From: Betaproteobacteria bacterium
GTDB lineage: Bacteria; Pseudomonadota; Gammaproteobacteria; Burkholderiales; Casimicrobiaceae
Assembly: GCA_027492485.1 (NCBI GenBank)
Contig: JAPUER010000075.1
Coordinates: forward strand, 21,740 to 75,764
Direction of reading: 5' to 3'
Length of the DNA stretch: 54,025 nt
Positions 1-54,025 of the stretch are shown here, piece by piece. Position numbers and translations under genes: made by a program. Under the pieces are notes generated by a model. It saw nothing but the letters and a program-made list of their open reading frames with translations. It searched no databases and was not told the origin of the DNA. How positions within the stretch are numbered: position 1 is the stretch's first letter; every line of letters begins with the position of its first letter.

Positions 1-166
1 CGGGCCGTGCCCGCCCCGTGTGTTGTTGTTTTTGGGGGGGGGGGGGGGGCCCCGGTCAGTCGCCCGCGGCCCCCCCCCCCCCCCGCTCCCACAGTTCACA
101 CTTCATCGTGCCGACCAATGACTGCCCGCTGCCGGGCGCGGCGACGGATGACCGACGGCCAGTTTT

Positions 167-262
167 GTCATGTTGAGCGTAGCGAAACATCAGTTGGCCT
201 GCGCGAAAGCACGCAACAAGCCCCATGTGCGCCTGCCGATCCTTCGCTTTGCTCAGGATGAC
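167..262. repeat. 96-bp dispersed repeat, copy 1
   Basis: It begins GTCATGTTGAGCG and ends TTCGCTTTGCTCAGGATGAC. A second copy of exactly the same length lies at 51547-51642, with strongly conserved ends and a more diverged middle. The inward-facing ends (GTCAT... and ...ATGAC) are complementary, so the element can fold back. The type resembles widespread bacterial intergenic repeats ending in GGATGAC. Confidence 0.8.
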
Positions 263-298
263 GATTCGGATGGGTGACGTTCTCGGTCATTCCACTAT

Positions 299-414
299 CA
301 CCTTTTAATGTTTTTGCCCATTCACACGGGGTTAACAGGCTGTTTTTGGCAATAGTCGACTATTGCGAAAACGCCGCCTCATGCCCATGCGCAAAGGGTT
401 CTCCACAAAAAGCC
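299..414 (+). repeat. 118-bp repeat family, copy E
   Basis: This is a diverged copy of the five-member family described in the findings. Its left end CACCTTTTAATG matches CAGCTTTTAGCG of copy A. The central TCGAC ends at 360, at the same offset (62) as in the other copies, and the right half keeps GCCCATGCGCAA before AAAAAGCC. It lies upstream of the marR promoter rather than after a stop codon. Confidence 0.6.
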
Positions 415-478
415 ATAGTCGCAAGCGCAGCCGAGTATCGCGTCTCGGGCCGCGATAACAGCCCAAACAAATAAAGCC

Positions 479-507
479 TTGACAACAATTGACTAGGCAA
501 CTATATT
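479..507 (+). promoter_or_regulatory. marR/efflux operon promoter
   Basis: A perfect -35 TTGACA (479-484) and a -10 TATATT (502-507) are separated by 17 bp. The spacer holds AATTGACTAGGCAAC (487-501), a TTG-N6-CAA inverted motif that recurs at 1074-1088, so it is a likely autoregulatory MarR operator. Confidence 0.8.
487..501. promoter_or_regulatory. Candidate MarR operator 1
   Basis: AATTGACTAGGCAAC lies between the -35 and -10 of the marR promoter. Twelve of its 15 bases match the second site at 1074-1088, and both keep TTG...CAA symmetry. Binding by the adjacent MarR protein is inferred. Confidence 0.5.
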
Positions 508-543
508 TCCGATCCTTGCCATCTCCATCGCGTCGAATCCATC

Positions 544-1026
544 GTGTCACGCCCCGTCCCGCCCGCCGATTTCTACCAGCCGCATGCCTATTGCGCCGAG
601 GAGAGCGTCGGCTATCTGATGAAGCGCGTGATGATGTCGATCGTCGCGCAGGCCGACAAACGGCTGGTCGAGCACGATCTGACCAGCGCCCAGTGGGGCC
701 CGCTGATGCGGCTGCGGGCGAGCGGCGGCGCCACCGTGGCCGAGCTGGCGCGCTGGCTGCTGGTCGATGCCGGCGCCATGACGCGGCTGCTCGATCGCCT
801 TGAGAAAAAGGGCCTCTGCAAGCGCGTGCGCTCGACCGCAGACCGCCGCGTCGTGAAAGTGGAGCTGACGCCCGCCGGCGAGGCCGCCATCGAGCAGGTG
901 CCGGCGGTGCTGGCCGATGTGCTGAACGCGCATCTGGCCGGTTTTTCCAAAACCGAATGGCAGGCGCTCAAGACCTACTTGGGCCGCATGCTGGAAAACG
1001 GCGACGCCCTGCGCGACGCGGCCTGA
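544..1026 (+). CDS. MarR-family transcriptional regulator
   Basis: This 160-aa winged-helix regulator most likely represses its own efflux operon and is released by a drug or phenolic ligand. The sequence shows the MarR layout: an N-terminal dimerisation helix (ESVGYLMKRV near residue 20), a winged helix at about 45-110 with the recognition segment AGAMTRLLDRLEKKGL, and the wing STADRRVVKVELT. The start is GTG; it is kept because family members have the FYQP...ESVGYLMKR segment near the N-terminus. No clear ribosome binding site is visible. The gene sits 36 bases after a strong promoter and is followed by the efflux genes, as in emrRAB-type operons. Confidence 0.9.
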   Translation: MSRPVPPADFYQPHAYCAEESVGYLMKRVMMSIVAQADKRLVEHDLTSAQWGPLMRLRASGGATVAELARWLLVDAGAMTRLLDRLEKKGLCKRVRSTADRRVVKVELTPAGEAAIEQVPAVLADVLNAHLAGFSKTEWQALKTYLGRMLENGDALRDAA

Positions 1027-1073
1027 CTGTTCCGCTGCAACTGCCATCCGCCGCTCGCGAACTGCGCCGAATT

Positions 1074-1088
1074 AATTGCCTAAGCAAA
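1074..1088. promoter_or_regulatory. Candidate MarR operator 2
   Basis: AATTGCCTAAGCAAA contains TTGC-N4-GCAA and matches the operator-like site inside the marR promoter. It lies in an AT-rich patch between marR and the outer-membrane gene and may control a second promoter. If so, the translation start of the next gene should be downstream, at 1184. Confidence 0.45.
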
Positions 1089-1183
1089 TGAAGCCACAAC
1101 AAATAAATTCCACCACGCTGCTCCACCCGGCCGTTCGCGCCGCGACGCGGGCCCGCGAAGGCGCCCGCCGCGCGGCCGATGCC

Positions 1184-2647
1184 ATGACGCGCTTTCCGGC
1201 CATGACGCTGGTGGCGGTCGCCGTTGCCTGCGTCCCGCTGCTCGGGCTCGGCGGTTGCGCCAGCAGCGCCGGCATCGCATCCACCGCGAAACCGCTGCCG
1301 GCGGCCACGGTCGGCGTCGACGGCAACGCGACGACCACGCCCGCCATCGCCGCCGACTGGTGGCGCGGCTTCGGCGACACCGCGCTCGACGATCTGGTGA
1401 CGCGGGCGCTGGCCGGCAATCCGGGACTGAAAGTGGCGCAGGCCCGCCTGGCGCGCGCCGCGGCCGCGGTCGACGGCGCCCAGGCCAGCGACGGGCCGCA
1501 GATTTCGGCGGCGGTCGACGCCACGCGACAACTGTTCAGCGCCACCAGCATCTACCCGCCGCCGCTCGGCGGCTCGGTGCGCACGCTGGCGACCGCGCAA
1601 CTCGGCGGTGGCTACGAATTCGATTTCTTCGGCCGCAATCGCGCCGCCATCGAGGCCGCCATCGGCAACCAGCGCGCGGTGCAGGCCGACGTCGAGGCCG
1701 CGCGCAGCGTGCTGGCCAGCAGCGTCGTGCGCGGCTACGTGCAGCTCGGCCGCCTGTTCGCGCAGCGCGAGGTCGCCGTGCGCGCGCTCAAGCAGCGCGA
1801 GGACATGCTGACGCTGATCCAGCAGCGCGTGCAAAGCGGGCTCGACACCGCCGTCGAGCTGCGCCAGGGCGAGGGCGCACCGCCGGAAGCACGGCAGCAG
1901 ATCGAGCAGCTTGACGAGCAGATCGCGCTCGCCCGCCACGCGCTGGCGGCGCTGAGCGCACAGCCGCCGACCGCGCTCGATGCGCTCAGCCCGTCGCTGC
2001 GCGCGTGGCCGGCAGTCAAGCTGCCGGCCACGGTGCCGGCCGATCTGCTCGGCCGCCGCGCCGACATCGCCGCCGCACGCTGGCGCATCGAAGCCGCCGG
2101 CAGCGACATGCAGAGCACGAAGGCGCAGTTCTATCCGAACATCAATCTCACTGCCTTCGTCGGTCTGTCGAGCATCGGACTCAACAAGCTGATCAATGCC
2201 GGCAGCGAGCAATTCGGCGTCGGCCCCGCGCTGCGCCTGCCGGTGTTCGATTCCGGCCGCCTGCGCGCTAATTTGCGCGGCAAGGCGGCCGATCTCGACG
2301 CCGCCATCGAAAGCTACAACGGCGCTGTGCTCGACGCCGTGCATGACGCCGCCGACCAGATCGGCTCGCTGCAATCGATCGCCCGCCAGCAGGCGCAGCA
2401 GGCCAGCGCGCAGACCGCCGCCGAGGCGGCCTTCGACCTCGCCACGCAGCGCTACAAGGCCGGCCTGAGCAGCTATCTCACCGTGCTCACGGCCGAATCC
2501 AGCGTGCTCAACCAGCGCCGGCAGGCGGTCGATCTCAAGGCGCGCGCCATCGACACCGAAATCGCACTGATCCGCACGCTCGGCGGCGGCTACGTGGCGA
2601 CCGGCAATTCCGGCAGCGGCACGGCGCGCGTTGCCGCGCTGCAATGA
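1184..2647 (+). CDS. Outer-membrane efflux lipoprotein, NodT/OprM family
   Basis: This is the outer-membrane channel of a tripartite efflux pump and would work with the two proteins encoded just downstream. The chosen ATG gives a 487-aa protein with a lipoprotein signal and lipobox LGGC (Cys about residue 25). A longer frame reaches upstream to 1076 but would put charged residues before the signal. Family features include WWRGFGDTALDDLVTRAL, two long helical TolC-like repeats, YEFDFFGRN near the first half, and ADLLGRRADIAAARWRIEAA followed by FYPNINLTAFVGL in the second. Part of the marR operon; the next gene starts 50 bases later. Confidence 0.9.
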   Translation: MTRFPAMTLVAVAVACVPLLGLGGCASSAGIASTAKPLPAATVGVDGNATTTPAIAADWWRGFGDTALDDLVTRALAGNPGLKVAQARLARAAAAVDGAQASDGPQISAAVDATRQLFSATSIYPPPLGGSVRTLATAQLGGGYEFDFFGRNRAAIEAAIGNQRAVQADVEAARSVLASSVVRGYVQLGRLFAQREVAVRALKQREDMLTLIQQRVQSGLDTAVELRQGEGAPPEARQQIEQLDEQIALARHALAALSAQPPTALDALSPSLRAWPAVKLPATVPADLLGRRADIAAARWRIEAAGSDMQSTKAQFYPNINLTAFVGLSSIGLNKLINAGSEQFGVGPALRLPVFDSGRLRANLRGKAADLDAAIESYNGAVLDAVHDAADQIGSLQSIARQQAQQASAQTAAEAAFDLATQRYKAGLSSYLTVLTAESSVLNQRRQAVDLKARAIDTEIALIRTLGGGYVATGNSGSGTARVAALQ

Positions 2648-2697
2648 CGCGTCGCCCACCCCATTCCCGAACACCCGCATTCGCCCCGGAGTAACCC

Positions 2698-4047
2698 ATG
2701 GCTGCCAACGACAACACTGCCCCGAACGACGCGCCCGCCGGCAACGGCAACCCGAAGCGCAAACGGGCGCTGACCGCGGTCGCGGCCGCCGTCGCGCTCG
2801 CCGCCGTCGGTTATGGCGCCTATTGGGCGCTGGTGCTGAATCACTACGAATCGACCGACAACGCCTACGTGCAGGGCAACGTGGTGCAACTGACGCCGCA
2901 GGTCGGCGGCACGGTGATCGCCATCAATGCCGACGACACCGACCACGTCAAGGCCGGGCAGGTGCTGGTCAAGCTCGACCCGGCCGACGCCCGCGTGGCG
3001 CTCGATCAGGCCGAGGCGCAGCTTGCGCAGACGGTGCGCGAAGTGCGCACGCTGTACGCCAACAACAGCACGCTGAAGGCGCAGATCGCCCTGCGTCAGG
3101 CCGATCTGGCGCGCGCCGAGAGCGAGCTGGCACGGGCGCAGGACGATGTGTCGCGCCGCTCGCCGCTGGTTGCCACCGGCGCCGTCGGCAAGGAGGAATT
3201 CAACCACGTCACGGCGCAACTGACCGCGGCCAAGAGCAGCGTGGCCGCCGCGCAGTCGGCCACCCAGGCCGCCCGCGAACAGCTCGCCGCCAACGAAACG
3301 CTGACCGACGGTACCTCGATCGAGCAGCATCCGAACGTGCTGCGCGCCGCCGCCCGCGTGCGCGAGGCCTATCTGGCGATGAAGCGCGTCGATCTGCTGG
3401 CGCCGGTGGACGGCTTCGTCGCCCGCCGCAGCGTGCAGCTCGGGCAGCGGGTGCCGGCCGGGGCGCCGCTGCTATCGGTGATCGCACTCGATCAGGTGTG
3501 GGTGGAAGCGAACTTCAAGGAAAGCCAGTTGCAGAATCTGCGCATCGGGCAGCCGGTCACCCTCGCCGCCGACGTCTACGGCAAGAAGGTCGAGTACCAC
3601 GGCAGCATCGAAGGCCTGGGCGCCGGCACCGGCGCGGCGTTCGCGCTGCTGCCGGCGCAGAACGCCACCGGCAACTGGATCAAGGTGGTGCAGCGGGTGC
3701 CGGTGCGCGTCGCGCTCGACGGCAAGGAGCTGGCGGCGCATCCGTTGCGCGTCGGCCTGTCGATGGAGGCCAAAGTCGACGTCAGCAAGACCGACGGCCG
3801 GGTGCTCGCCGATGCCACGCGCGACGCCGCGCGGGCGCAGACGGCGGTGTTCGATCTCGATAGCGCCGCGGCCGATGCCGAAGTACGCAAGATCATCGTC
3901 GCCAATGGCGGCAACGCCGCGCGCATCGCCAAACTGGCGTTCACCGGCAGCGAGCGCACGCCCGCGGCCGGCGCCGCGGCAGCAACGGCCGGTGCACGCG
4001 CCGTCGCGCTGGCGACGCCCGCCGTCAGCGGCAAATCGTCGAAGTAA
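2698..4047 (+). CDS. EmrA-like periplasmic adaptor (HlyD family)
   Basis: This membrane-fusion protein links the inner-membrane MFS pump to the outer-membrane channel. It has 449 residues: one N-terminal membrane anchor at about 23-45, the barrel-sandwich segment YVQGNVVQLTPQVGGTV with VKAGQVLVKLDPADA, a long coiled-coil hairpin (about 100-210), and the second lipoyl half LLAPVDGFVARRSVQLGQRV followed by VWVEANFKESQLQNLRIGQPV. It is about 50 residues longer than typical EmrA because of an Ala-rich C-terminal extension. GGAG lies upstream of the ATG. It is third in the marR efflux operon and precedes emrB by 23 bases. Confidence 0.92.
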   Translation: MAANDNTAPNDAPAGNGNPKRKRALTAVAAAVALAAVGYGAYWALVLNHYESTDNAYVQGNVVQLTPQVGGTVIAINADDTDHVKAGQVLVKLDPADARVALDQAEAQLAQTVREVRTLYANNSTLKAQIALRQADLARAESELARAQDDVSRRSPLVATGAVGKEEFNHVTAQLTAAKSSVAAAQSATQAAREQLAANETLTDGTSIEQHPNVLRAAARVREAYLAMKRVDLLAPVDGFVARRSVQLGQRVPAGAPLLSVIALDQVWVEANFKESQLQNLRIGQPVTLAADVYGKKVEYHGSIEGLGAGTGAAFALLPAQNATGNWIKVVQRVPVRVALDGKELAAHPLRVGLSMEAKVDVSKTDGRVLADATRDAARAQTAVFDLDSAAADAEVRKIIVANGGNAARIAKLAFTGSERTPAAGAAAATAGARAVALATPAVSGKSSK

Positions 4048-4070
4048 GCCGCCGCCGGAACGAACCCATC

Positions 4071-5681
4071 ATGGCTACCACCTCTGGCGCGCAGGCACAG
4101 CCTGCCGCCACGCCGCCGCCGACGGCGCCTGCCCGCCCACCGGGGCCGGTTGCTTTTCCGCCTCTGAAGGGCAGCGAACTCGTGCTCGGCACCGTGGCGC
4201 TGTCGCTCGCGACCTTCATGAACGTGCTCGACACGTCGATTGCCAACGTGTCGATCCCGGCCATTTCCGGCGACATGGGCGTCAGCCCGTCGCAGGGCAC
4301 CTGGGTGATCACTTCGTTCGCGGTGGCCAACGCCATCTCGGTGCCGCTGACCGGCTGGCTGACGCGCCGCTTCGGCCAGGTGCGCCTGTTCACCGCGAGC
4401 ATTCTGCTGTTCGTGCTGGCGTCCTGGCTGTGCGGTCTGGCGCCCAACATCGGCATGCTGATCGCGTTCCGCGTGCTGCAGGGGTTGGTCGCCGGGCCGA
4501 TGATTCCGCTGTCGCAAACGCTGCTGCTGGCGAGCTATCCGCCCAGCAAGGCCGGCACCGCGATGGCGATGTGGGCGATGACGGTGCTGGTGGCGCCGGT
4601 CGCCGGGCCACTGCTCGGCGGCTGGATCACCGACAACATTTCGTGGCCGTGGATCTTCTACATCAACGTGCCGGTGGGCCTCGGTGCGGCGGCGCTGACC
4701 TGGTCGATCTATCACAAGCGCGACCCCGGTCCGCAGCGCGTGCCGCTCGACGTGATGGGCCTCGGGCTGCTGGTGCTGTTCGTCGGCGCGCTGCAGATCA
4801 TGATCGACAAGGGCAAGGAGCTCGACTGGTTCGCCTCCAGCGAGATCGTGGCGCTGGCGGTCGTCGCCACCGTGAGCTTCATGTTCTTCCTCGCCTGGGA
4901 GTTGACCGAGGAGCACCCGATCGTCGATCTGCGGCTGTTCTCGCGGCGTAACTTCGTCACCGGCACGCTGTCGCTCGCGGTCGCCTACGGCCTGTTCTTC
5001 GGCAATGTGGTGCTGCTGCCGCTCTGGTTGCAGCAGTTCATGGGCTACACCGCCACCTGGGCCGGCCTCGCCACCGCGCCAGTGGGCATTCTGGCCATCG
5101 TGCTGTCGCCCTGGGTGGGCAAGAACGTCGGCCGCATCGATCCGCGCAAGCTCGCCACCGTGGCCTTTCTCGGCTTCGCCGGCGTGCTCTGGATGCGCTC
5201 GCACTTCAATGTGCAGGCCGATTTCATGACCATCCTGATCCCGACCATCCTGCAGGGCGCGGCGATGGCGTTCTTCTTCATCCCGTTGCAGGCGATCGTG
5301 TTCTCCGGGCTGACGCCGGATCGCATGCCGTCGGCCGCGGGGCTGTCGAACTTCGCGCGCATCACCGCCGGCGCGGTCGGCACCTCGCTGTTCACCACGC
5401 TATGGGACAGCCGTGCCACGCTGCATCACGCGCAGTTGGCCGAGGCGATCAACAACGGCAGCCAGAGCGCCACCCAGACCCTCGCGCAACTGACCGCCAG
5501 CGGGCTCACGCAGGAGCAGGCGCTGGCCAGCATCAACCGCATCATCGACCAGCAGGCCTACACCATGGCCGTCACCGACCTGTTCTATCTGTCGGCAGTG
5601 CTGTTCTTCGTGCTGATCGGCGTGATCTGGGTGTCCAGACCGAAGACCGGTGCCGCGGCCGGCGGCGGTGGCGCGCACTAG
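4071..5681 (+). CDS. EmrB-like MFS drug:H+ antiporter (DHA2 family)
   Basis: This inner-membrane pump protein of the tripartite system would export drugs by proton antiport. It has 536 residues with about 14 hydrophobic segments after a Pro/Ala-rich cytoplasmic tail. Motifs include NVLDTSIANVSIPAISGDMG in the first segment, WLTRRFGQVRLF (motif A), the RVLQGLVAGPMIPLSQ segment, and PVAGPLLGGWITDNISWPW (motif C), followed by INVPVG. The C-terminal half carries MPSAAGLSNFARITAGAVGTS, typical of EmrB. It is the last gene of the operon, followed 27 bases later by a strong hairpin terminator. Confidence 0.93.
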   Translation: MATTSGAQAQPAATPPPTAPARPPGPVAFPPLKGSELVLGTVALSLATFMNVLDTSIANVSIPAISGDMGVSPSQGTWVITSFAVANAISVPLTGWLTRRFGQVRLFTASILLFVLASWLCGLAPNIGMLIAFRVLQGLVAGPMIPLSQTLLLASYPPSKAGTAMAMWAMTVLVAPVAGPLLGGWITDNISWPWIFYINVPVGLGAAALTWSIYHKRDPGPQRVPLDVMGLGLLVLFVGALQIMIDKGKELDWFASSEIVALAVVATVSFMFFLAWELTEEHPIVDLRLFSRRNFVTGTLSLAVAYGLFFGNVVLLPLWLQQFMGYTATWAGLATAPVGILAIVLSPWVGKNVGRIDPRKLATVAFLGFAGVLWMRSHFNVQADFMTILIPTILQGAAMAFFFIPLQAIVFSGLTPDRMPSAAGLSNFARITAGAVGTSLFTTLWDSRATLHHAQLAEAINNGSQSATQTLAQLTASGLTQEQALASINRIIDQQAYTMAVTDLFYLSAVLFFVLIGVIWVSRPKTGAAAGGGGAH

Positions 5682-5708
5682 CGACGCGTTCCGCGGCACC
5701 GGAAATGA

Positions 5709-5734
5709 AAAAGCCCCGCTTTGGCGGGGCTTTT
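5709..5734 (+). terminator. Rho-independent terminator of the efflux operon
   Basis: A perfect 11-bp stem AAAAGCCCCGC / GCGGGGCTTTT with a 4-nt loop ends in TTTT, placed just after the emrB-like stop codon. Confidence 0.9.
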
Positions 5735-5811
5735 GAATCTGGTGCTTCAGTCCCTCGTATGTTGTATTTAGACAACGGTCCGATGCGCTTTCTATCAATG
5801 TGATGAATTCT

Positions 5812-5830
5812 GTTACCCGCAAAGTTACCC
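5812..5830 (+). repeat. Integrase arm-like direct repeat, distal copy
   Basis: GTTACCCGCAAAGTTACCC is identical to 12306-12324 beside the integrase gene. It contains two GTTACCC units 12 bp apart. Identical arm sites at both ends of an integrated element are expected of tyrosine-integrase attachment sites. Confidence 0.75.
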
Positions 5831-5909
5831 ATTTAGTTTTCTTCAGTCGCCCCGCAACCTTTCCACGCGTCTGGTTGACAATTGCAGCGCGTGTACGTCG
5901 GGGGGACTT

Positions 5910-5996
5910 ATGCCTTTCATTGTGTCTTTGCGCCGACTTCCGGTGGCGACTGTGTTGTCCTTTGCAACGGTAGCCGACTCCGGACTGTTCCAGTAG
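5910..5996 (+). CDS. Possible 28-aa peptide of unknown function
   Basis: A short open frame begins MPFIVSLRRLPVATVLSF and ends in TAG. A very G-rich sequence (GGGGGGAC) lies 5 bases before the ATG and could act as a ribosome binding site, and TTGACA is at 5875-5880 with no matching -10 box. The hydrophobic, basic composition could be a leader peptide, or the remnant of a longer frameshifted gene. No family recognised. Confidence 0.25.
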   Translation: MPFIVSLRRLPVATVLSFATVADSGLFQ

Positions 5997-6124
5997 AACC
6001 GGACCGAAGGGCAAATCGACCACGATGCGGCAGCCGGCGCCGGGGCGGGCACCAGCAGTACACGATACCTTGCAGGACAAACCGCGACACCATACGAAAG
6101 TTCAGCAGAGCCGAAGGAGGGGCG

Positions 6125-6460
6125 ATGATGACGCTAGAGCAAACCCGCAGTAGACCCTGGATTCGCAGCAAGCCGCAAGTGGATCGAGTCACGGGCGAGA
6201 TAACGTGGGTTCCACCGCTGCCACCGGAGGTCGTGGAAAGCCTGCGGTTGGGGATCGAACAGCATCGCGAGCAGCATTGTTCGATGCCGCATCACGCGAT
6301 GCTGGCGCGGAACGCGGAGAGAGCGGGACGCCACGAGATGGCGTATTGGGCCGTGGATTTTCTGTCCTCGATCAATCTGCGGCCGATGGAGCGCTTTCCT
6401 CGCGACGTCGATATTGGCCAAGCGATCAATCCAGCCCCTGCGGGCGATTGCAGCAAGTGA
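6125..6460 (+). CDS. Hypothetical protein of the mobile element
   Basis: A 111-aa soluble protein, not recognised. The start is chosen because GAAGGAGG lies 7 bases upstream of the ATG; the open frame continues further upstream without an RBS. It begins MMTLEQTRSRPWIRSKPQ and contains a helical stretch (PEVVESLRLGIEQHREQH) and a segment rich in His, Met and Arg. It has no membrane segments or signal. It precedes a 47-codon gene and the MuF-type fragment on the same strand, and reads away from the element's left end. Confidence 0.6.
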   Translation: MMTLEQTRSRPWIRSKPQVDRVTGEITWVPPLPPEVVESLRLGIEQHREQHCSMPHHAMLARNAERAGRHEMAYWAVDFLSSINLRPMERFPRDVDIGQAINPAPAGDCSK

Positions 6461-6560
6461 CGATTGATTTCGCATGATTGTTTTCAAAGGGCGTGAAGGC
6501 CATCTGTAGTCGGATTGCAGTTAGATTTGCAGTCTTCGGCGACAACTGCCACGCTGACCG

Positions 6561-7766
6561 ATGCGCGCGATCTGGAGCACAGATGAAGAAATCACCGCAA
6601 TCCTCGGGCCTGACGCCGAAGCAAGCCGCAACCCTGCTGGCACAGGCCAAAGCCAACCCGCAGCAGATGCGCAAACTGATCGCAGCGGAACAGCAACGCC
6701 GGAAGCGCGACCAAACCTCGAACTAACCGGCCAGACCAAAGGCCAGATTCGCGGCGAAGAAGCACAACGCGCACGACAGCAAGCCGACCAGAGGGTGCGC
6801 GATAACGCACCATCGCCTGACGAATTCACGTTGACTGGTAGCAACCGGGCGGCTGACGTTGGTGCGGCGCATGGACAGGTGGCGATGTTCAGCCGCAGCA
6901 CCAACACCAAATCCGCCTACGAAGCGCGCATTGATGCGCTGTTCGACGGCGAGAAGGCGCGAGCTGGGACGCGCGTACTTGACCGTTCTGACGTGATGGG
7001 GCTGTTGGGGTATCCCGATGTGCCGCTTTTGCTTAATGAGCGGCACTTGCTGGACGGCCAGACGCAGCATCCGGAGATGACGACAGCGCTGTGGAAGCAA
7101 GTGCCAGAGTGGCTGGAAAGCCCTGCGGCGGTGTACACCGATCCGAACCATCCAGGCCGCTTGACCGTGATTGCCCCGCAAAAGGTGGCAGGGTTTCCGG
7201 TTGTAATGGCGGTGGAGCCGAACCCGACGCCTGCGCAGCGCGGCAAAAGCGATCCATTCCAGTTGCTCGTGACCGTGTTTGCCAAAACGACGGGCCACTT
7301 ACCGGCGTTGCGCACCTTGGCGACCGATGGCCGTTTGCGCTACGCCGATACGAAAAATGCCCCAGCAATGTGGTTGCGCGCCGGGGACAACCCCCGGACA
7401 GGCAACCCGCTTGCAGGGGCACCGGGAAGGATTCTAACCGAAAAGAATCTCGCTGGCTATCGCCGAGCGCAGTCGGGAGCGATGTTCCAGCGCGCCAAGG
7501 CAATGCCGACCGAGGCAGAAGCGCTCAAGGCTTTCAGTGAATTGCCTGACCTGTTCCACAACGTCAAGTCTGACAGGAAAGACCTTGCCGGCGTCGCGCG
7601 CGACATCGACCCAAGGCTTGATGTATCCAAGGGCAGCAACATTGTTGGCGAGCAGCTTTATACGATCACTCGCCCAGGCTACCCTGGCGAGGCGCGAGCA
7701 TTGGCGCTGTGGCTTCGGGCGTCGTCGCGCTGCCTAGCGCTACCGTGGCTGTTTTTTTGTTGTTAG
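6561..7766 (+). pseudogene. Truncated MuF-C / large polyvalent protein fragment
   Basis: The frame encodes 401 residues recognisable as an internal piece of the very large multidomain proteins of phages and integrative elements. The segment DVMGLLGYPDVPLLLNERHL through VYTDPNHPGRLTVIAP and FQLLVTVFAKTTG matches, from memory, the MuF C-terminal-type domain, preceded by an FTLTGSNRAADVGAAHGQ linker. A second domain begins around VSKGSNIVGEQLYTITRPGY and breaks off: the last residues (LRASSRCLALPWLFFCC) look out of frame. Full-length relatives run to a thousand residues or more, so both ends are missing. It is probably a relic of a larger ancestral element. The first 50 codons overlap the 47-aa gene and may not be translated. 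Confidence 0.65.
6583..6726 (+). CDS. Small helical basic protein (47 aa)
   Basis: It starts MKKSPQSSGLTPKQAATLLA and ends in a Lys/Arg-rich helix. GGAG lies about 7 bases before the ATG. The composition (Gln/Ala/Lys helix, basic tail) suggests a small nucleic-acid- or protein-binding peptide, but no family is recognised. It overlaps the start of the next reading frame, which uses a different frame, so only one of the two is probably translated over 6583-6726. Confidence 0.4.
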   Translation: MKKSPQSSGLTPKQAATLLAQAKANPQQMRKLIAAEQQRRKRDQTSN

Positions 7767-7914
7767 CAGCAGTCATCGAGTGCTCCGCCTGATGATTCGC
7801 GGACGCGCTTGCGCACACCATTCGTGCCTCCTGTATGGCAACAATGCATAGGTGCTCGAAATTCGAAGCCGGTGCACAGTTTTTAGGCAGTTGCGTCGTT
7901 TCATCGTGAAAGCC

Positions 7915-8577
7915 TCAGTGGATAAGGCTTGCAGCGAAATCACAGGGCGTGCTGCCGACTCGAAATTCAGCACCGGAAATTGGTTCCGCCTTCATTTTTC
8001 GAGTAGAGCCGCTGTCGTTTTTCGAGTTGAGCCGGTGCAGTTTTTCGAGTCGGTGATTTTTTTCTTCGAGAACGGCTACCTTGTTCGCTGCCTGCCGCGC
8101 TTCGCGTTGCCGTGTAGCGCTCGCGTGCCGTGCCCTACCTTCTTCCGCTGCCACTGTAATCGCCGCTTTCGCTTCAACAACTGTCGCCAAGCGCCGCCAG
8201 TCGTCGGTAACCTTGTGCGCCTGGATGTGTAGCGTCCGCCACTCGTGCGATGGTTCGTCGGTGAAGCGGTAAAGCGTTGGGATTGCCTGTCCTCTACCTA
8301 CCCAGCCGCCGGGCCGCGTCACCGCAATCAGGCCGACCGCAATCAACGCCTGCAAGCCTGTCGCAAGCGATGACGGCGCGATCTTGAACCCTTGTTCGCG
8401 CAACATTCCTACCGACGCCGCGACGTTGCCATTCGAGTTTGACGTCAAACGACGCCGCATTGCGACGTAGAGCGCCTGCTGCGAGAAGCTGAGCGCCTTC
8501 CACGCCGGCGAGTCCGTGATCGCCCAGTAGAGACGGACATGGCCGCCGCGCGGGTCAGACATGCGGTGCTTGCTCAT
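7915..8577 (-). CDS. Replication-initiator-like winged-helix protein
   Basis: A 220-aa protein of a type frequent on prophages and integrative elements. The N-terminal part reads GGHVRLYWAITDSPAWKALS then QQALYVAMRRRL, followed by a helix-turn-helix (VGMLREQGFKIAPSSLATGL) and the wing VGLIAVTRPGGW...LYRFTDEP. The C-terminal third is a charged coiled-coil-like tail. I infer a role in replication or origin binding from the family and from three 23-bp direct repeats inside the C-terminal coding region. The start codon overlaps the stop of the preceding gene (ATGA), so translation is likely coupled. The last gene of the alpA-like operon. Confidence 0.6.
   Translation of the reverse strand: MSKHRMSDPRGGHVRLYWAITDSPAWKALSFSQQALYVAMRRRLTSNSNGNVAASVGMLREQGFKIAPSSLATGLQALIAVGLIAVTRPGGWVGRGQAIPTLYRFTDEPSHEWRTLHIQAHKVTDDWRRLATVVEAKAAITVAAEEGRARHASATRQREARQAANKVAVLEEKNHRLEKLHRLNSKNDSGSTRKMKAEPISGAEFRVGSTPCDFAASLIH
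7995..8063 (-). repeat. 23-bp iteron-like direct repeats
   Basis: TTTTTCGAGT occurs at 7995-8004, 8018-8027 and 8041-8050, exactly 23 bp apart; the first two 23-bp units match at about 18 positions. A degenerate fourth CTTCGAG follows at 8064-8070. They lie inside the replication-like gene, and because 23 is not a multiple of three the copies are read in different frames. That points to selection on DNA rather than protein, as for iterons within an initiator gene. Confidence 0.6.
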
Positions 8578-8786
8578 GCGTGCACACTCCATTCTGGCCG
8601 CGCGTGGCGCCGACGTGCTTGGTCATTGGCGAGCCGCTGCCGCGCTACTTCCATCGCGTCCCTGAGCAGCACGTCGGCGTCCAAGGGCACGGGTCTGGTG
8701 GAATCCCACTCGATCAGGAAATGCAGGTGGGTCTCAGGCTGACTGAGCGGAGTCGGCAGTTGCTCAACTCGGAAGCGAGTGCTCAT
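8574..8786 (-). CDS. Small element protein (70 aa), unknown
   Basis: It starts MSTRFRVEQLPTPLSQPETH and ends in an Arg-rich helix. AAGGAGG lies just before the ATG. The start overlaps the stop of the upstream HTH gene and its stop overlaps the start of the replication-like gene, both by ATGA, so it is a genuine member of a tightly coupled four-gene operon. No domain is recognised; the charged helical second half (LLRDAMEVARQRLAND) could mediate protein contacts. Confidence 0.65.
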   Translation of the reverse strand: MSTRFRVEQLPTPLSQPETHLHFLIEWDSTRPVPLDADVLLRDAMEVARQRLANDQARRRHARPEWSVHA

Positions 8787-9109
8787 GCAGCCTCCTTGAC
8801 GAGAACGTACCGCCCGACTCGATGCAGGACACCAGCCTCGGTTTCGTCACGAGTCCATACAGTATCGATCCGATGGCCCTGGGCGCGAAGCTGGAAGATT
8901 CGTGCTGGTGGGTCGTAGACGTCGAGCTTGCGTTGCGCCTCCGTCGTGGTCAGTGGTCCATTCCGAAGCCGCGCGAGCAAGCGAGCGCACTGTGCCACAC
9001 CGGTGTTGCCGGTGGTATGCTCCGCTTTGCTCGGTTTCGAATTGCCAGCACCCGCCCCGGAAGCGTTGCTGCGCTTGCCGGGGTTTCTTCTTTCTGCGAC
9101 CTTCGTCAT
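8783..9109 (-). CDS. Helix-turn-helix protein (HTH_39-like)
   Basis: The protein has 108 residues if started at MTKVAERRNP, whose ATG overlaps the stop of the AlpA-like gene. The first 45 residues are basic and probably disordered (Lys/Arg/Ser/Gly). The rest is a compact winged helix, CARLLARLRNGPLTTTEAQ then PPARIFQLRAQGHRIDT, ending in a short beta hairpin (HRVGRYVL). This matches the small winged-helix domain common in phage and island genes. A role as a regulator or replication accessory is inferred from its place in the operon. Confidence 0.7.
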   Translation of the reverse strand: MTKVAERRNPGKRSNASGAGAGNSKPSKAEHTTGNTGVAQCARLLARLRNGPLTTTEAQRKLDVYDPPARIFQLRAQGHRIDTVWTRDETEAGVLHRVGRYVLVKEAA

Positions 9110-9372
9110 TGCGCACCGCCTTGCTGCGCTCGTTTGGCGAGGAATGCCTTGATGTCTGCCGCACGCCAACGCGAGCATCGTTGCCCAAACCGCAACGGCT
9201 CAGGTGCTGCGTTCTCAGCGATCATGCGATACCAGGTTGATCGTCCAATGCCAGTCAGGGCAATGACAACATCTAACCGAAGTTGTGCATCGGGATAGTT
9301 GATTGCGTCGAGCGGTTGCGGCCGGAGTGGCCGAGGCGTTTTGCCTGAGGTAATGCGCTGGGTTTGCGCCAT
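9106..9372 (-). CDS. AlpA-family regulator / excisionase
   Basis: An 88-aa protein carrying the AlpA motif: RLDVVIALTGIGRSTWYRMI followed by PEPLRFGQRCSRWRAADIKA. AlpA proteins are MerR-like winged-helix factors that activate excision or the integrase gene of P4-like elements, and they are hallmarks of integrated islands and satellite phages. GGAGGATGA gives a good ribosome binding site. It heads the operon AlpA - HTH - 70 aa - replication-like gene, and a perfect 12-bp inverted repeat lies upstream at 9438-9472. Confidence 0.88.
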   Translation of the reverse strand: MAQTQRITSGKTPRPLRPQPLDAINYPDAQLRLDVVIALTGIGRSTWYRMIAENAAPEPLRFGQRCSRWRAADIKAFLAKRAQQGGAQ

Positions 9373-9437
9373 ACTTCATCCTCCGTGGCTGGCCGGGGCA
9401 CGATGTACCAAGCTGCGGCGCCATAGGGACAATGCTG

Positions 9438-9472
9438 TTTGCGAAGAAAGCGTGTTGGCGTTTCTTCGCAAA
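9438..9472. promoter_or_regulatory. 12-bp inverted repeat upstream of the alpA-like gene
   Basis: TTTGCGAAGAAA (9438-9449) and TTTCTTCGCAAA (9461-9472) are perfect inverted copies 11 bp apart. They lie between the stop of the 218-aa gene and the start of the alpA-like gene. No T-run follows, so an operator for an element regulator is more likely than a terminator. Confidence 0.6.
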
Positions 9473-9477
9473 TATCT

Positions 9478-10134
9478 TTAGCGATACGGTATCGCCTGTT
9501 CCGACTTGAAGAACATCATGACCATTTCGTCGTATGCGCCCTTTGGGCGCTGGCCGGTTTGCTCTTCTCGGTAAATCCGAAGAAAGAGCAAAGGCCGGGG
9601 GTGTTTCTTTTTCACCCGCTGATAGCGCCTCACCAGAGTATCGGCAGTACCGGTCATCGAAACGCAGAAGGTCTTCCAGGGCTCGATCTTTGCCAGTTTT
9701 CCAGCCAACTGCTTTTGATTTAACAACGGGTGTTTCTGCGCCGCCAACATCATTGCGTGCACCAACGCTTGGTCGCGCCAATCCGTCCAAGCTTTCGGAC
9801 GACAAGCCTGCTGCTTGTTGGGGTCCGCGACGTCGAATCCAGGTACGAACTCACGTAGCAGCCGACGCGCGAGGACTTCGGCGGTCTCAGGCGACCACTC
9901 CCCTGCAATGCCGTACTCCTGCAGCACAAGCTTACGTTTGGCCTCGACCAGTGCCTCCCGCTCCCGCCAAGCTGCTTCGCGGCTCGCTTTGTTGTCGAGC
10001 AACGAAAACGTCCACGTAAAAATCGGAGGAAGCGGTTCAGCGAGAGCGCCCGCGAACTTGCGCTGAACCTGTGGCTTCCATTGCGGTTGAGTTTCCGCCT
10101 TGGCATTGCGCTTCACGGTTGTTGCCTTTTTCAT
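9478..10134 (-). CDS. Hypothetical element protein (218 aa)
   Basis: Not recognised. A soluble, basic, Lys/Arg/Trp-rich protein beginning MKKATTVKRNAKAETQ. It has helical segments (ASREAAWREREALVEAKRKL, ETAEVLARRLLREF) and a middle part with AWTDWRDQALVHAMMLAAQK and QKQLAGKLAKIEPWKTF, which resembles a helix-turn-helix of elements that carry such genes. No membrane segment is seen. It is 19 bases downstream of the 125-aa gene and ends just before the inverted repeat that precedes the alpA-like gene. Confidence 0.6.
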   Translation of the reverse strand: MKKATTVKRNAKAETQPQWKPQVQRKFAGALAEPLPPIFTWTFSLLDNKASREAAWREREALVEAKRKLVLQEYGIAGEWSPETAEVLARRLLREFVPGFDVADPNKQQACRPKAWTDWRDQALVHAMMLAAQKHPLLNQKQLAGKLAKIEPWKTFCVSMTGTADTLVRRYQRVKKKHPRPLLFLRIYREEQTGQRPKGAYDEMVMMFFKSEQAIPYR

Positions 10135-10153
10135 GCGCTGCTTGATCGCTTGT

Positions 10154-10531
10154 CTAACCTTTGAAAACGTCTCGATACACGGCCTCGACCGTAGCGACCA
10201 CTACCAGCGGCGCGATAGAGTCATACGTTCCCCATTCGCCGGTTCCGGTGTTGTCAATCGAGATGCCGTTGGGCACGCGCATCATTCGCCTACATCCCGA
10301 CCAAATCAGAGCGCCGTTGCGCCATTCTTCGACAAGATACATACCGCCCCCTGTCTCGACGCGGCGGCGCGCAAAGTTGGCCTTGACCCAATCGCCGGGC
10401 TTGATTGCCTTCCCGCAAACGCACCGAGCGCCGTCGACAAAGCGCGTGCCATTTCTGCTGGTGGCGTCGTGCTGCGTCGGTGCGTCGTCTGCGGCATCGG
10501 GCTTCGGAACTCTATCTTGAAGAGATTGCAT
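10154..10531 (-). CDS. Hypothetical element protein with CxC motif
   Basis: The protein has 125 residues, unrecognised. The ATG at 10531 is preferred because GGGAGA lies about 9 bases upstream; an open extension to 10627 would overlap the previous gene. It contains CVCGKAIKPGDWVKANFARR, a single CxC that would need a partner to bind zinc, and a beta-rich C-terminal half (IDNTGTGEWGTYD, IAPLVVVATVEAVYRDVF). It follows the 124-aa gene by 11 bases and probably forms an operon with it. Confidence 0.55.
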   Translation of the reverse strand: MQSLQDRVPKPDAADDAPTQHDATSRNGTRFVDGARCVCGKAIKPGDWVKANFARRRVETGGGMYLVEEWRNGALIWSGCRRMMRVPNGISIDNTGTGEWGTYDSIAPLVVVATVEAVYRDVFKG

Positions 10532-10542
10532 ACCCGCTCTCC

Positions 10543-10917
10543 CTAGTCCACGTAGATGATGGCGCTGCCATGTTTTTGGCGCATGATTTGCAATGCGGTC
10601 TGCGCGGTACTGGACCGGAGGAACCAAGGGCTTCGAAGTTCGCGTCCGTTTTTCAGGTACAAAACTGCGTATCGACGCCCGATCATCGCGTCGTTATCGC
10701 CCGAGCGGTCGTCGGGCCACCCGCTGCACGAAGCGCGAAGGCGATCAGCGCGCACCCGTCGAATCTCGGAAGCAAGAGTGCTGGCCCTTGATTGAGCATC
10801 GGTGCCCGCGAACCCCTGTCGTTCGATGACATCCTTCGCCAACTGCTCGACAGTCGGGTTAGGCTCGATGACCCAAAACGTGCCGAAACTCGCGCCCGCA
10901 ATATCGTTGCTAGCCAT
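10543..10917 (-). CDS. Hypothetical element protein (124 aa)
   Basis: Unrecognised. It starts MASNDIAGASFGTFWVIEPN after a good GAGGAG ribosome binding site. Its first half is helical (PTVEQLAKDVIERQGF, SRASTLASEIRRVRADRL) and its second half has RRYAVLYLKNGRELRSPWFL followed by TAQTALQIMRQKHGSAIIYVD. It is the first gene after the integrase when read on the minus strand, with a 100-bp gap, so it may have its own promoter. Confidence 0.55.
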   Translation of the reverse strand: MASNDIAGASFGTFWVIEPNPTVEQLAKDVIERQGFAGTDAQSRASTLASEIRRVRADRLRASCSGWPDDRSGDNDAMIGRRYAVLYLKNGRELRSPWFLRSSTAQTALQIMRQKHGSAIIYVD

Positions 10918-11018
10918 GAAACAAGCTCCTCTTGGTTTGTGGTCAGACGGGTGCGGCGCTGTACCGTCGCGTCCCGTCGCTTTGCCCTAAGTGATCCGCG
11001 TCAGGGCGTCGCGGTTTT

Positions 11019-12269
11019 CTATGCCGCCTTGTTGGCGAACGGAATCACCGTCGCGCCCGCGCTGATCGTGTCCAGGTAATCGGCCCACTGCTGCATCATC
11101 GCCTTGCGTTGCGGCAGGTACGTGGTGCGGTTGTACGCACGGCCCAGCGGGTCGCGAACCGCGTGCGCAAGCTGTGCTTCGATGACGTTCGGATCAACGC
11201 CGAGCACTTCATCGAGGATCGTCCTTGCAGTCGCGCGGAAACCGTGAGCCGTCATGTCGTCGCCGGAGTAGCCGAGCGAGCGCAGCGCTGCCGCGATGGT
11301 GTTTTCACTCATCGGGCGGTCATGGTCGCGCTGGCCGGGAAAGCATAGGCGCCCGTGCCCCGTAATCGGGTGGAGGTCGCGGAGCAGTTGTACGGCTTGC
11401 GTAGGCAGCGGGACCAGATGCGGTTGCCCCTGGAGCTTGTCCTTCTTCGAGCGCTTCATGCGTTCCGCCGGAACGGTCCACATGGCGGCGTCAAGATCAA
11501 GCTCGGCCCACGCCATGCCGCGAATCTCGCCGGGACGCTGAAAGAGCAGGGCCGATAGTTTCAACGCGGTACAGACGGCGGGCGATCCCTTGTGTCCGTC
11601 GATAGCACGCATCAGGCCGGCAACGTCCTTCGGCTCGGTGAGTGCCGCCATGTGCTTCGACTGAACCGGGGCAAGCGCTCCCTTCAGATCGCCGCACGGG
11701 TTGCGCTGGGCCTTACCGATTGCCACGGCATAGCGGAACACCTGCCCGAGACTTTCGAGCACGCGATGCGCCGTTTCGTGGAAGCCACGTCGCTCAATCG
11801 GGCGGAGGATTTGCAGCACGTCCGGCGGTTCAATGGCGCCGACATCGCGGGCGCCGAGCCATGGGAAGACTTCGCGTTCGAATCGGCGCATCACCTTCTG
11901 CGCGTGTGACTCGCTCCACTTTGCCGATTGCAGGCCGTGCCATTCGCGGGAGACCGCTTCGAGGGCATTGGCAGTGAGCGCAACCTCAGCCGCTTTTTCC
12001 CGCTTGCGCGATTGGCCAGGATCGATCCCCTCGCGCAGTTGCGCCCGCAGCTCGTCACGACGTTCGCCCGCTACCTTGAGCGTGACATCCGGGTAGACGC
12101 CGAGCGACAGCATCTTTTCGGTTCCGTGAAACGAGTATCGAAACCGCCACCACTTGGAGCCGTCGGCGTTCACTTGGAGTACGAGCCCGTCGCCAACCGC
12201 GATTTTCTTGAATCGCTTGTCTGGCGGGCATTTGGCCGCTTTGAGCGTCTTGTCCGTAACTGCTGGCAC
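11019..12269 (-). CDS. P4-type tyrosine integrase
   Basis: This site-specific recombinase inserts and, with AlpA help, excises the element at the adjacent tRNA gene. It has 416 residues and a GTG start. The N-terminal DUF4102-type arm-binding domain (about 1-95) contains KLQ-type features such as DGLVLQVNADGSKWWRFRYS and MLSLGVYPDVTL; a SAM-like core-binding domain follows. The catalytic domain shows Arg245 (QRPGEIRG), His342-x-x-Arg345 (AHGFRATAR), His369 and a tyrosine nucleophile at Tyr379 (AYNR), with Tyr384 as the alternative. All expected residues are present, so it looks intact. Arm-like GTTACCC sites cluster directly upstream. Confidence 0.95.
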   Translation of the reverse strand: MPAVTDKTLKAAKCPPDKRFKKIAVGDGLVLQVNADGSKWWRFRYSFHGTEKMLSLGVYPDVTLKVAGERRDELRAQLREGIDPGQSRKREKAAEVALTANALEAVSREWHGLQSAKWSESHAQKVMRRFEREVFPWLGARDVGAIEPPDVLQILRPIERRGFHETAHRVLESLGQVFRYAVAIGKAQRNPCGDLKGALAPVQSKHMAALTEPKDVAGLMRAIDGHKGSPAVCTALKLSALLFQRPGEIRGMAWAELDLDAAMWTVPAERMKRSKKDKLQGQPHLVPLPTQAVQLLRDLHPITGHGRLCFPGQRDHDRPMSENTIAAALRSLGYSGDDMTAHGFRATARTILDEVLGVDPNVIEAQLAHAVRDPLGRAYNRTTYLPQRKAMMQQWADYLDTISAGATVIPFANKAA

Positions 12270-12335
12270 GGGTAACTTTCCACCCGAAAACGGGTATCGA
12301 GAAGAGTTACCCGCAAAGTTACCCGTTCGTTACCC
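12270..12335. promoter_or_regulatory. Integrase arm-type binding-site cluster
   Basis: GTTACCC occurs at 12306-12312, 12318-12324 and 12329-12335, and inverted as GGGTAAC at 12270-12276. The first two lie in a 19-bp segment repeated at the far end of the element (5812-5830). This arrangement between int and the tRNA fits integrase arm sites and possible autoregulation of int. Confidence 0.65.
12306..12324 (+). repeat. Integrase arm-like direct repeat, proximal copy
   Basis: GTTACCCGCAAAGTTACCC, identical to 5812-5830 and in the same orientation. Confidence 0.75.
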
Positions 12336-12441
12336 GCGCTGCAAGGGGACGATTTGGGACGTTCGGGGAGATACTTTTAGGGGTAAGCCCCTGATTATCC
12401 TCGTCTTTTTGGACTTATTGGGACAATCAGGGACTAGGTAC

Positions 12442-12518
12442 TGGTGGCGCTTCAGGGACTCGAACCCCGGACCTGTGGATTATGATTCCATCGCTCTAAC
12501 CGACTGAGCTAAAGCGCC
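12442..12518 (-). tRNA. tRNA with CAU anticodon (elongator Met, or Ile2)
   Basis: A 77-nt cloverleaf including an encoded CCA end: acceptor GGCGCTT pairs with AAGCGCC, the D arm is GCTC...GAGC, the anticodon loop is ATCATAA, and the T arm is GGGGTTCGAGTCCC. The first acceptor pair is G-C and the anticodon stem lacks three G-C pairs, so it is not the initiator. Elongator Met and lysidine-modified Ile2 share this anticodon and cannot be separated with certainty here. Its 3' part is the likely integration target of the neighbouring element. Confidence 0.9.
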
Positions 12519-12631
12519 TTTTTCGCGTCGTCGTTTTCGGCGACTTCTTTACGCAGCGAAGCCGTAAATTTTGGCGCAAGCAGCGCCATTTGTCAAAACG
12601 GCCCGGTTGGCGCATGCCAGCGAACTGCCAT

Positions 12632-12749
12632 CAGCTTTTAGCGGAATGCGCCGGTGAAAATGGGCTCGCAGCGCGATTTGTGCAAAAGTCGACTTCTGCC
12701 CAATACCGCTCCGGTGCCCTTATGCAACAAGGCTTTCGTCGAAAAGCTG
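12632..12749 (+). repeat. 118-bp repeat family, copy A
   Basis: It begins CAGCTTTTAGCGG and ends GTCGAAAAGCTG, with the central AAAAGTCGAC ending at offset 62 and GCCCTTATGCAA in the right half. Its last base directly abuts the stop codon (12750-12752) of the minus-strand DUF1499 gene. Confidence 0.8.
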
Positions 12750-13259
12750 CTAGCTTGCCGGCGATTCGTCGAAGCGCTGCCGCACGGCCTCGACCCGCGC
12801 CCGGTTGACCCCGTGGTCGCCATAGCCGAGGCGCGACGCCGAGCGCACGTGAATGACGTGGGCGGCGGTGTCGAGCCGCGCCTCGAAGTCATCGACGAAG
12901 CGCATGGTCCTGGTGCGACATTCCGCATGCAGATAGCCGTCCTCGACCTTGATGAGCGTGACGCCGCCCATCGTCTGCAGAACGCCGCCGAGCTTCGCCA
13001 TCGCGGCGACGCCATCGCCACGGTAGGCAATCGGCGCGATGTAGGCCGGGTGCGTCGGCGCGATGCCTTCGCTGACCACGCTGTTGGGCGTGCGCTTCGG
13101 TGGCGACAGGTGCCCGCCGTGAACGCCAAGGGTGCTCGGGCGACCGCCAAACCAGATCGATTTCTCGCGCCCGAAGAGGTTGACGAACAGCACCCACAGC
13201 AGAAAGCCGGTGACCAGCACCAGCAGCAGCAACGCCAGGACGCGCAGCACCACGATCAT
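12750..13259 (-). CDS. DUF1499-family membrane-anchored protein
   Basis: It has 169 residues with one N-terminal membrane segment (about 2-26), then WFGGRPSTLGVHGGHLSPPK. The soluble part shows typical DUF1499 features: PNSVVSEG, then VEDGYLHAECRTRTMRFVDD, and DTAAHVIHVRSASRLGYGDHGVNRARVEAV at the end. The function of the family is unknown. Its start overlaps the stop of the upstream HAD gene by ATGA, so the two are co-translated. Downstream its stop codon touches repeat copy A. Confidence 0.85.
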   Translation of the reverse strand: MIVVLRVLALLLLVLVTGFLLWVLFVNLFGREKSIWFGGRPSTLGVHGGHLSPPKRTPNSVVSEGIAPTHPAYIAPIAYRGDGVAAMAKLGGVLQTMGGVTLIKVEDGYLHAECRTRTMRFVDDFEARLDTAAHVIHVRSASRLGYGDHGVNRARVEAVRQRFDESPAS

Positions 13260-14077
13260 GATCGCCCGCCGTCACGCCGCGCGTCGATCAGGCGGCCGGC
13301 GAATTCGACGAAGCCGGCGCCGCATTCCCTGCTGCACAGCCAGGCGGGCGGCACTGGGATCTTGCCGAGCGCCGCGGCGACGTTGGCAACTCCCACCGAC
13401 AACGGCATCTGCGCGAACAGCGAGGCGTCGTTCGGCGAATCGCCGATGAAGGCAGCACGCAAGGCCAACTGTTCGCGGTCGAGACCGAACGCCTGCTGCA
13501 TGAGCGGATAGACGCCGTCGGCCTTCTCGTTGGCCGGATAGTAGGCGTGGATGTGGATGCTGCTCACGGCCGTAAGATAGCCGGCGTCGCGCATCAGCGC
13601 AACGATCTGCGCCACCACGTCGTCGCCGGCGCGCGGCACCTGCTCGGCGTAGTCGACGGCAAGATCGGTCAGGCGATACGGCTGGTCGGCGCTGACCTTC
13701 ACCTGCGGAAAGCGCATCGCGATGCGGTCGCCGAAGTCGCGCAGTTTTTCGATGTAGCCGGCGCCGCGATGCTGCTCGTGAATTACGCGCTGAATGGCGC
13801 GGCCGCTGGCCCGATCCTGCCATGCGATGACGCCGCCGTTCTCGGTCACGCAGGCGGCGATCGGCCAGGTCGACAGCATCACGTTGCCCCAGCCCGACGG
13901 CCGCCCGGTCACCGGCACCGCCACGATGCCCGCATCGCGCAGCGCGAACAGCATGGCATAGGTTTCGGCGTGCATCAGGCCATGCGTGGTGAAAGTCTCG
14001 TCGACGTCGAACAGCAGGTAGTCGATGCCGCGCAGTGCTTCACGAGAGAGATCGGACAGGGGTTGCAGGCGGGGCAT
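13256..14077 (-). CDS. HAD-superfamily phosphatase (Cof/IIB type)
   Basis: A 273-aa soluble hydrolase. Motif I is DVDETFTTHG (nucleophile Asp24, acid/base Asp26), motif II is VPVTGRPSGWG, and the late motif is GDSPNDASLF with the metal-binding aspartates. The cap lies between, as in class IIB sugar phosphatases. The substrate cannot be read from the sequence; sugar-phosphate or phosphoglycerate phosphatases are the closest types. It is read with the DUF1499 gene. Upstream lies a long inverted repeat (14085-14274) separating it from glpD. Confidence 0.85.
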   Translation of the reverse strand: MPRLQPLSDLSREALRGIDYLLFDVDETFTTHGLMHAETYAMLFALRDAGIVAVPVTGRPSGWGNVMLSTWPIAACVTENGGVIAWQDRASGRAIQRVIHEQHRGAGYIEKLRDFGDRIAMRFPQVKVSADQPYRLTDLAVDYAEQVPRAGDDVVAQIVALMRDAGYLTAVSSIHIHAYYPANEKADGVYPLMQQAFGLDREQLALRAAFIGDSPNDASLFAQMPLSVGVANVAAALGKIPVPPAWLCSRECGAGFVEFAGRLIDARRDGGRS

Positions 14078-14084
14078 TGGTTTT

Positions 14085-14274
14085 CTTTGACGCAGATTTG
14101 CGCAGATTTGACGCAGATTAGCGCTGATTAGTTGTGTGTTGAGTGTGCGGTCATCTTGCTATGAACGCTGCGCGGCGTGCCTTCACTGCGTTCACGGCGG
14201 CGGTAATTCGGCCATCGCAACAGGAAAGAAATCTGCGGTAATCTGCGTCAAATCTGCGCAAATCTGCGTCAAAG
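14085..14274. repeat. 36-bp perfect inverted repeats of CGCAGATTT units
   Basis: Arms 14085-14120 and 14239-14274 are perfect inverted copies built of GACGCAGATTT and TGCGCAGATTT units; the spacer is 118 bp and holds no clear gene. A related pair lies at 25026-25138. It sits between glpD and the HAD gene and can form a large hairpin, possibly ending glpD transcription. Confidence 0.85.
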
Positions 14275-15810
14275 CTCATAGAGCGCACGAGCAACCAACT
14301 CACGAATGCGAACGAGCGACTCGGGCGAAGCGAGCAGGTTGGTTTTGGTGCGCCGTTGCAGCATGGACTCGATCGAGCGCGACCATTCGTGATCGCGCAG
14401 ATAGGCGATCTCGGCTTCGCTGAAGGTGTCGTCGAACACTTCGCCCATGTCGCGCTGCGCCAGCGCGTCGGCAGCGAGCCCGTAACGGTTGGCCAGGCGA
14501 TGCGCATAGCCATTGCCGAGGCCACGTGCGGCGATGTCGACCGCCAGCGCGGCCAGCGTCGCCGGCGTGGCGCCGGCCTGCAACGGCGTGTCGGTCCACG
14601 AGGTTTTCTTCGCGTCGGGAAAAAACGGCAGCAGCTTCTCGAGCGCGTGTTCGGCAAGCTTGCGGTAGGTGGTGATTTTGCCGCCGTAGATGTTGAGCAG
14701 CGGCGCCCCACCGTCGTGATGATCGAGCTTCAACGTGTAGTCGCGCGTGATCGCGGAGGGATCGTCATCGCCGTCGTCGTACAGCGGACGCACGCCGGCA
14801 TAGCTGGCGACGATGTCGGCACGGCTGAGCGGTCTGGCCAGATAGCTGTTGGCGAGATCGAGCAGGTACTGCGTCTCGTCGTCGCTGATCTGCGGCGCAT
14901 CGAACGCGTCGACGGCGACATCGGTGGTGCCGATCAGCGAGAAGCGTTCGAAATACGGAATCACGAACACGATGCGACCGTCGCGGTTTTGCAGGATGTA
15001 GGCATGCGGCGCGTCGTGCACGCGTGGCACGATGATGTGCGAGCCCTTGACGTGCTTGACCGTTTCCTTCGTTGGCGGCGTGGCGATGCTCGACAACAGC
15101 GCTTTGACCCACGGCCCCGAGGCATTGACGATGGCGCGGGCGTGCACGGTGTGCTGCGCGCCGGTCGCATCTTCGAGCGAAGCGCGCCACGCGGTGCGCG
15201 CCTCGCCGTCGACCGCGACGCGCTCCGCGTGCGCGAAGCGCACTCCCACACGCACGTCGGCGCCGCGGGCGCGGGCGTCCTTCGCGTTTTCCACCACCAG
15301 ACGGGCGTCGTTGACCTGGGCGTCGGAGTAGACGAAGCCGTCGGTGAATTGCGCCTTGAGGCCGGCGCCCCAGTGTGCACCCTTGCCGTCGGATGCGAGC
15401 GAGGTGGCAAAGGACTTCGGCAGCGACTGCTTCTGGCCGCTCCAGCCGCCGAGGCGGTCGTACAGAAACAGGCCCGCGCGCAGCATCCACCGGGGTCGCA
15501 GATGCGGCTCGTGCGGCAACACGAATTGCAGCGGCTTGATCAGGTGCGGCGCCACGCGCAGCAGCACTTCGCGCTCGGCCAGCGCCTCGCCGACGAGGCG
15601 AAATTCATAGTGCTCGAGATAGCGCAGGCCACCATGAATGAGTTTGGATGACCACTGCGAAGTATGCGCCGCGAGATCGTCCTTCTCGACCAACAACACC
15701 GACAGACCGCGACCGACGGCGTCGCGCGCAATGCCGGCGCCGTTGATGCCGCCGCCGATAATCAGCAGATCAACGGGCGGCGGGACAGACGGAGCGGCGG
15801 CAGGCGACAT
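14269..15810 (-). CDS. glpD: Aerobic glycerol-3-phosphate dehydrogenase
   Basis: This membrane-associated FAD enzyme oxidises glycerol-3-phosphate to dihydroxyacetone phosphate and passes electrons to quinone. With the start at MSPAAAPSVP it has 513 residues, matching the family; an upstream in-frame ATG would add a poorly conserved 20 aa. The FAD site is LLIIGGGINGAGIARDAVGR, followed by SSKLIHGGLRYLEHYEF, a hallmark of GlpD. Later come GAFVYSDAQ-type FVYSDAQVNDARLV, the IGTTDVAVD segment and YAGVRPLYDD. The C-terminal helical domain is complete. No glpK or glpF is nearby. The final codons enter the repeat arm at 14269-14274. Confidence 0.94.
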   Translation of the reverse strand: MSPAAAPSVPPPVDLLIIGGGINGAGIARDAVGRGLSVLLVEKDDLAAHTSQWSSKLIHGGLRYLEHYEFRLVGEALAEREVLLRVAPHLIKPLQFVLPHEPHLRPRWMLRAGLFLYDRLGGWSGQKQSLPKSFATSLASDGKGAHWGAGLKAQFTDGFVYSDAQVNDARLVVENAKDARARGADVRVGVRFAHAERVAVDGEARTAWRASLEDATGAQHTVHARAIVNASGPWVKALLSSIATPPTKETVKHVKGSHIIVPRVHDAPHAYILQNRDGRIVFVIPYFERFSLIGTTDVAVDAFDAPQISDDETQYLLDLANSYLARPLSRADIVASYAGVRPLYDDGDDDPSAITRDYTLKLDHHDGGAPLLNIYGGKITTYRKLAEHALEKLLPFFPDAKKTSWTDTPLQAGATPATLAALAVDIAARGLGNGYAHRLANRYGLAADALAQRDMGEVFDDTFSEAEIAYLRDHEWSRSIESMLQRRTKTNLLASPESLVRIRELVARALYEL

Positions 15811-15936
15811 GGCGCAATGGTAGCGAAGCGCACGGGCGCAGGCGGTCGGGGCGTTCATTGCGCCGCCCACATTGCGCCAAGGGATATGCCGGAGCCACTA
15901 AAATGATGGCTTCCAACGAGCAACAACGAGTGCCCC

Positions 15937-16260
15937 ATGACAGACAGTGCGCGTGACGTACAAGCCGAAATCGACAACCTCGTTCGCGGCAACCGGGTGG
16001 TGCTGTTCATGAAGGGTACGCCGCAGTTTCCGCAATGCGGCTTCAGTGCCGCGGCGACGCGCATCCTCGATGCCGCCGGTGTCGACGAGTATGCGGCCGT
16101 CAATGTGCTGGCGGACGACGAGGTGCGCGAAGGCGTCAAACAGTACGCGCAGTGGCCGACGATTCCGCAGCTCTACGTCAATGGCGAGTTTGTTGGCGGC
16201 GCCGACATCATGCGCGAGATGCATGAGTCGGGCGAGCTGGCGAAGCTGCTCGCCGCGTAA
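15937..16260 (+). CDS. grxD: Monothiol glutaredoxin, Grx4 type
   Basis: A 107-aa protein that binds and hands on [2Fe-2S] clusters in the cytoplasm. The active site is CGFS at residues 34-37, preceded by KGTP (26-29), with WPTIPQLYVNGEFVGGADI supplying the cis-proline and glutathione-binding residues. The length and all key residues match the single-domain class. It is divergent from glpD and convergent with atpC, with which it shares a terminator. Confidence 0.95.
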   Translation: MTDSARDVQAEIDNLVRGNRVVLFMKGTPQFPQCGFSAAATRILDAAGVDEYAAVNVLADDEVREGVKQYAQWPTIPQLYVNGEFVGGADIMREMHESGELAKLLAA

Positions 16261-16327
16261 GCTGCCTCGCATGACCACCGGCGGCGCGCGAATCGCATTC
16301 GTCGCCGGCACTGCGCAGACAAAAAAG

Positions 16328-16351
16328 AAAGGGCGACCGAAGTCGCCCTTT
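16328..16351. terminator. Bidirectional terminator between grxD and atpC
   Basis: The stem AAAGGGCGAC / GTCGCCCTTT with a 4-nt loop is flanked by A-run on the left and T-run on the right, so it can end both grxD (plus) and the atp operon (minus). Confidence 0.92.
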
Positions 16352-16375
16352 TTTATCGGCTGCGGCGATGCCGTG

Positions 16376-16789
16376 CTATTTGCGGCGCAGCTTGCGGATC
16401 GCGGCCAGTTGCGCAACCGCAGAAGCCAGTTCGGCCTGCGCGGCGGCGTAGTCGAGCGCGGCATCCTTGTTGCGCAGCGATTCTTCGGCGCGCTGCTTGG
16501 CTTCGTTGGCCTTGGCTTCATCGAGATCGTGGCCGCGGATCGCGGTGTCGGCAAGCACCGTCACCACATCCGGCTGCACTTCGAGGATGCCACCGGCGAC
16601 GAAGACGAACTCTTCGCTGCCATCGGCCTTTTCGATGCGCACTGCGCCCGGCTTGATGCGCGTGATCAGCGGCGTGTGCTTGGGCAGAATGCCCAGCTCG
16701 CCCGCTTCACCCGGCAGCGCGACGAACTTCGCCTCGCCCGAGAAGATCGAGGCTTCCGCGCTGACAACGTCTACGTGGATGGTGGACAT
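16376..16789 (-). CDS. atpC: ATP synthase epsilon subunit
   Basis: The protein of 137 residues belongs to the central stalk of F1 and modulates ATP hydrolysis. The N-terminal beta-sandwich shows [35 protein letters not shown] and [20 protein letters not shown]; the C-terminal helical hairpin is complete. It ends the atp operon, 13 bases after atpD, just before the shared terminator. Confidence 0.96.
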
Positions 16790-16802
16790 CAGCTTGCCTT
16801 AA

Positions 16803-18257
<1,455 letters not shown>

Positions 18258-19136
18258 TCAGACGGCGGCCGCGCCGCTGACGATTTCGGAGAGTTCTTTG
18301 GTAATGGCGGCCTGACGCGCCTTGTTGTAGCTGAGCTGCAGCTCGGCAATCACGTTCTTCGCGTTGTCCGACGCCGCCTTCATCGCCACCATGCGCGCCG
18401 ATTGCTCGGACGCCATGTTCTCGGCGACGGCCTGATACACGAGGGCTTCGACGTAGCGGACCAGCAGCTCGTCGACTACGGTCTGCGCATCCGGCTCGTA
18501 GATGTAGTCCCAGCTATAGGCGCGCTTTTCGTCGCTGCTCTGCTCGAGCTTGTCGGCAGTGAGCGGCAACAGTTGCTGCACCACGGCTTCCTGCTTCATG
18601 GTGTTGATGAACTTGGTGTACGCCAGATACACCGAGTCCACCTCGCCTTTTTCGTAGGCGTCGAGCTGCACCTTGACGGCGCCGATGAGCTTTTCGAGGT
18701 GCGGCGTGTCTCCAAGGCCGATCACGTGCGACACCAGATCGGCGCCCATGCGGTTCATGAAGCCGAACCCCTTGTTGCCGATCGCCGTCACCTGTACCTT
18801 GTTGCCGGCGGCATCCAGTTCCTTGAACTTGGCCACCACGGCGCGCAGGATGTTGGTGTTGAGACCGCCGCACAGCCCCTTGTCGGTGGTCACGACGATC
18901 ATGCCCGCCTTGTTGGCGCCGGTGCGCTTGACGAGGAAGGGATGACGGTATTCGGGATTGGCCCCGGACATGTGCGCGGCAATGTTGCGCACCTTGTCGG
19001 CATACGGACGCGCTGCCCGCATGCGCTCCTGCGCGCGCCGCATTTTGGATGCGGCGACCATTTCCATCGCCTTGGTGATCTTGCGCGTGTTTTGCACGCT
19101 CTTGATCTTGGTTCTAATCTCTTTTGAGCCAGCCAT
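18258..19136 (-). CDS. atpG: ATP synthase gamma subunit
   Basis: The rotor shaft of F1, 292 residues. The N-terminal helix has [20 protein letters not shown] and the C-terminal helix has [20 protein letters not shown], which together form the coiled coil. The middle has [18 protein letters not shown]. The length and both termini agree with the family. Confidence 0.97.
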
Positions 19137-19183
19137 GATTTGCTTTCGCTGTTTTTACTTGGCGCTTGTTTGGCAGCTCTGGA

Positions 19184-20725
19184 TTAGTAGGAACCGTTGG
19201 CTTTGAAGTCTTTGAACGCGGCGTGCAGCGCGGTCTCGTCGTCTTTCGAGAGATCCTTGGTGTCCTCGATGCGCTTGGTCAAGTCGGCGTACTTGGTTGC
19301 CATGAACTTGTGCAGCGCCTTCTCGGCGGCCAGCGCCTTGGCGACCGGCACGTCGTCGAAGTAACCGTTGTTGACGCCGAACAGCGTGAACGCCATTTCC
19401 GACACTTGCAGCGGGGCATACTGCGCCTGCTTCATGAGCTCGGTCACCAGGCGGCCACGTTCGAGTTGCTTGCGGGTTGCCTCATCCAGGTCGGACGCGA
19501 ATTGCGCGAAGGCCGCGAGTTCGCGGTACTGCGCGAGCGCGAGACGCACGCCGCCGCCGAGCTTCTTGATGATCTTCGTTTGCGCTGCGCCACCGACGCG
19601 CGACACCGAGATACCGGCGTTGATCGCGGGACGGATACCGGCGTTGAAAAGGTCGGTTTCGAGGAAGATCTGGCCGTCGGTAATCGAAATCACGTTGGTC
19701 GGCACGAAGGCCGACACGTCACCGGCTTGCGTTTCGATGACCGGCAGCGCGGTCAGCGAGCCGGTCTTGCCCTTGACGGCGCCCTTGGTGAACTTCTCGA
19801 CGTAGTCTTCGTTGACGCGAGCGGCGCGCTCGAGCAGACGGCTGTGCAGATAGAACACGTCGCCCGGGAACGCTTCGCGGCCCGGCGGACGGCGCAGCAG
19901 CAGCGAGATCTGGCGATAGGCCACGGCCTGCTTCGACAGATCGTCGTAAACGATCAGCGCATCCTGGCCGCGATCGCGGAAGTATTCGCCCATCGTGCAG
20001 CCGGCGTAGGCCGACAAGTATTGCATCGCGGGCGAGTCCGAGGCGGACGCGGCGACCACGATCGTGTATGCCATGGCGCCGGCTTCTTCGAGCTTGCGCA
20101 CCACGTTGACGATGGTCGAGGCTTTCTGGCCGATCGCGACGTAAACGCAGATCAGGTCCTTGCCCTTCTGATTGATGATGGCGTCGATCGCGACGGCAGT
20201 CTTGCCGGTCTGACGGTCGCCAATGATCAGTTCGCGTTGACCGCGGCCGACCGGCACCATCGAGTCGATCGACTTCAAGCCCGTCTGCACCGGCTGCGAC
20301 ACCGATTTACGTGCGATCACACCCGGCGCGACCTTCTCGATCACGTCGGTTTCTTTGGCGTTGATCGGGCCCTTGCCGTCGACCGGTTCGCCGAGCGCGT
20401 TGACCACGCGGCCGATCAGTTCCGGGCCGACTGGCACCGAAAGGATTCGGCCGGTCGATTTGACGATGTCGCCTTCGGTGATGTGTTCGTAGGCACCGAG
20501 CACCACGGCACCGACCGAGTCGCGCTCGAGGTTCAACGCGAGGCCGAAGGTGTTGCCCGGGAACTCCAGCATTTCGCCTTGCATCACGTCAGCAAGACCA
20601 TGCACGCGGCAGATACCGTCGGTCACCGAGACCACCGTGCCCTGGGTCCGCACTTCGCTGCCAACATCGAGGTTCGCGATCTTGGCCTTAATCAGTTCGC
20701 TGATTTCAGAGGGATTCAAATTCAT
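19184..20725 (-). CDS. atpA: ATP synthase alpha subunit
   Basis: Non-catalytic nucleotide-binding subunit of F1, 513 residues. The P-loop is GDRQTGKT within [20 protein letters not shown]. Other family segments are GIVRVHGL-type [37 protein letters not shown] and [13 protein letters not shown] 123-bp gap separates it from atpH and carries heptad repeats, which is longer than elsewhere in the operon. Confidence 0.98.
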
Positions 20726-20755
20726 TGCTTACTCCAGCACGGAGGGATTTGGTTT

Positions 20756-20842
20756 AAGGACGAAGGACGAAGGACGAGTGACGAGAACACTCGTCACCGC
20801 TTCTCTTCTGTCGTCATTCGTCATTGGTCATTCGTCCTGCGC
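20756..20842. repeat. GACGAA-heptad repeat inside the atp operon
   Basis: Tandem GGACGAA units (20756-20776) face inverted TCGTCATT/TGGTCATTCGTCC units (20811-20842), so the transcript between atpH and atpA can fold. A second copy lies at 26863-26940. The family is a short intergenic repeat of 7-bp units. Confidence 0.75.
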
Positions 20843-20848
20843 GTAGCG

Positions 20849-21385
20849 CTACGCCTTGATCTGGCGCGACATCTTGTTGAGTTGGCCAACGACGCTGCGA
20901 TCGATCACCTGATCGCCGACGATGATGCGGGCGCCACCGAGCAGGCTGGCGTCGACTTCTTCGACCGTTTCGATCTGGCGACCGTAGCGCTTGGCGAGCG
21001 CGCCCTTGAGTTCGTCGCGCTGCTGGTCCGTCAGCGGAAAAGCCGACACGATGGTGGCGCGGGCCACGTTGTCGTTGTCGCGCTTCAGCGCCTGGAAGTG
21101 CTCGTTGATCTGCGGCAGCAGTTTGACGCGATCGGACGCGAGCAGCACCTTGACGAACTGCGTGGTGCCGGCGTCGAGCTTGTCGCCAAGCACGGTGGTG
21201 AACAGCGACTGCTTCTGCGCAGGCGAGAGCTTCGGGTTGTCGACGGCGCCGGCGACCTTCGGGTCGGCGACGACAGCGGCCAGGAGGCTCATCGTGTCGG
21301 CCCACTTCGGCAGCATGCCGCCGTCGCGGGCCAGCGCGAACGCGGCCTCGGCGTAGGGACGGGCGATGGTCGCGAGTTCAGCCAT
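20849..21385 (-). CDS. atpH: ATP synthase delta subunit
   Basis: Peripheral-stalk subunit connecting F1 to the b subunits, 178 residues. The N-terminal six-helix domain starts MAELATIARPYAEAAFALAR, and the C-terminal domain has VSAFPLTDQQRDELKGALAK and VDASLLGGARIIVGDQVID, which is diagnostic. It follows atpF by two bases. Confidence 0.96.
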   Translation of the reverse strand: MAELATIARPYAEAAFALARDGGMLPKWADTMSLLAAVVADPKVAGAVDNPKLSPAQKQSLFTTVLGDKLDAGTTQFVKVLLASDRVKLLPQINEHFQALKRDNDNVARATIVSAFPLTDQQRDELKGALAKRYGRQIETVEEVDASLLGGARIIVGDQVIDRSVVGQLNKMSRQIKA

Positions 21386-21387
21386 GG

Positions 21388-21858
21388 TTACAGCTCGGCC
21401 TTGAGTTGCGCCAGCAGGTCGGAATGCACCTGCGGATTGATTTCGCGATTGAGGATGCGCTGCGCACCCACCACCGCGAGATCGGCCACGCGATCGCGCA
21501 GCTCTTCCTTGGCCTTGACCGAGAGCTGGGCGATTTCGTCCGCAGCCATCTGCTTTTCACGCTCGCCGGCGGCCTTGGCATCGGCTTTCGATGCTTCGAT
21601 CGTGGCGTTGCGCTGCTTGTCGGCCTGCGCGACGATGTCGGCCGCCCTGGCCTTGGCCTCCGCGATGAGCTTGTCGACTTCTTTCTGCGCCAGCGCGAGC
21701 GAGGCTTTGCCCTTCTCGGCCTCGGCCAGACCGTCGGCGATCTGGCGGCGGCGGCCTTCTACGGCGTCTGCCAGCGGCGGCAGCACGAACTTGTAGACGA
21801 CGAACAGAAAGATGAAAAAGCCGATGCCTTGCAGCAGGAGTGTCATGCCGAGATTCAT
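21388..21858 (-). CDS. atpF: ATP synthase b subunit
   Basis: Peripheral-stalk subunit, 156 residues. It begins MNLGMTLLLQGIGFFIFLFV, one membrane helix, then PPLADAVEGRRRQIADGLAEA and a long Ala/Lys/Glu-rich coiled coil. The C-terminal VGAQRILNREINPQVHSDLL matches the delta-contacting end. It lies 36 bases after atpE. Confidence 0.96.
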   Translation of the reverse strand: MNLGMTLLLQGIGFFIFLFVVYKFVLPPLADAVEGRRRQIADGLAEAEKGKASLALAQKEVDKLIAEAKARAADIVAQADKQRNATIEASKADAKAAGEREKQMAADEIAQLSVKAKEELRDRVADLAVVGAQRILNREINPQVHSDLLAQLKAEL

Positions 21859-21894
21859 GCGGCGACTCCGTTCAAAAGTGTTGTTCGGCGGTGA

Positions 21895-22212
<318 letters not shown>

Positions 22213-22252
22213 TTAAGTAAGTAAAGAAATCCGTACGAAATCGGGGCGGGGC

Positions 22253-23086
<834 letters not shown>

Positions 23087-23140
23087 TCAGGTCAGTATTG
23101 AGCAGGTTGAAGTAGGGCCGGAGCCGGTACGTCTTGTTTC

Positions 23141-23524
23141 TTATGGTTTGCCGGCACCGGTGAGCAAAGTCGCCCGCCACGCCAGCAATGTCACCAAAAA
23201 TGTCGCGAACATCGCCGGCACAACCAGCGCATCGTAGAACTTGAGAATGACGCCAAGCTGAATGGCGATAAACACAAGCTTCACGAGTTCCGCCCGAAGG
23301 AGAGGCCAGAGGCCGGCACCGTTCGAGTGGCGTAAACCAAAATTGGCCACGAACACAAAGATCAGCGAGGCGAAGACGTTGGTCAGCCCGCCCAGCGTGG
23401 CGGAGACGGCTCCATGCTCCCCCGAGATGAACCCTGCGATCGCAGCGAATCCGACCGTGATCCCGAGTTGCAGATAAAGCATCCGGGTGATGGTCGGGTT
23501 TTGCAGACTGATGTCGTTCAACAT
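23141..23524 (-). CDS. atpI: ATP synthase assembly protein I
   Basis: Small membrane protein assisting c-ring assembly. The frame is open from 23641, but the -10 box of the operon promoter occupies 23641-23646, so mRNA would begin at about 23634 and the upstream ATG cannot be used. I therefore choose MLNDISLQNPTITRMLYLQL, giving 127 residues, a normal AtpI length. Four hydrophobic segments are seen, including FAAIAGFISGEHGAVSATLG, typical of betaproteobacterial AtpI. First gene of the operon. Confidence 0.85.
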   Translation of the reverse strand: MLNDISLQNPTITRMLYLQLGITVGFAAIAGFISGEHGAVSATLGGLTNVFASLIFVFVANFGLRHSNGAGLWPLLRAELVKLVFIAIQLGVILKFYDALVVPAMFATFLVTLLAWRATLLTGAGKP

Positions 23525-23640
23525 GCGGCTGGACGGTACGGGGGTTCCATGAAGGCCGCCACAAAACACCGTGACGACCGCTTCCTGTAGTTTCCTGTTG
23601 CCAGCGGCAGTTGCCTGACGCCAATCGAACAAAGCCCACA

Positions 23641-23670
23641 ATTATAGTCAGTTAGAAGACTTTGGTGCAA
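23641..23670 (-). promoter_or_regulatory. Sigma-70 promoter of the atp operon
   Basis: On the minus strand the -35 is TTGCAC (23665-23670) and the -10 is a perfect TATAAT (23641-23646), with an 18-bp spacer. The start point would be near 23634, about 110 bases before the chosen atpI start. Confidence 0.82.
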
Positions 23671-23716
23671 CGCACAAACGGTCGTCGCGAGCCGCCCGGC
23701 GGTCGCCGTGAGCGAT

Positions 23717-23834
23717 CAGCTTTTGCGCAAGACGCCCATTCGATATGGGCTCATGGCCATAAACGACTAAAAGTCGATATGAGGTCGTTTATTGCTTTCT
23801 GCCCAATGTAGATGGGCATTGCAGCGAAAAGCTG
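23717..23834 (-). repeat. 118-bp repeat family, copy D
   Basis: The best-structured copy: ends CAGCTTTTGCGC and GCGAAAAGCTG, two perfect hairpins GCCCAT-TCGAT-ATGGGC (plus strand) and TGCCCA-TCTACAT-TGGGCA (minus strand), and central TCGAC at offset 58-62 when read on the minus strand. Its right end (23834) directly abuts the stop codon of the wzt-like gene (23835-23837). Confidence 0.85.
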
Positions 23835-24992
23835 TTAAGTCCAGCGATGCGGCAGGCGTACCAGTCCAAGTTCGCGCGAATCGCCGCCGACCGTGAAATC
23901 GCGCTCCACGGTGTCGTAGACGCGCATGCCTTCCGGGTCGAGCGCATGCGCGCGCAGGCGATAGGCGCCGGGCAGCAGGCGCCAGTCAGCGAAAGTGAGC
24001 GCAAACTCAAAGGTGCCGGCGGCGGTTTCGCCCGCCGCGACACCGTCGATTTCGCTGGTGGTGCCGTAGACCGGCGTGCCGTCGATGCGGACGACGCCGA
24101 GCGCGACGTGCGGGCGGCGGCCGTCGCGGCTTTTCAGGCGGCCGCGCAGGCTAAGGCCGTCGCCGTCGCAGCGCTCGATGGTGAGATCGGTCACCGCGTA
24201 TTGCCCGAGCGCCGCCGAATCCTGCGCCACGGCAGCCGCCTTGGCGTCCGCCTGCTTCGCCTCATGAAACGCCTGATAGGCAATCGCCACGTCGTGGCTC
24301 GCACCAATCATGCGCATGCGGCCATGATCGAGCCACACCGCACGCTGCGTGAGTTTCTTGACGTGATACAGCGAATGCGAGACGAGCAGCAGCGTGCCGC
24401 CGTCGGCCAGATAGCGCTCCATCCAGGCGATGCATTTGTTCTGGAAGGATTCGTCGCCGACCGCGAGCACTTCGTCGGTGATCAGCAAATCGGGCTTCAG
24501 CGCCGTCACCAGCGCGAAGCCCAGACGCACCACCATGCCGCTTGAGTAGGTCTTGATCGGCGCGTCGATGTGTTCGCCGATGTCGGCGAAGGCGACGATT
24601 TCGTCGAGCCTGGCGTCAAACGCGGCGCCCGTGAGGCCCTGCAAGGCAGCGGCGAGTTTCAGGTTTTCGCGACCGGTGTACTCGGGATGAAAGCCGGCGC
24701 CGAGCTCGAGCAGCGCGCCCACGGTGCCGATGCGCTGTACGCTGCCCGAGGTGGGTTGCAGCACGCCGGCGATGATCTTGAGCAGAGTGGACTTGCCGGC
24801 GCCGTTTTCGCCGACCAGCGCGAAAGACTCACCGCGCCGCACGCTGAAATCGATGTCGTCGAGCGCCACGAAGCCATCGCCCGATGGCCGCGCCAGCAAC
24901 AACCGCGCCAGCGCCGCCACCCCCGCGCCATGGCGCCCGATGCGCGGGTAGACCTTGCCGACGTGATAGATGCCGAGCAGGGTTTCACTCAT
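23835..24992 (-). CDS. Wzt-type polysaccharide ABC exporter ATPase
   Basis: ATP-binding subunit of an O-antigen or capsule-type exporter, 385 residues from MSETLLGIYHV. The nucleotide-binding domain has Walker A GENGAGKS, signature YSSGMVVRLGFA and Walker B LLITDEVLAVGD, plus the GTVGALLELGAGFHPEYTGR segment diagnostic of the Wzt/TagH class. The C-terminal 130 residues form a beta-rich domain (VALGVVRIDGTPVYGTTSEI), likely the glycan-binding Wzt-C domain. The frame extends upstream to 25106, but those codons lie in a CGCAGATTT repeat and are rejected. It pairs with the permease 162 bases upstream. Confidence 0.92.
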   Translation of the reverse strand: MSETLLGIYHVGKVYPRIGRHGAGVAALARLLLARPSGDGFVALDDIDFSVRRGESFALVGENGAGKSTLLKIIAGVLQPTSGSVQRIGTVGALLELGAGFHPEYTGRENLKLAAALQGLTGAAFDARLDEIVAFADIGEHIDAPIKTYSSGMVVRLGFALVTALKPDLLITDEVLAVGDESFQNKCIAWMERYLADGGTLLLVSHSLYHVKKLTQRAVWLDHGRMRMIGASHDVAIAYQAFHEAKQADAKAAAVAQDSAALGQYAVTDLTIERCDGDGLSLRGRLKSRDGRRPHVALGVVRIDGTPVYGTTSEIDGVAAGETAAGTFEFALTFADWRLLPGAYRLRAHALDPEGMRVYDTVERDFTVGGDSRELGLVRLPHRWT

Positions 24993-25025
24993 GGTCGTTG
25001 ACTGGGCGATGACGTTGAAGCTGAT

Positions 25026-25138
25026 CTTTGACGCAGATTGCCGCAGATTTGACGCAGATGAACGCAGATTTCTTTCTTGCTTTGTGGCATGGAAAATCTG
25101 CGGCAATCCGTGTCAAATCTGCGCAAATCTGCGTCAAA
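25026..25138. repeat. CGCAGATTT inverted repeat between wzm and wzt
   Basis: Arms of GACGCAGATTT-like units (about 25026-25072) and their inverse (about 25092-25138) flank a short spacer. The family is the same as at 14085-14274. Here it interrupts what should be a tight two-gene operon. Confidence 0.8.
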
Positions 25139-25154
25139 AAAAGCAGCAGGCTCA

Positions 25155-25919
25155 TCACAGGTAGTCGTCCACATGTGGCGACACGCGGCGGAAGAACGCG
25201 TAACCGGTAAGCGCCACGACCGCGCCACCCGCCAGCAACCACGCGTCCGCGAACGCGAAGCCCGCGCCCGCAAGGTAGGTGTCGTGCATGCGCGCGATCG
25301 CGTGGGTGAACGGATTGGCGAGTACGGCATCGCGCCACGCAGCGGGTATTGCGTCGAGCCCGTACTGGATGCCGCAGACGAACGACAGCAGCATGAACAG
25401 CGGCCCCAGCATGCCCTCGATGTCGCGCACCAGAATCTGCGCCGTCGAGACGGTCCAGGCGAGCCCCATCGCGGTGAGCCCGAGCGCCAGCCACGCCGGC
25501 AACGAGAACAGGACACCGCTCAGGTGTAGCGAAAAACCGAGGCCTTTGAACAGGATGACGATCACCGTCAGCGCCAGCCAGTTCAGCGCAAAGGTCACCA
25601 GCACTACCGACAGCGGCACCCAGGCCCGCGGCAATGCGGTCTTGGTAATCAGCGCAGACTGCGCGATCAACGACGTCGCGCTGCGCGTCACGCTCTCGGC
25701 GAACGCCAGCCACGGCCAGAGCCCGACTGCGAGGTAGGCAACAAAGCTGTCGCCGTACTGCGCCGGCACCGGCGAGCGCATGAACAGCCCGAACACCAGC
25801 GCATAAACGCCCAGCGTCAGCAGCGGCTGCGCCAGCCACCACACCGGCGACAGCGCGCCGCCGAGGAAACGGTTCTTCAGCTCGCGCTCGACGAGGGCGC
25901 GAAAGAGGGGATTCAACAC
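25155..25919 (-). CDS. Wzm-type ABC-2 polysaccharide permease
   Basis: Inner-membrane permease, 254 residues with six hydrophobic segments. It begins LFRALVERELKNRFLGGALSP followed by PVWWLAQPLLTLGVYALVFG, the classical ABC-2 O-antigen/teichoic-type N-terminus, and has the GLGFSLHLSG and QILVRDIEGMLGPLFML segments. Together with the ATPase it would export an undecaprenyl-linked glycan. No glycosyltransferase genes are in the window, so the polymer is unknown. Confidence 0.9.
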   Translation of the reverse strand: MLNPLFRALVERELKNRFLGGALSPVWWLAQPLLTLGVYALVFGLFMRSPVPAQYGDSFVAYLAVGLWPWLAFAESVTRSATSLIAQSALITKTALPRAWVPLSVVLVTFALNWLALTVIVILFKGLGFSLHLSGVLFSLPAWLALGLTAMGLAWTVSTAQILVRDIEGMLGPLFMLLSFVCGIQYGLDAIPAAWRDAVLANPFTHAIARMHDTYLAGAGFAFADAWLLAGGAVVALTGYAFFRRVSPHVDDYL

Positions 25920-25933
25920 GTGAGCGCGGCCTT

Positions 25934-26042
25934 GCTCCCCTCCCCCCGCGTGGGGGAGGGGTTGGGGGAGAGGGGGTCGGTGGCGTTCATCTCCATGCGA
26001 CCGTCCCCTCTCCCTAGCCCTCTCCCACGAGGGGAGAGGGAG
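25934..26042. repeat. G-rich double-hairpin repeat, copy 1
   Basis: Two hairpins, CCTCCCCC...GGGGGAGG-type on the left and CCCTCTCCC...GGGGAGAGGG on the right, with GCTCCC/GGGAGC ends. Related copies are at 46841-46973 and 53421-53543. It supplies the last residues and stop codon of the neighbouring HisN-like gene. Confidence 0.8.
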
Positions 26043-26820
26043 CCAGAACCGCCAATACCTCCTCCGCCAGCGCCCGGCTCGCTGCCGCGACGATGGTGCC
26101 GTCGCTGGCGAGCGTCAGCGGCCGGCCCGACCAGTCGAGGCAGACACCACCGGCCTCCTCGATCGGGTTCACCAGCGCCGCGAAGTCCACCGTCTTCAGG
26201 CCCATCTCGACGACGAGGTCGACGTGGCCCGACGCGATCAGTGCGTAGTTGTAGCAATCGCCGCCGTAGTAAACCCCCTTGCAGGCGCGCTTCAACCGCT
26301 CGAACACCGCGGCGCCGGCGCCGGTGAACTGCTCGGGCGCGGTGATCAGCAGGATGGTGTCGCGCAGCGGTTTCAGCTGTCGGTTCGCGTGCGCAGGTAC
26401 CGCGTTGAACCACGCGCCGGCGTCCTTCACGCCGGTCCAGCGCTCGCCGGTAATCGGCTGGTCGATCACGCCAACCACCGGCACGCCGCGATGACAAAGC
26501 GCGACCAGGGTGCCGAACTGCGGCTTGCCACAGGTGAACGCCTTGGTACCGTCGATCGGGTCGATCACCCACACCCATTCGGCCGCAAGGTTCACGCTGT
26601 CATGCTCCTCGCCGAGGATGCCGTGCCCGGGATAGACGCGTGCGATCTCGTCGCGCAAACGCTGTTCGATCTCCATGTCGGCCAGCGTCACCGGGGTGGC
26701 GTCGGGTTTGTCGGTCACGCCAAGCGTCGCCGCGTCGGAGCGGAAATAGCGACGCGCGATCGGGCGCGCAAGCTCGGCCAGGTGCTCCGCGAACACCCTG
26801 AACTGGGAAAGGTCATTCAT
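26014..26820 (-). CDS. hisN: Inositol-monophosphatase family phosphatase, HisN-like
   Basis: A Mg-dependent phosphatase of 268 residues, most like the HisN type of histidinol-phosphatase. Motifs are GEEHDS, WVIDPIDGTKAFTCGKP (metal-binding DPIDGT) and the late GHVDLVVEMGLKTVDFAAL-type segment with a WSGRPLTL tail. The start at MNDLSQFRVF is chosen because the longer frame runs through heptad repeats. The last nine residues (APSPLVGEG) and the stop are encoded by a G-rich repeat, suggesting the native C-terminus was replaced or extended. It could alternatively dephosphorylate inositol or a sugar phosphate. Confidence 0.8.
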   Translation of the reverse strand: MNDLSQFRVFAEHLAELARPIARRYFRSDAATLGVTDKPDATPVTLADMEIEQRLRDEIARVYPGHGILGEEHDSVNLAAEWVWVIDPIDGTKAFTCGKPQFGTLVALCHRGVPVVGVIDQPITGERWTGVKDAGAWFNAVPAHANRQLKPLRDTILLITAPEQFTGAGAAVFERLKRACKGVYYGGDCYNYALIASGHVDLVVEMGLKTVDFAALVNPIEEAGGVCLDWSGRPLTLASDGTIVAAASRALAEEVLAVLAPSPLVGEG

Positions 26821-26862
26821 ATCGACTATGATTTTCGTCGATTTGACGCGCGCGCAGCGCGC

Positions 26863-26940
26863 GATGACGAATGACGAGTGACGAAAATCCGTCTTCGCCG
26901 TCTGTTGTTCGTCTTTCGTCATTCGTCTTTCGTCTTTTCC
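26863..26940. repeat. GACGAAT-heptad repeat between hisN-like and peroxiredoxin genes
   Basis: GATGACGAATGACGAGTGACGA units face inverted TTCGTC(T/A)TTCGTCATT units. It belongs to the same family as 20756-20842 and lies between divergent genes. Confidence 0.75.
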
Positions 26941-26954
26941 TGAAAGGAACCCCC

Positions 26955-27464
26955 ATGACCATCAAAATCGGCGACACATTTCCCGCCGGCACGCTCGTTG
27001 AATCGATCGGCTACGACGACAGCAAAAATTGCCCTATGCCGCCAGCCCCGGTTGACATGGCCGCGCTGACCGCCGGCAAGAAAGTGGTGGTCTTCGGTTT
27101 GCCGGGCGCCTTCACGCCCACCTGCTCGGGTTCGCACTTGCCGGGTTATCTGGCCAACTACGACGCACTCAAGGCCAAGGGCGTCGACACCGTCGTCTGC
27201 ATGTCCGTGAACGACGGTTTCGTGATGGGCGCCTGGGGCCGCACGCAGAATGTAGGCGACAAGATCCGCATGCTCGGCGACGGCTCCGCCGCGTTCACCA
27301 AAGCGCTCGGCCTCGAGCTCGACCTCACCGCCAAGGGCATGGGCGTGCGCTGCCAGCGCTTCTCGCTACTGGTCGACAACGGTGTCGTCAAGCAGGTCAA
27401 CATCGAAGGCGTCGGCCCGGCCAACTGCTCGTTCGCCGAAAACATGCTGGCGCAGCTCGGCTAA
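26955..27464 (+). CDS. Peroxiredoxin, Prx5 type
   Basis: A 169-aa thiol peroxidase that reduces hydrogen peroxide and organic peroxides. The peroxidatic cysteine is Cys57 in GAFTPTCSGSHLPGY, with the conserved Arg in GAWGRTQNV. The C-terminal half (RCQRFSLLVDNGVVKQVNIE) matches the bacterial Prx5 class. GAAAGGAAC precedes the ATG. The protein is followed by a hairpin terminator, so it is monocistronic. Confidence 0.93.
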   Translation: MTIKIGDTFPAGTLVESIGYDDSKNCPMPPAPVDMAALTAGKKVVVFGLPGAFTPTCSGSHLPGYLANYDALKAKGVDTVVCMSVNDGFVMGAWGRTQNVGDKIRMLGDGSAAFTKALGLELDLTAKGMGVRCQRFSLLVDNGVVKQVNIEGVGPANCSFAENMLAQLG

Positions 27465-27486
27465 ACCCGCGAGCCGTCAATCGGCC

Positions 27487-27522
27487 AAGGCCCGGTACGC
27501 GCGAGCGTCTCGGGCCTTTTTG
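27487..27522 (+). terminator. Terminator after the peroxiredoxin gene
   Basis: AAGGCCCG (27487-27494) pairs with CGGGCCTT (27511-27518), followed by a run of T. Confidence 0.8.
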
Positions 27523-27566
27523 TTTGCCCCGTTGCCCGATAATCTGTCGCCACCCGGAGAATCGAC

Positions 27567-27998
27567 ATGCCCAACACCCCCGCCGCCGACGCCCCGCCGA
27601 TTTCGTTGCCGACCGACAAGGAGGTCGCGCTTCGCGTGATCCCGATGCCGGCCGACGCCAATGCCAATGGCGACATCTTCGGCGGCTGGATCATGTCGCA
27701 GGTCGACCTGGCCGGCAGCATTCCCGCCGTGCGCCGCGCCAAGGGGCGCATTGCGACGGTTGCCGTGAATCAGTTCGTGTTCAAGCAGCCGGTGCAGATC
27801 GGCGACGTGGTGAGCTTCTATGCGGCGGTCAAACGCGTGGGCCGCACGTCGGTGACGGTGGACGTGGAGGTCTACTCCGAGCGCAATCGCGGCACCACGG
27901 TGGTGAAAGTCACCGAGGCGGAACTGACCTATGTCGCCATCGGCGCCGACCGCAAGCCGCGCGAATTGCCGCCGGATGGTTCGACCGTACTGGTATAG
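27567..27998 (+). CDS. Acyl-CoA thioesterase, YciA-like hotdog
   Basis: The protein of 143 residues hydrolyses acyl-CoA esters. The hotdog signature is ANGDIFGGWIMSQVDLAGSI with the catalytic Asp in QVDLAG, followed by VAVNQFVFKQPVQIGDVVSF and VKRVGRTSVTVDVEVYSE. Length and motifs match the YciA/BACH class. A stretch of 98 bases separates it from the following hydrolase gene on the same strand. Confidence 0.9.
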   Translation: MPNTPAADAPPISLPTDKEVALRVIPMPADANANGDIFGGWIMSQVDLAGSIPAVRRAKGRIATVAVNQFVFKQPVQIGDVVSFYAAVKRVGRTSVTVDVEVYSERNRGTTVVKVTEAELTYVAIGADRKPRELPPDGSTVLV

Positions 27999-28096
27999 CG
28001 CGACCGAGACTCAACCTCGCCGACCCACGGCGTTCAATGGCCGGGTTTTATGATTCGCCGTCTCGTCGCCGCCGGCGCTGGACGCAAGGAGGCAGC

Positions 28097-28996
28097 ATGA
28101 ACAACAACCGCTCCCGATGGCGATGGCTGGCGACATGCTTCGCGGCCATGCTGCTGGCAATCGTGCATGCCGAGGACGTGAAGATCCCGGCGCCGCACAT
28201 TGGCGAGGAAAAAACCCTGCGTGCGCAGTGGTTCAAGCCGCCCACCGACAAGGCGAGCGGCGCCGCGGCGATCCTGCTGCACGGCTGCGGCGGTCTCGGC
28301 GCCAATCGCAGACTGAATGCGCGGCATGCGGCGGCGCGCGATTGGTTGCTCGAACGCGGTATCGCGGTGCTGTTCCCGGAGAGTTTCACGTCGCGCCGTT
28401 TTGAGGAAGTGTGCACGGTGAAGATGCAGTCGCGCACGATCCGCCAGATCGACCGCGTGGAAGACGTGATGGCGGCGCATCGCTGGCTGCGCGAACAGCC
28501 CGGCGTGGACGCCGGGAAGATCGTGCTCTGGGGCTGGTCGCACGGCGGCTCGACGGTGCTCAACACGCTGACCCACAAGCCGGCGTTCGGCGATTTCAGC
28601 GACGACGTGAAGTTTGTCGAAGCCATCGCGTTTTATCCCGGCTGCTCGCCGTTCGCCAAGGACAACGCGCCGGCAAAGATTTCGTCGCCGCTGACCATCC
28701 TGATGGGCGAGGCGGACGACTGGACGCCCGCGGCGCCGTGCAGCGCGTTCGCCGCGCGACTCAAGAACAACGGGCAGTCGGTCAGCCTCACGCTCTATCC
28801 CGGCGCGTATCACGACTTCGACAACCCGGCCGGCAAGCTGCGAGTTCGCAGCGAGGTGCCGAACGGCGTTAACCCCGGCAAGGGCGTCACCGTCGCGCCG
28901 GACCCGAAAGCGCGCGAGGACGCGATGGCGAAGATCGATGCGCTGCTCGTGAAGCGGGGTTTGACTGCGACGAAGGCCGTGTCGACCAAGCCTTGA
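28097..28996 (+). CDS. Secreted alpha/beta hydrolase, dienelactone-hydrolase-like
   Basis: A 299-aa hydrolase with a signal peptide (about 1-25, cleaved near VHAED). AAGGAGG is optimally placed before the ATG. The oxyanion segment is LLHGCGGLG, the nucleophile Ser lies in GWSHGGS, the acid Asp in GEADDWTP and the His in YPGAYHDFDNP, so the triad is complete. The dienelactone-hydrolase family also includes carboxylesterases, so the substrate is open. It converges on gatB, with repeat copy B between them. Confidence 0.85.
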   Translation: MNNNRSRWRWLATCFAAMLLAIVHAEDVKIPAPHIGEEKTLRAQWFKPPTDKASGAAAILLHGCGGLGANRRLNARHAAARDWLLERGIAVLFPESFTSRRFEEVCTVKMQSRTIRQIDRVEDVMAAHRWLREQPGVDAGKIVLWGWSHGGSTVLNTLTHKPAFGDFSDDVKFVEAIAFYPGCSPFAKDNAPAKISSPLTILMGEADDWTPAAPCSAFAARLKNNGQSVSLTLYPGAYHDFDNPAGKLRVRSEVPNGVNPGKGVTVAPDPKAREDAMAKIDALLVKRGLTATKAVSTKP

Positions 28997-29003
28997 GAGC
29001 GTA

Positions 29004-29120
29004 CAGCTTTTGCCGTCATGCCCTGTTGCATTAGGGCATACGGCCGTATCTCGCTAATTGTCGACTTTTGGCGAATTCGCCTGCTAGGCCCTACAGACAA
29101 AGGCGTTCAGCGAAAAGCCA
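29004..29120 (-). repeat. 118-bp repeat family, copy B
   Basis: Read on the minus strand it begins TGGCTTTTCGCTG, has CAAAAGTCGAC in the centre, the perfect hairpin ATGCCCT-AATGCA-ACAGGGCAT, and ends GGCAAAAGCTG. It lies between the convergent hydrolase and gatB genes, seven bases after the hydrolase stop codon. Confidence 0.8.
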
Positions 29121-29136
29121 TTGACGCGCGGCGCCG

Positions 29137-30579
29137 TCAGAGCGCGGCGATCTTCCGGCGCACGATTTCGTTCACCTGCGCCGGGTTGGCCTTGCCGGCG
29201 CTGGCTTTCATGACCATGCCGACGATGCTCATCAGCGCCTTTTCCTTGCCGGCCTTGTAGTCGGCGATCTGCGCGGCGCTCTTGACGAGCACCTCGTCGA
29301 CGATCTTCTCGATGGCGCCGCTGTCGCTGATCTGGCGCAGGCCCCTGGCGTCGATGATGGCGTCGACGCTCGCGCCTTCGCCCGACCACAGCGCCTCGAA
29401 CACCGTCTTGGCAATCTTGTGGCTGATGGTGCCGTCGCCGATGCGCGCGACGAGGTTCGCCAGCCGCACGGCATTGACCGGCGATTGTTCGATGGTCTTC
29501 TCTTCGCGGTTCAGCGCCGCGGCAACCTCGCCAAGCATCCAGTTGGCGACCAGTTTGGCGTCGCCGCCAGCCTTGACGGCCGTCTCGAAGTAGCTCGCCG
29601 TCGCGCCGTCCTGCGATAACAGCGTGGCGTCGTACTTCGACAGACCGTATTCGCTGCTGAAGCGCTCGCACTTGGCAGCGGGCAGTTCCGGCAGCGCGGC
29701 CTTGATGCGCGCGAGGTCCTCGTCGCTCACCACGAGCGGCGGCAGGTCGGGGTCGGGGAAGTAGCGATAGTCCATCGCGTCTTCCTTGGTGCGCATCGCG
29801 CGCGTCTCGCCGGTGTCGGGGTTGAACAGTACGGTGGCCTGCACGATTTTCCTGCCGTCCTCGATCTGCTCGATCTGCCAGCGCACTTCGAAGTCGATGG
29901 CCTGCTGCATGAACTTGAAGCTGTTCAGGTTCTTGATCTCGCGGCGAGTGCCGAATTCCTTCTGGCCGAGCGGGCGCACCGAGACGTTGACGTCGCAGCG
30001 GAACGAACCTTCCTGCATGTTGCCGTCGCAGATATCGAGGTAGCGCACGAGGTTGTGCAGTGTCTTGGCGTAGGCGATGGCCTCTTTCGCCGAACGCATC
30101 ACCGGCTCGGTCACGATCTCGAGCAGCGGCGTGCCGGCGCGGTTGAGGTCGACGCCCGAGGCATCGGCGAACTGGTCGTGTACCAACTTGCCGGCGTCTT
30201 CTTCGAGATGGGCGCGGGTGAGTTCGACGAACTTGGTCACGCCATCGTCGAGCGTGATGGTGAGACCGCCGCCGGCCACGATCGGCGTCTCGTATTGCGA
30301 GATCTGATAGCCCTTGGGCAGATCGGGGTAGAAGTAATTCTTGCGCGCCATGATCGAGCGCTGATTGATCCTGGCCCCGATTGCCAGACCGAACTTCACG
30401 GCACGCTCGATGGCGCCCCGATTCATCACCGGCAAAGCGCCGGGCAGCGCCAGATCGACGATCGACGCCTGCGTATTGGGCGCGGCACCGAACGCGGTGC
30501 TTGAGCCACTGAACTGTTTCGATTGCGTGGTGAGCTGGACGTGTGTCTCCAGCCCGATCACTACTTCCCACTGTGCCAT
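29137..30579 (-). CDS. gatB: Glu-tRNA(Gln)/Asp-tRNA(Asn) amidotransferase subunit B
   Basis: The tRNA-binding kinase subunit of the transamidosome, 480 residues from [16 protein letters not shown]. Family signatures are [10 protein letters not shown]-type [71 protein letters not shown] and KNLNSFKFM. The C-terminal YqeY-like domain ends with [12 protein letters not shown]. Upstream codons to 30648 come from a repeat and are excluded. Confidence 0.97.
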
Positions 30580-30600
30580 GACGCGATTCCTGTCAATGCC

Positions 30601-30695
30601 ATTTACCGTCGTCCCCGCGGCGGCGGGGACCCAGACCGCACAGCGCATCCGCTACGCGATGCCCCGGTCTGGATTCCCGCCTGCGCGGGAATGAC
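30601..30695. repeat. Double-hairpin repeat between gatA and gatB
   Basis: One hairpin (GTCCCCGC...GCGGGGAC), then AGACCG...CGGTCT arms, then TTCCCGC...GCGGGAA. It resembles the widespread repeats containing TGGATTCCCGC and is confined to the gatA-gatB gap. Confidence 0.75.
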
Positions 30696-30705
30696 ATCAA
30701 GAAAA

Positions 30706-32166
30706 CTAGATGTTTGGATGTCGCTTGTGCCAATCCGTCGCCAGCTGGAACTGATGCGCCGCATTGAGCATGCGCGCCTCGTCGAGGTAGTTGCCGATGA
30801 CGTGCATGCCGACGTGCTGACCGTTGTCGTCGACGCCGCAGGGGTGGCTCATCGCGGGCTGGCCGGTGAGGTTGGCGCAGATCGTGAAGATGTCGTTCAA
30901 GTACATTTTGACCGGATCGTCGCTCTTGGCGCCGAACTGGAACGCGCTCTCGGGCGCGGTCGGCCCCATCACCAGATCGCACACCTCGTAGGCGCGCTTG
31001 AAGTCCTCGGCGATCAGGCGGCGCAGCTTGCCGGCTTGCAGGTAGTAGGCGTCATAGTAGCCATGCGACAGCACGTAGGTGCCGATGAGGATGCGCCGCT
31101 TCACCTCGGCGCCGAAGCCCTCGGCGCGGCTCTTCTTGTACATGTCGAGCAGGTCGTCGTACTTTTCGGCGCGATGACCGTAGCGCACGCCGTCGAAACG
31201 CGACAGGTTGCTGGACGCTTCCGCCGGGGCGACAACGTAGTACGCGGGCACCGAATACTTGACGTTGGGCAACGAAATTTCGACCGTGGTTGCGCCCAGC
31301 TTGCGGTAGACGTCAAGTGCGGCCTCGACCGCACGCGCAATGTCGGGCGCGACACCTTCGCCGAAGAATTCCTTGGGCAGGCCGATGCGCAGGCCGGCGA
31401 GCGGCTTGGCCAGATCTCGCGTGTAGTCCTCGCGCGAACGGTCGAGCGAGGTCGCGTCGTGCGGGTCGAAACCGGCCATCGCGTTAAGCAGCAGCGCACA
31501 GTCCTCTGCCGTTTGCGCGAACGGCCCGGCCTGATCGAGCGAGGACGCGAAGGCGATGATGCCGTAGCGCGAGCAGACGCCGTAGGTCGGTTTGAGGCCC
31601 GTCAGGTTGCAGAACATCGCGGGCTGGCGGATCGAGCCGCCGGTGTCGGTGCCGGTTGAGGCCGGCGTCAGACCCGCGGCGACCGAGGCGGCCGAGCCAC
31701 CCGACGAGCCGCCGGGAACGCGCGTCAGGTCCCAGGGGTTCTTGACGGTGCCAAAGTACGAGGTCTCGTTGGACGAGCCCATCGCGAATTCGTCCATGTT
31801 GAGCTTGCCGAGCGTGACCATGCCTGCCGCCGCCATGTTGGCGACCACCGTCGAGGTGTAGGGCGCGACGAAGTTCTCCAGCATGCGCGAGCCGCAGGTC
31901 GTGCGCCAGCCGTCGATCAGGTAGATGTCCTTGTGCGCGATCGGCACCCCTAGTAGCGGCGCGGCGTCGCCGGACGTGCGGCTGGCGTCGGCCGCCTTCG
32001 CCTCGGCCAGCGTCTTGTCGTGGTCAAGTGTGACGTAGGCGTTGAGCGTTGGGTTCAGCGCATCGGCGCGCGCAAGGTAGTGTTCGGCGAGTTCGACCGC
32101 GCTGACTTTCTTTTCGTCGAGCGCGCGTTTGGTCTCGGCGACGGTGGCATAAGTGTTCCAACTCAT
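30706..32166 (-). CDS. gatA: Glu-tRNA(Gln)/Asp-tRNA(Asn) amidotransferase subunit A
   Basis: Glutaminase subunit of 486 residues (start [16 protein letters not shown]). The amidase signature is complete: the catalytic Lys in [12 protein letters not shown], the cis-Ser region in [14 protein letters not shown] and the nucleophile region in [14 protein letters not shown]. It hydrolyses glutamine and channels ammonia to GatB. The upstream frame lies in an inverted repeat and is excluded. Confidence 0.97.
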
Positions 32167-32176
32167 GACTGCTCTC

Positions 32177-32245
32177 CTGTAGGAGCGGCTTGCCGCGACC
32201 ACATGGCAACACGAGCGGGAAGGTCGCGGCAAGCCGCTCCTACAG
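32177..32245. repeat. 24-bp perfect inverted repeat between gatC and gatA
   Basis: Arms 32177-32200 and 32222-32245 are perfect inverted copies containing GTAGGAGCGGCTTGCCGCGA, separated by 21 bp. This REP-like type is common in Pseudomonas and Xanthomonas genomes. It may stabilise or attenuate the gatCAB transcript. Confidence 0.85.
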
Positions 32246-32257
32246 GGGCTGCGCGCA

Positions 32258-32545
32258 TCATTCGATCACCTTCGGCACGAGGTAATAGCCATCGGCGGCG
32301 GCCGGTGCATTCTTCTGAAATTTGTCGCGCTGATTGACCTCGGTTACCGCGTCGTCGCGCAGGCGCAGCACCATGTCGAGGCCATGCGACATCGGCTCGA
32401 CGCCTTTGGTGTCGACGGCCTGCATCTCGTCGATCAGTTTGAAAATGCCGATGAGCTTGGCCTGTACGTCGGCCACGTCGGCGGGCGTCACGGCAATACG
32501 GGCGAGATGCGCAATCCGCTCAATGTCCTGGGTGGTGAGACTCAT
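32258..32545 (-). CDS. gatC: Glu-tRNA(Gln)/Asp-tRNA(Asn) amidotransferase subunit C
   Basis: A 95-aa belt-like subunit that stabilises GatA and GatB. It starts [17 protein letters not shown], with [14 protein letters not shown] and the C-terminal [19 protein letters not shown], all family features. It is first of gatCAB and divergent from mreB, a typical betaproteobacterial arrangement. Confidence 0.95.
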
Positions 32546-32768
32546 GGGGTCGGAGGAGTGAACCCCGCTTCCGGTGCCCGGTTGCATCGTCCGGCGGTGC
32601 CAGGACCCGGATCGGGCGGCAAGCGGCGACGCGCGGTTCTGCGCGGGGTTTGGTAGTCAATTTGTCAGAAGCGGTAGGGTAACATATCGGGCTAAGCAAT
32701 GTAGGCCCCGTCCTCGCCGGAAAGGGCTTGCAGTCGATGTTTCCGGGGGATTTCGTTTACTGGCCTGA

Positions 32769-33908
<1,140 letters not shown>

Positions 33909-33992
33909 GATTTATCGCGTGATCAACAGCCACCGGCGCTTTCAGGCAATGAGCGTAGGTGGTGGGTTCGCGTCTGAAGTGTTGCAAGCAGT

Positions 33993-34910
33993 ATGCAAGG
34001 CCGCGTAACTTCGTTGCCGTCCGAGCCGCCACGCTTCTTCAAGCGCGGACCGAGCCCCATTGCGCGGCTCACGTTTTTTGGTGTGATCTCGCTTGCGCTG
34101 ATGTTCATCGACGCCCGCTTCAAGACGCTGGAAACGGTACGCATGGCGATCGCTACGGTGGTCTATCCGATACAACAAGCCGCGCTGGTGCCGGGGCAGG
34201 CCGCCAAAAGTGTCGGTGAATTCTTCGACACTCGCGCCGAGTTGCGCGAAGAAAACACCAAACTCAAGGCTGAGCTGCTACAAGCGTCGCAGGCGCAGCA
34301 GGCACACATCGCCGCACGTCAGGAAGCCGACCGTCTGCAAAAACTGCTGCAGATGTCGCAATCGGCGAGCACCCGGGCACAGGCAACCCGCGTCGTGTAT
34401 CTCGGTCGCGACCCGTTTTCGCAAAAAGCCTTTGTCGAGCGTGGCGCCACCCAGAACTTCGAGCCTGGCTCTGCGGTGGTCGATGAACTTGGCCTGCTCG
34501 GTCAACTGACCCGCGTGCATCCGTTGCTAGCGGAACTGACGTTGCTGACCGAGAAAGACTTTGCCGTGCCTGTGAAAATTGAACGCACGGGGATGCGTGT
34601 CCTGCTCTACGGTCGCGGGCCCGACAAGTTGCCGGAGCTGCGCTACGTGGCCGGCAATGCCGACGTGCGCGAAGGCGACACGCTGCTGACGTCCAGTATC
34701 GACGGGCTCTACCCCGGCAACATTCGCGTGGCGCGAATCATCAGCGTGCAACGGGACGCCGAGAGCTCGTTCGCCCGCATCGAGTGTGCGCCGACCGCCA
34801 GCGTTGCCGGCGCCGATACGGTTCTGGTTCTCGACAAACCACCAGCCCCGGCACCGCGCCCGAGTGCGGAGCTGACCGCCGAGCCGGTCGCGAGCAAGAA
34901 GCGTCGTTAG
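33993..34910 (+). CDS. mreC: Rod-shape protein MreC
   Basis: Periplasmic scaffold of the elongasome, 305 residues: one N-terminal membrane segment (about 28-46), a coiled coil with ELREENTKLKAELLQASQAQ, and the beta-barrel domains with VSVLGRDPFSQ-type VYLGRDPFSQKAFVERGA, GLLGQLTRVHPLLAELTLLT and DTLLTSSIDGLYPGNI. It has a short Pro/Ala C-terminal tail. It overlaps nothing; mreD follows after two bases. Confidence 0.95.
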   Translation: MQGRVTSLPSEPPRFFKRGPSPIARLTFFGVISLALMFIDARFKTLETVRMAIATVVYPIQQAALVPGQAAKSVGEFFDTRAELREENTKLKAELLQASQAQQAHIAARQEADRLQKLLQMSQSASTRAQATRVVYLGRDPFSQKAFVERGATQNFEPGSAVVDELGLLGQLTRVHPLLAELTLLTEKDFAVPVKIERTGMRVLLYGRGPDKLPELRYVAGNADVREGDTLLTSSIDGLYPGNIRVARIISVQRDAESSFARIECAPTASVAGADTVLVLDKPPAPAPRPSAELTAEPVASKKRR

Positions 34911-34912
34911 TC

Positions 34913-35449
34913 ATGCTGCATCTTCCCGATTCGCCGCTGTTCAGGATCGCCAAGCCGGAAGACATTCTGCTGGCACCCAAGCCCTGGTTCGTTGCGCTGA
35001 CGCTGGCGCTGGCATTCACCGTCAACCTGTTGCCGCTGTCGGGTTTCGCGCTTGCCTTGCGGCCCGATTTTTTTGCGCTGGTATTGCTCTACTGGGCCAT
35101 TCACCAGCCGCGCTGGATTGGCATCGGCGTCGCCTGGGCCTGCGGCCTGCTGACCGATGTTGTCGAGGCCAATCTGTTCGGCCAGCATGCGCTCGCCTAC
35201 GCCATTCTCGGCTTCGCGGCAGGGTACTTCCACCGCCGCGTGCTGCGTTTTCCGCTGTGGCAACAGGCCCTGCATGTGCTGGGCCTGCTGCTCGTCGCGC
35301 AGGCCGTCGTGCTGATCCTGCGGCTGATGAGCGGCGCAACGCTGCCGAGCGCCGCGTTCGTACTGGGCAGCTTCAGCAGCGCCCTGATCTGGCCGGTGGT
35401 GTCCGCGCTGCTGCAATGGCCGCAGCGCGTGCGCTCGCTGCTTGACTAG
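34913..35449 (+). CDS. mreD: Rod-shape protein MreD
   Basis: Membrane protein of 178 residues with about five hydrophobic segments. The start at MLHLPDSPLFRIAKPEDILL follows mreC by two bases. Typical segments are RPDFFALVLLYWAIHQPRWIGIG and GLLTDVVEANLFGQHALAYA. It works with MreC and PBP2 in cell-wall elongation. Confidence 0.92.
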   Translation: MLHLPDSPLFRIAKPEDILLAPKPWFVALTLALAFTVNLLPLSGFALALRPDFFALVLLYWAIHQPRWIGIGVAWACGLLTDVVEANLFGQHALAYAILGFAAGYFHRRVLRFPLWQQALHVLGLLLVAQAVVLILRLMSGATLPSAAFVLGSFSSALIWPVVSALLQWPQRVRSLLD

Positions 35450-35461
35450 CGCAAGGCGAAG

Positions 35462-37387
35462 ATGGCCGCCGAACTGCGCAACTACGACCAGGAGCTGTTC
35501 TGGTACCAGCGGCGGCTAACGCTCTCGGCGGTCGTCGTCGTGCTCTGTTTTCTTGGGCTGCTGGGACGCTTCTTCTTTCTGCAGGTCGTTCAACACCGGC
35601 ACTTCGCTACGCTGGCAGAGGCCAACCGCATCGACGTTCAGCCGGAAGCCCCCAATCGCGGCATCATCACCGACCGCAACGGTGTCGTACTGGCCTCCAA
35701 CTATTCCGCCTACACGCTGGAACTGAACCCGCAGAAAATCGCCGACCTCGAGGCTGCAATCGATGAGGTGGGCAAGATCGTCGACATATCGGCGCGCGAC
35801 CGCCGCAGGTTCAAGCGTCTCTATGAAGAGTTCCGCACCAACGATAGCCTGCCGCTCAAGTCGCGCCTGACCGATGACGAGGTCGCCCGCATCGCCGCCA
35901 ACCGCTACCGGCTACCGGGCGTCGAGATCAAGGCCCGCCTGTTCCGCCAGTATCCCTTCGGCGAGGTGGCATCGCACGTGATCGGCTACATCGGCCGCAT
36001 CAGCCAGGGCGAGAAGGAGCGCATCGAGGCTGCCGGACTGACTGCGAATTACAAGGGGTCCGACTATATCGGCAAGGTCGGCATCGAACTCTCCTACGAG
36101 AAGGAACTGCACGGTACCGCCGGTGCCACCGAGGTCGAAGTCGATGCCTCGCGCCGCGTCGTGCGCACTCTGTCGCGCAAGCCGTCGACGACCGGCAACA
36201 ACCTGCAGCTCTCGCTCGACATCCGCCTGCAGAAGATCGCCGAAGATGCTTTCGGCAACAAGCGCGGCGCGCTGGTGGCGATCGAGCCCGCCACCGGCGA
36301 CGTGCTCGCCTTCGTCAGCAAGCCGGGCTATGACCCGAACCTGTTCGTCGACGGCATCGATCCGCAGAACTGGGAAGCGCTCAACACCTCGGAGGACAAA
36401 CCGCTGCTCAACCGGCCACTGCGCGGCGCCTATCCGCCCGGCTCGACCTACAAGCCGTTCATGGCGCTGATGGCGCAGGAACTGGGCATCCGCACCGCCC
36501 AGCAGGCTATCAGCGACCCCGGCTTCTTCCGCCTCGGCGGCGGTTACTGGCGCGACGACAAGGCAGGCGGGCATGGTGCCGTCGATCTGGTGAAATCGAT
36601 CGCCGTGTCCTGCGACACCTATTACTACCAGGTGGCGGCGGAGGCCGACATCGACGACTGGGCGAAGTTCATGAAGCCCTTCGGCTTCGGCCAGAAGACG
36701 GGCATCGACATCGACGGCGAGCTGCCCGGCATCCTGCCGACGCGGGAATGGAAGGCGAAGCGCTTCCCGAAAGATCCGAAGCTGCACGTCGGCGACCAGG
36801 TCTCGCTCGGCATCGGGCAGGGCTTCAATACTTTCACGCCGCTGCAGATGGCCTATGCCACGGCGATTCTCGCCAACCGTGGCGTCGCCTTCAAGCCGCA
36901 CCTGGTCAAACGGGTGCAGGACGCCCGCACCGGAGAATCGCGACTGACGCAACCGGCGCCGGCGTACAGCATCCCGCTGCAGGATGCGCATGTCGACGCC
37001 GTGCTGCGCGGCCTCGCCGGCGTGGTGAAAGAGGGTACCGGACGCACCGCGTTCCTGAATGCAAAGTACACGAGCGGCGGCAAGACCGGCACCGCGCAGG
37101 TGTTCGGCCTGCGCGGTGGCGAATACAAGGCGTCGCAGGTGGCCGAGCGGCTGCGCGACCATGCCTGGTACATCGCGCTGGCGCCGCTGGAGAAGCCGAC
37201 CATCGCACTGGTCGCCTTCGTCGAGAACGGCGGCTTTGGCGCCGAGGCGGCGGCCCCCATCGCCCGCAAGGTGATGGATGCGCATTTCGATTCGTCGCTG
37301 CTCGAGGCGGCGCTGAAGCGCAATGTCGATCGCAACGAGCAGCTTGCTGCGGCGGCACAGGCGGCGGAAGTGAGGCGCGCACGATGA
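35462..37387 (+). CDS. mrdA: Penicillin-binding protein 2 (transpeptidase)
   Basis: Peptidoglycan DD-transpeptidase of the elongasome, 641 residues. One N-terminal anchor (about 20-42), then the pedestal domain with EAPNRGIITDRNGVVLASN. The catalytic motifs are Ser328-Thr-Tyr-Lys (PPGSTYKP), Ser383-Cys-Asp and Lys541-Thr-Gly (GGKTGTAQV). It is 12 bases after mreD, and its stop codon overlaps the rodA start, so the pair is coupled. Confidence 0.97.
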   Translation: MAAELRNYDQELFWYQRRLTLSAVVVVLCFLGLLGRFFFLQVVQHRHFATLAEANRIDVQPEAPNRGIITDRNGVVLASNYSAYTLELNPQKIADLEAAIDEVGKIVDISARDRRRFKRLYEEFRTNDSLPLKSRLTDDEVARIAANRYRLPGVEIKARLFRQYPFGEVASHVIGYIGRISQGEKERIEAAGLTANYKGSDYIGKVGIELSYEKELHGTAGATEVEVDASRRVVRTLSRKPSTTGNNLQLSLDIRLQKIAEDAFGNKRGALVAIEPATGDVLAFVSKPGYDPNLFVDGIDPQNWEALNTSEDKPLLNRPLRGAYPPGSTYKPFMALMAQELGIRTAQQAISDPGFFRLGGGYWRDDKAGGHGAVDLVKSIAVSCDTYYYQVAAEADIDDWAKFMKPFGFGQKTGIDIDGELPGILPTREWKAKRFPKDPKLHVGDQVSLGIGQGFNTFTPLQMAYATAILANRGVAFKPHLVKRVQDARTGESRLTQPAPAYSIPLQDAHVDAVLRGLAGVVKEGTGRTAFLNAKYTSGGKTGTAQVFGLRGGEYKASQVAERLRDHAWYIALAPLEKPTIALVAFVENGGFGAEAAAPIARKVMDAHFDSSLLEAALKRNVDRNEQLAAAAQAAEVRRAR

Positions 37388-38487
37388 TGCAGCAACTGTG
37401 GGCCAAGCTCACCGATCATCTCGATCCCTTCCTGTTCGCCATCGTGACTGCCATTGCCGCGCTCGGGCTGCTGGTGCTGTTCAGTGCCGCCAACGAGACG
37501 ATGGGGCGGGTTGTCTCGCAATCGCAGAAGGTGGTGATCGCGGTGGCGATCATGATCCTGATCGCCAATCTCTCGCCGCAATTCATCGCCCGCTTTGCGG
37601 TGCCGCTCTACACCATCGGCATTGTGCTGCTGCTCGGCGTCGCGGTTGGCGGCGAGGTGGTCAAGGGCGCGCGTCGCTGGTTGAAAATCCCCGGCGTCGG
37701 CAACATCCAGCCGTCGGAAATCATGAAGATCGCCCTGCCGCTGATTCTGGCGTGGTACTTCGAGCGCCACGAAGGCAGCATGAACTGGCGCAACTTCGCG
37801 GTCGCCGCGCTACTGGTCGTAGTCCCCTTCGGCCTGGTCGTGCGGCAACCCGATCTCGGCACCGCGCTCTTGATCGGTGCCTGCGGCTTCTACGTGCTTT
37901 ACCTCGCCGGGCTCGACTGGCGCATCATCGTCGGTGGCGCGCTGTTCGGCGCGCTTGCCTTCTGGGCTGCATGGGAATTCAACTGGCTGCACGATTACCA
38001 GAAGGAACGCATCCTGACCGTGTTCAACCCGCAGCAGGACGCGCAGGATGCCGGCTGGCACACCACCCAGGCGGCGATCGCCATCGGCTCCGGCGGACTG
38101 CTCGGCAAGGGTTGGCTGAACGGCACGCAGACCCATCTCGAATTCCTGCCGGAGAAGCACACCGACTTCATCTTCGCCGTCTACGGCGAGGAGTTCGGTC
38201 TGCTCGGCTGCGCGCTGCTCATCGTGCTCTATCTGCTGATGATCGGGCGCTGCTTTCTGATTGCCGCCAACGCGTCCACGCTGTTCGGCCGCCTGATGGC
38301 CGGCTCAATGACGCTGATGTTCTTCACCTACGCCTTCGTCAACATGGGCATGGTGACCGGCATGCTGCCGGTGGTCGGCGTGCCACTGCCATTCATGAGC
38401 TTCGGCGGGACGGCGCTGATGACTTTGTTCATCGCAGTCGGTATCCTGATGAGTGTGCAAACCCATCGCAAGCTGGTGAATTCCTGA
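37384..38487 (+). CDS. rodA: Rod-shape SEDS glycosyltransferase RodA
   Basis: Peptidoglycan polymerase partner of PBP2, 367 residues with about 10 membrane helices. It begins at ATGATG overlapping the mrdA stop. SEDS features are ARRWLKIPGVGNIQPSEIMK, VRQPDLGTALLIGACG, LNGTQTHLEFLPEKHTDFIF and GVPLPFMSFGGTALMTLF. The catalytic Asp lies in the large extracytoplasmic loop region. Confidence 0.97.
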   Translation: MMQQLWAKLTDHLDPFLFAIVTAIAALGLLVLFSAANETMGRVVSQSQKVVIAVAIMILIANLSPQFIARFAVPLYTIGIVLLLGVAVGGEVVKGARRWLKIPGVGNIQPSEIMKIALPLILAWYFERHEGSMNWRNFAVAALLVVVPFGLVVRQPDLGTALLIGACGFYVLYLAGLDWRIIVGGALFGALAFWAAWEFNWLHDYQKERILTVFNPQQDAQDAGWHTTQAAIAIGSGGLLGKGWLNGTQTHLEFLPEKHTDFIFAVYGEEFGLLGCALLIVLYLLMIGRCFLIAANASTLFGRLMAGSMTLMFFTYAFVNMGMVTGMLPVVGVPLPFMSFGGTALMTLFIAVGILMSVQTHRKLVNS

Positions 38488-38489
38488 CC

Positions 38490-39425
38490 ATGAAGCGGCG
38501 CGCGGCATCGCTGCTTGCACTGGTGGTGGCGGTCGCCGCAATGCTGCTGGCGGGCTGCGCAAGCAAGCCGGCGCCGCGCGGCACGACGACCGCCGGCAAG
38601 TCACCGGCCGCAACCACGCCGCGCCCCGGTGCCTACTACAAGGACGATGGCCCCGCCGCAGCGACCCCGGAAGGGCTCGACCGCATCGCCGACGCCGAGC
38701 CACGGCTGGAGCCGCTGCATCGCTTTGCCAACCGGCCGTACAACGTGTTCGGCGTCGACTACATGCCGCTGACCACGCTGACGCCACTGCGCCAGCGTGG
38801 CACGGCGTCGTGGTACGGCCGCAAGTTTCATGGCCAGAAGACCGCCATCGGCGAGGTCTACGACATGTTCGCGATGACCGCTGCGCATCCGACCGCGCCA
38901 CTGCCCAGCTATGCCCGCATCAGCAACCCGCGCAGCGGTCGCAGCGTGGTGGTACGCATCAACGACCGCGGGCCGTTTCACCCCGGCCGCATTGTCGACC
39001 TGTCCTATGCGGCGGCGCACCGCCTGGGCATCGCCCAGGGCGGTAGCGGCGAGGTCGATTTCGAACTATTGCTGCCGCCTTTCGCACCGTCCGCGGCGCC
39101 TCCGGTCGCGATCAATATTGCCAGACCGGCGGATCCGGTGCCGCCGGCCGAACCCGCGCCGATCGCAACCGGCCCTGCTGCCATCGCCGCCAGGGAAGCT
39201 TTTTACGTGCAACTCGGCGCTTTTGGAAACTTTGCCAACGCTCAGGCGTTCCAACAACGGATGAGCGCCGAACTCGCCACCACTCCCCGCGTGCAGCAGG
39301 TCGATTCGCTGTACCGCGTTCGCCTCGGCCCCTTCGACAGCCGCGACGCCGCCATCGTCGAACGCGACCGCGCGCAGGGCATACTCGCCACCTCACTCCC
39401 CATCACCAGCGGCAGCATTCGATGA
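38490..39425 (+). CDS. rlpA: Septal-ring lytic transglycosylase RlpA
   Basis: Outer-membrane lipoprotein of 311 residues with lipobox LLAGC (Cys23). The double-psi beta-barrel reads GTASWYGRKFHGQKTAIGEV then YDMFAMTAAHPTAPLPSYAR and VVVRINDRGPF, keeping the His and Asp residues linked to activity in Pseudomonas RlpA. A Pro-rich linker leads to a C-terminal SPOR domain (FYVQLGAFGNFANAQAFQQR) that binds denuded glycans. It lies two bases after rodA, and its stop overlaps the tolB start. Confidence 0.93.
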   Translation: MKRRAASLLALVVAVAAMLLAGCASKPAPRGTTTAGKSPAATTPRPGAYYKDDGPAAATPEGLDRIADAEPRLEPLHRFANRPYNVFGVDYMPLTTLTPLRQRGTASWYGRKFHGQKTAIGEVYDMFAMTAAHPTAPLPSYARISNPRSGRSVVVRINDRGPFHPGRIVDLSYAAAHRLGIAQGGSGEVDFELLLPPFAPSAAPPVAINIARPADPVPPAEPAPIATGPAAIAAREAFYVQLGAFGNFANAQAFQQRMSAELATTPRVQQVDSLYRVRLGPFDSRDAAIVERDRAQGILATSLPITSGSIR

Positions 39426-40693
39426 CCCCAAGATTCACGCGTTTCATCGCGCTCACTGTCCTGTTGCTCGCCGGCGGCGTCCGCGCCCAGTTGACCATCG
39501 ACATCGTCGGCGTCGGCGCGCAGCAGATCCCGGTGGCGGTCGCCGGGTTCGCCGGCCCGGACGCTAGCGCGCAGCAAATGTCGTCGGTGATCGAGGCCGA
39601 CCTCGGTCGCAGCGGCCTGATCAAGACCGTCGGCAGCAACGGCTTGCCGCGCAGCGCCGAGCTTGCCGCGGTGCCGTTTGCCGAACTCAAGGCGCGCGGC
39701 GCCGACGCCGTGGTCATCGGTGCCGTGCAGCCTGCCGGCAACGGCCAGTACAGCGTGAGCTTCCGGCTCGCCGACGTCCCCAAGCAGACGCAGATGACCG
39801 GGCTTGTCTTCATGGTCGGCGCGAAAGACCTGCGCGCCACGGCGCACCGCATTGCCGACATCGTCTACGAGCAATTGACCGGCGAGAAAGGCGTGTTCAG
39901 CACCCGTCTCGCCTACGTGTCGAAGTCGCCGGGGCGTTTCCAGTTGATCGTGTCGGACAGCGACGGCGCCAATTCCGTCGCGGTCGTCAACTCGAGCGAA
40001 CCGATCATTTCGCCCGCCTGGTCGCCCGACGGCAGCCGTCTCGCCTACGTGTCGTTCGAAGGCCGCAAGCCGAGCGTCTATGTGCAGAACGTGGCCAATG
40101 GCGAACGTGCGCTGCTGGTGCGCGCGTCGGGCAACCAGTCGGCGCCGGCGTGGTCGCCCGATGGCCGACGCATCGTGTTCGCCTCGTCGCAGGCCGGCGG
40201 CACCCAGCTTTTCGTCGCCAACGCCGATGGCGGCAATCTGCGCCGTCTGACCAACAGCGGCGCCATCGATACCGCCCCCAACTGGGCGCCGGACGGGCGC
40301 ATCTACTTCATGAGCGATCGCGGCGGCTCGCCGCAGATCTACCGCACGTCACCCGACGGCGGCAACGCCGACCGCGTGACCTACGAAGGCAGCTACAACG
40401 CCAATCCCCGCGTGGCCGCCGACGGCAAGAGCATGGTCTTCGTACGCCGCGATGGCGGGCGCGAGATGCTGGCGGTGCAGGATTTCGCGTCGCGCCAGGT
40501 GCAGTTGCTGACGCAGGGCCCGGTCGACGAATCGCCCTCGTTCGCCCCCAACGGCAAACTGATCGCCTATGCGTCGGTGTATAACGGCAGAGGCGTGCTG
40601 GCCACGGTATCGGCCGACGGCCGCGTCAAGCAGCGTCTGGGCGCGAGCAACGCCGATGTGCGCGAACCGGCCTGGGGGCCGTTGCCGCGTTGA
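39422..40693 (+). CDS. tolB: Tol-Pal system protein TolB
   Basis: Periplasmic beta-propeller protein, 423 residues with a signal peptide (about 1-22). After an N-terminal alpha/beta domain come WD40-like PD40 repeats: SPAWSPDGSRLAYVSFEGRK, SAPAWSPDGRRIVFASSQ, TAPNWAPDGRIYFMSDRGG and ESPSFAPNGKLIAYAS. It links Pal to the inner-membrane Tol proteins. It is unusual that tolQ, tolR and tolA are not upstream: rlpA takes their place. Confidence 0.96.
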   Translation: MTPRFTRFIALTVLLLAGGVRAQLTIDIVGVGAQQIPVAVAGFAGPDASAQQMSSVIEADLGRSGLIKTVGSNGLPRSAELAAVPFAELKARGADAVVIGAVQPAGNGQYSVSFRLADVPKQTQMTGLVFMVGAKDLRATAHRIADIVYEQLTGEKGVFSTRLAYVSKSPGRFQLIVSDSDGANSVAVVNSSEPIISPAWSPDGSRLAYVSFEGRKPSVYVQNVANGERALLVRASGNQSAPAWSPDGRRIVFASSQAGGTQLFVANADGGNLRRLTNSGAIDTAPNWAPDGRIYFMSDRGGSPQIYRTSPDGGNADRVTYEGSYNANPRVAADGKSMVFVRRDGGREMLAVQDFASRQVQLLTQGPVDESPSFAPNGKLIAYASVYNGRGVLATVSADGRVKQRLGASNADVREPAWGPLPR

Positions 40694-40799
40694 CCGGTCA
40701 GCAACACCGTATTTCCGCAGCAAGCAGATCGATAACGACGAATTAACCCGCAATGCTGACTGATCGCGAAACGGCCAGCTACAAACGAAAGGGATGGCA

Positions 40800-41393
40800 A
40801 TGAAACAACTCTGGAAACTGGTTCTCGCAATCGCCGCAGCCGGCACGCTGGCCGCCTGCTCGTCAACGCCCGAGCAGGCAACGACCGTGGAGGATCGCAA
40901 TGCGGCGGCCACGGCGGGCACCGCAGGTACCGCCGGCACGGCATCGGCGCCGACCGCAGCGGCGACCAGCGGCGTAGGCAACCAGAGTGGCGCCTCCGGC
41001 AGCAATCTGCAGGGCAGCAACATGAGCGGCAATCCGTTGAAAGACCCGCGCAGCCCGCTGTCGCGCCGCGAAATCTTTTACGACTACGACAGCTTCGTGG
41101 TGAAGGACGAGTACAAACCGCTGCTGGAAGCCCACGCCGCCTATCTCAAGGGCAACCGCAACGCGCGCATCACGGTCGAGGGCAACACCGACGAGCGCGG
41201 CAGCCGCGAATACAACCTGGCGCTCGGCCAGAAGCGCTCGGAGAGCGTCAAGCGTGTGCTGACGCTGCTCGGCGTCAACGAAGCGCAGATCGACACCGTG
41301 AGCTTCGGCGAGGAAAAACCGCGCAATCCGGCGTCGAGCGAAGCCGCGTGGTCGGAAAATCGCCGCTGCGATCTGCGTTACGCCGGGGAATAG
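40800..41393 (+). CDS. pal: Peptidoglycan-associated lipoprotein Pal
   Basis: Outer-membrane lipoprotein with lipobox LAACS. An ATG six bases earlier (40794) is also possible, but GAAAGGG is spaced better for 40800. An Ala/Gly/Thr-rich tether with AGTAGTAGT repeats precedes the OmpA domain: IFYDYDSFVVKDEYKPLLEA, then ITVEGNTDERGSREYNLALG and KRSESVKRVL, including the conserved Asp and Arg that hold diaminopimelate. Confidence 0.96.
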   Translation: MKQLWKLVLAIAAAGTLAACSSTPEQATTVEDRNAAATAGTAGTAGTASAPTAAATSGVGNQSGASGSNLQGSNMSGNPLKDPRSPLSRREIFYDYDSFVVKDEYKPLLEAHAAYLKGNRNARITVEGNTDERGSREYNLALGQKRSESVKRVLTLLGVNEAQIDTVSFGEEKPRNPASSEAAWSENRRCDLRYAGE

Positions 41394-41396
41394 CCG

Positions 41397-42308
41397 ATGC
41401 CCTTGCTGCGTACTCCGTCCGTTCCCCGCTTTGCCGGAAGGCCGCTGCCGGCGGCCGCTGCCGCGCTCGCGCTGAGCCTCGCCACCGCCGCCCACGGCGG
41501 ACTGTTCGACGACGAGGAAGCGCGCAAGCAAATCCTGCAACTGCGCAACCAGATCGCGGAGACGCAGCGCACGCTCGATCAGCGCGTGGCCGAGCTCGAG
41601 GCACAGGCGCGCAACCGCAGCATCATCGACCTCTTCAATCAGGTCGAAACGCTGAAGACGGAGTTCGCCCGCCTGCGCGGCCAGATCGAGCTGCTGCAAA
41701 ACGAGATGGAGAACACACAGAAGCGCCAGCGCGATCTGTACGTCGATCTCGACGGCCGTCTGCGCAAGGTCGAGACCCAGCTTGCGGCGGCGCAGGCGCC
41801 GGCACCGGCCATGATGCCGACGACCGTCGGCCCTGCGGGCAGCACGCCGCCACCCGTTGTGCCACCGACCGGCGTCGGCAGCGCCGATCCGTCGCGCGCC
41901 GCCCCGCCAGCCGCGGCGCAAGCGGTGGCCGATCCGGTGGCCGAACAGCGCGCCTATGACCTTGGTCTGGAGCAATTCCGCGCCGGCCGTTTTGCCGAGG
42001 CGGTGGCGAGCTTCCAGAATTTCGTCCGCAGCTTCCCGCGCAGCACGCTGCTGCCGTCGGCGCAGTACTGGATCGGCAATTCGCTTTACGCCACCCGCGA
42101 CTATCGCGGCGCCATCGCTGCGCAGCGGCAGTTGCTGGCGCAGCATCCCGACAGCGCCAAGGCGTCGGATGCCTTGCTCAACATCGCCACCGCGCAGTCC
42201 GATCTCGGCGAGCTGCAGGCGGCCCGCGGCAGCCTGCAGGAAGTGATCAGCAAGTACCCATCGTCGGAAGCGGCGACCAAGGCACGGCAACGGCTGGGTG
42301 TGCGCTGA
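41397..42308 (+). CDS. cpoB: Cell-division coordinator CpoB (YbgF)
   Basis: Periplasmic protein of 303 residues that couples Tol-Pal constriction with peptidoglycan synthesis. A signal peptide (about 1-34, ending near AAHGG) is followed by a trimerising coiled coil (EEARKQILQLRNQIAETQRT), a Pro/Ala linker, and three TPR units (AYDLGLEQFRAGRFAEAVAS, SAQYWIGNSLYATRDYRGA, ASDALLNIATAQSDLGEL). It starts three bases after pal. Confidence 0.94.
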   Translation: MPLLRTPSVPRFAGRPLPAAAAALALSLATAAHGGLFDDEEARKQILQLRNQIAETQRTLDQRVAELEAQARNRSIIDLFNQVETLKTEFARLRGQIELLQNEMENTQKRQRDLYVDLDGRLRKVETQLAAAQAPAPAMMPTTVGPAGSTPPPVVPPTGVGSADPSRAAPPAAAQAVADPVAEQRAYDLGLEQFRAGRFAEAVASFQNFVRSFPRSTLLPSAQYWIGNSLYATRDYRGAIAAQRQLLAQHPDSAKASDALLNIATAQSDLGELQAARGSLQEVISKYPSSEAATKARQRLGVR

Positions 42309-42351
42309 CCGTGCCGGCGCCGCTGGCGCGGCGCGTCAGCACCGACCGGCA

Positions 42352-43422
42352 ATGACGAGTGACGATGCGGCCGGCAACTTCGCCACCCGCATCGTCGTCT
42401 GGCAACGCTGCCACGGTCGTCACGATCTGCCGTGGCAGAACACGCGCGACGCCTATCGCATCTGGCTGTCCGAGATCATGCTGCAGCAGACGCAGGTGAC
42501 GACCGTGCTGCCGTACTACGAGCGCTTTCTCGCCCGCTTTCCCGATGTGCTGTCACTGGCCGCCGCCGGCGAGGACGAGGTGCTGGCGCTGTGGGCTGGC
42601 CTCGGCTACTACAGCCGCGCCCGCAACCTGCATCGCGCCGCGCAGATGGTGGCGACGCAGCACGGCGGGCGCTTCCCGGCCGCCGTCGACGCGCTGGCCG
42701 CGCTGCCCGGCGTCGGCCGCAGCACCGCTGCGGCGATCGCGGCGTTCGCCTACAACGTGGTGGCGCCCATTCTCGACGGTAACGTCAAGCGGGTGCTGGC
42801 GCGGCACGCCGCAGTCGACGGCTTTCCGGGCGCCGGTGCCGTCGAGAAGAAGCTCTGGCAGATCGCCGGCGCGCGCCTGCCGGCGTCTGCCGCCGACATC
42901 GTCGCCTACACCCAGGGGCTGATGGACCTCGGCGCCACCGTCTGCACGCGTGCCGAGCCACGCTGCGACGCCTGCCCGGTGGCGGCCGATTGCCTGGCCC
43001 GGACGCAGGGTCGCACAGCGGAACTGCCCACCGCGCGACCGGCGAAAGCGCTGCCGGAGCGGCGGCAGCGCTATCTGCTGCTGCGCCACGGCGGCGATGT
43101 GCTGCTGGTCAAACGCCCGGCGCCCGGCATCTGGGGCGGGCTCTGGTGCCTGCCGGAAATCGGCGACAGCGACGACGCGTTGCACAGCGCGCTGCGCGAA
43201 CGCTATGGTGTGCACAATATCGACGGCACCCGGCAACGGCCGGACATTGTGCACAGCTTCACCCACTTCCGCCTGACGATGTCGGTGACCGAAGTCATCG
43301 CGGCCGGCCGCACGCCGGTGGCCAGCGAAGCCGGCACGCTGTGGCTCGCGCTGTCGGACACGAACGGCGCCGCGCTGCCGAAGCCGGTCAGCCGGCTGCT
43401 GCTGGCGCTTGCCGACGAGTGA
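42352..43422 (+). CDS. mutY: Adenine DNA glycosylase MutY
   Basis: Removes adenine mispaired with 8-oxoguanine, 356 residues. The catalytic Glu41 is in LSEIMLQQTQVTTV, the HhH motif is LPGVGRSTAAAIAAF and Asp142 is in ILDGNVKRV. The [4Fe-4S] loop is Cys198-x6-Cys205-x2-Cys208-x5-Cys214. The C-terminal NUDIX-like 8-oxoG reader domain is present (ADVLLVKR-type GDVLLVKRPAPGIWGGLW). It is the last plus-strand gene of the cluster. Confidence 0.96.
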   Translation: MTSDDAAGNFATRIVVWQRCHGRHDLPWQNTRDAYRIWLSEIMLQQTQVTTVLPYYERFLARFPDVLSLAAAGEDEVLALWAGLGYYSRARNLHRAAQMVATQHGGRFPAAVDALAALPGVGRSTAAAIAAFAYNVVAPILDGNVKRVLARHAAVDGFPGAGAVEKKLWQIAGARLPASAADIVAYTQGLMDLGATVCTRAEPRCDACPVAADCLARTQGRTAELPTARPAKALPERRQRYLLLRHGGDVLLVKRPAPGIWGGLWCLPEIGDSDDALHSALRERYGVHNIDGTRQRPDIVHSFTHFRLTMSVTEVIAAGRTPVASEAGTLWLALSDTNGAALPKPVSRLLLALADE

Positions 43423-43439
43423 CGCGGTCGCTGGCAATA

Positions 43440-43557
43440 CAACTTTTTGGCAGAAACGCCATTGCTACAGGGCTTGGCGGTTGAAATAGCGGAAAGTCGA
43501 CATCCTGCTGATTTACCGCTCGCACCCTTATGCAATGGCCGTTACGGCAAAAAAGCT
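43440..43557 (+). repeat. 118-bp repeat family, copy C
   Basis: It begins CAACTTTTTGGC, has GAAAGTCGAC ending at offset 62 and ACCCTTATGCAA in the right half, and ends GGCAAAAAAGCT. It lies between the convergent mutY (stop 17 bases away) and OmpA-like lipoprotein genes. Confidence 0.75.
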
Positions 43558-43589
43558 ATATGCCGGACTGACAAAGCCGCCGCATCGCG

Positions 43590-44912
43590 CTATGACGCGC
43601 AAGCACCGATCTTGAACTCCACCCGCCGATCCTGCAGATCGCTGAGATCGTCGGCGCCGGTGCCGACCACGTTTTCGCGGAAGCCTTTGCCGCTGGCCTT
43701 CACGCGCGGCGCCAGCGCCGGGGTGGCGGTTTCCAGTCGCGTCTTGATCGCCAGCGCCCGCGCCAGGCTCAGCCGATCGTTCACCGGCTCCGACCCGGAG
43801 CGGCTGGTGTGGCCGACGACGTCGAGGCAACGATCGGTCTTCGCCAGCTTGCCGGCAATCTGGCGCAGCCAGATCGGGTACGGGCCGCTGACCTGACGAT
43901 CGGCCCAGAAGTCCGTCTTGCCCGGCTGGAACAGCAGCTTCACGGCAAGGCGGTTGTTGGCGATGCCGGCGTCGACGATGTGGCCAAACGCCTTTTCGGC
44001 ATCGGCCCGCTTGCCGAGCTTCCAGTTGGCGAGATAGAGGCCGCTGTGCACGCGCAACTGGTCGCCCGCCGCCGTGCGAACGGCGCGACCGTAGAGTTCG
44101 AGCGCGCGGCGAAAATCGCGTTTTTCGTAGGCGAGGACGGCGTCCGACACCAGCGTTGCGGCGTCGATGCGCTCGCGATACACGGGGTCGATCGGGTCGC
44201 CGAGCCGGGTGCCCTGACAGGTCTTGATGTAGGCATCGACGGCCGCATCCTTGACCCACACCGGCGTGTCGGCGAAGTAGGGCGTCGGCGTGGTGTTGAT
44301 GCCTTCCGGGATCGCCCGCGCGACGCTCTTGGCGACGATCTTGTCTGCCGCCAGATCGGCCAGCGCAAAGCAGAGGCGGTACGCCTGCGGCACGCCAACG
44401 GTGCTGTTGTCGAGCTGGATGCCGGTGAAGGTGCCGACCAGCACGATCGGCGCCTTCGCCACGTTGGCCGACGAAAATTCGCGCACCTCGAAGGCCGGGA
44501 ACTGCTCGCGCACGATTTCGCGCAGGCGGTTCTCGATGTGACGGCTGGCGACGTTCTGCTGGCCGCTGACGGCGTCGACCAGCGGGTCGATCACCACCAC
44601 GCGCGGCCCGGCCACATTGGCGCTGGCGTTGCGGAACAGCGTCGTTGCCGCGTTGACGATGGCGGTATCGAAGGCCACCGGCGTCGGTGGTGCCGGCGGC
44701 GCAGCGGGCGCCGGGGCAGGGGCCGGTGGCGGCGGCGGAGCGACGGCAACCGGTGGCGGCTGGTGATCCACCGTCGGCGGCGGCGCGCTGGCGCAGCCGG
44801 ACAGCGCCAGCAGCGCGCAGGCCAGCACGGCGACGCCCAACGGCAGCGCCGCCGCGGGGCTGCCGGCCGCGGCCGGGGATTGCGCTTGCGCGGACAGGAG
44901 GGGCTTCGTCAT
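43590..44912 (-). CDS. OmpA-family lipoprotein, kinase partner
   Basis: The start overlaps the kinase stop (ATGA). It has 440 residues with lipobox LSGCAS (Cys about residue 39), a Pro-rich tether, an N-terminal alpha/beta domain (GPRVVVIDPLVDAVSGQQNV, then ENRLREIVREQFP) resembling FlgO/CsgG-type lipoproteins, a short helical repeat region (YEKRDFRRALELYGRAV), and a C-terminal OmpA-like domain (VVGHTSRSGSEPVNDRLSLA). It should sit in the outer membrane bound to peptidoglycan. I infer that it is a wall sensor or effector for the co-encoded kinase. Confidence 0.8.
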   Translation of the reverse strand: MTKPLLSAQAQSPAAAGSPAAALPLGVAVLACALLALSGCASAPPPTVDHQPPPVAVAPPPPPAPAPAPAAPPAPPTPVAFDTAIVNAATTLFRNASANVAGPRVVVIDPLVDAVSGQQNVASRHIENRLREIVREQFPAFEVREFSSANVAKAPIVLVGTFTGIQLDNSTVGVPQAYRLCFALADLAADKIVAKSVARAIPEGINTTPTPYFADTPVWVKDAAVDAYIKTCQGTRLGDPIDPVYRERIDAATLVSDAVLAYEKRDFRRALELYGRAVRTAAGDQLRVHSGLYLANWKLGKRADAEKAFGHIVDAGIANNRLAVKLLFQPGKTDFWADRQVSGPYPIWLRQIAGKLAKTDRCLDVVGHTSRSGSEPVNDRLSLARALAIKTRLETATPALAPRVKASGKGFRENVVGTGADDLSDLQDRRVEFKIGACAS

Positions 44913-46669
44913 CGACAGTTCTCCTTCAAAAAACGCTGCTCGTCGTCGCTCAACGCATTGCCCAACTGGAACGTCTCCAACAAGGCACTGCATCGCACCG
45001 GGCGACGCACCACGGCGCGGTCGGCAGCGAATTCGTCGCCTTCGCTGTCGTCGGCGGCACGCCGGTTGCGCGCCGTGCGGCTGTCCTTGCGTGGCTCGCC
45101 GCCGCTGGCGGTCGCAGCCTCGGTGTTCGGCTCGCCGGTGCGCGCTGTTGTCTTCGGCGCTTCGCCCACTTTGTCGCCGGCCTTTGCCGATGACGGCACG
45201 GTCGCCGCCTTGGCCACCGGCGGCGCCCGCTCGACCTTCGATTCCTTCGTTTCTTTCGTGTCCTTCGACTCTGGCGTCGTCTCCGGTTTCGTTTCGGTCA
45301 CCGGTGCTGTTATTGGTAAAGACGGCTTGCCGTTGCCGGTTGCGTCATCGCCTGCCTTGGTCGCGGTCACCGGCGGCGGCACCGGCGCGGCGGGCGCCGC
45401 CGGTCGCGTCAGCTTCCAGGCGGCACCGGCGATCAGCGCCAGCGACACGCCGGCGACCGCGATCCAGAGGCCGCGCCGCCCGCCCGGCGTCACCGAGGTT
45501 GCGGGCGACGGCGCCACGGCGGCTGCGCGCGATGGCGCAGGCTCGGGTGCGGGCACCGCTGCGACGGCGGGCGGCAGCGCCCGCGTGCGGTCGTCGATCG
45601 CTTCCGCCGCCATCTCGCGCTGCTGTCGCATGTGGGCAATCGACTGCGCGGCCGAGTCGGCGACTCCGGCATCGGCAGCCGCCGTCCCCGGCGCACGCGG
45701 CAAGACCGATGCCGGCGCGCGCACGAAATTGGTGGCCAGCGGCGGCGGTGGCGGCGGAGCAGCGGGCGCATCTTCCGGCAACGGCGCCGGCGCCTCGTTC
45801 CAGCCGAACAGGTCGACGAATTCGGCGATGCTTTGTGGCCGGTTTTCCGGTTTCACCGCCAGCGCGGCTTCCATTGCGTCCAGCCAGCGCTCGGGCAGGC
45901 GACCGTAGAAGCGCTCGCGCGGACGCGGCATCGAGTCCTTCAGGATGCGGCTGATAGCGGTCGGCGGCGGCTCGCCGCAGAGCGCGAAGTGCATGACGCC
46001 GGCCAGCGCGTAGATGTCGGTCCACGGCCCTTGCTTCAAATCGCCGTCGCCGTATTGCTCGATCGGCGCATAGCCGGGCTTGAGGATCGCGGTGAACACC
46101 TGGGTGCCTTCGATCGCCTTGCGCGCGGCGCCGAAGTCGAGCAGCACCGGCGCCTGGCCGTCGCTGAGCAGGATGTTGTCGGGCGCCACGTCGCGGTGAT
46201 AGCAGTGCGCAGCGTGCAGCAGATCGAGCGTTTCGCACAGCGGCACCAGCAAGGCCTGCAGCGCCGCCGCGTCGGGCTGCCAGGTGCCGCGCTTGACCGC
46301 GTCCTTGAGCGTCTGGCCGTCGTACAGGCGCATCGCCAGATAGGCGGTGCCGCGCTCCTCCCAGCAGCGATAGACGCGCACCAGCGCCGGGTGGTCGAAC
46401 TGAGCCAGCAGCTTGCCCTCGTTGGTAAAGCTGACGATGCCGGTGCTGAAGGTGTCCTTCTCGCGCGACACCGGCTGCACGGTGCCGTCGCGGCCGCGCT
46501 GGGCGAAGGCGGCGGGGAAGTATTCCTTGATCGCCACCGTGCGGCCAAGCGCCTCGTCCACCGCCTGGTAGACGATCGAAAACCCGCCGGTGCCGATCAC
46601 CGAGCCGATCGTGTAATCGAGGATGCGCGTGCCGGGAGCAAGCGCGTGCGGGTTGGCGTCGGACGACAC
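44909..46669 (-). CDS. Membrane Ser/Thr protein kinase with periplasmic tail
   Basis: 586 residues if started at GTG 46669 (SSDANPHALAPGTR); the longer frame begins inside a G-rich repeat. The kinase domain (about 18-285) has the glycine loop GTGGFSIVYQ, Lys in VAIKEYF, HRDVAPDN as the catalytic loop (Ala where Lys is usual) and DFGAAR. After a Pro/Ala linker comes one membrane helix (about 398-420) and a 165-residue low-complexity periplasmic part ending in CSALLETFQLGNALSDDEQR with two cysteines. It is translationally coupled to the OmpA-like lipoprotein gene. Confidence 0.85.
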   Translation of the reverse strand: MSSDANPHALAPGTRILDYTIGSVIGTGGFSIVYQAVDEALGRTVAIKEYFPAAFAQRGRDGTVQPVSREKDTFSTGIVSFTNEGKLLAQFDHPALVRVYRCWEERGTAYLAMRLYDGQTLKDAVKRGTWQPDAAALQALLVPLCETLDLLHAAHCYHRDVAPDNILLSDGQAPVLLDFGAARKAIEGTQVFTAILKPGYAPIEQYGDGDLKQGPWTDIYALAGVMHFALCGEPPPTAISRILKDSMPRPRERFYGRLPERWLDAMEAALAVKPENRPQSIAEFVDLFGWNEAPAPLPEDAPAAPPPPPPLATNFVRAPASVLPRAPGTAAADAGVADSAAQSIAHMRQQREMAAEAIDDRTRALPPAVAAVPAPEPAPSRAAAVAPSPATSVTPGGRRGLWIAVAGVSLALIAGAAWKLTRPAAPAAPVPPPVTATKAGDDATGNGKPSLPITAPVTETKPETTPESKDTKETKESKVERAPPVAKAATVPSSAKAGDKVGEAPKTTARTGEPNTEAATASGGEPRKDSRTARNRRAADDSEGDEFAADRAVVRRPVRCSALLETFQLGNALSDDEQRFLKENCR

Positions 46670-47124
46670 GGGTGGAATTGCGGATTGTGCGATGCCGGGC
46701 GGGTCGTGCAGTTTAGCCGCAAGCACGCCCCGATGTATGCGCTTGGCATGGCGGGCGCGGCGATGCGGCGCGATGGGCGCCGGCTCCACTCGCAGCGCGG
46801 CGGCGCCGGTTATCAGCTTTTTTCTGCCAGACTGGCGAGCGCCCCTCCCCCGCTTGCCGGGGGAGGTTGGGAGGGGGTACACCCTCTCGCCGGAGCGCCC
46901 ACCCGAAAGTTGCCGCCGCCTTCATCCCCCACCCGAACCCTCCCCGGCGAGCGGGGAGGGAGCCGCGAATCGCATTGCCTGCCGTCGTGGCCCGTGCAAA
47001 TGGCGTTTTTCGCACAAAAATGCATGCGAGCGACCCGCCCGCCGCCGTGCACCTGACCGCGCGGCGCTCTGTCCGCCGATAATGTCGGCCGCCCCGCTTT
47101 TCGCTTTTTGCGCCGCCATCCGTT
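46670..47124. other. Non-coding region between kinase and transporter genes
   Basis: Divergent gap of about 455 bp. It contains the G-rich repeat copy at 46841-46973; the rest must hold both promoters, but I cannot point to a confident -35/-10 pair. Confidence 0.6.
46841..46973. repeat. G-rich double-hairpin repeat, copy 2
   Basis: CCTCCCCCGCTTGCCGGGGG (left hairpin) and CCTCCCCGGCGAGCGGGGAG-type right hairpin flank a 55-bp centre with ACCCGAAAGTTGCCGCC. It is an inverted homologue of 53421-53543 along its whole length. It lies in the N-terminal part of an open frame upstream of the kinase, which I judge to be non-coding. Confidence 0.85.
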
Positions 47125-48228
47125 ATGTCTGCTGCCGATCTCGTTGCCCTCCAGCACAGCGCCGCCCTCTGGGCTTTCCTGCTTTCCGTCGTGTTCGGCG
47201 CCGTCGCCCAGCGCAGCAATTACTGCACGATGGGCGCCATTTCCGACGTCACCAATTTCGGCGACTGGACGCGCGCCCGCATGGCGCTGGCCTCGGTCGG
47301 CGTGGCGATGATCGGCGTCGCGTGGCTGAAATGGTCGGGCAGCGTCGACATGAGCAAGTCGTTCTATGTGGCACCCCGGCTGATCTGGCTGTCGCACATC
47401 GTCGGCGGGCTGGTGTTCGGTTTCGGCATGACGCTGGCGTCCGGTTGCGGCAGCAAGACGCTGCTGCGCGTCGGCGGCGGCAGCCTGCGCGCGCTGGTGA
47501 CGCTGCTGGTGATGGCCGTTTTCGCCTGGTTCACGCTGCGCGGCATCCTCGCCGTGTTCCGCGTCGCCACCTTCGACGCCGTCGCCGTCACGCTGCCGAC
47601 CAATCAGGATCTGCCGTCGCTGCTCGGCCTCGGCGGTGGCGCGGCGGCATTGCTGGCCGCGGCTGTCGGCGTCGCGCTGGTGGTCTTCGCCATCGCCGGC
47701 CGCGAGTTCCGCGCCGACAAGTGGAACTGGCTCGGCGGTCTGGTGGTCGGCCTCATGGTGGTCGCCGGCTGGTACGTCAGCGGGCACCTCGGCTTTGTCG
47801 CCGAACATCCGGAATCGCTCGAAGCCGCCTGGGTGAGCACCAATTCCGGCCGCCCGGAATCGCTCACCTTCACCGCACCGCCCGCCTATTTGCTCGAACT
47901 GCTGGCCTTCTGGAGCGACAAGAGCAAGTTCATCACCTTTGGCATCGCCAGCATCGTCGGCGTGATCGCCGGCGCCTGCGGCATGGCGCTGGCGACCAAA
48001 ACCTTCCGCTGGGAAGGCTTCGCCTCTACCGAAGATCTCGCCAATCACCTGGTCGGCGCCGCGCTGATGGGTTTCGGCGGCGTGCTGGCGCTCGGCTGCA
48101 CGGTGGGGCAGGGGCTCTCCGGCATGAGCACGCTCGCCGTCGGCTCGCTGATCACGCTGCTGGCCATCGTCGTCGGCTGTCGCGCCGCGCTGAAGTACCA
48201 GCTCTGGCGCCTGGAAAGAACCGGCTGA
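47125..48228 (+). CDS. YeeE/YedE-family sulfur-compound transporter
   Basis: Membrane protein of 367 residues with about nine hydrophobic segments. The conserved cysteines implicated in thiosulfate uptake are present: NYCTMGAI, ASGCGSKTLLR and LALGCTVGQGLSGMSTL. Single-chain full-length type, as in TsuA-like proteins. No tusA-like gene adjoins it, so the ion carried (thiosulfate or another sulfur species) is inferred. Confidence 0.9.
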   Translation: MSAADLVALQHSAALWAFLLSVVFGAVAQRSNYCTMGAISDVTNFGDWTRARMALASVGVAMIGVAWLKWSGSVDMSKSFYVAPRLIWLSHIVGGLVFGFGMTLASGCGSKTLLRVGGGSLRALVTLLVMAVFAWFTLRGILAVFRVATFDAVAVTLPTNQDLPSLLGLGGGAAALLAAAVGVALVVFAIAGREFRADKWNWLGGLVVGLMVVAGWYVSGHLGFVAEHPESLEAAWVSTNSGRPESLTFTAPPAYLLELLAFWSDKSKFITFGIASIVGVIAGACGMALATKTFRWEGFASTEDLANHLVGAALMGFGGVLALGCTVGQGLSGMSTLAVGSLITLLAIVVGCRAALKYQLWRLERTG

Positions 48229-48329
48229 CGGCGCAACGGCGACTATCGCCACTTTCATTGACATAACGCTAGTGCCGGCGCGGCATTCGCGCTACAGTGG
48301 TTGTGTCAACGTTGATAAGGAGCATCGCC

Positions 48330-48950
48330 ATGACCAGCAGTCGCCCCTTCACAACTCTCGCCCGCATGGCACGTGCGCTGGCCGTCGTCGCCGCTGGCGC
48401 GCTGGCCACGTCTGCCGCTGCGCAGGAAGCGTTCACCAGCAAGCAGGTGAACCTGCGTGCCGGCCCCGACCGCGGCTACCCGCTGGTCACCTGGCTGGCG
48501 GCCGGGACGGCGGTCTACGTCAACGGTTGCCTCAGCGATTACCGCTGGTGCGACGTCACCGCCGGACCCAATCGCGGCTGGGTGTTCGCCCGCAACCTGC
48601 AATACAGCTATCAGGGCCAGCCGGTCACCATCTACGGCAACGGCGCGCAGCTCGCCTTGCCGATCATCGGCTTCGTTCTCGGCAGCTACTGGAACGATTA
48701 CTACCGCGACCGTCCGTGGTATCCAAGCCACAACCAGTGGAACAACTGGCGGCCCGGCAACCGGCCACCGCCCGGCTGGCGCCCGCCACCGCGACCGCCG
48801 CAGCCACCGATCGTGCGGCCGCAGCCGCCGCGCCCGCCGGTGGTCCGCCCGCCGCGTCCGCCCGTGGTGCATCCGCAACCGCCGCGGCCACCGCGCCCAG
48901 TCCCGATGCCGAAACCGGGCGATGGCCGCCCTCACGGTTCGCCACGGTAG
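48330..48950 (+). CDS. Secreted SH3-domain protein with Pro-rich tail, paralogue 1
   Basis: 206 residues: signal peptide (about 1-34, cleaved after SAAAQ), a bacterial SH3 fold (VNLRAGPDRGYPLVTWLAAG, then CLSDYRWCDVTAGPNRGWVF with two cysteines that could form a disulfide), a second conserved block ending in GSYWNDYYRDRPWYPS, and a Pro/Arg tail. TAAGGAG precedes the ATG. Probably binds the cell wall or another envelope partner. Its next neighbour is a clear duplicate. Confidence 0.85.
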   Translation: MTSSRPFTTLARMARALAVVAAGALATSAAAQEAFTSKQVNLRAGPDRGYPLVTWLAAGTAVYVNGCLSDYRWCDVTAGPNRGWVFARNLQYSYQGQPVTIYGNGAQLALPIIGFVLGSYWNDYYRDRPWYPSHNQWNNWRPGNRPPPGWRPPPRPPQPPIVRPQPPRPPVVRPPRPPVVHPQPPRPPRPVPMPKPGDGRPHGSPR

Positions 48951-49103
48951 CAGGCAACACGTGAGCACCCGACGCCGCCGTCCCGATGCCGGTCAACGTA
49001 ACGCCGGCGGTAACCGTTGCCAAGTTGACCGCTACGTCGATGGCGCGTTGCGGCGCGTCCTCACGTCCATGATTGCAGCGCGTTAAACGCCCAAGGAGAA
49101 AGC

Positions 49104-49781
49104 ATGTCATCGATCCGTTCCCGCCTGTTCGCCGGTGTTGCCGTCGTCGCCTCGACGCTGGCGCTGGCGTCGGTCGCCGATGCCCAGCAGGCTTATGTGT
49201 CGGCGCGCACCAACCTGCGCGCAGGGCCCGACCGCAACTACCCTGCCGTTGCCTGGCTTGGCGCCGGTACCAACGTCTTCGTGCACGGTTGTACCAGCGG
49301 TTACTTCTGGTGCGACGTGTCGAGCGGCCCGGTGCGCGGCTGGGCCAATGCCCGCCATTTGCAGTACTACTATCAAAGTCGCCGCGTCCCGATTTACGGC
49401 GTCGGCGGGCGCTACGGCTTCCCGGTGGTCGGCTTCGCGGTCGGCTCGTACTGGGACAGCTACTACCGCGACCGCCCGTGGTATCGCGACCGCCAACGCT
49501 GGGATGGCTGGCGTCCGGGCTACGCGCCACCGGCCCACATTGCGCCGCCGCCACCGCGCCCGCATTACGTGCCGCCGCCGCGCGTGCACAACAATCCGCC
49601 GCCCGTGCATGTCGCACCGCCGCCGCGCCAGCACTACAACAACCCGCCGCCTCGCGTCGCCCCGCCGCAGCAGCAGCATCGTGAGCGTCCGCACGTCGTC
49701 GAGCAGGCGCCGCGGCAGCCGCAACAGCATCAGCAACGGTCGGCGCCACCGTCGCACCCCGGCAGCGGCGCGCCGCGCTAA
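49104..49781 (+). CDS. Secreted SH3-domain protein with Pro/His-rich tail, paralogue 2
   Basis: 225 residues with signal peptide (about 1-28, cleaved near ADAQQ). It has the same domain order as the upstream paralogue: NLRAGPDRNYPAVAWLGAGT, CTSGYFWCDVSSGPVRGWAN, GFAVGSYWDSYYRDRPWY, then a longer tail rich in Pro, His, Gln and Arg. AAGGAGAAAG precedes the ATG. Both SH3 cysteines are kept. Confidence 0.85.
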   Translation: MSSIRSRLFAGVAVVASTLALASVADAQQAYVSARTNLRAGPDRNYPAVAWLGAGTNVFVHGCTSGYFWCDVSSGPVRGWANARHLQYYYQSRRVPIYGVGGRYGFPVVGFAVGSYWDSYYRDRPWYRDRQRWDGWRPGYAPPAHIAPPPPRPHYVPPPRVHNNPPPVHVAPPPRQHYNNPPPRVAPPQQQHRERPHVVEQAPRQPQQHQQRSAPPSHPGSGAPR

Positions 49782-49878
49782 GCCCCAGCCTGCCGGTGCG
49801 CCATCGCACCGGCAAACAATGGCGATGATCGGCCCGATTTAGCCATTTTGTTGCGGCTTTGCTGTGCAAAATGGCCGG

Positions 49879-50715
49879 ATGCAAAATACCGCCGCCCCCA
49901 GCTTCGACATTTCTGCCAAGACGCATAACCCGAACGCCGGGCTGCGCGGCAATTACGCACGGATGGCGGCCGGCTACACGGTGCCGCAGCAGATGGCCGA
50001 CTACACGGCCGCCGAACAATCGCGCTGGTCGCGGCTGGTCGAGCGCCAGTTGGCGTTGTTGCCGGGCCGTGCTTGCGCCGAATTTCTCGATGCCGTGCTC
50101 GGCAACCCCGCGCTCGACATGCGGCGCGGCATCCCCGATTTCGCGCACGTCAACGCCGCGCTGCAGGCGGCCACCCGCTGGCAACTGGTGGGCGTGCCCG
50201 GCCTGTTGCCGGACGACGTGTTCTTCACCCATCTCGCCAATCGCCGCTTTCCGGTGACGGTGTGGCTGCGCGAGGAAAGCGAATTCGACTACATCGTCGA
50301 GCCGGACCTGTTCCACGACTTCTTCGGCCATGTGCCGATGCTGTTCACACCGATCTACGCCGATCACCTCGAAGCCTACGGTCACGGCGCGCTGAAGGCC
50401 AAGCAACTGGGTGGCCTCGACTGGCTGGCACGGCTGTACTGGTACACCATCGAATTCGGCTTGATCCGGCAGCAGGGCAAGCTGCTGGCCTATGGCGCCG
50501 GCGTGCTGTCGTCGCCGAAGGAACTGCTCTACGCGCTGGAGAGCGAGGTGCCGGCAAGGCTGCCGTTCGACACCATGCGTTCGATGCGCACCCGCTTCCT
50601 GATCGACGACGTGCAGAACACCTACTTCGTGCTCGACTCGTTCCAGCAATTGCGCAGCGAGACCGCGCCGGATTTCGCACCGTATTACGAATCGCTGCGC
50701 GCCGAGGGTGCGTAA
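49879..50715 (+). CDS. phhA: Phenylalanine-4-hydroxylase
   Basis: Iron- and pterin-dependent enzyme converting phenylalanine to tyrosine, 278 residues. Iron ligands are His146 and His151 in DLFHDFFGHVPML and Glu192 in YWYTIEFGL. The start at MQNTAAPSFD is chosen for fit with the family. No pterin dehydratase (phhB) or regulator is adjacent. Confidence 0.95.
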   Translation: MQNTAAPSFDISAKTHNPNAGLRGNYARMAAGYTVPQQMADYTAAEQSRWSRLVERQLALLPGRACAEFLDAVLGNPALDMRRGIPDFAHVNAALQAATRWQLVGVPGLLPDDVFFTHLANRRFPVTVWLREESEFDYIVEPDLFHDFFGHVPMLFTPIYADHLEAYGHGALKAKQLGGLDWLARLYWYTIEFGLIRQQGKLLAYGAGVLSSPKELLYALESEVPARLPFDTMRSMRTRFLIDDVQNTYFVLDSFQQLRSETAPDFAPYYESLRAEGA

Positions 50716-50734
50716 CGCTGCTCTCGCCTGCGAA

Positions 50735-51400
50735 TCAGCCGGAATACGCCGCCACGGCAACGACGTGACAAGCGGTGCCGGCAATCACAAACAGATGCCA
50801 GGCAAAGTGGAAGTAGCGGATGCGCTCCAGCGCGAAGAACACCGCCCCGGCGGTATAGGCCAGCCCGCCGGCCACCAGCCAGAACAAGCCCCAGGCCGGC
50901 ATCAGCGTCCACACCCGCTCGGCGGCAATCACCACCACCCAGCCCATCGCCAGATAGGCCCAGGTTGAAATCGTGGTGTAGCGCACACCGCCCAGCGCTT
51001 TGAGCACGATGCCGACGACGGCGATGCTCCACACGATGCCGAACAGCGTCCAGCCCCAGGCGCCGCGCAACACGCCCAGCGTGAACGGCGTGTAGGTGCC
51101 GGCGATCATCAGGAAGATGGCGGAGTGGTCGAGCACCTGGAACACGCGCTTGGCGCGGCCGGGCGGCAGCGCATGAAAAAGCGTGGAGGCGAGGTAGAGC
51201 AGCACCATCGTGGTGGCGAAGACGCTGACCGCGACGATGCCGGCAATGTCGCCGCGCTGCGAGGCAGCAATCACCAGCAGCGGAAACGCGACCAGCGCGC
51301 CGGCCAGGCCGACGCCGTGGCTGATGCTGTTGGCGATTTCTTCGCCGAGCGTTTGCGGCCGTTCGGCGCGCGCAACGGTTGGGACGTTGGTCAGTGTCAT
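50735..51400 (-). CDS. Hemolysin III family membrane protein (TrhA/YqfA type)
   Basis: 221 residues with seven membrane helices. Family signatures are EEIANSISHGVGLAGALVAF, STLFHALPPGRAKRVFQVLDHSAIFLMIAGTYTP and FHFAWHLFVIAGTACHVVAV, with conserved histidines of the PAQR superfamily. Function in bacteria is related to membrane-lipid homeostasis in some members. The upstream open frame to 51466 is excluded since the MTLTN start gives the standard N-terminus. Confidence 0.9.
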   Translation of the reverse strand: MTLTNVPTVARAERPQTLGEEIANSISHGVGLAGALVAFPLLVIAASQRGDIAGIVAVSVFATTMVLLYLASTLFHALPPGRAKRVFQVLDHSAIFLMIAGTYTPFTLGVLRGAWGWTLFGIVWSIAVVGIVLKALGGVRYTTISTWAYLAMGWVVVIAAERVWTLMPAWGLFWLVAGGLAYTAGAVFFALERIRYFHFAWHLFVIAGTACHVVAVAAYSG

Positions 51401-51546
51401 TGCAATCGGTCCTGTATCCAAGTTCGATCTCGACCGCGCCGCTCCCCCACGCAGCCGGGCGGACATCGCGCATTGTCTCGCATCGAGCGCAACTGTCGGC
51501 GCTTGAAACGCGCCCGTGCTGCCGTAGCGACGTGCCGGCTCGCGTT

Positions 51547-51642
51547 GTCATGTTGCGCGCTGCGAAACATCAAGTGGCATGCGCCGCAGCGCCGAACGAG
51601 CCTGACCCGTGCCTGCCGACCCTTCGCTTTGCTCAGGATGAC
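51547..51642. repeat. 96-bp dispersed repeat, copy 2
   Basis: Same length and ends as 167-262: GTCATGTTGCGCG at one side and TTCGCTTTGCTCAGGATGAC at the other. Confidence 0.8.
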
Positions 51643-51704
51643 AATCCGGGTACGGCGCCGCCTGACGAAACATCTGACCAAGCGAAAGTCGACTTCGCCG
51701 CTTT

Positions 51705-52715
51705 TCAGGCGCGAGCCCTGATCGACTGGTCGTTGGCGGCAGAAGTTGCTGCCTCGATCGAACGCAGCCAGGGGTCGCGGGCGACGCCGCCGAATGTCTC
51801 CACCAGAAAGTCGAGGAACACCCGGGTGCGCGCCGGGATGTGCATGCGGGTCGGCATCGCGGCGTAGATCGTGGTGGTCATCACCCGCCATTCCGGCAGC
51901 ACGCGTTCCATGCGGCCGCTGCGCAGCGCGTCTTCGGCCACGAAGGAGGGCAGGGCGGTGATGCCCATGTCAGCCAGCGCGGCGTGATAGAGCGTGTCCC
52001 AGTGCGCGGTCGACAGCGCCATCGGCGGCTGCTCCAGCGTCACCGGCTTGCGCGTTTTCTCGCCGGCTGCGCGGTGCACAGCCGCGCGCAGCGGGCAGGG
52101 CTCGAACGTGGTCTGCTTGTTGCCGTCGGGTGAAAACGGCAGCAGCCACTCGTGGCCGAACAGTTCGGCCGGTTCGCCGGGGCGCCCGCGGCGATCGAGA
52201 TAGGCCGGCGTCGCGCAGGTGATCATCTCCGAGTGCGCGAGCAGACGGGCGACGAAATTGCCGGTCTGCAGCGGCTGCTTGAGCGTGAGGATCGAGAGGT
52301 CGTGGCTGTCGTCGACGGCCTCGACGCTGTTCTGCACGCTCAGCTCGATGGTGAGCCTGGGATACTGCGCGCGCAGCCGCGGCAGATGCTTGGCGAGCTG
52401 ATGCACGGTGAACGCCGGCGAGGCGAGCACGCGCACCACGCCGCGCGGCTCGGCGGTTTCCAGATTGGCGGCGGTCTCGGCGTCTTCGATGTCGGCGAGG
52501 ATGCGCTGCACGCGCTCGAGATAGCGCTCGCCGGCCTGGGTGAGCGCGAGGCTGCGCGTGGTGCGGTTGAGCAGGCGCACGCCAAGATGCTCCTCCAGCT
52601 CGGCAATCAGCCGGGTAACCACCGCCGGGGCGAGATCGAGCTTGTCGGCGGCTTTGGTGAAGCTGCCTTCGTCGACGACTTTGGCATAGACGCGCATGGC
52701 GCGGAGTTGGTCCAT
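51705..52715 (-). CDS. LysR-family transcriptional regulator
   Basis: 336 residues. The N-terminal winged helix is clear ([20 protein letters not shown], then [20 protein letters not shown]), followed by a linker helix and a periplasmic-binding-like effector domain. It belongs to the AaeR/DmlR-like subgroup by its [20 protein letters not shown] start. Its partner gene is not clear; it is divergent from the small secreted protein gene, about 290 bases away. Confidence 0.92.
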
Positions 52716-53007
52716 GGAATGAGTACCTACGTGTGCTTTACGACAACGAGCCGCGTTGGTCGCGGAAGGTTCCCGGTAATTATTGCTGAAATACGAATAA
52801 ACAATTCGATTCTGCGCTATTTATTTGCGAATTGGCAATACCTAACATTCATTCCATCGACGCAGCAACAAGAGCCTGTTCAAGCGGCTCCCTCCGCAAA
52901 GGAACCCGCCGAACCGCTTGAACAGGCCCCCGGGGCCGCGCCGAGACCGGGAGCAAAAGCCTCCGGCCAATTCGAAAGCAAATCAACTCCTCGAAGGAAA
53001 CCACATC
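52716..53007. other. Control region between lysR and the small secreted protein gene
   Basis: An AT-rich stretch (about 52780-52870) is followed by a 14-bp perfect inverted repeat, GCCTGTTCAAGCGG at 52874-52887 and CCGCTTGAACAGGC at 52914-52927. No other gene is seen. AGGAAACC lies before the downstream ATG. Confidence 0.6.
52874..52927. promoter_or_regulatory. 14-bp inverted repeat in the leader of the small secreted protein gene
   Basis: Perfect 14-bp arms with a 26-nt loop, 80 bases before the start codon and without a T-run. Candidate mRNA hairpin or operator for the divergent LysR regulator; LysR sites are usually shorter. Confidence 0.5.
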
Positions 53008-53316
53008 ATGAATACGAAATCCGTTTTGATCGCCACCCTCTTCGCTGCTGTCGCCGGTTCGGCGTTCGCGTCCGACTACACCGCCACCGCCGGCAACCCG
53101 GAAGTGCAGATCGCGCAAAGCACCGCCCGCAGCACCGTCCGCGCCAGCGTGGTCGCCGGCGCGCGCAGCACGCCGCGTAGCGACGAGGTTGCCGCCGCGC
53201 CGGCCGGCAAGGCCGACACCCGCACCCGTGCCGAAGTGCGCGCCGAAACCGCCGCCTACAACAACGGCGGCGAGGCCCGCGCCGCCCGTCTGCTCTACAT
53301 CGGCGGCGCGCAATAA
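53008..53316 (+). CDS. Small secreted protein, unknown
   Basis: 102 residues with a signal peptide (about 1-22, cleaved near AFASD). The mature part is rich in Ala, Arg and Thr (ADTRTRAEVRAETAAYNNGG), somewhat like the DUF4148 class of small betaproteobacterial periplasmic proteins, but not clearly a member. GAAGGAAA precedes the ATG, and a strong terminator follows, so it is a single-gene unit. Confidence 0.7.
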   Translation: MNTKSVLIATLFAAVAGSAFASDYTATAGNPEVQIAQSTARSTVRASVVAGARSTPRSDEVAAAPAGKADTRTRAEVRAETAAYNNGGEARAARLLYIGGAQ

Positions 53317-53333
53317 GCGGTCGACTGCCAGCG

Positions 53334-53359
53334 AAAACGCGCCTTCGGGCGCGTTTTTT
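53334..53359 (+). terminator. Terminator after the small secreted protein gene
   Basis: AAAACGCGCC and GGCGCGTTTT form a perfect stem with a 4-nt loop, followed by TT. Confidence 0.9.
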
Positions 53360-53420
53360 GTTTCCTGATTAGCAACCTGCCTCCGCAACGGTGTGGTACG
53401 TGCCGCGCTGGCTGATTCAC

Positions 53421-53543
53421 GGCTCCCTCCCCGCTCGCCGGGGAGGGTTGGGGTGGGGTATGAAGGTGGCAGTTTCTTTCGTGTGGCCTCTGCGGCGAGA
53501 CCGTTTACCCCCTCCCAACCTCCCCCGGCAAGCGGGGGAGGTG
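53421..53543. repeat. G-rich double-hairpin repeat, copy 3
   Basis: The inverse-orientation homologue of 46841-46973, with hairpins CTCCCCGCTCGCCGGGGAG and CCTCCCCCGGCAAGCGGGGG-type around a diverged centre. Confidence 0.85.
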
Positions 53544-53600
53544 CACTCCCCGATCCTTCCGCGCTCGTTTGCTGAGGCCGCTTGTAATCAGGTTTTGTTT

Positions 53601-53867
53601 TTACCTGCCGTCGTCGCCCCAGCGCCAGCGCGGCGGCTCGCCGGTGAGCCAGCAGACGACGCAGAGCGCGAGCGAAATCGCCGTCATCCAGCCGACAAAC
53701 AAGAACGGCTGCGCGGCGGGCACGATCCACCAGACGCCGAGTAGCGCCAGCGCGACGTAGCCGGCCAGCACCAGCCAGCCCTGCCAGGTGGCGGGCGGTC
53801 CCCAGCCCCAGCCGTAGCGTTTGGCGGGGAACCAGTAAACACGGCGTTTTGCGGCGGGACTGGACAT
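53601..53867 (-). CDS. Small inner-membrane protein (two helices)
   Basis: 88 residues from MSSPAAKRRVYWFPAKRYGW. A Trp/Gly-rich N-terminus (GWGWGPPATWQGW) is followed by two hydrophobic segments (LVLAGYVALALLGVWWIVPA and FVGWMTAISLALCVVCWLTG), with a Trp/Arg C-terminus. Small proteins of this layout are common in Proteobacteria, function unknown. The longer open frame to 53972 runs into the low-complexity contig end and is excluded. Confidence 0.75.
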   Translation of the reverse strand: MSSPAAKRRVYWFPAKRYGWGWGPPATWQGWLVLAGYVALALLGVWWIVPAAQPFLFVGWMTAISLALCVVCWLTGEPPRWRWGDDGR

Positions 53868-53934
53868 GGCGGCCTCCAGCCGGCAACGATACGCTATTGA
53901 TTCGGCACGGTACTGTCTGAATTGTTTGTGGGAG

Positions 53935-54025
53935 CGGGGGGGGGCGCCAGACCACACGAAAATGCGGGCCACCCCCCCCCACCAGAAACAAAAGCTACGA
54001 CCCGCGGGAGAGTGTGAAAGAGATG
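53935..54025. other. Low-complexity contig end
   Basis: Runs of G near 53936-53943 and of C near 53971-53980 mirror the runs at the other end of the window. They look like read-end artefacts, not genomic sequence. Confidence 0.6.

What the first reader, a model, noticed from the sequence alone, without database searches (positions are those of the whole stretch)
12632..43557. A five-copy, fixed-length 118-bp structured repeat family
Copies at 299-414, 12632-12749, 23717-23834, 29004-29120 and 43440-43557 share CAGCTTTT/AAAAGCTG ends, a central TCGAC at offset 57-62, a GCCCWTATGCAA-like block about 24 bases further on, and a total length of 116-118 bp. The interior sequences differ strongly, yet hairpins stay in the same places with paired changes (GCCCT:AGGGC in copy B, GCCCAT:ATGGGC in copy D). 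Constant length without indels despite divergence suggests selection on structure: a mobile MITE- or REP-like element or a structured RNA. I do not recognise the family.
Basis: seen in the sequence. Interest (0 to 1): 0.75.

Follow-up and report, generated by a model that had tools for sequence, protein, structure and literature searches.

The report
Chromosome-wide 118-bp palindromic DNA sites
Roughly every 12,000 bases, between genes, this bacterium and its close relatives keep a 118-base, mirror-symmetric DNA site whose letters drift except for one shared pattern; this looks like a docking site for a still unknown chromosome-organising protein rather than a jumping element or an RNA.

Summary
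The five copies are real and belong to a family of about 350 per genome (31 in one 359-kb contig; extrapolated), found in 16 of 17 genomes of one Burkholderiales genus and, in the samples searched, nowhere else convincingly. Each is an imperfect palindrome centred on TCGA; each half carries CAGCTTTT, an inner dyad and A/T tracts. They are not recent mobile repeats: no near-identical copies, no target duplications, and 22 of 24 testable elements lie in the matching intergenic interval of a relative with 82% identical aligned DNA, although orthologous copies are only modestly more alike than unrelated ones (0.57 v 0.46). They are not structured RNA: swapping halves between copies leaves folding energy unchanged in 5 of 6 groups. 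Species have dialects: the inner dyad changes from GCCC..GGGC to CGACC..GGTCG across a genome, also at orthologous sites. Best reading: a duplex recognition site for a trans-acting symmetric protein, perhaps bending or wrapping DNA, spacing the chromosome at about 12 kb. The protein is not identified. Gyrase fits poorly; an uptake-sequence-like drive remains a serious rival.

The parts
299..414 (.). Copy A, degenerate ends (CACCTTTT...AAAAAGCC); centre TCGA 356-359
   Evidence: cmsearch 39.6 bits, E 2.2e-11
12632..12749 (.). Copy B, exact ends; centre TCGA 12689-12692; between a tRNA/integrase stretch and the ORF ending at 12750; not found beside the syntenic gene in G005
   Evidence: (73.4 bits)
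23717..23834 (.). Copy C, exact ends; left inner dyad GCCCATTCGATATGGGC 23734-23750; centre TCGA 23774-23777; orthologous site present in G005
   Evidence: (72.9 bits)
29004..29120 (.). Copy D; centre TCGA 29061-29064; between convergent genes; orthologous sites in G005 and, in the other dialect, in G012
43440..43557 (.). Copy E; centre TCGA 43497-43500; between convergent genes; orthologous sites in G005, G015 and, in the other dialect, in G012
51680..51749 (.). Half copy (centre plus right half), next to another dispersed repeat; overlaps a predicted ORF
   Evidence: (22.7 bits, E 4.2e-6)

Best explanation
Each 118-bp element is a duplex-DNA recognition site for a sequence-specific, two-fold symmetric protein assembly encoded elsewhere in the genome. 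Shown: the site is a palindrome of two independent half-sites drawn from one pattern (A/T-rich flank and CAGCTTTT, inner dyad centred about 33 bp from the middle, alternating A/T and G/C tracts, centre AAGTCGACTT); about 350 sites per genome, almost only between genes, in no preferred gene orientation, more evenly spaced than chance in two contiguous stretches; sites keep their place over speciation while most free positions have changed; genomes switch dialect together without copies becoming alike. Inferred: a trans-acting binder recognises the pattern and co-evolves with it; the tract pattern and three dyads about 33 bp apart suggest that the DNA is bent or wrapped on the protein; the job is chromosomal (anchoring, domain or supercoil partition every ~12 kb) rather than control of single genes. 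The protein itself is not identified.
For: Two-fold motif with independent halves: over positions 9-44 identity L-R within a copy 0.427 against 0.414 across copies, L-L 0.408, R-R 0.410 (43 copies). Locus-by-locus maintenance: 22 of 24 C79 elements present in the syntenic interval of G005, 14 of 15 where both intervals are under 700 bp; P 1e-10 against the share of intergenic intervals with an element (31 of 111). Orthologous copies are 0.57 identical (11 tight pairs; 0.53 for all 17 aligned on their centres) against 0.46 for non-orthologous ones. Information 64-118 bits per element (sets chosen wholly or partly by exact ends are inflated). Dialects: log-odds of own type in both halves of 10 of 10 G005, 5 of 5 G015 and 5 of 5 window elements; of the other type in both halves of 8 of 10 G012 elements, among them the orthologues of window copies D and E (matrices trained partly on the same genomes). 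Spacing CV 0.64 v simulated 0.95 (P 0.004) in C79, 0.55 v 0.97 (P 0.0006, uniform simulation) in 400 kb of G005. Folding is a by-product: half-swapped chimeras fold equally in 5 of 6 groups. No orientation class preferred: 19 tandem, 10 divergent, 6 convergent v background 66, 37, 19. Diffusible supercoils move in 10-kb domains (PMC3420936, abstract).
Against: No binding protein is identified; PF00808 histones are absent from all 64 family genomes and GyrA looks ordinary (867-aa frame, six blades). The wrapping inference is weak: besides a 9.6-9.75-bp period the GC profile has a second peak near 7.85 bp, as strong as the first in own+G005 (1.00 v 0.97-0.98) and 0.33-0.74 of it in the other groups. 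Holding this much information at ~350 separate sites demands strong selection per site, which a diffuse structural role may not supply; a drive would do it more cheaply. The 108 G005 sites listed are not more regular than random by CV (0.945 v 0.987, P 0.34), though none are closer than 5.6 kb (7.6 gaps under 3 kb expected). Sites are gained and lost: 2 of 24 and 3 of 27 absent in the two directions, window copy B absent beside the syntenic gene of G005, and several more against other MAGs. G016 (2.6 Mb) has none, so the sites are dispensable there. A modest hairpin excess remains (z 3.3 own, 2.9 G005) and JANXNO (n = 10) folds better than its half-swaps (z -2.7).
Confidence: 0.52

Rival explanations
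1. Uptake-sequence-like drive: the element is a recognition word for DNA uptake or biased recombination, and copies persist because alleles that carry a good word are preferentially taken up or converted; species dialects track a receptor, as with DUS and ComP in Neisseriaceae.
For: Dialect per genome with nearly all sites following, Neisseriaceae belong to the same order in GTDB (recalled), copies independent in sequence, and a drive explains cheap maintenance of so much information at ~350 sites. Frye et al. report eight DUS dialects and favour uptake bias (PMC3630211, passages).
Against: DUS are 10- to 12-mers, with 1543 to 3770 copies in the genomes named in the passages seen; here 118 bp, two-fold symmetric, about 1 per 12 kb and almost only intergenic. 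A word read by an uptake pilus has no obvious need of a 118-bp palindrome (inference). No competence gene was examined.
Confidence: 0.14
2. Strong DNA gyrase sites: the element is a sequence-optimised wrap for gyrase, one per topological domain, functionally like BIME-2 or Mu SGS.
For: E. coli gyrase has a 130-bp symmetric motif with periodic GC content around a 4-bp-staggered cut, and BIME-2 are intergenic gyrase sites that may contribute to genome organisation (PMC6379681, passages). Here ~122 bp, symmetric, centred on a 4-bp TCGA, with alternating GC content, ~12 kb apart.
Against: Within 8.5-12.5 bp the best period is 9.65-9.75 (bootstrap 9.55-9.80), with 0.19-0.31 of that power at gyrase's 10.75 bp. 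The gyrase motif is degenerate and thought to be read indirectly, whereas here CAGCTTTT, GGGC and TCGA are near-fixed and dialects swap specific bases. Gyrase is general in bacteria but the element was found in one genus only. GyrA is of ordinary build.
Confidence: 0.1
3. Anciently expanded, now domesticated MITE: terminal inverted repeats CAGCTTTT and intergenic position come from transposition before the genus radiated, and the copies were later recruited.
For: Terminal inverted repeats, size under 200 bp, A+T richness and intergenic placement match bacterial MITEs (PMC2229807, passages). Elements also sit inside genome-specific insertions (own 79994, G005 segment positions 247144 and 362568).
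Against: No target duplications; no young copies in the 64 own copies or in 6-20 exact-ended copies from each of six MAGs (highest pair 0.703); motif positions better kept than the rest. It speaks to origin only, not to present function.
Confidence: 0.12
4. Structured RNA, bidirectional terminator or mRNA-processing hairpin acting on the neighbouring transcripts.
For: Single copies fold better than dinucleotide shuffles (16 copies, z -0.99 to -6.51); C79 206056 and its G005 orthologue share the terminator-like AAGCCCCGCTCCGGCGGGGCTTTT; small excess of local stems; dialect-level pairing on the 48-sequence alignment exceeds shuffles and slid controls.
Against: Half-swapped chimeras fold as well in 5 of 6 groups, no covariation in RNAalifold on 43 copies, inner stems paired in only 42.8 and 58.8% of cells across dialects, no orientation preference and 10 copies between divergent genes, no Rfam family.
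Confidence: 0.06

Closest known systems
DNA uptake sequences (DUS) of Neisseriaceae
   Same: Many dispersed copies, species dialects that change genome-wide, no sign of transposition
   Different: DUS are 10-12 bases and far denser; this is 118 bp, palindromic, intergenic and ~1 per 12 kb
DNA gyrase motif, Mu SGS and BIME-2
   Same: ~120-130 bp, symmetric around a 4-bp centre, alternating GC content, intergenic (BIME-2), spacing near the supercoil-domain scale
   Different: Best helical-range period 9.65-9.75 instead of 10.75 bp, plus a 7.85-bp peak; strong base-specific conservation with dialects; one genus only; no clustering of REP units
ERIC, RUP, RPE and other bacterial MITEs
   Same: ~100-170 bp intergenic palindromes, most with terminal inverted repeats
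   Different: Those are counted as mobile, most with target duplications, RUP with high sequence conservation between copies; here ~50% identity, no duplications, positions inherited
Dispersed chromosome-architecture sites such as matS, SlmA/Noc sites and parS (recalled)
   Same: Palindromic protein sites on the chromosome kept by selection
   Different: Those are short (under ~25 bp, recalled) and restricted to certain regions (recalled); this is 118 bp and evenly spread along the G005 chromosome
Integron attC sites (recalled)
   Same: Symmetry kept despite sequence divergence
   Different: No RYYYAAC/GTTRRRY cores seen by eye, not in arrays, no copy-level folding constraint

Membership tests
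MITE | Terminal inverted repeats | tested here: met
   CAGCTTTT/AAAAGCTG in 47 exact copies
MITE | Target-site duplication | tested here: not met
   43 own copies: direct-repeat identity of flanks equals that of shuffled flanks for 2-10 bp (z -1.3 to 0.7). For other genomes the script stopped after 5 bp, also without signal
MITE | Recently duplicated, similar copies | tested here: not met
   64 full own copies: highest pair 0.661, column-shuffle maximum 0.616-0.667; 6-20 exact-ended copies in each of six MAGs: at most 0.703
MITE | Empty orthologous sites in relatives | tested here: inconclusive
   22 of 24 elements present at the syntenic place in G005, 2 absent, one of them in a larger insertion; four apparent absences against MAGs were unalignable, so no clean empty site could be shown or excluded
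MITE | Related autonomous transposase | not tested
   No gene flanked by these ends was sought
Structured RNA | Compensatory change copy by copy | tested here: not met
   Half-swap test z -0.81 to 0.04 in 5 of 6 groups, -2.72 in JANXNO, n = 10; fixed-column tests; register-free local-stem test z 0.4 to 3.3 by group
Structured RNA | Match to a described family | tested here: not met
   Only a tRNA at gathering score in the window; at E up to 10 around copy B, best a mir-2024 hit of 25.6 bits against a gathering score of 69
DNA gyrase strong site | ~130-bp symmetric site with periodic GC arms | tested here: met
   ~122 bp, symmetric, alternating GC
DNA gyrase strong site | 10.75-bp period | tested here: not met
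   9.65-9.75 bp within 8.5-12.5 bp in three groups, with a second peak near 7.85 bp, against 10.75 (PMC6379681, passages)
DNA gyrase strong site | Cleavage or tight binding by gyrase | not testable with these tools
   Needs protein
DNA uptake sequence | Species dialects followed by the copies | tested here: met
   28 of 30 elements from four genomes follow their genome's type in both halves (matrices trained partly on the same genomes)
DNA uptake sequence | Short word at high density | tested here: not met
   118 bp; 31 in 359 kb; 35 of 38 between genes, 1 at the window edge, 2 overlapping a predicted ORF
DNA uptake sequence | Specific receptor (ComP) and uptake | not tested
   No competence gene examined
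REP/BIME | 20-40-bp hairpin units in close clusters (recalled) | tested here: not met
   Elements are solitary, smallest spacing 2.75 kb in C79 and 1.85 kb in the G005 stretch
REP/BIME | RAYT transposase in the genome (recalled) | not tested
   Not searched

The most novel reading that the evidence does not exclude
A genus-specific nucleoprotein particle sits at ~350 dedicated 118-bp palindromic sites and divides the chromosome into ~12-kb units; the sites are individually maintained by selection (or by a drive) strong enough to outlast the turnover of most free bases, and site and binder co-evolve into species dialects. No such dedicated, sequence-encoded partition of a bacterial chromosome came up in the three literature searches aimed at it.
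Probability: 0.32. Interest if true: 0.92.

Novelty: new variant of a known kind. Interest (0 to 1): 0.77.

Why it matters
If the reading holds, the positions of chromosomal domains or drive sites could be read straight from sequence in these bacteria, and site and binder could be compared between dialects as a ready-made genetic test. It also poses a quantitative puzzle: tens of bits kept at each of ~350 places means strong selection per site or a molecular drive, and either answer bears on how bacterial chromosomes are organised and how non-coding motifs persist.

Tried and rejected
Covariation: a fixed-column test on 86 halves gave no consistent stem; a register-free test gave a modest excess (z 3.55; 0.4-3.3 by group); the half-swap test decided against. 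A test of left against right arms gave z 3.5 and 3.8 in own and G005 and -0.2 to 1.2 elsewhere, but 1.0 in the 43 exact-ended copies; I read this as quality variation between copies, not as pairing. Dialect-level pairing on A2 beats shuffles (covariation 0.209 v 0.160) and slid controls, as expected when related dialects are mixed. Empty sites at 75-80% identity could not be aligned. Terminator or 3'-end role: no orientation bias. Histone: PF00808 in 0 of 64 family genomes. Phage carriage: 0 exact matches in IMG/VR. Literature: searches were read as listings only; of papers, I saw passages of PMC6379681, PMC12393610, PMC2229807 and PMC3630211 and the abstract and outline of PMC3420936. Match lists are capped at 150 or 54 per genome. 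The binding protein was not found: no phylogenetic profile of all genes could be made.

Corrections made on checking: one search compared 17 of the 20 pairs (84379, 161448 and 300031 left out as partial or doubtful) but mis-centred three of them (18313, 146887, 206056), which lowered the orthologous identities; one search repeats it with better centring (one pair, 146887, still aligns poorly), and its numbers replace the earlier ones. One search looked for periods only between 8.5 and 12.5 bp; one search shows the 7.85-bp peak as well. For these two reasons I lowered the main odds from 0.55 to 0.52 and the novel case from 0.35 to 0.32. Eight of the 22 'present' elements rest on intervals of 2-10 kb, and some of the 24 are partial or weak hits. 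Five isolated hits outside Burkholderiales were set aside as chance (about 6 expected, my estimate).
Full report
WHAT IS THERE. The five copies exist at the stated places with lengths 116-118 and a TCGA at positions 58-61 of each. A sequence-only profile built from 43 exact-ended own-genome copies finds all five on both strands and a sixth half copy at 51680-51749. In the own genome 47 copies have exact CAGCTTTT...AAAAGCTG ends; the reversed pattern gives none. A complete 359-kb contig (C79) holds 32 profile hits, two of them halves of one element, hence 31, partial ones included; the reversed contig gives one hit with E above 1. That is 86 per Mb, about 350 per genome; 500 kb of G005 give about 380.

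ANATOMY. The element is an imperfect palindrome. Each half reads, from outside in, two mostly A/T bases, CAGCTTTT, Y-G-c-t-G, AA, an inner dyad (GCCCATTgaATatGGGC in the own dialect) centred about 33 bp from the middle, cGC, AAA/TTT, and AAGTCGACTT at the centre. The ends were used to pick these copies, so their full conservation is by construction; copies found by profile show natural decay of the ends. GC content along the half swings with minima near 4, 13, 23, 31-36, 44, 52 and 60 bp from the centre. The best period in the helical range is 9.65-9.75 bp in three dialect groups, significant by position permutation (P 0.002 or less), but a second peak near 7.85 bp is as strong in own+G005 and 0.33-0.74 as strong in the others, and the groups share end and centre motifs, so they are not independent. 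The phasing is therefore suggestive of bending or wrapping, no more.

HALVES ARE INDEPENDENT. Over positions 9-44 the two halves of one copy are 0.427 identical, halves of different copies 0.414, left-left 0.408, right-right 0.410. The sites behave as two draws from one weight matrix, as expected of a duplex site for a symmetric protein and not of a fold that pairs the two halves of a given molecule. The direct test agrees: exchanging halves between copies leaves mean folding energy unchanged in 5 of 6 groups (own -38.89 v -38.42, z -0.81), the exception being JANXNO with 10 copies (z -2.72). Single copies do fold better than dinucleotide shuffles (16 copies, z -0.99 to -6.51), but a palindrome would.

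NOT A MOBILE REPEAT. Among 64 full own copies the mean pair identity is 0.503 and the highest 0.661, inside the range of maxima of column-shuffled sets (0.616-0.667); the spread is wider than shuffled (sd 0.054 v 0.040), which fits copies of unequal quality. In six other genomes, 6-20 exact-ended copies each, the highest pair is 0.610-0.703. Flanks of the 43 own copies carry no duplications. G005 is syntenic with C79 at 82% identity over 242 kb of aligned blocks. Of 32 C79 hits, 7 lack synteny; of the other 25 (24 elements) 23 (22 elements) have an element in the matching interval: 14 of 15 where both intervals are under 700 bp, and 8 in intervals of 2-10 kb, which are weaker evidence. In the other direction 24 of 27 are present. 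With 31 of 111 eligible intervals occupied, 22 of 24 has P about 1e-10. Of the window copies, C, D and E have an element at the syntenic place of G005; B has none beside the syntenic right-hand gene and its left flank is not syntenic; A could not be judged; and G005 has one element (between window 46769 and 47071) that the window lacks.

YET MOSTLY TURNED OVER. Orthologous copies are 0.54 identical on average when aligned (20 pairs, one at 0.84). Aligned on their centres, orthologous against non-orthologous identity over the element is 0.53 v 0.46 for 17 pairs and 0.57 v 0.46 for the 11 from tight intervals; by distance from the centre, all 17: 0.85/0.86, 0.44/0.41, 0.58/0.46, 0.41/0.31, 0.51/0.44, 0.53/0.41 and 0.69/0.62 out to the end motif, and 0.35/0.27-0.28 in the flanks. 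So each site keeps pattern, length and place while most of its free bases have changed, about as fast as its flanks. The pattern carries 81 bits per element in the own set, 64 in G005, 108 and 118 in two MAGs; all but the G005 set were chosen wholly or partly by exact ends and are inflated by that.

DIALECTS. MAG sets JAEUPL, JAGNQL and JAKPSO carry CGACC..GGTCG inner dyads; 19 of 20 JANXNI copies are 116 bp long, with GGGGCT in the half consensus; seven loci each of G007, G011 and G002 show GCCC-type dyads, often GCCCAATT, and weaker ends. On 30 full elements from four genomes a log-odds score separates two dialects: G005 10 of 10, G015 5 of 5 and window 5 of 5 are own-type in both halves; G012 has 8 of 10 of the other type in both halves, one mixed and one weak own-type (matrices trained partly on the same genomes). 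Window copies D and E have orthologous sites in G012 that carry the other dialect. Copies within a genome therefore change together without being copied from one another, which points to a trans-acting reader.

PLACE. 35 of 38 elements lie between predicted genes, one at the window edge, two overlap a predicted ORF, in tandem, divergent and convergent gaps in background proportion (19/10/6 v 66/37/19; home-made gene calls). Spacing is more regular than random in C79 (CV 0.64, simulated on intergenic intervals 0.95, P 0.004) and in 400 kb of G005 (0.55, simulated uniformly 0.97, P 0.0006). The 108 G005 sites listed cover the chromosome evenly (chi-square 10.3, 8 df) with no gap below 5.6 kb, but their CV is not special (P 0.34), as may be expected of a subsample.

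RANGE. 16 of 17 genus genomes have the element; G016 (2.6 Mb) has none and G009 (2.5 Mb) few. In 47 other family genomes there is one weak match (E 0.009); in 399 order genomes, besides three genus members, four single matches with two in the reversed control; in 398 phylum genomes only the own genome. No IMG/VR contig matches the exact pattern. The contig length 203,374 ties G012 to MAG JAEUPL.

MECHANISM. I take the element to be the binding site of a symmetric, multi-contact protein complex that may bend or wrap ~120 bp and marks the chromosome about every 12 kb. Shown: independent half-sites, two-fold symmetry, locus-by-locus maintenance, dialect switching, near-regular intergenic spacing in two stretches. 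Inferred: the binder, the wrapping, the domain role. Gyrase would fit the size and symmetry (PMC6379681, passages) but not the period, the base-specific dialects or the narrow range. A drive like that of uptake sequences (PMC3630211, passages) is the rival I rank highest, because it removes the need for strong selection at every site.

Noticed in passing
window 11019-12518: Integrase-like gene (NCBIfam PRK09692 domain, 226 bits, below its cut-off of 434) beside a tRNA at 12445-12518; copy B sits on the far side of the tRNA and this left flank is not syntenic in G005.
   Followed up: partly
window 14063-14294 and 25022-25159: Two clusters of ~21-bp AAATCTGCG...GTCAAA tandem repeats in inverted arrangement; a similar run is visible in C79 near 85.6 kb.
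   Followed up: no
window 156-269 and 51536-51649: A 114-bp repeat (77% alike) containing GCTCAGGATGAC lies about 30 bp from copy A and from the half copy; 3 of 6 such sites in C79 and the window lie within 120 bp of an element (random intergenic points 0.23 and 0.15), 0 of 3 in G005.
   Followed up: partly
L054:16060-16380 (C79 196060-196380): An element is split at its centre by a ~186-bp inserted repeat with 38-bp inverted arms; the GTCGRCTT centre is present on both sides, like a target duplication.
   Followed up: partly
C79 206056-206165 and its G005 orthologue: The right half contains the same terminator-like hairpin AAGCCCCGCTCCGGCGGGGCTTTT in both species while the rest of the element has diverged.
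   Followed up: no
own genome C15:13780-13897: An element (62.3 bits) begins about 100 bp after the last GyrA blade (13683); by my estimate one gene in five neighbours an element, so this may be chance.
   Followed up: no
window 46834-46971 and 53414-53551: Inverted repeat of 138 nt, 87% complementary, 6.4 kb apart.
   Followed up: no
window 2698-5681: EmrA/EmrB-like efflux gene pair.
   Followed up: no
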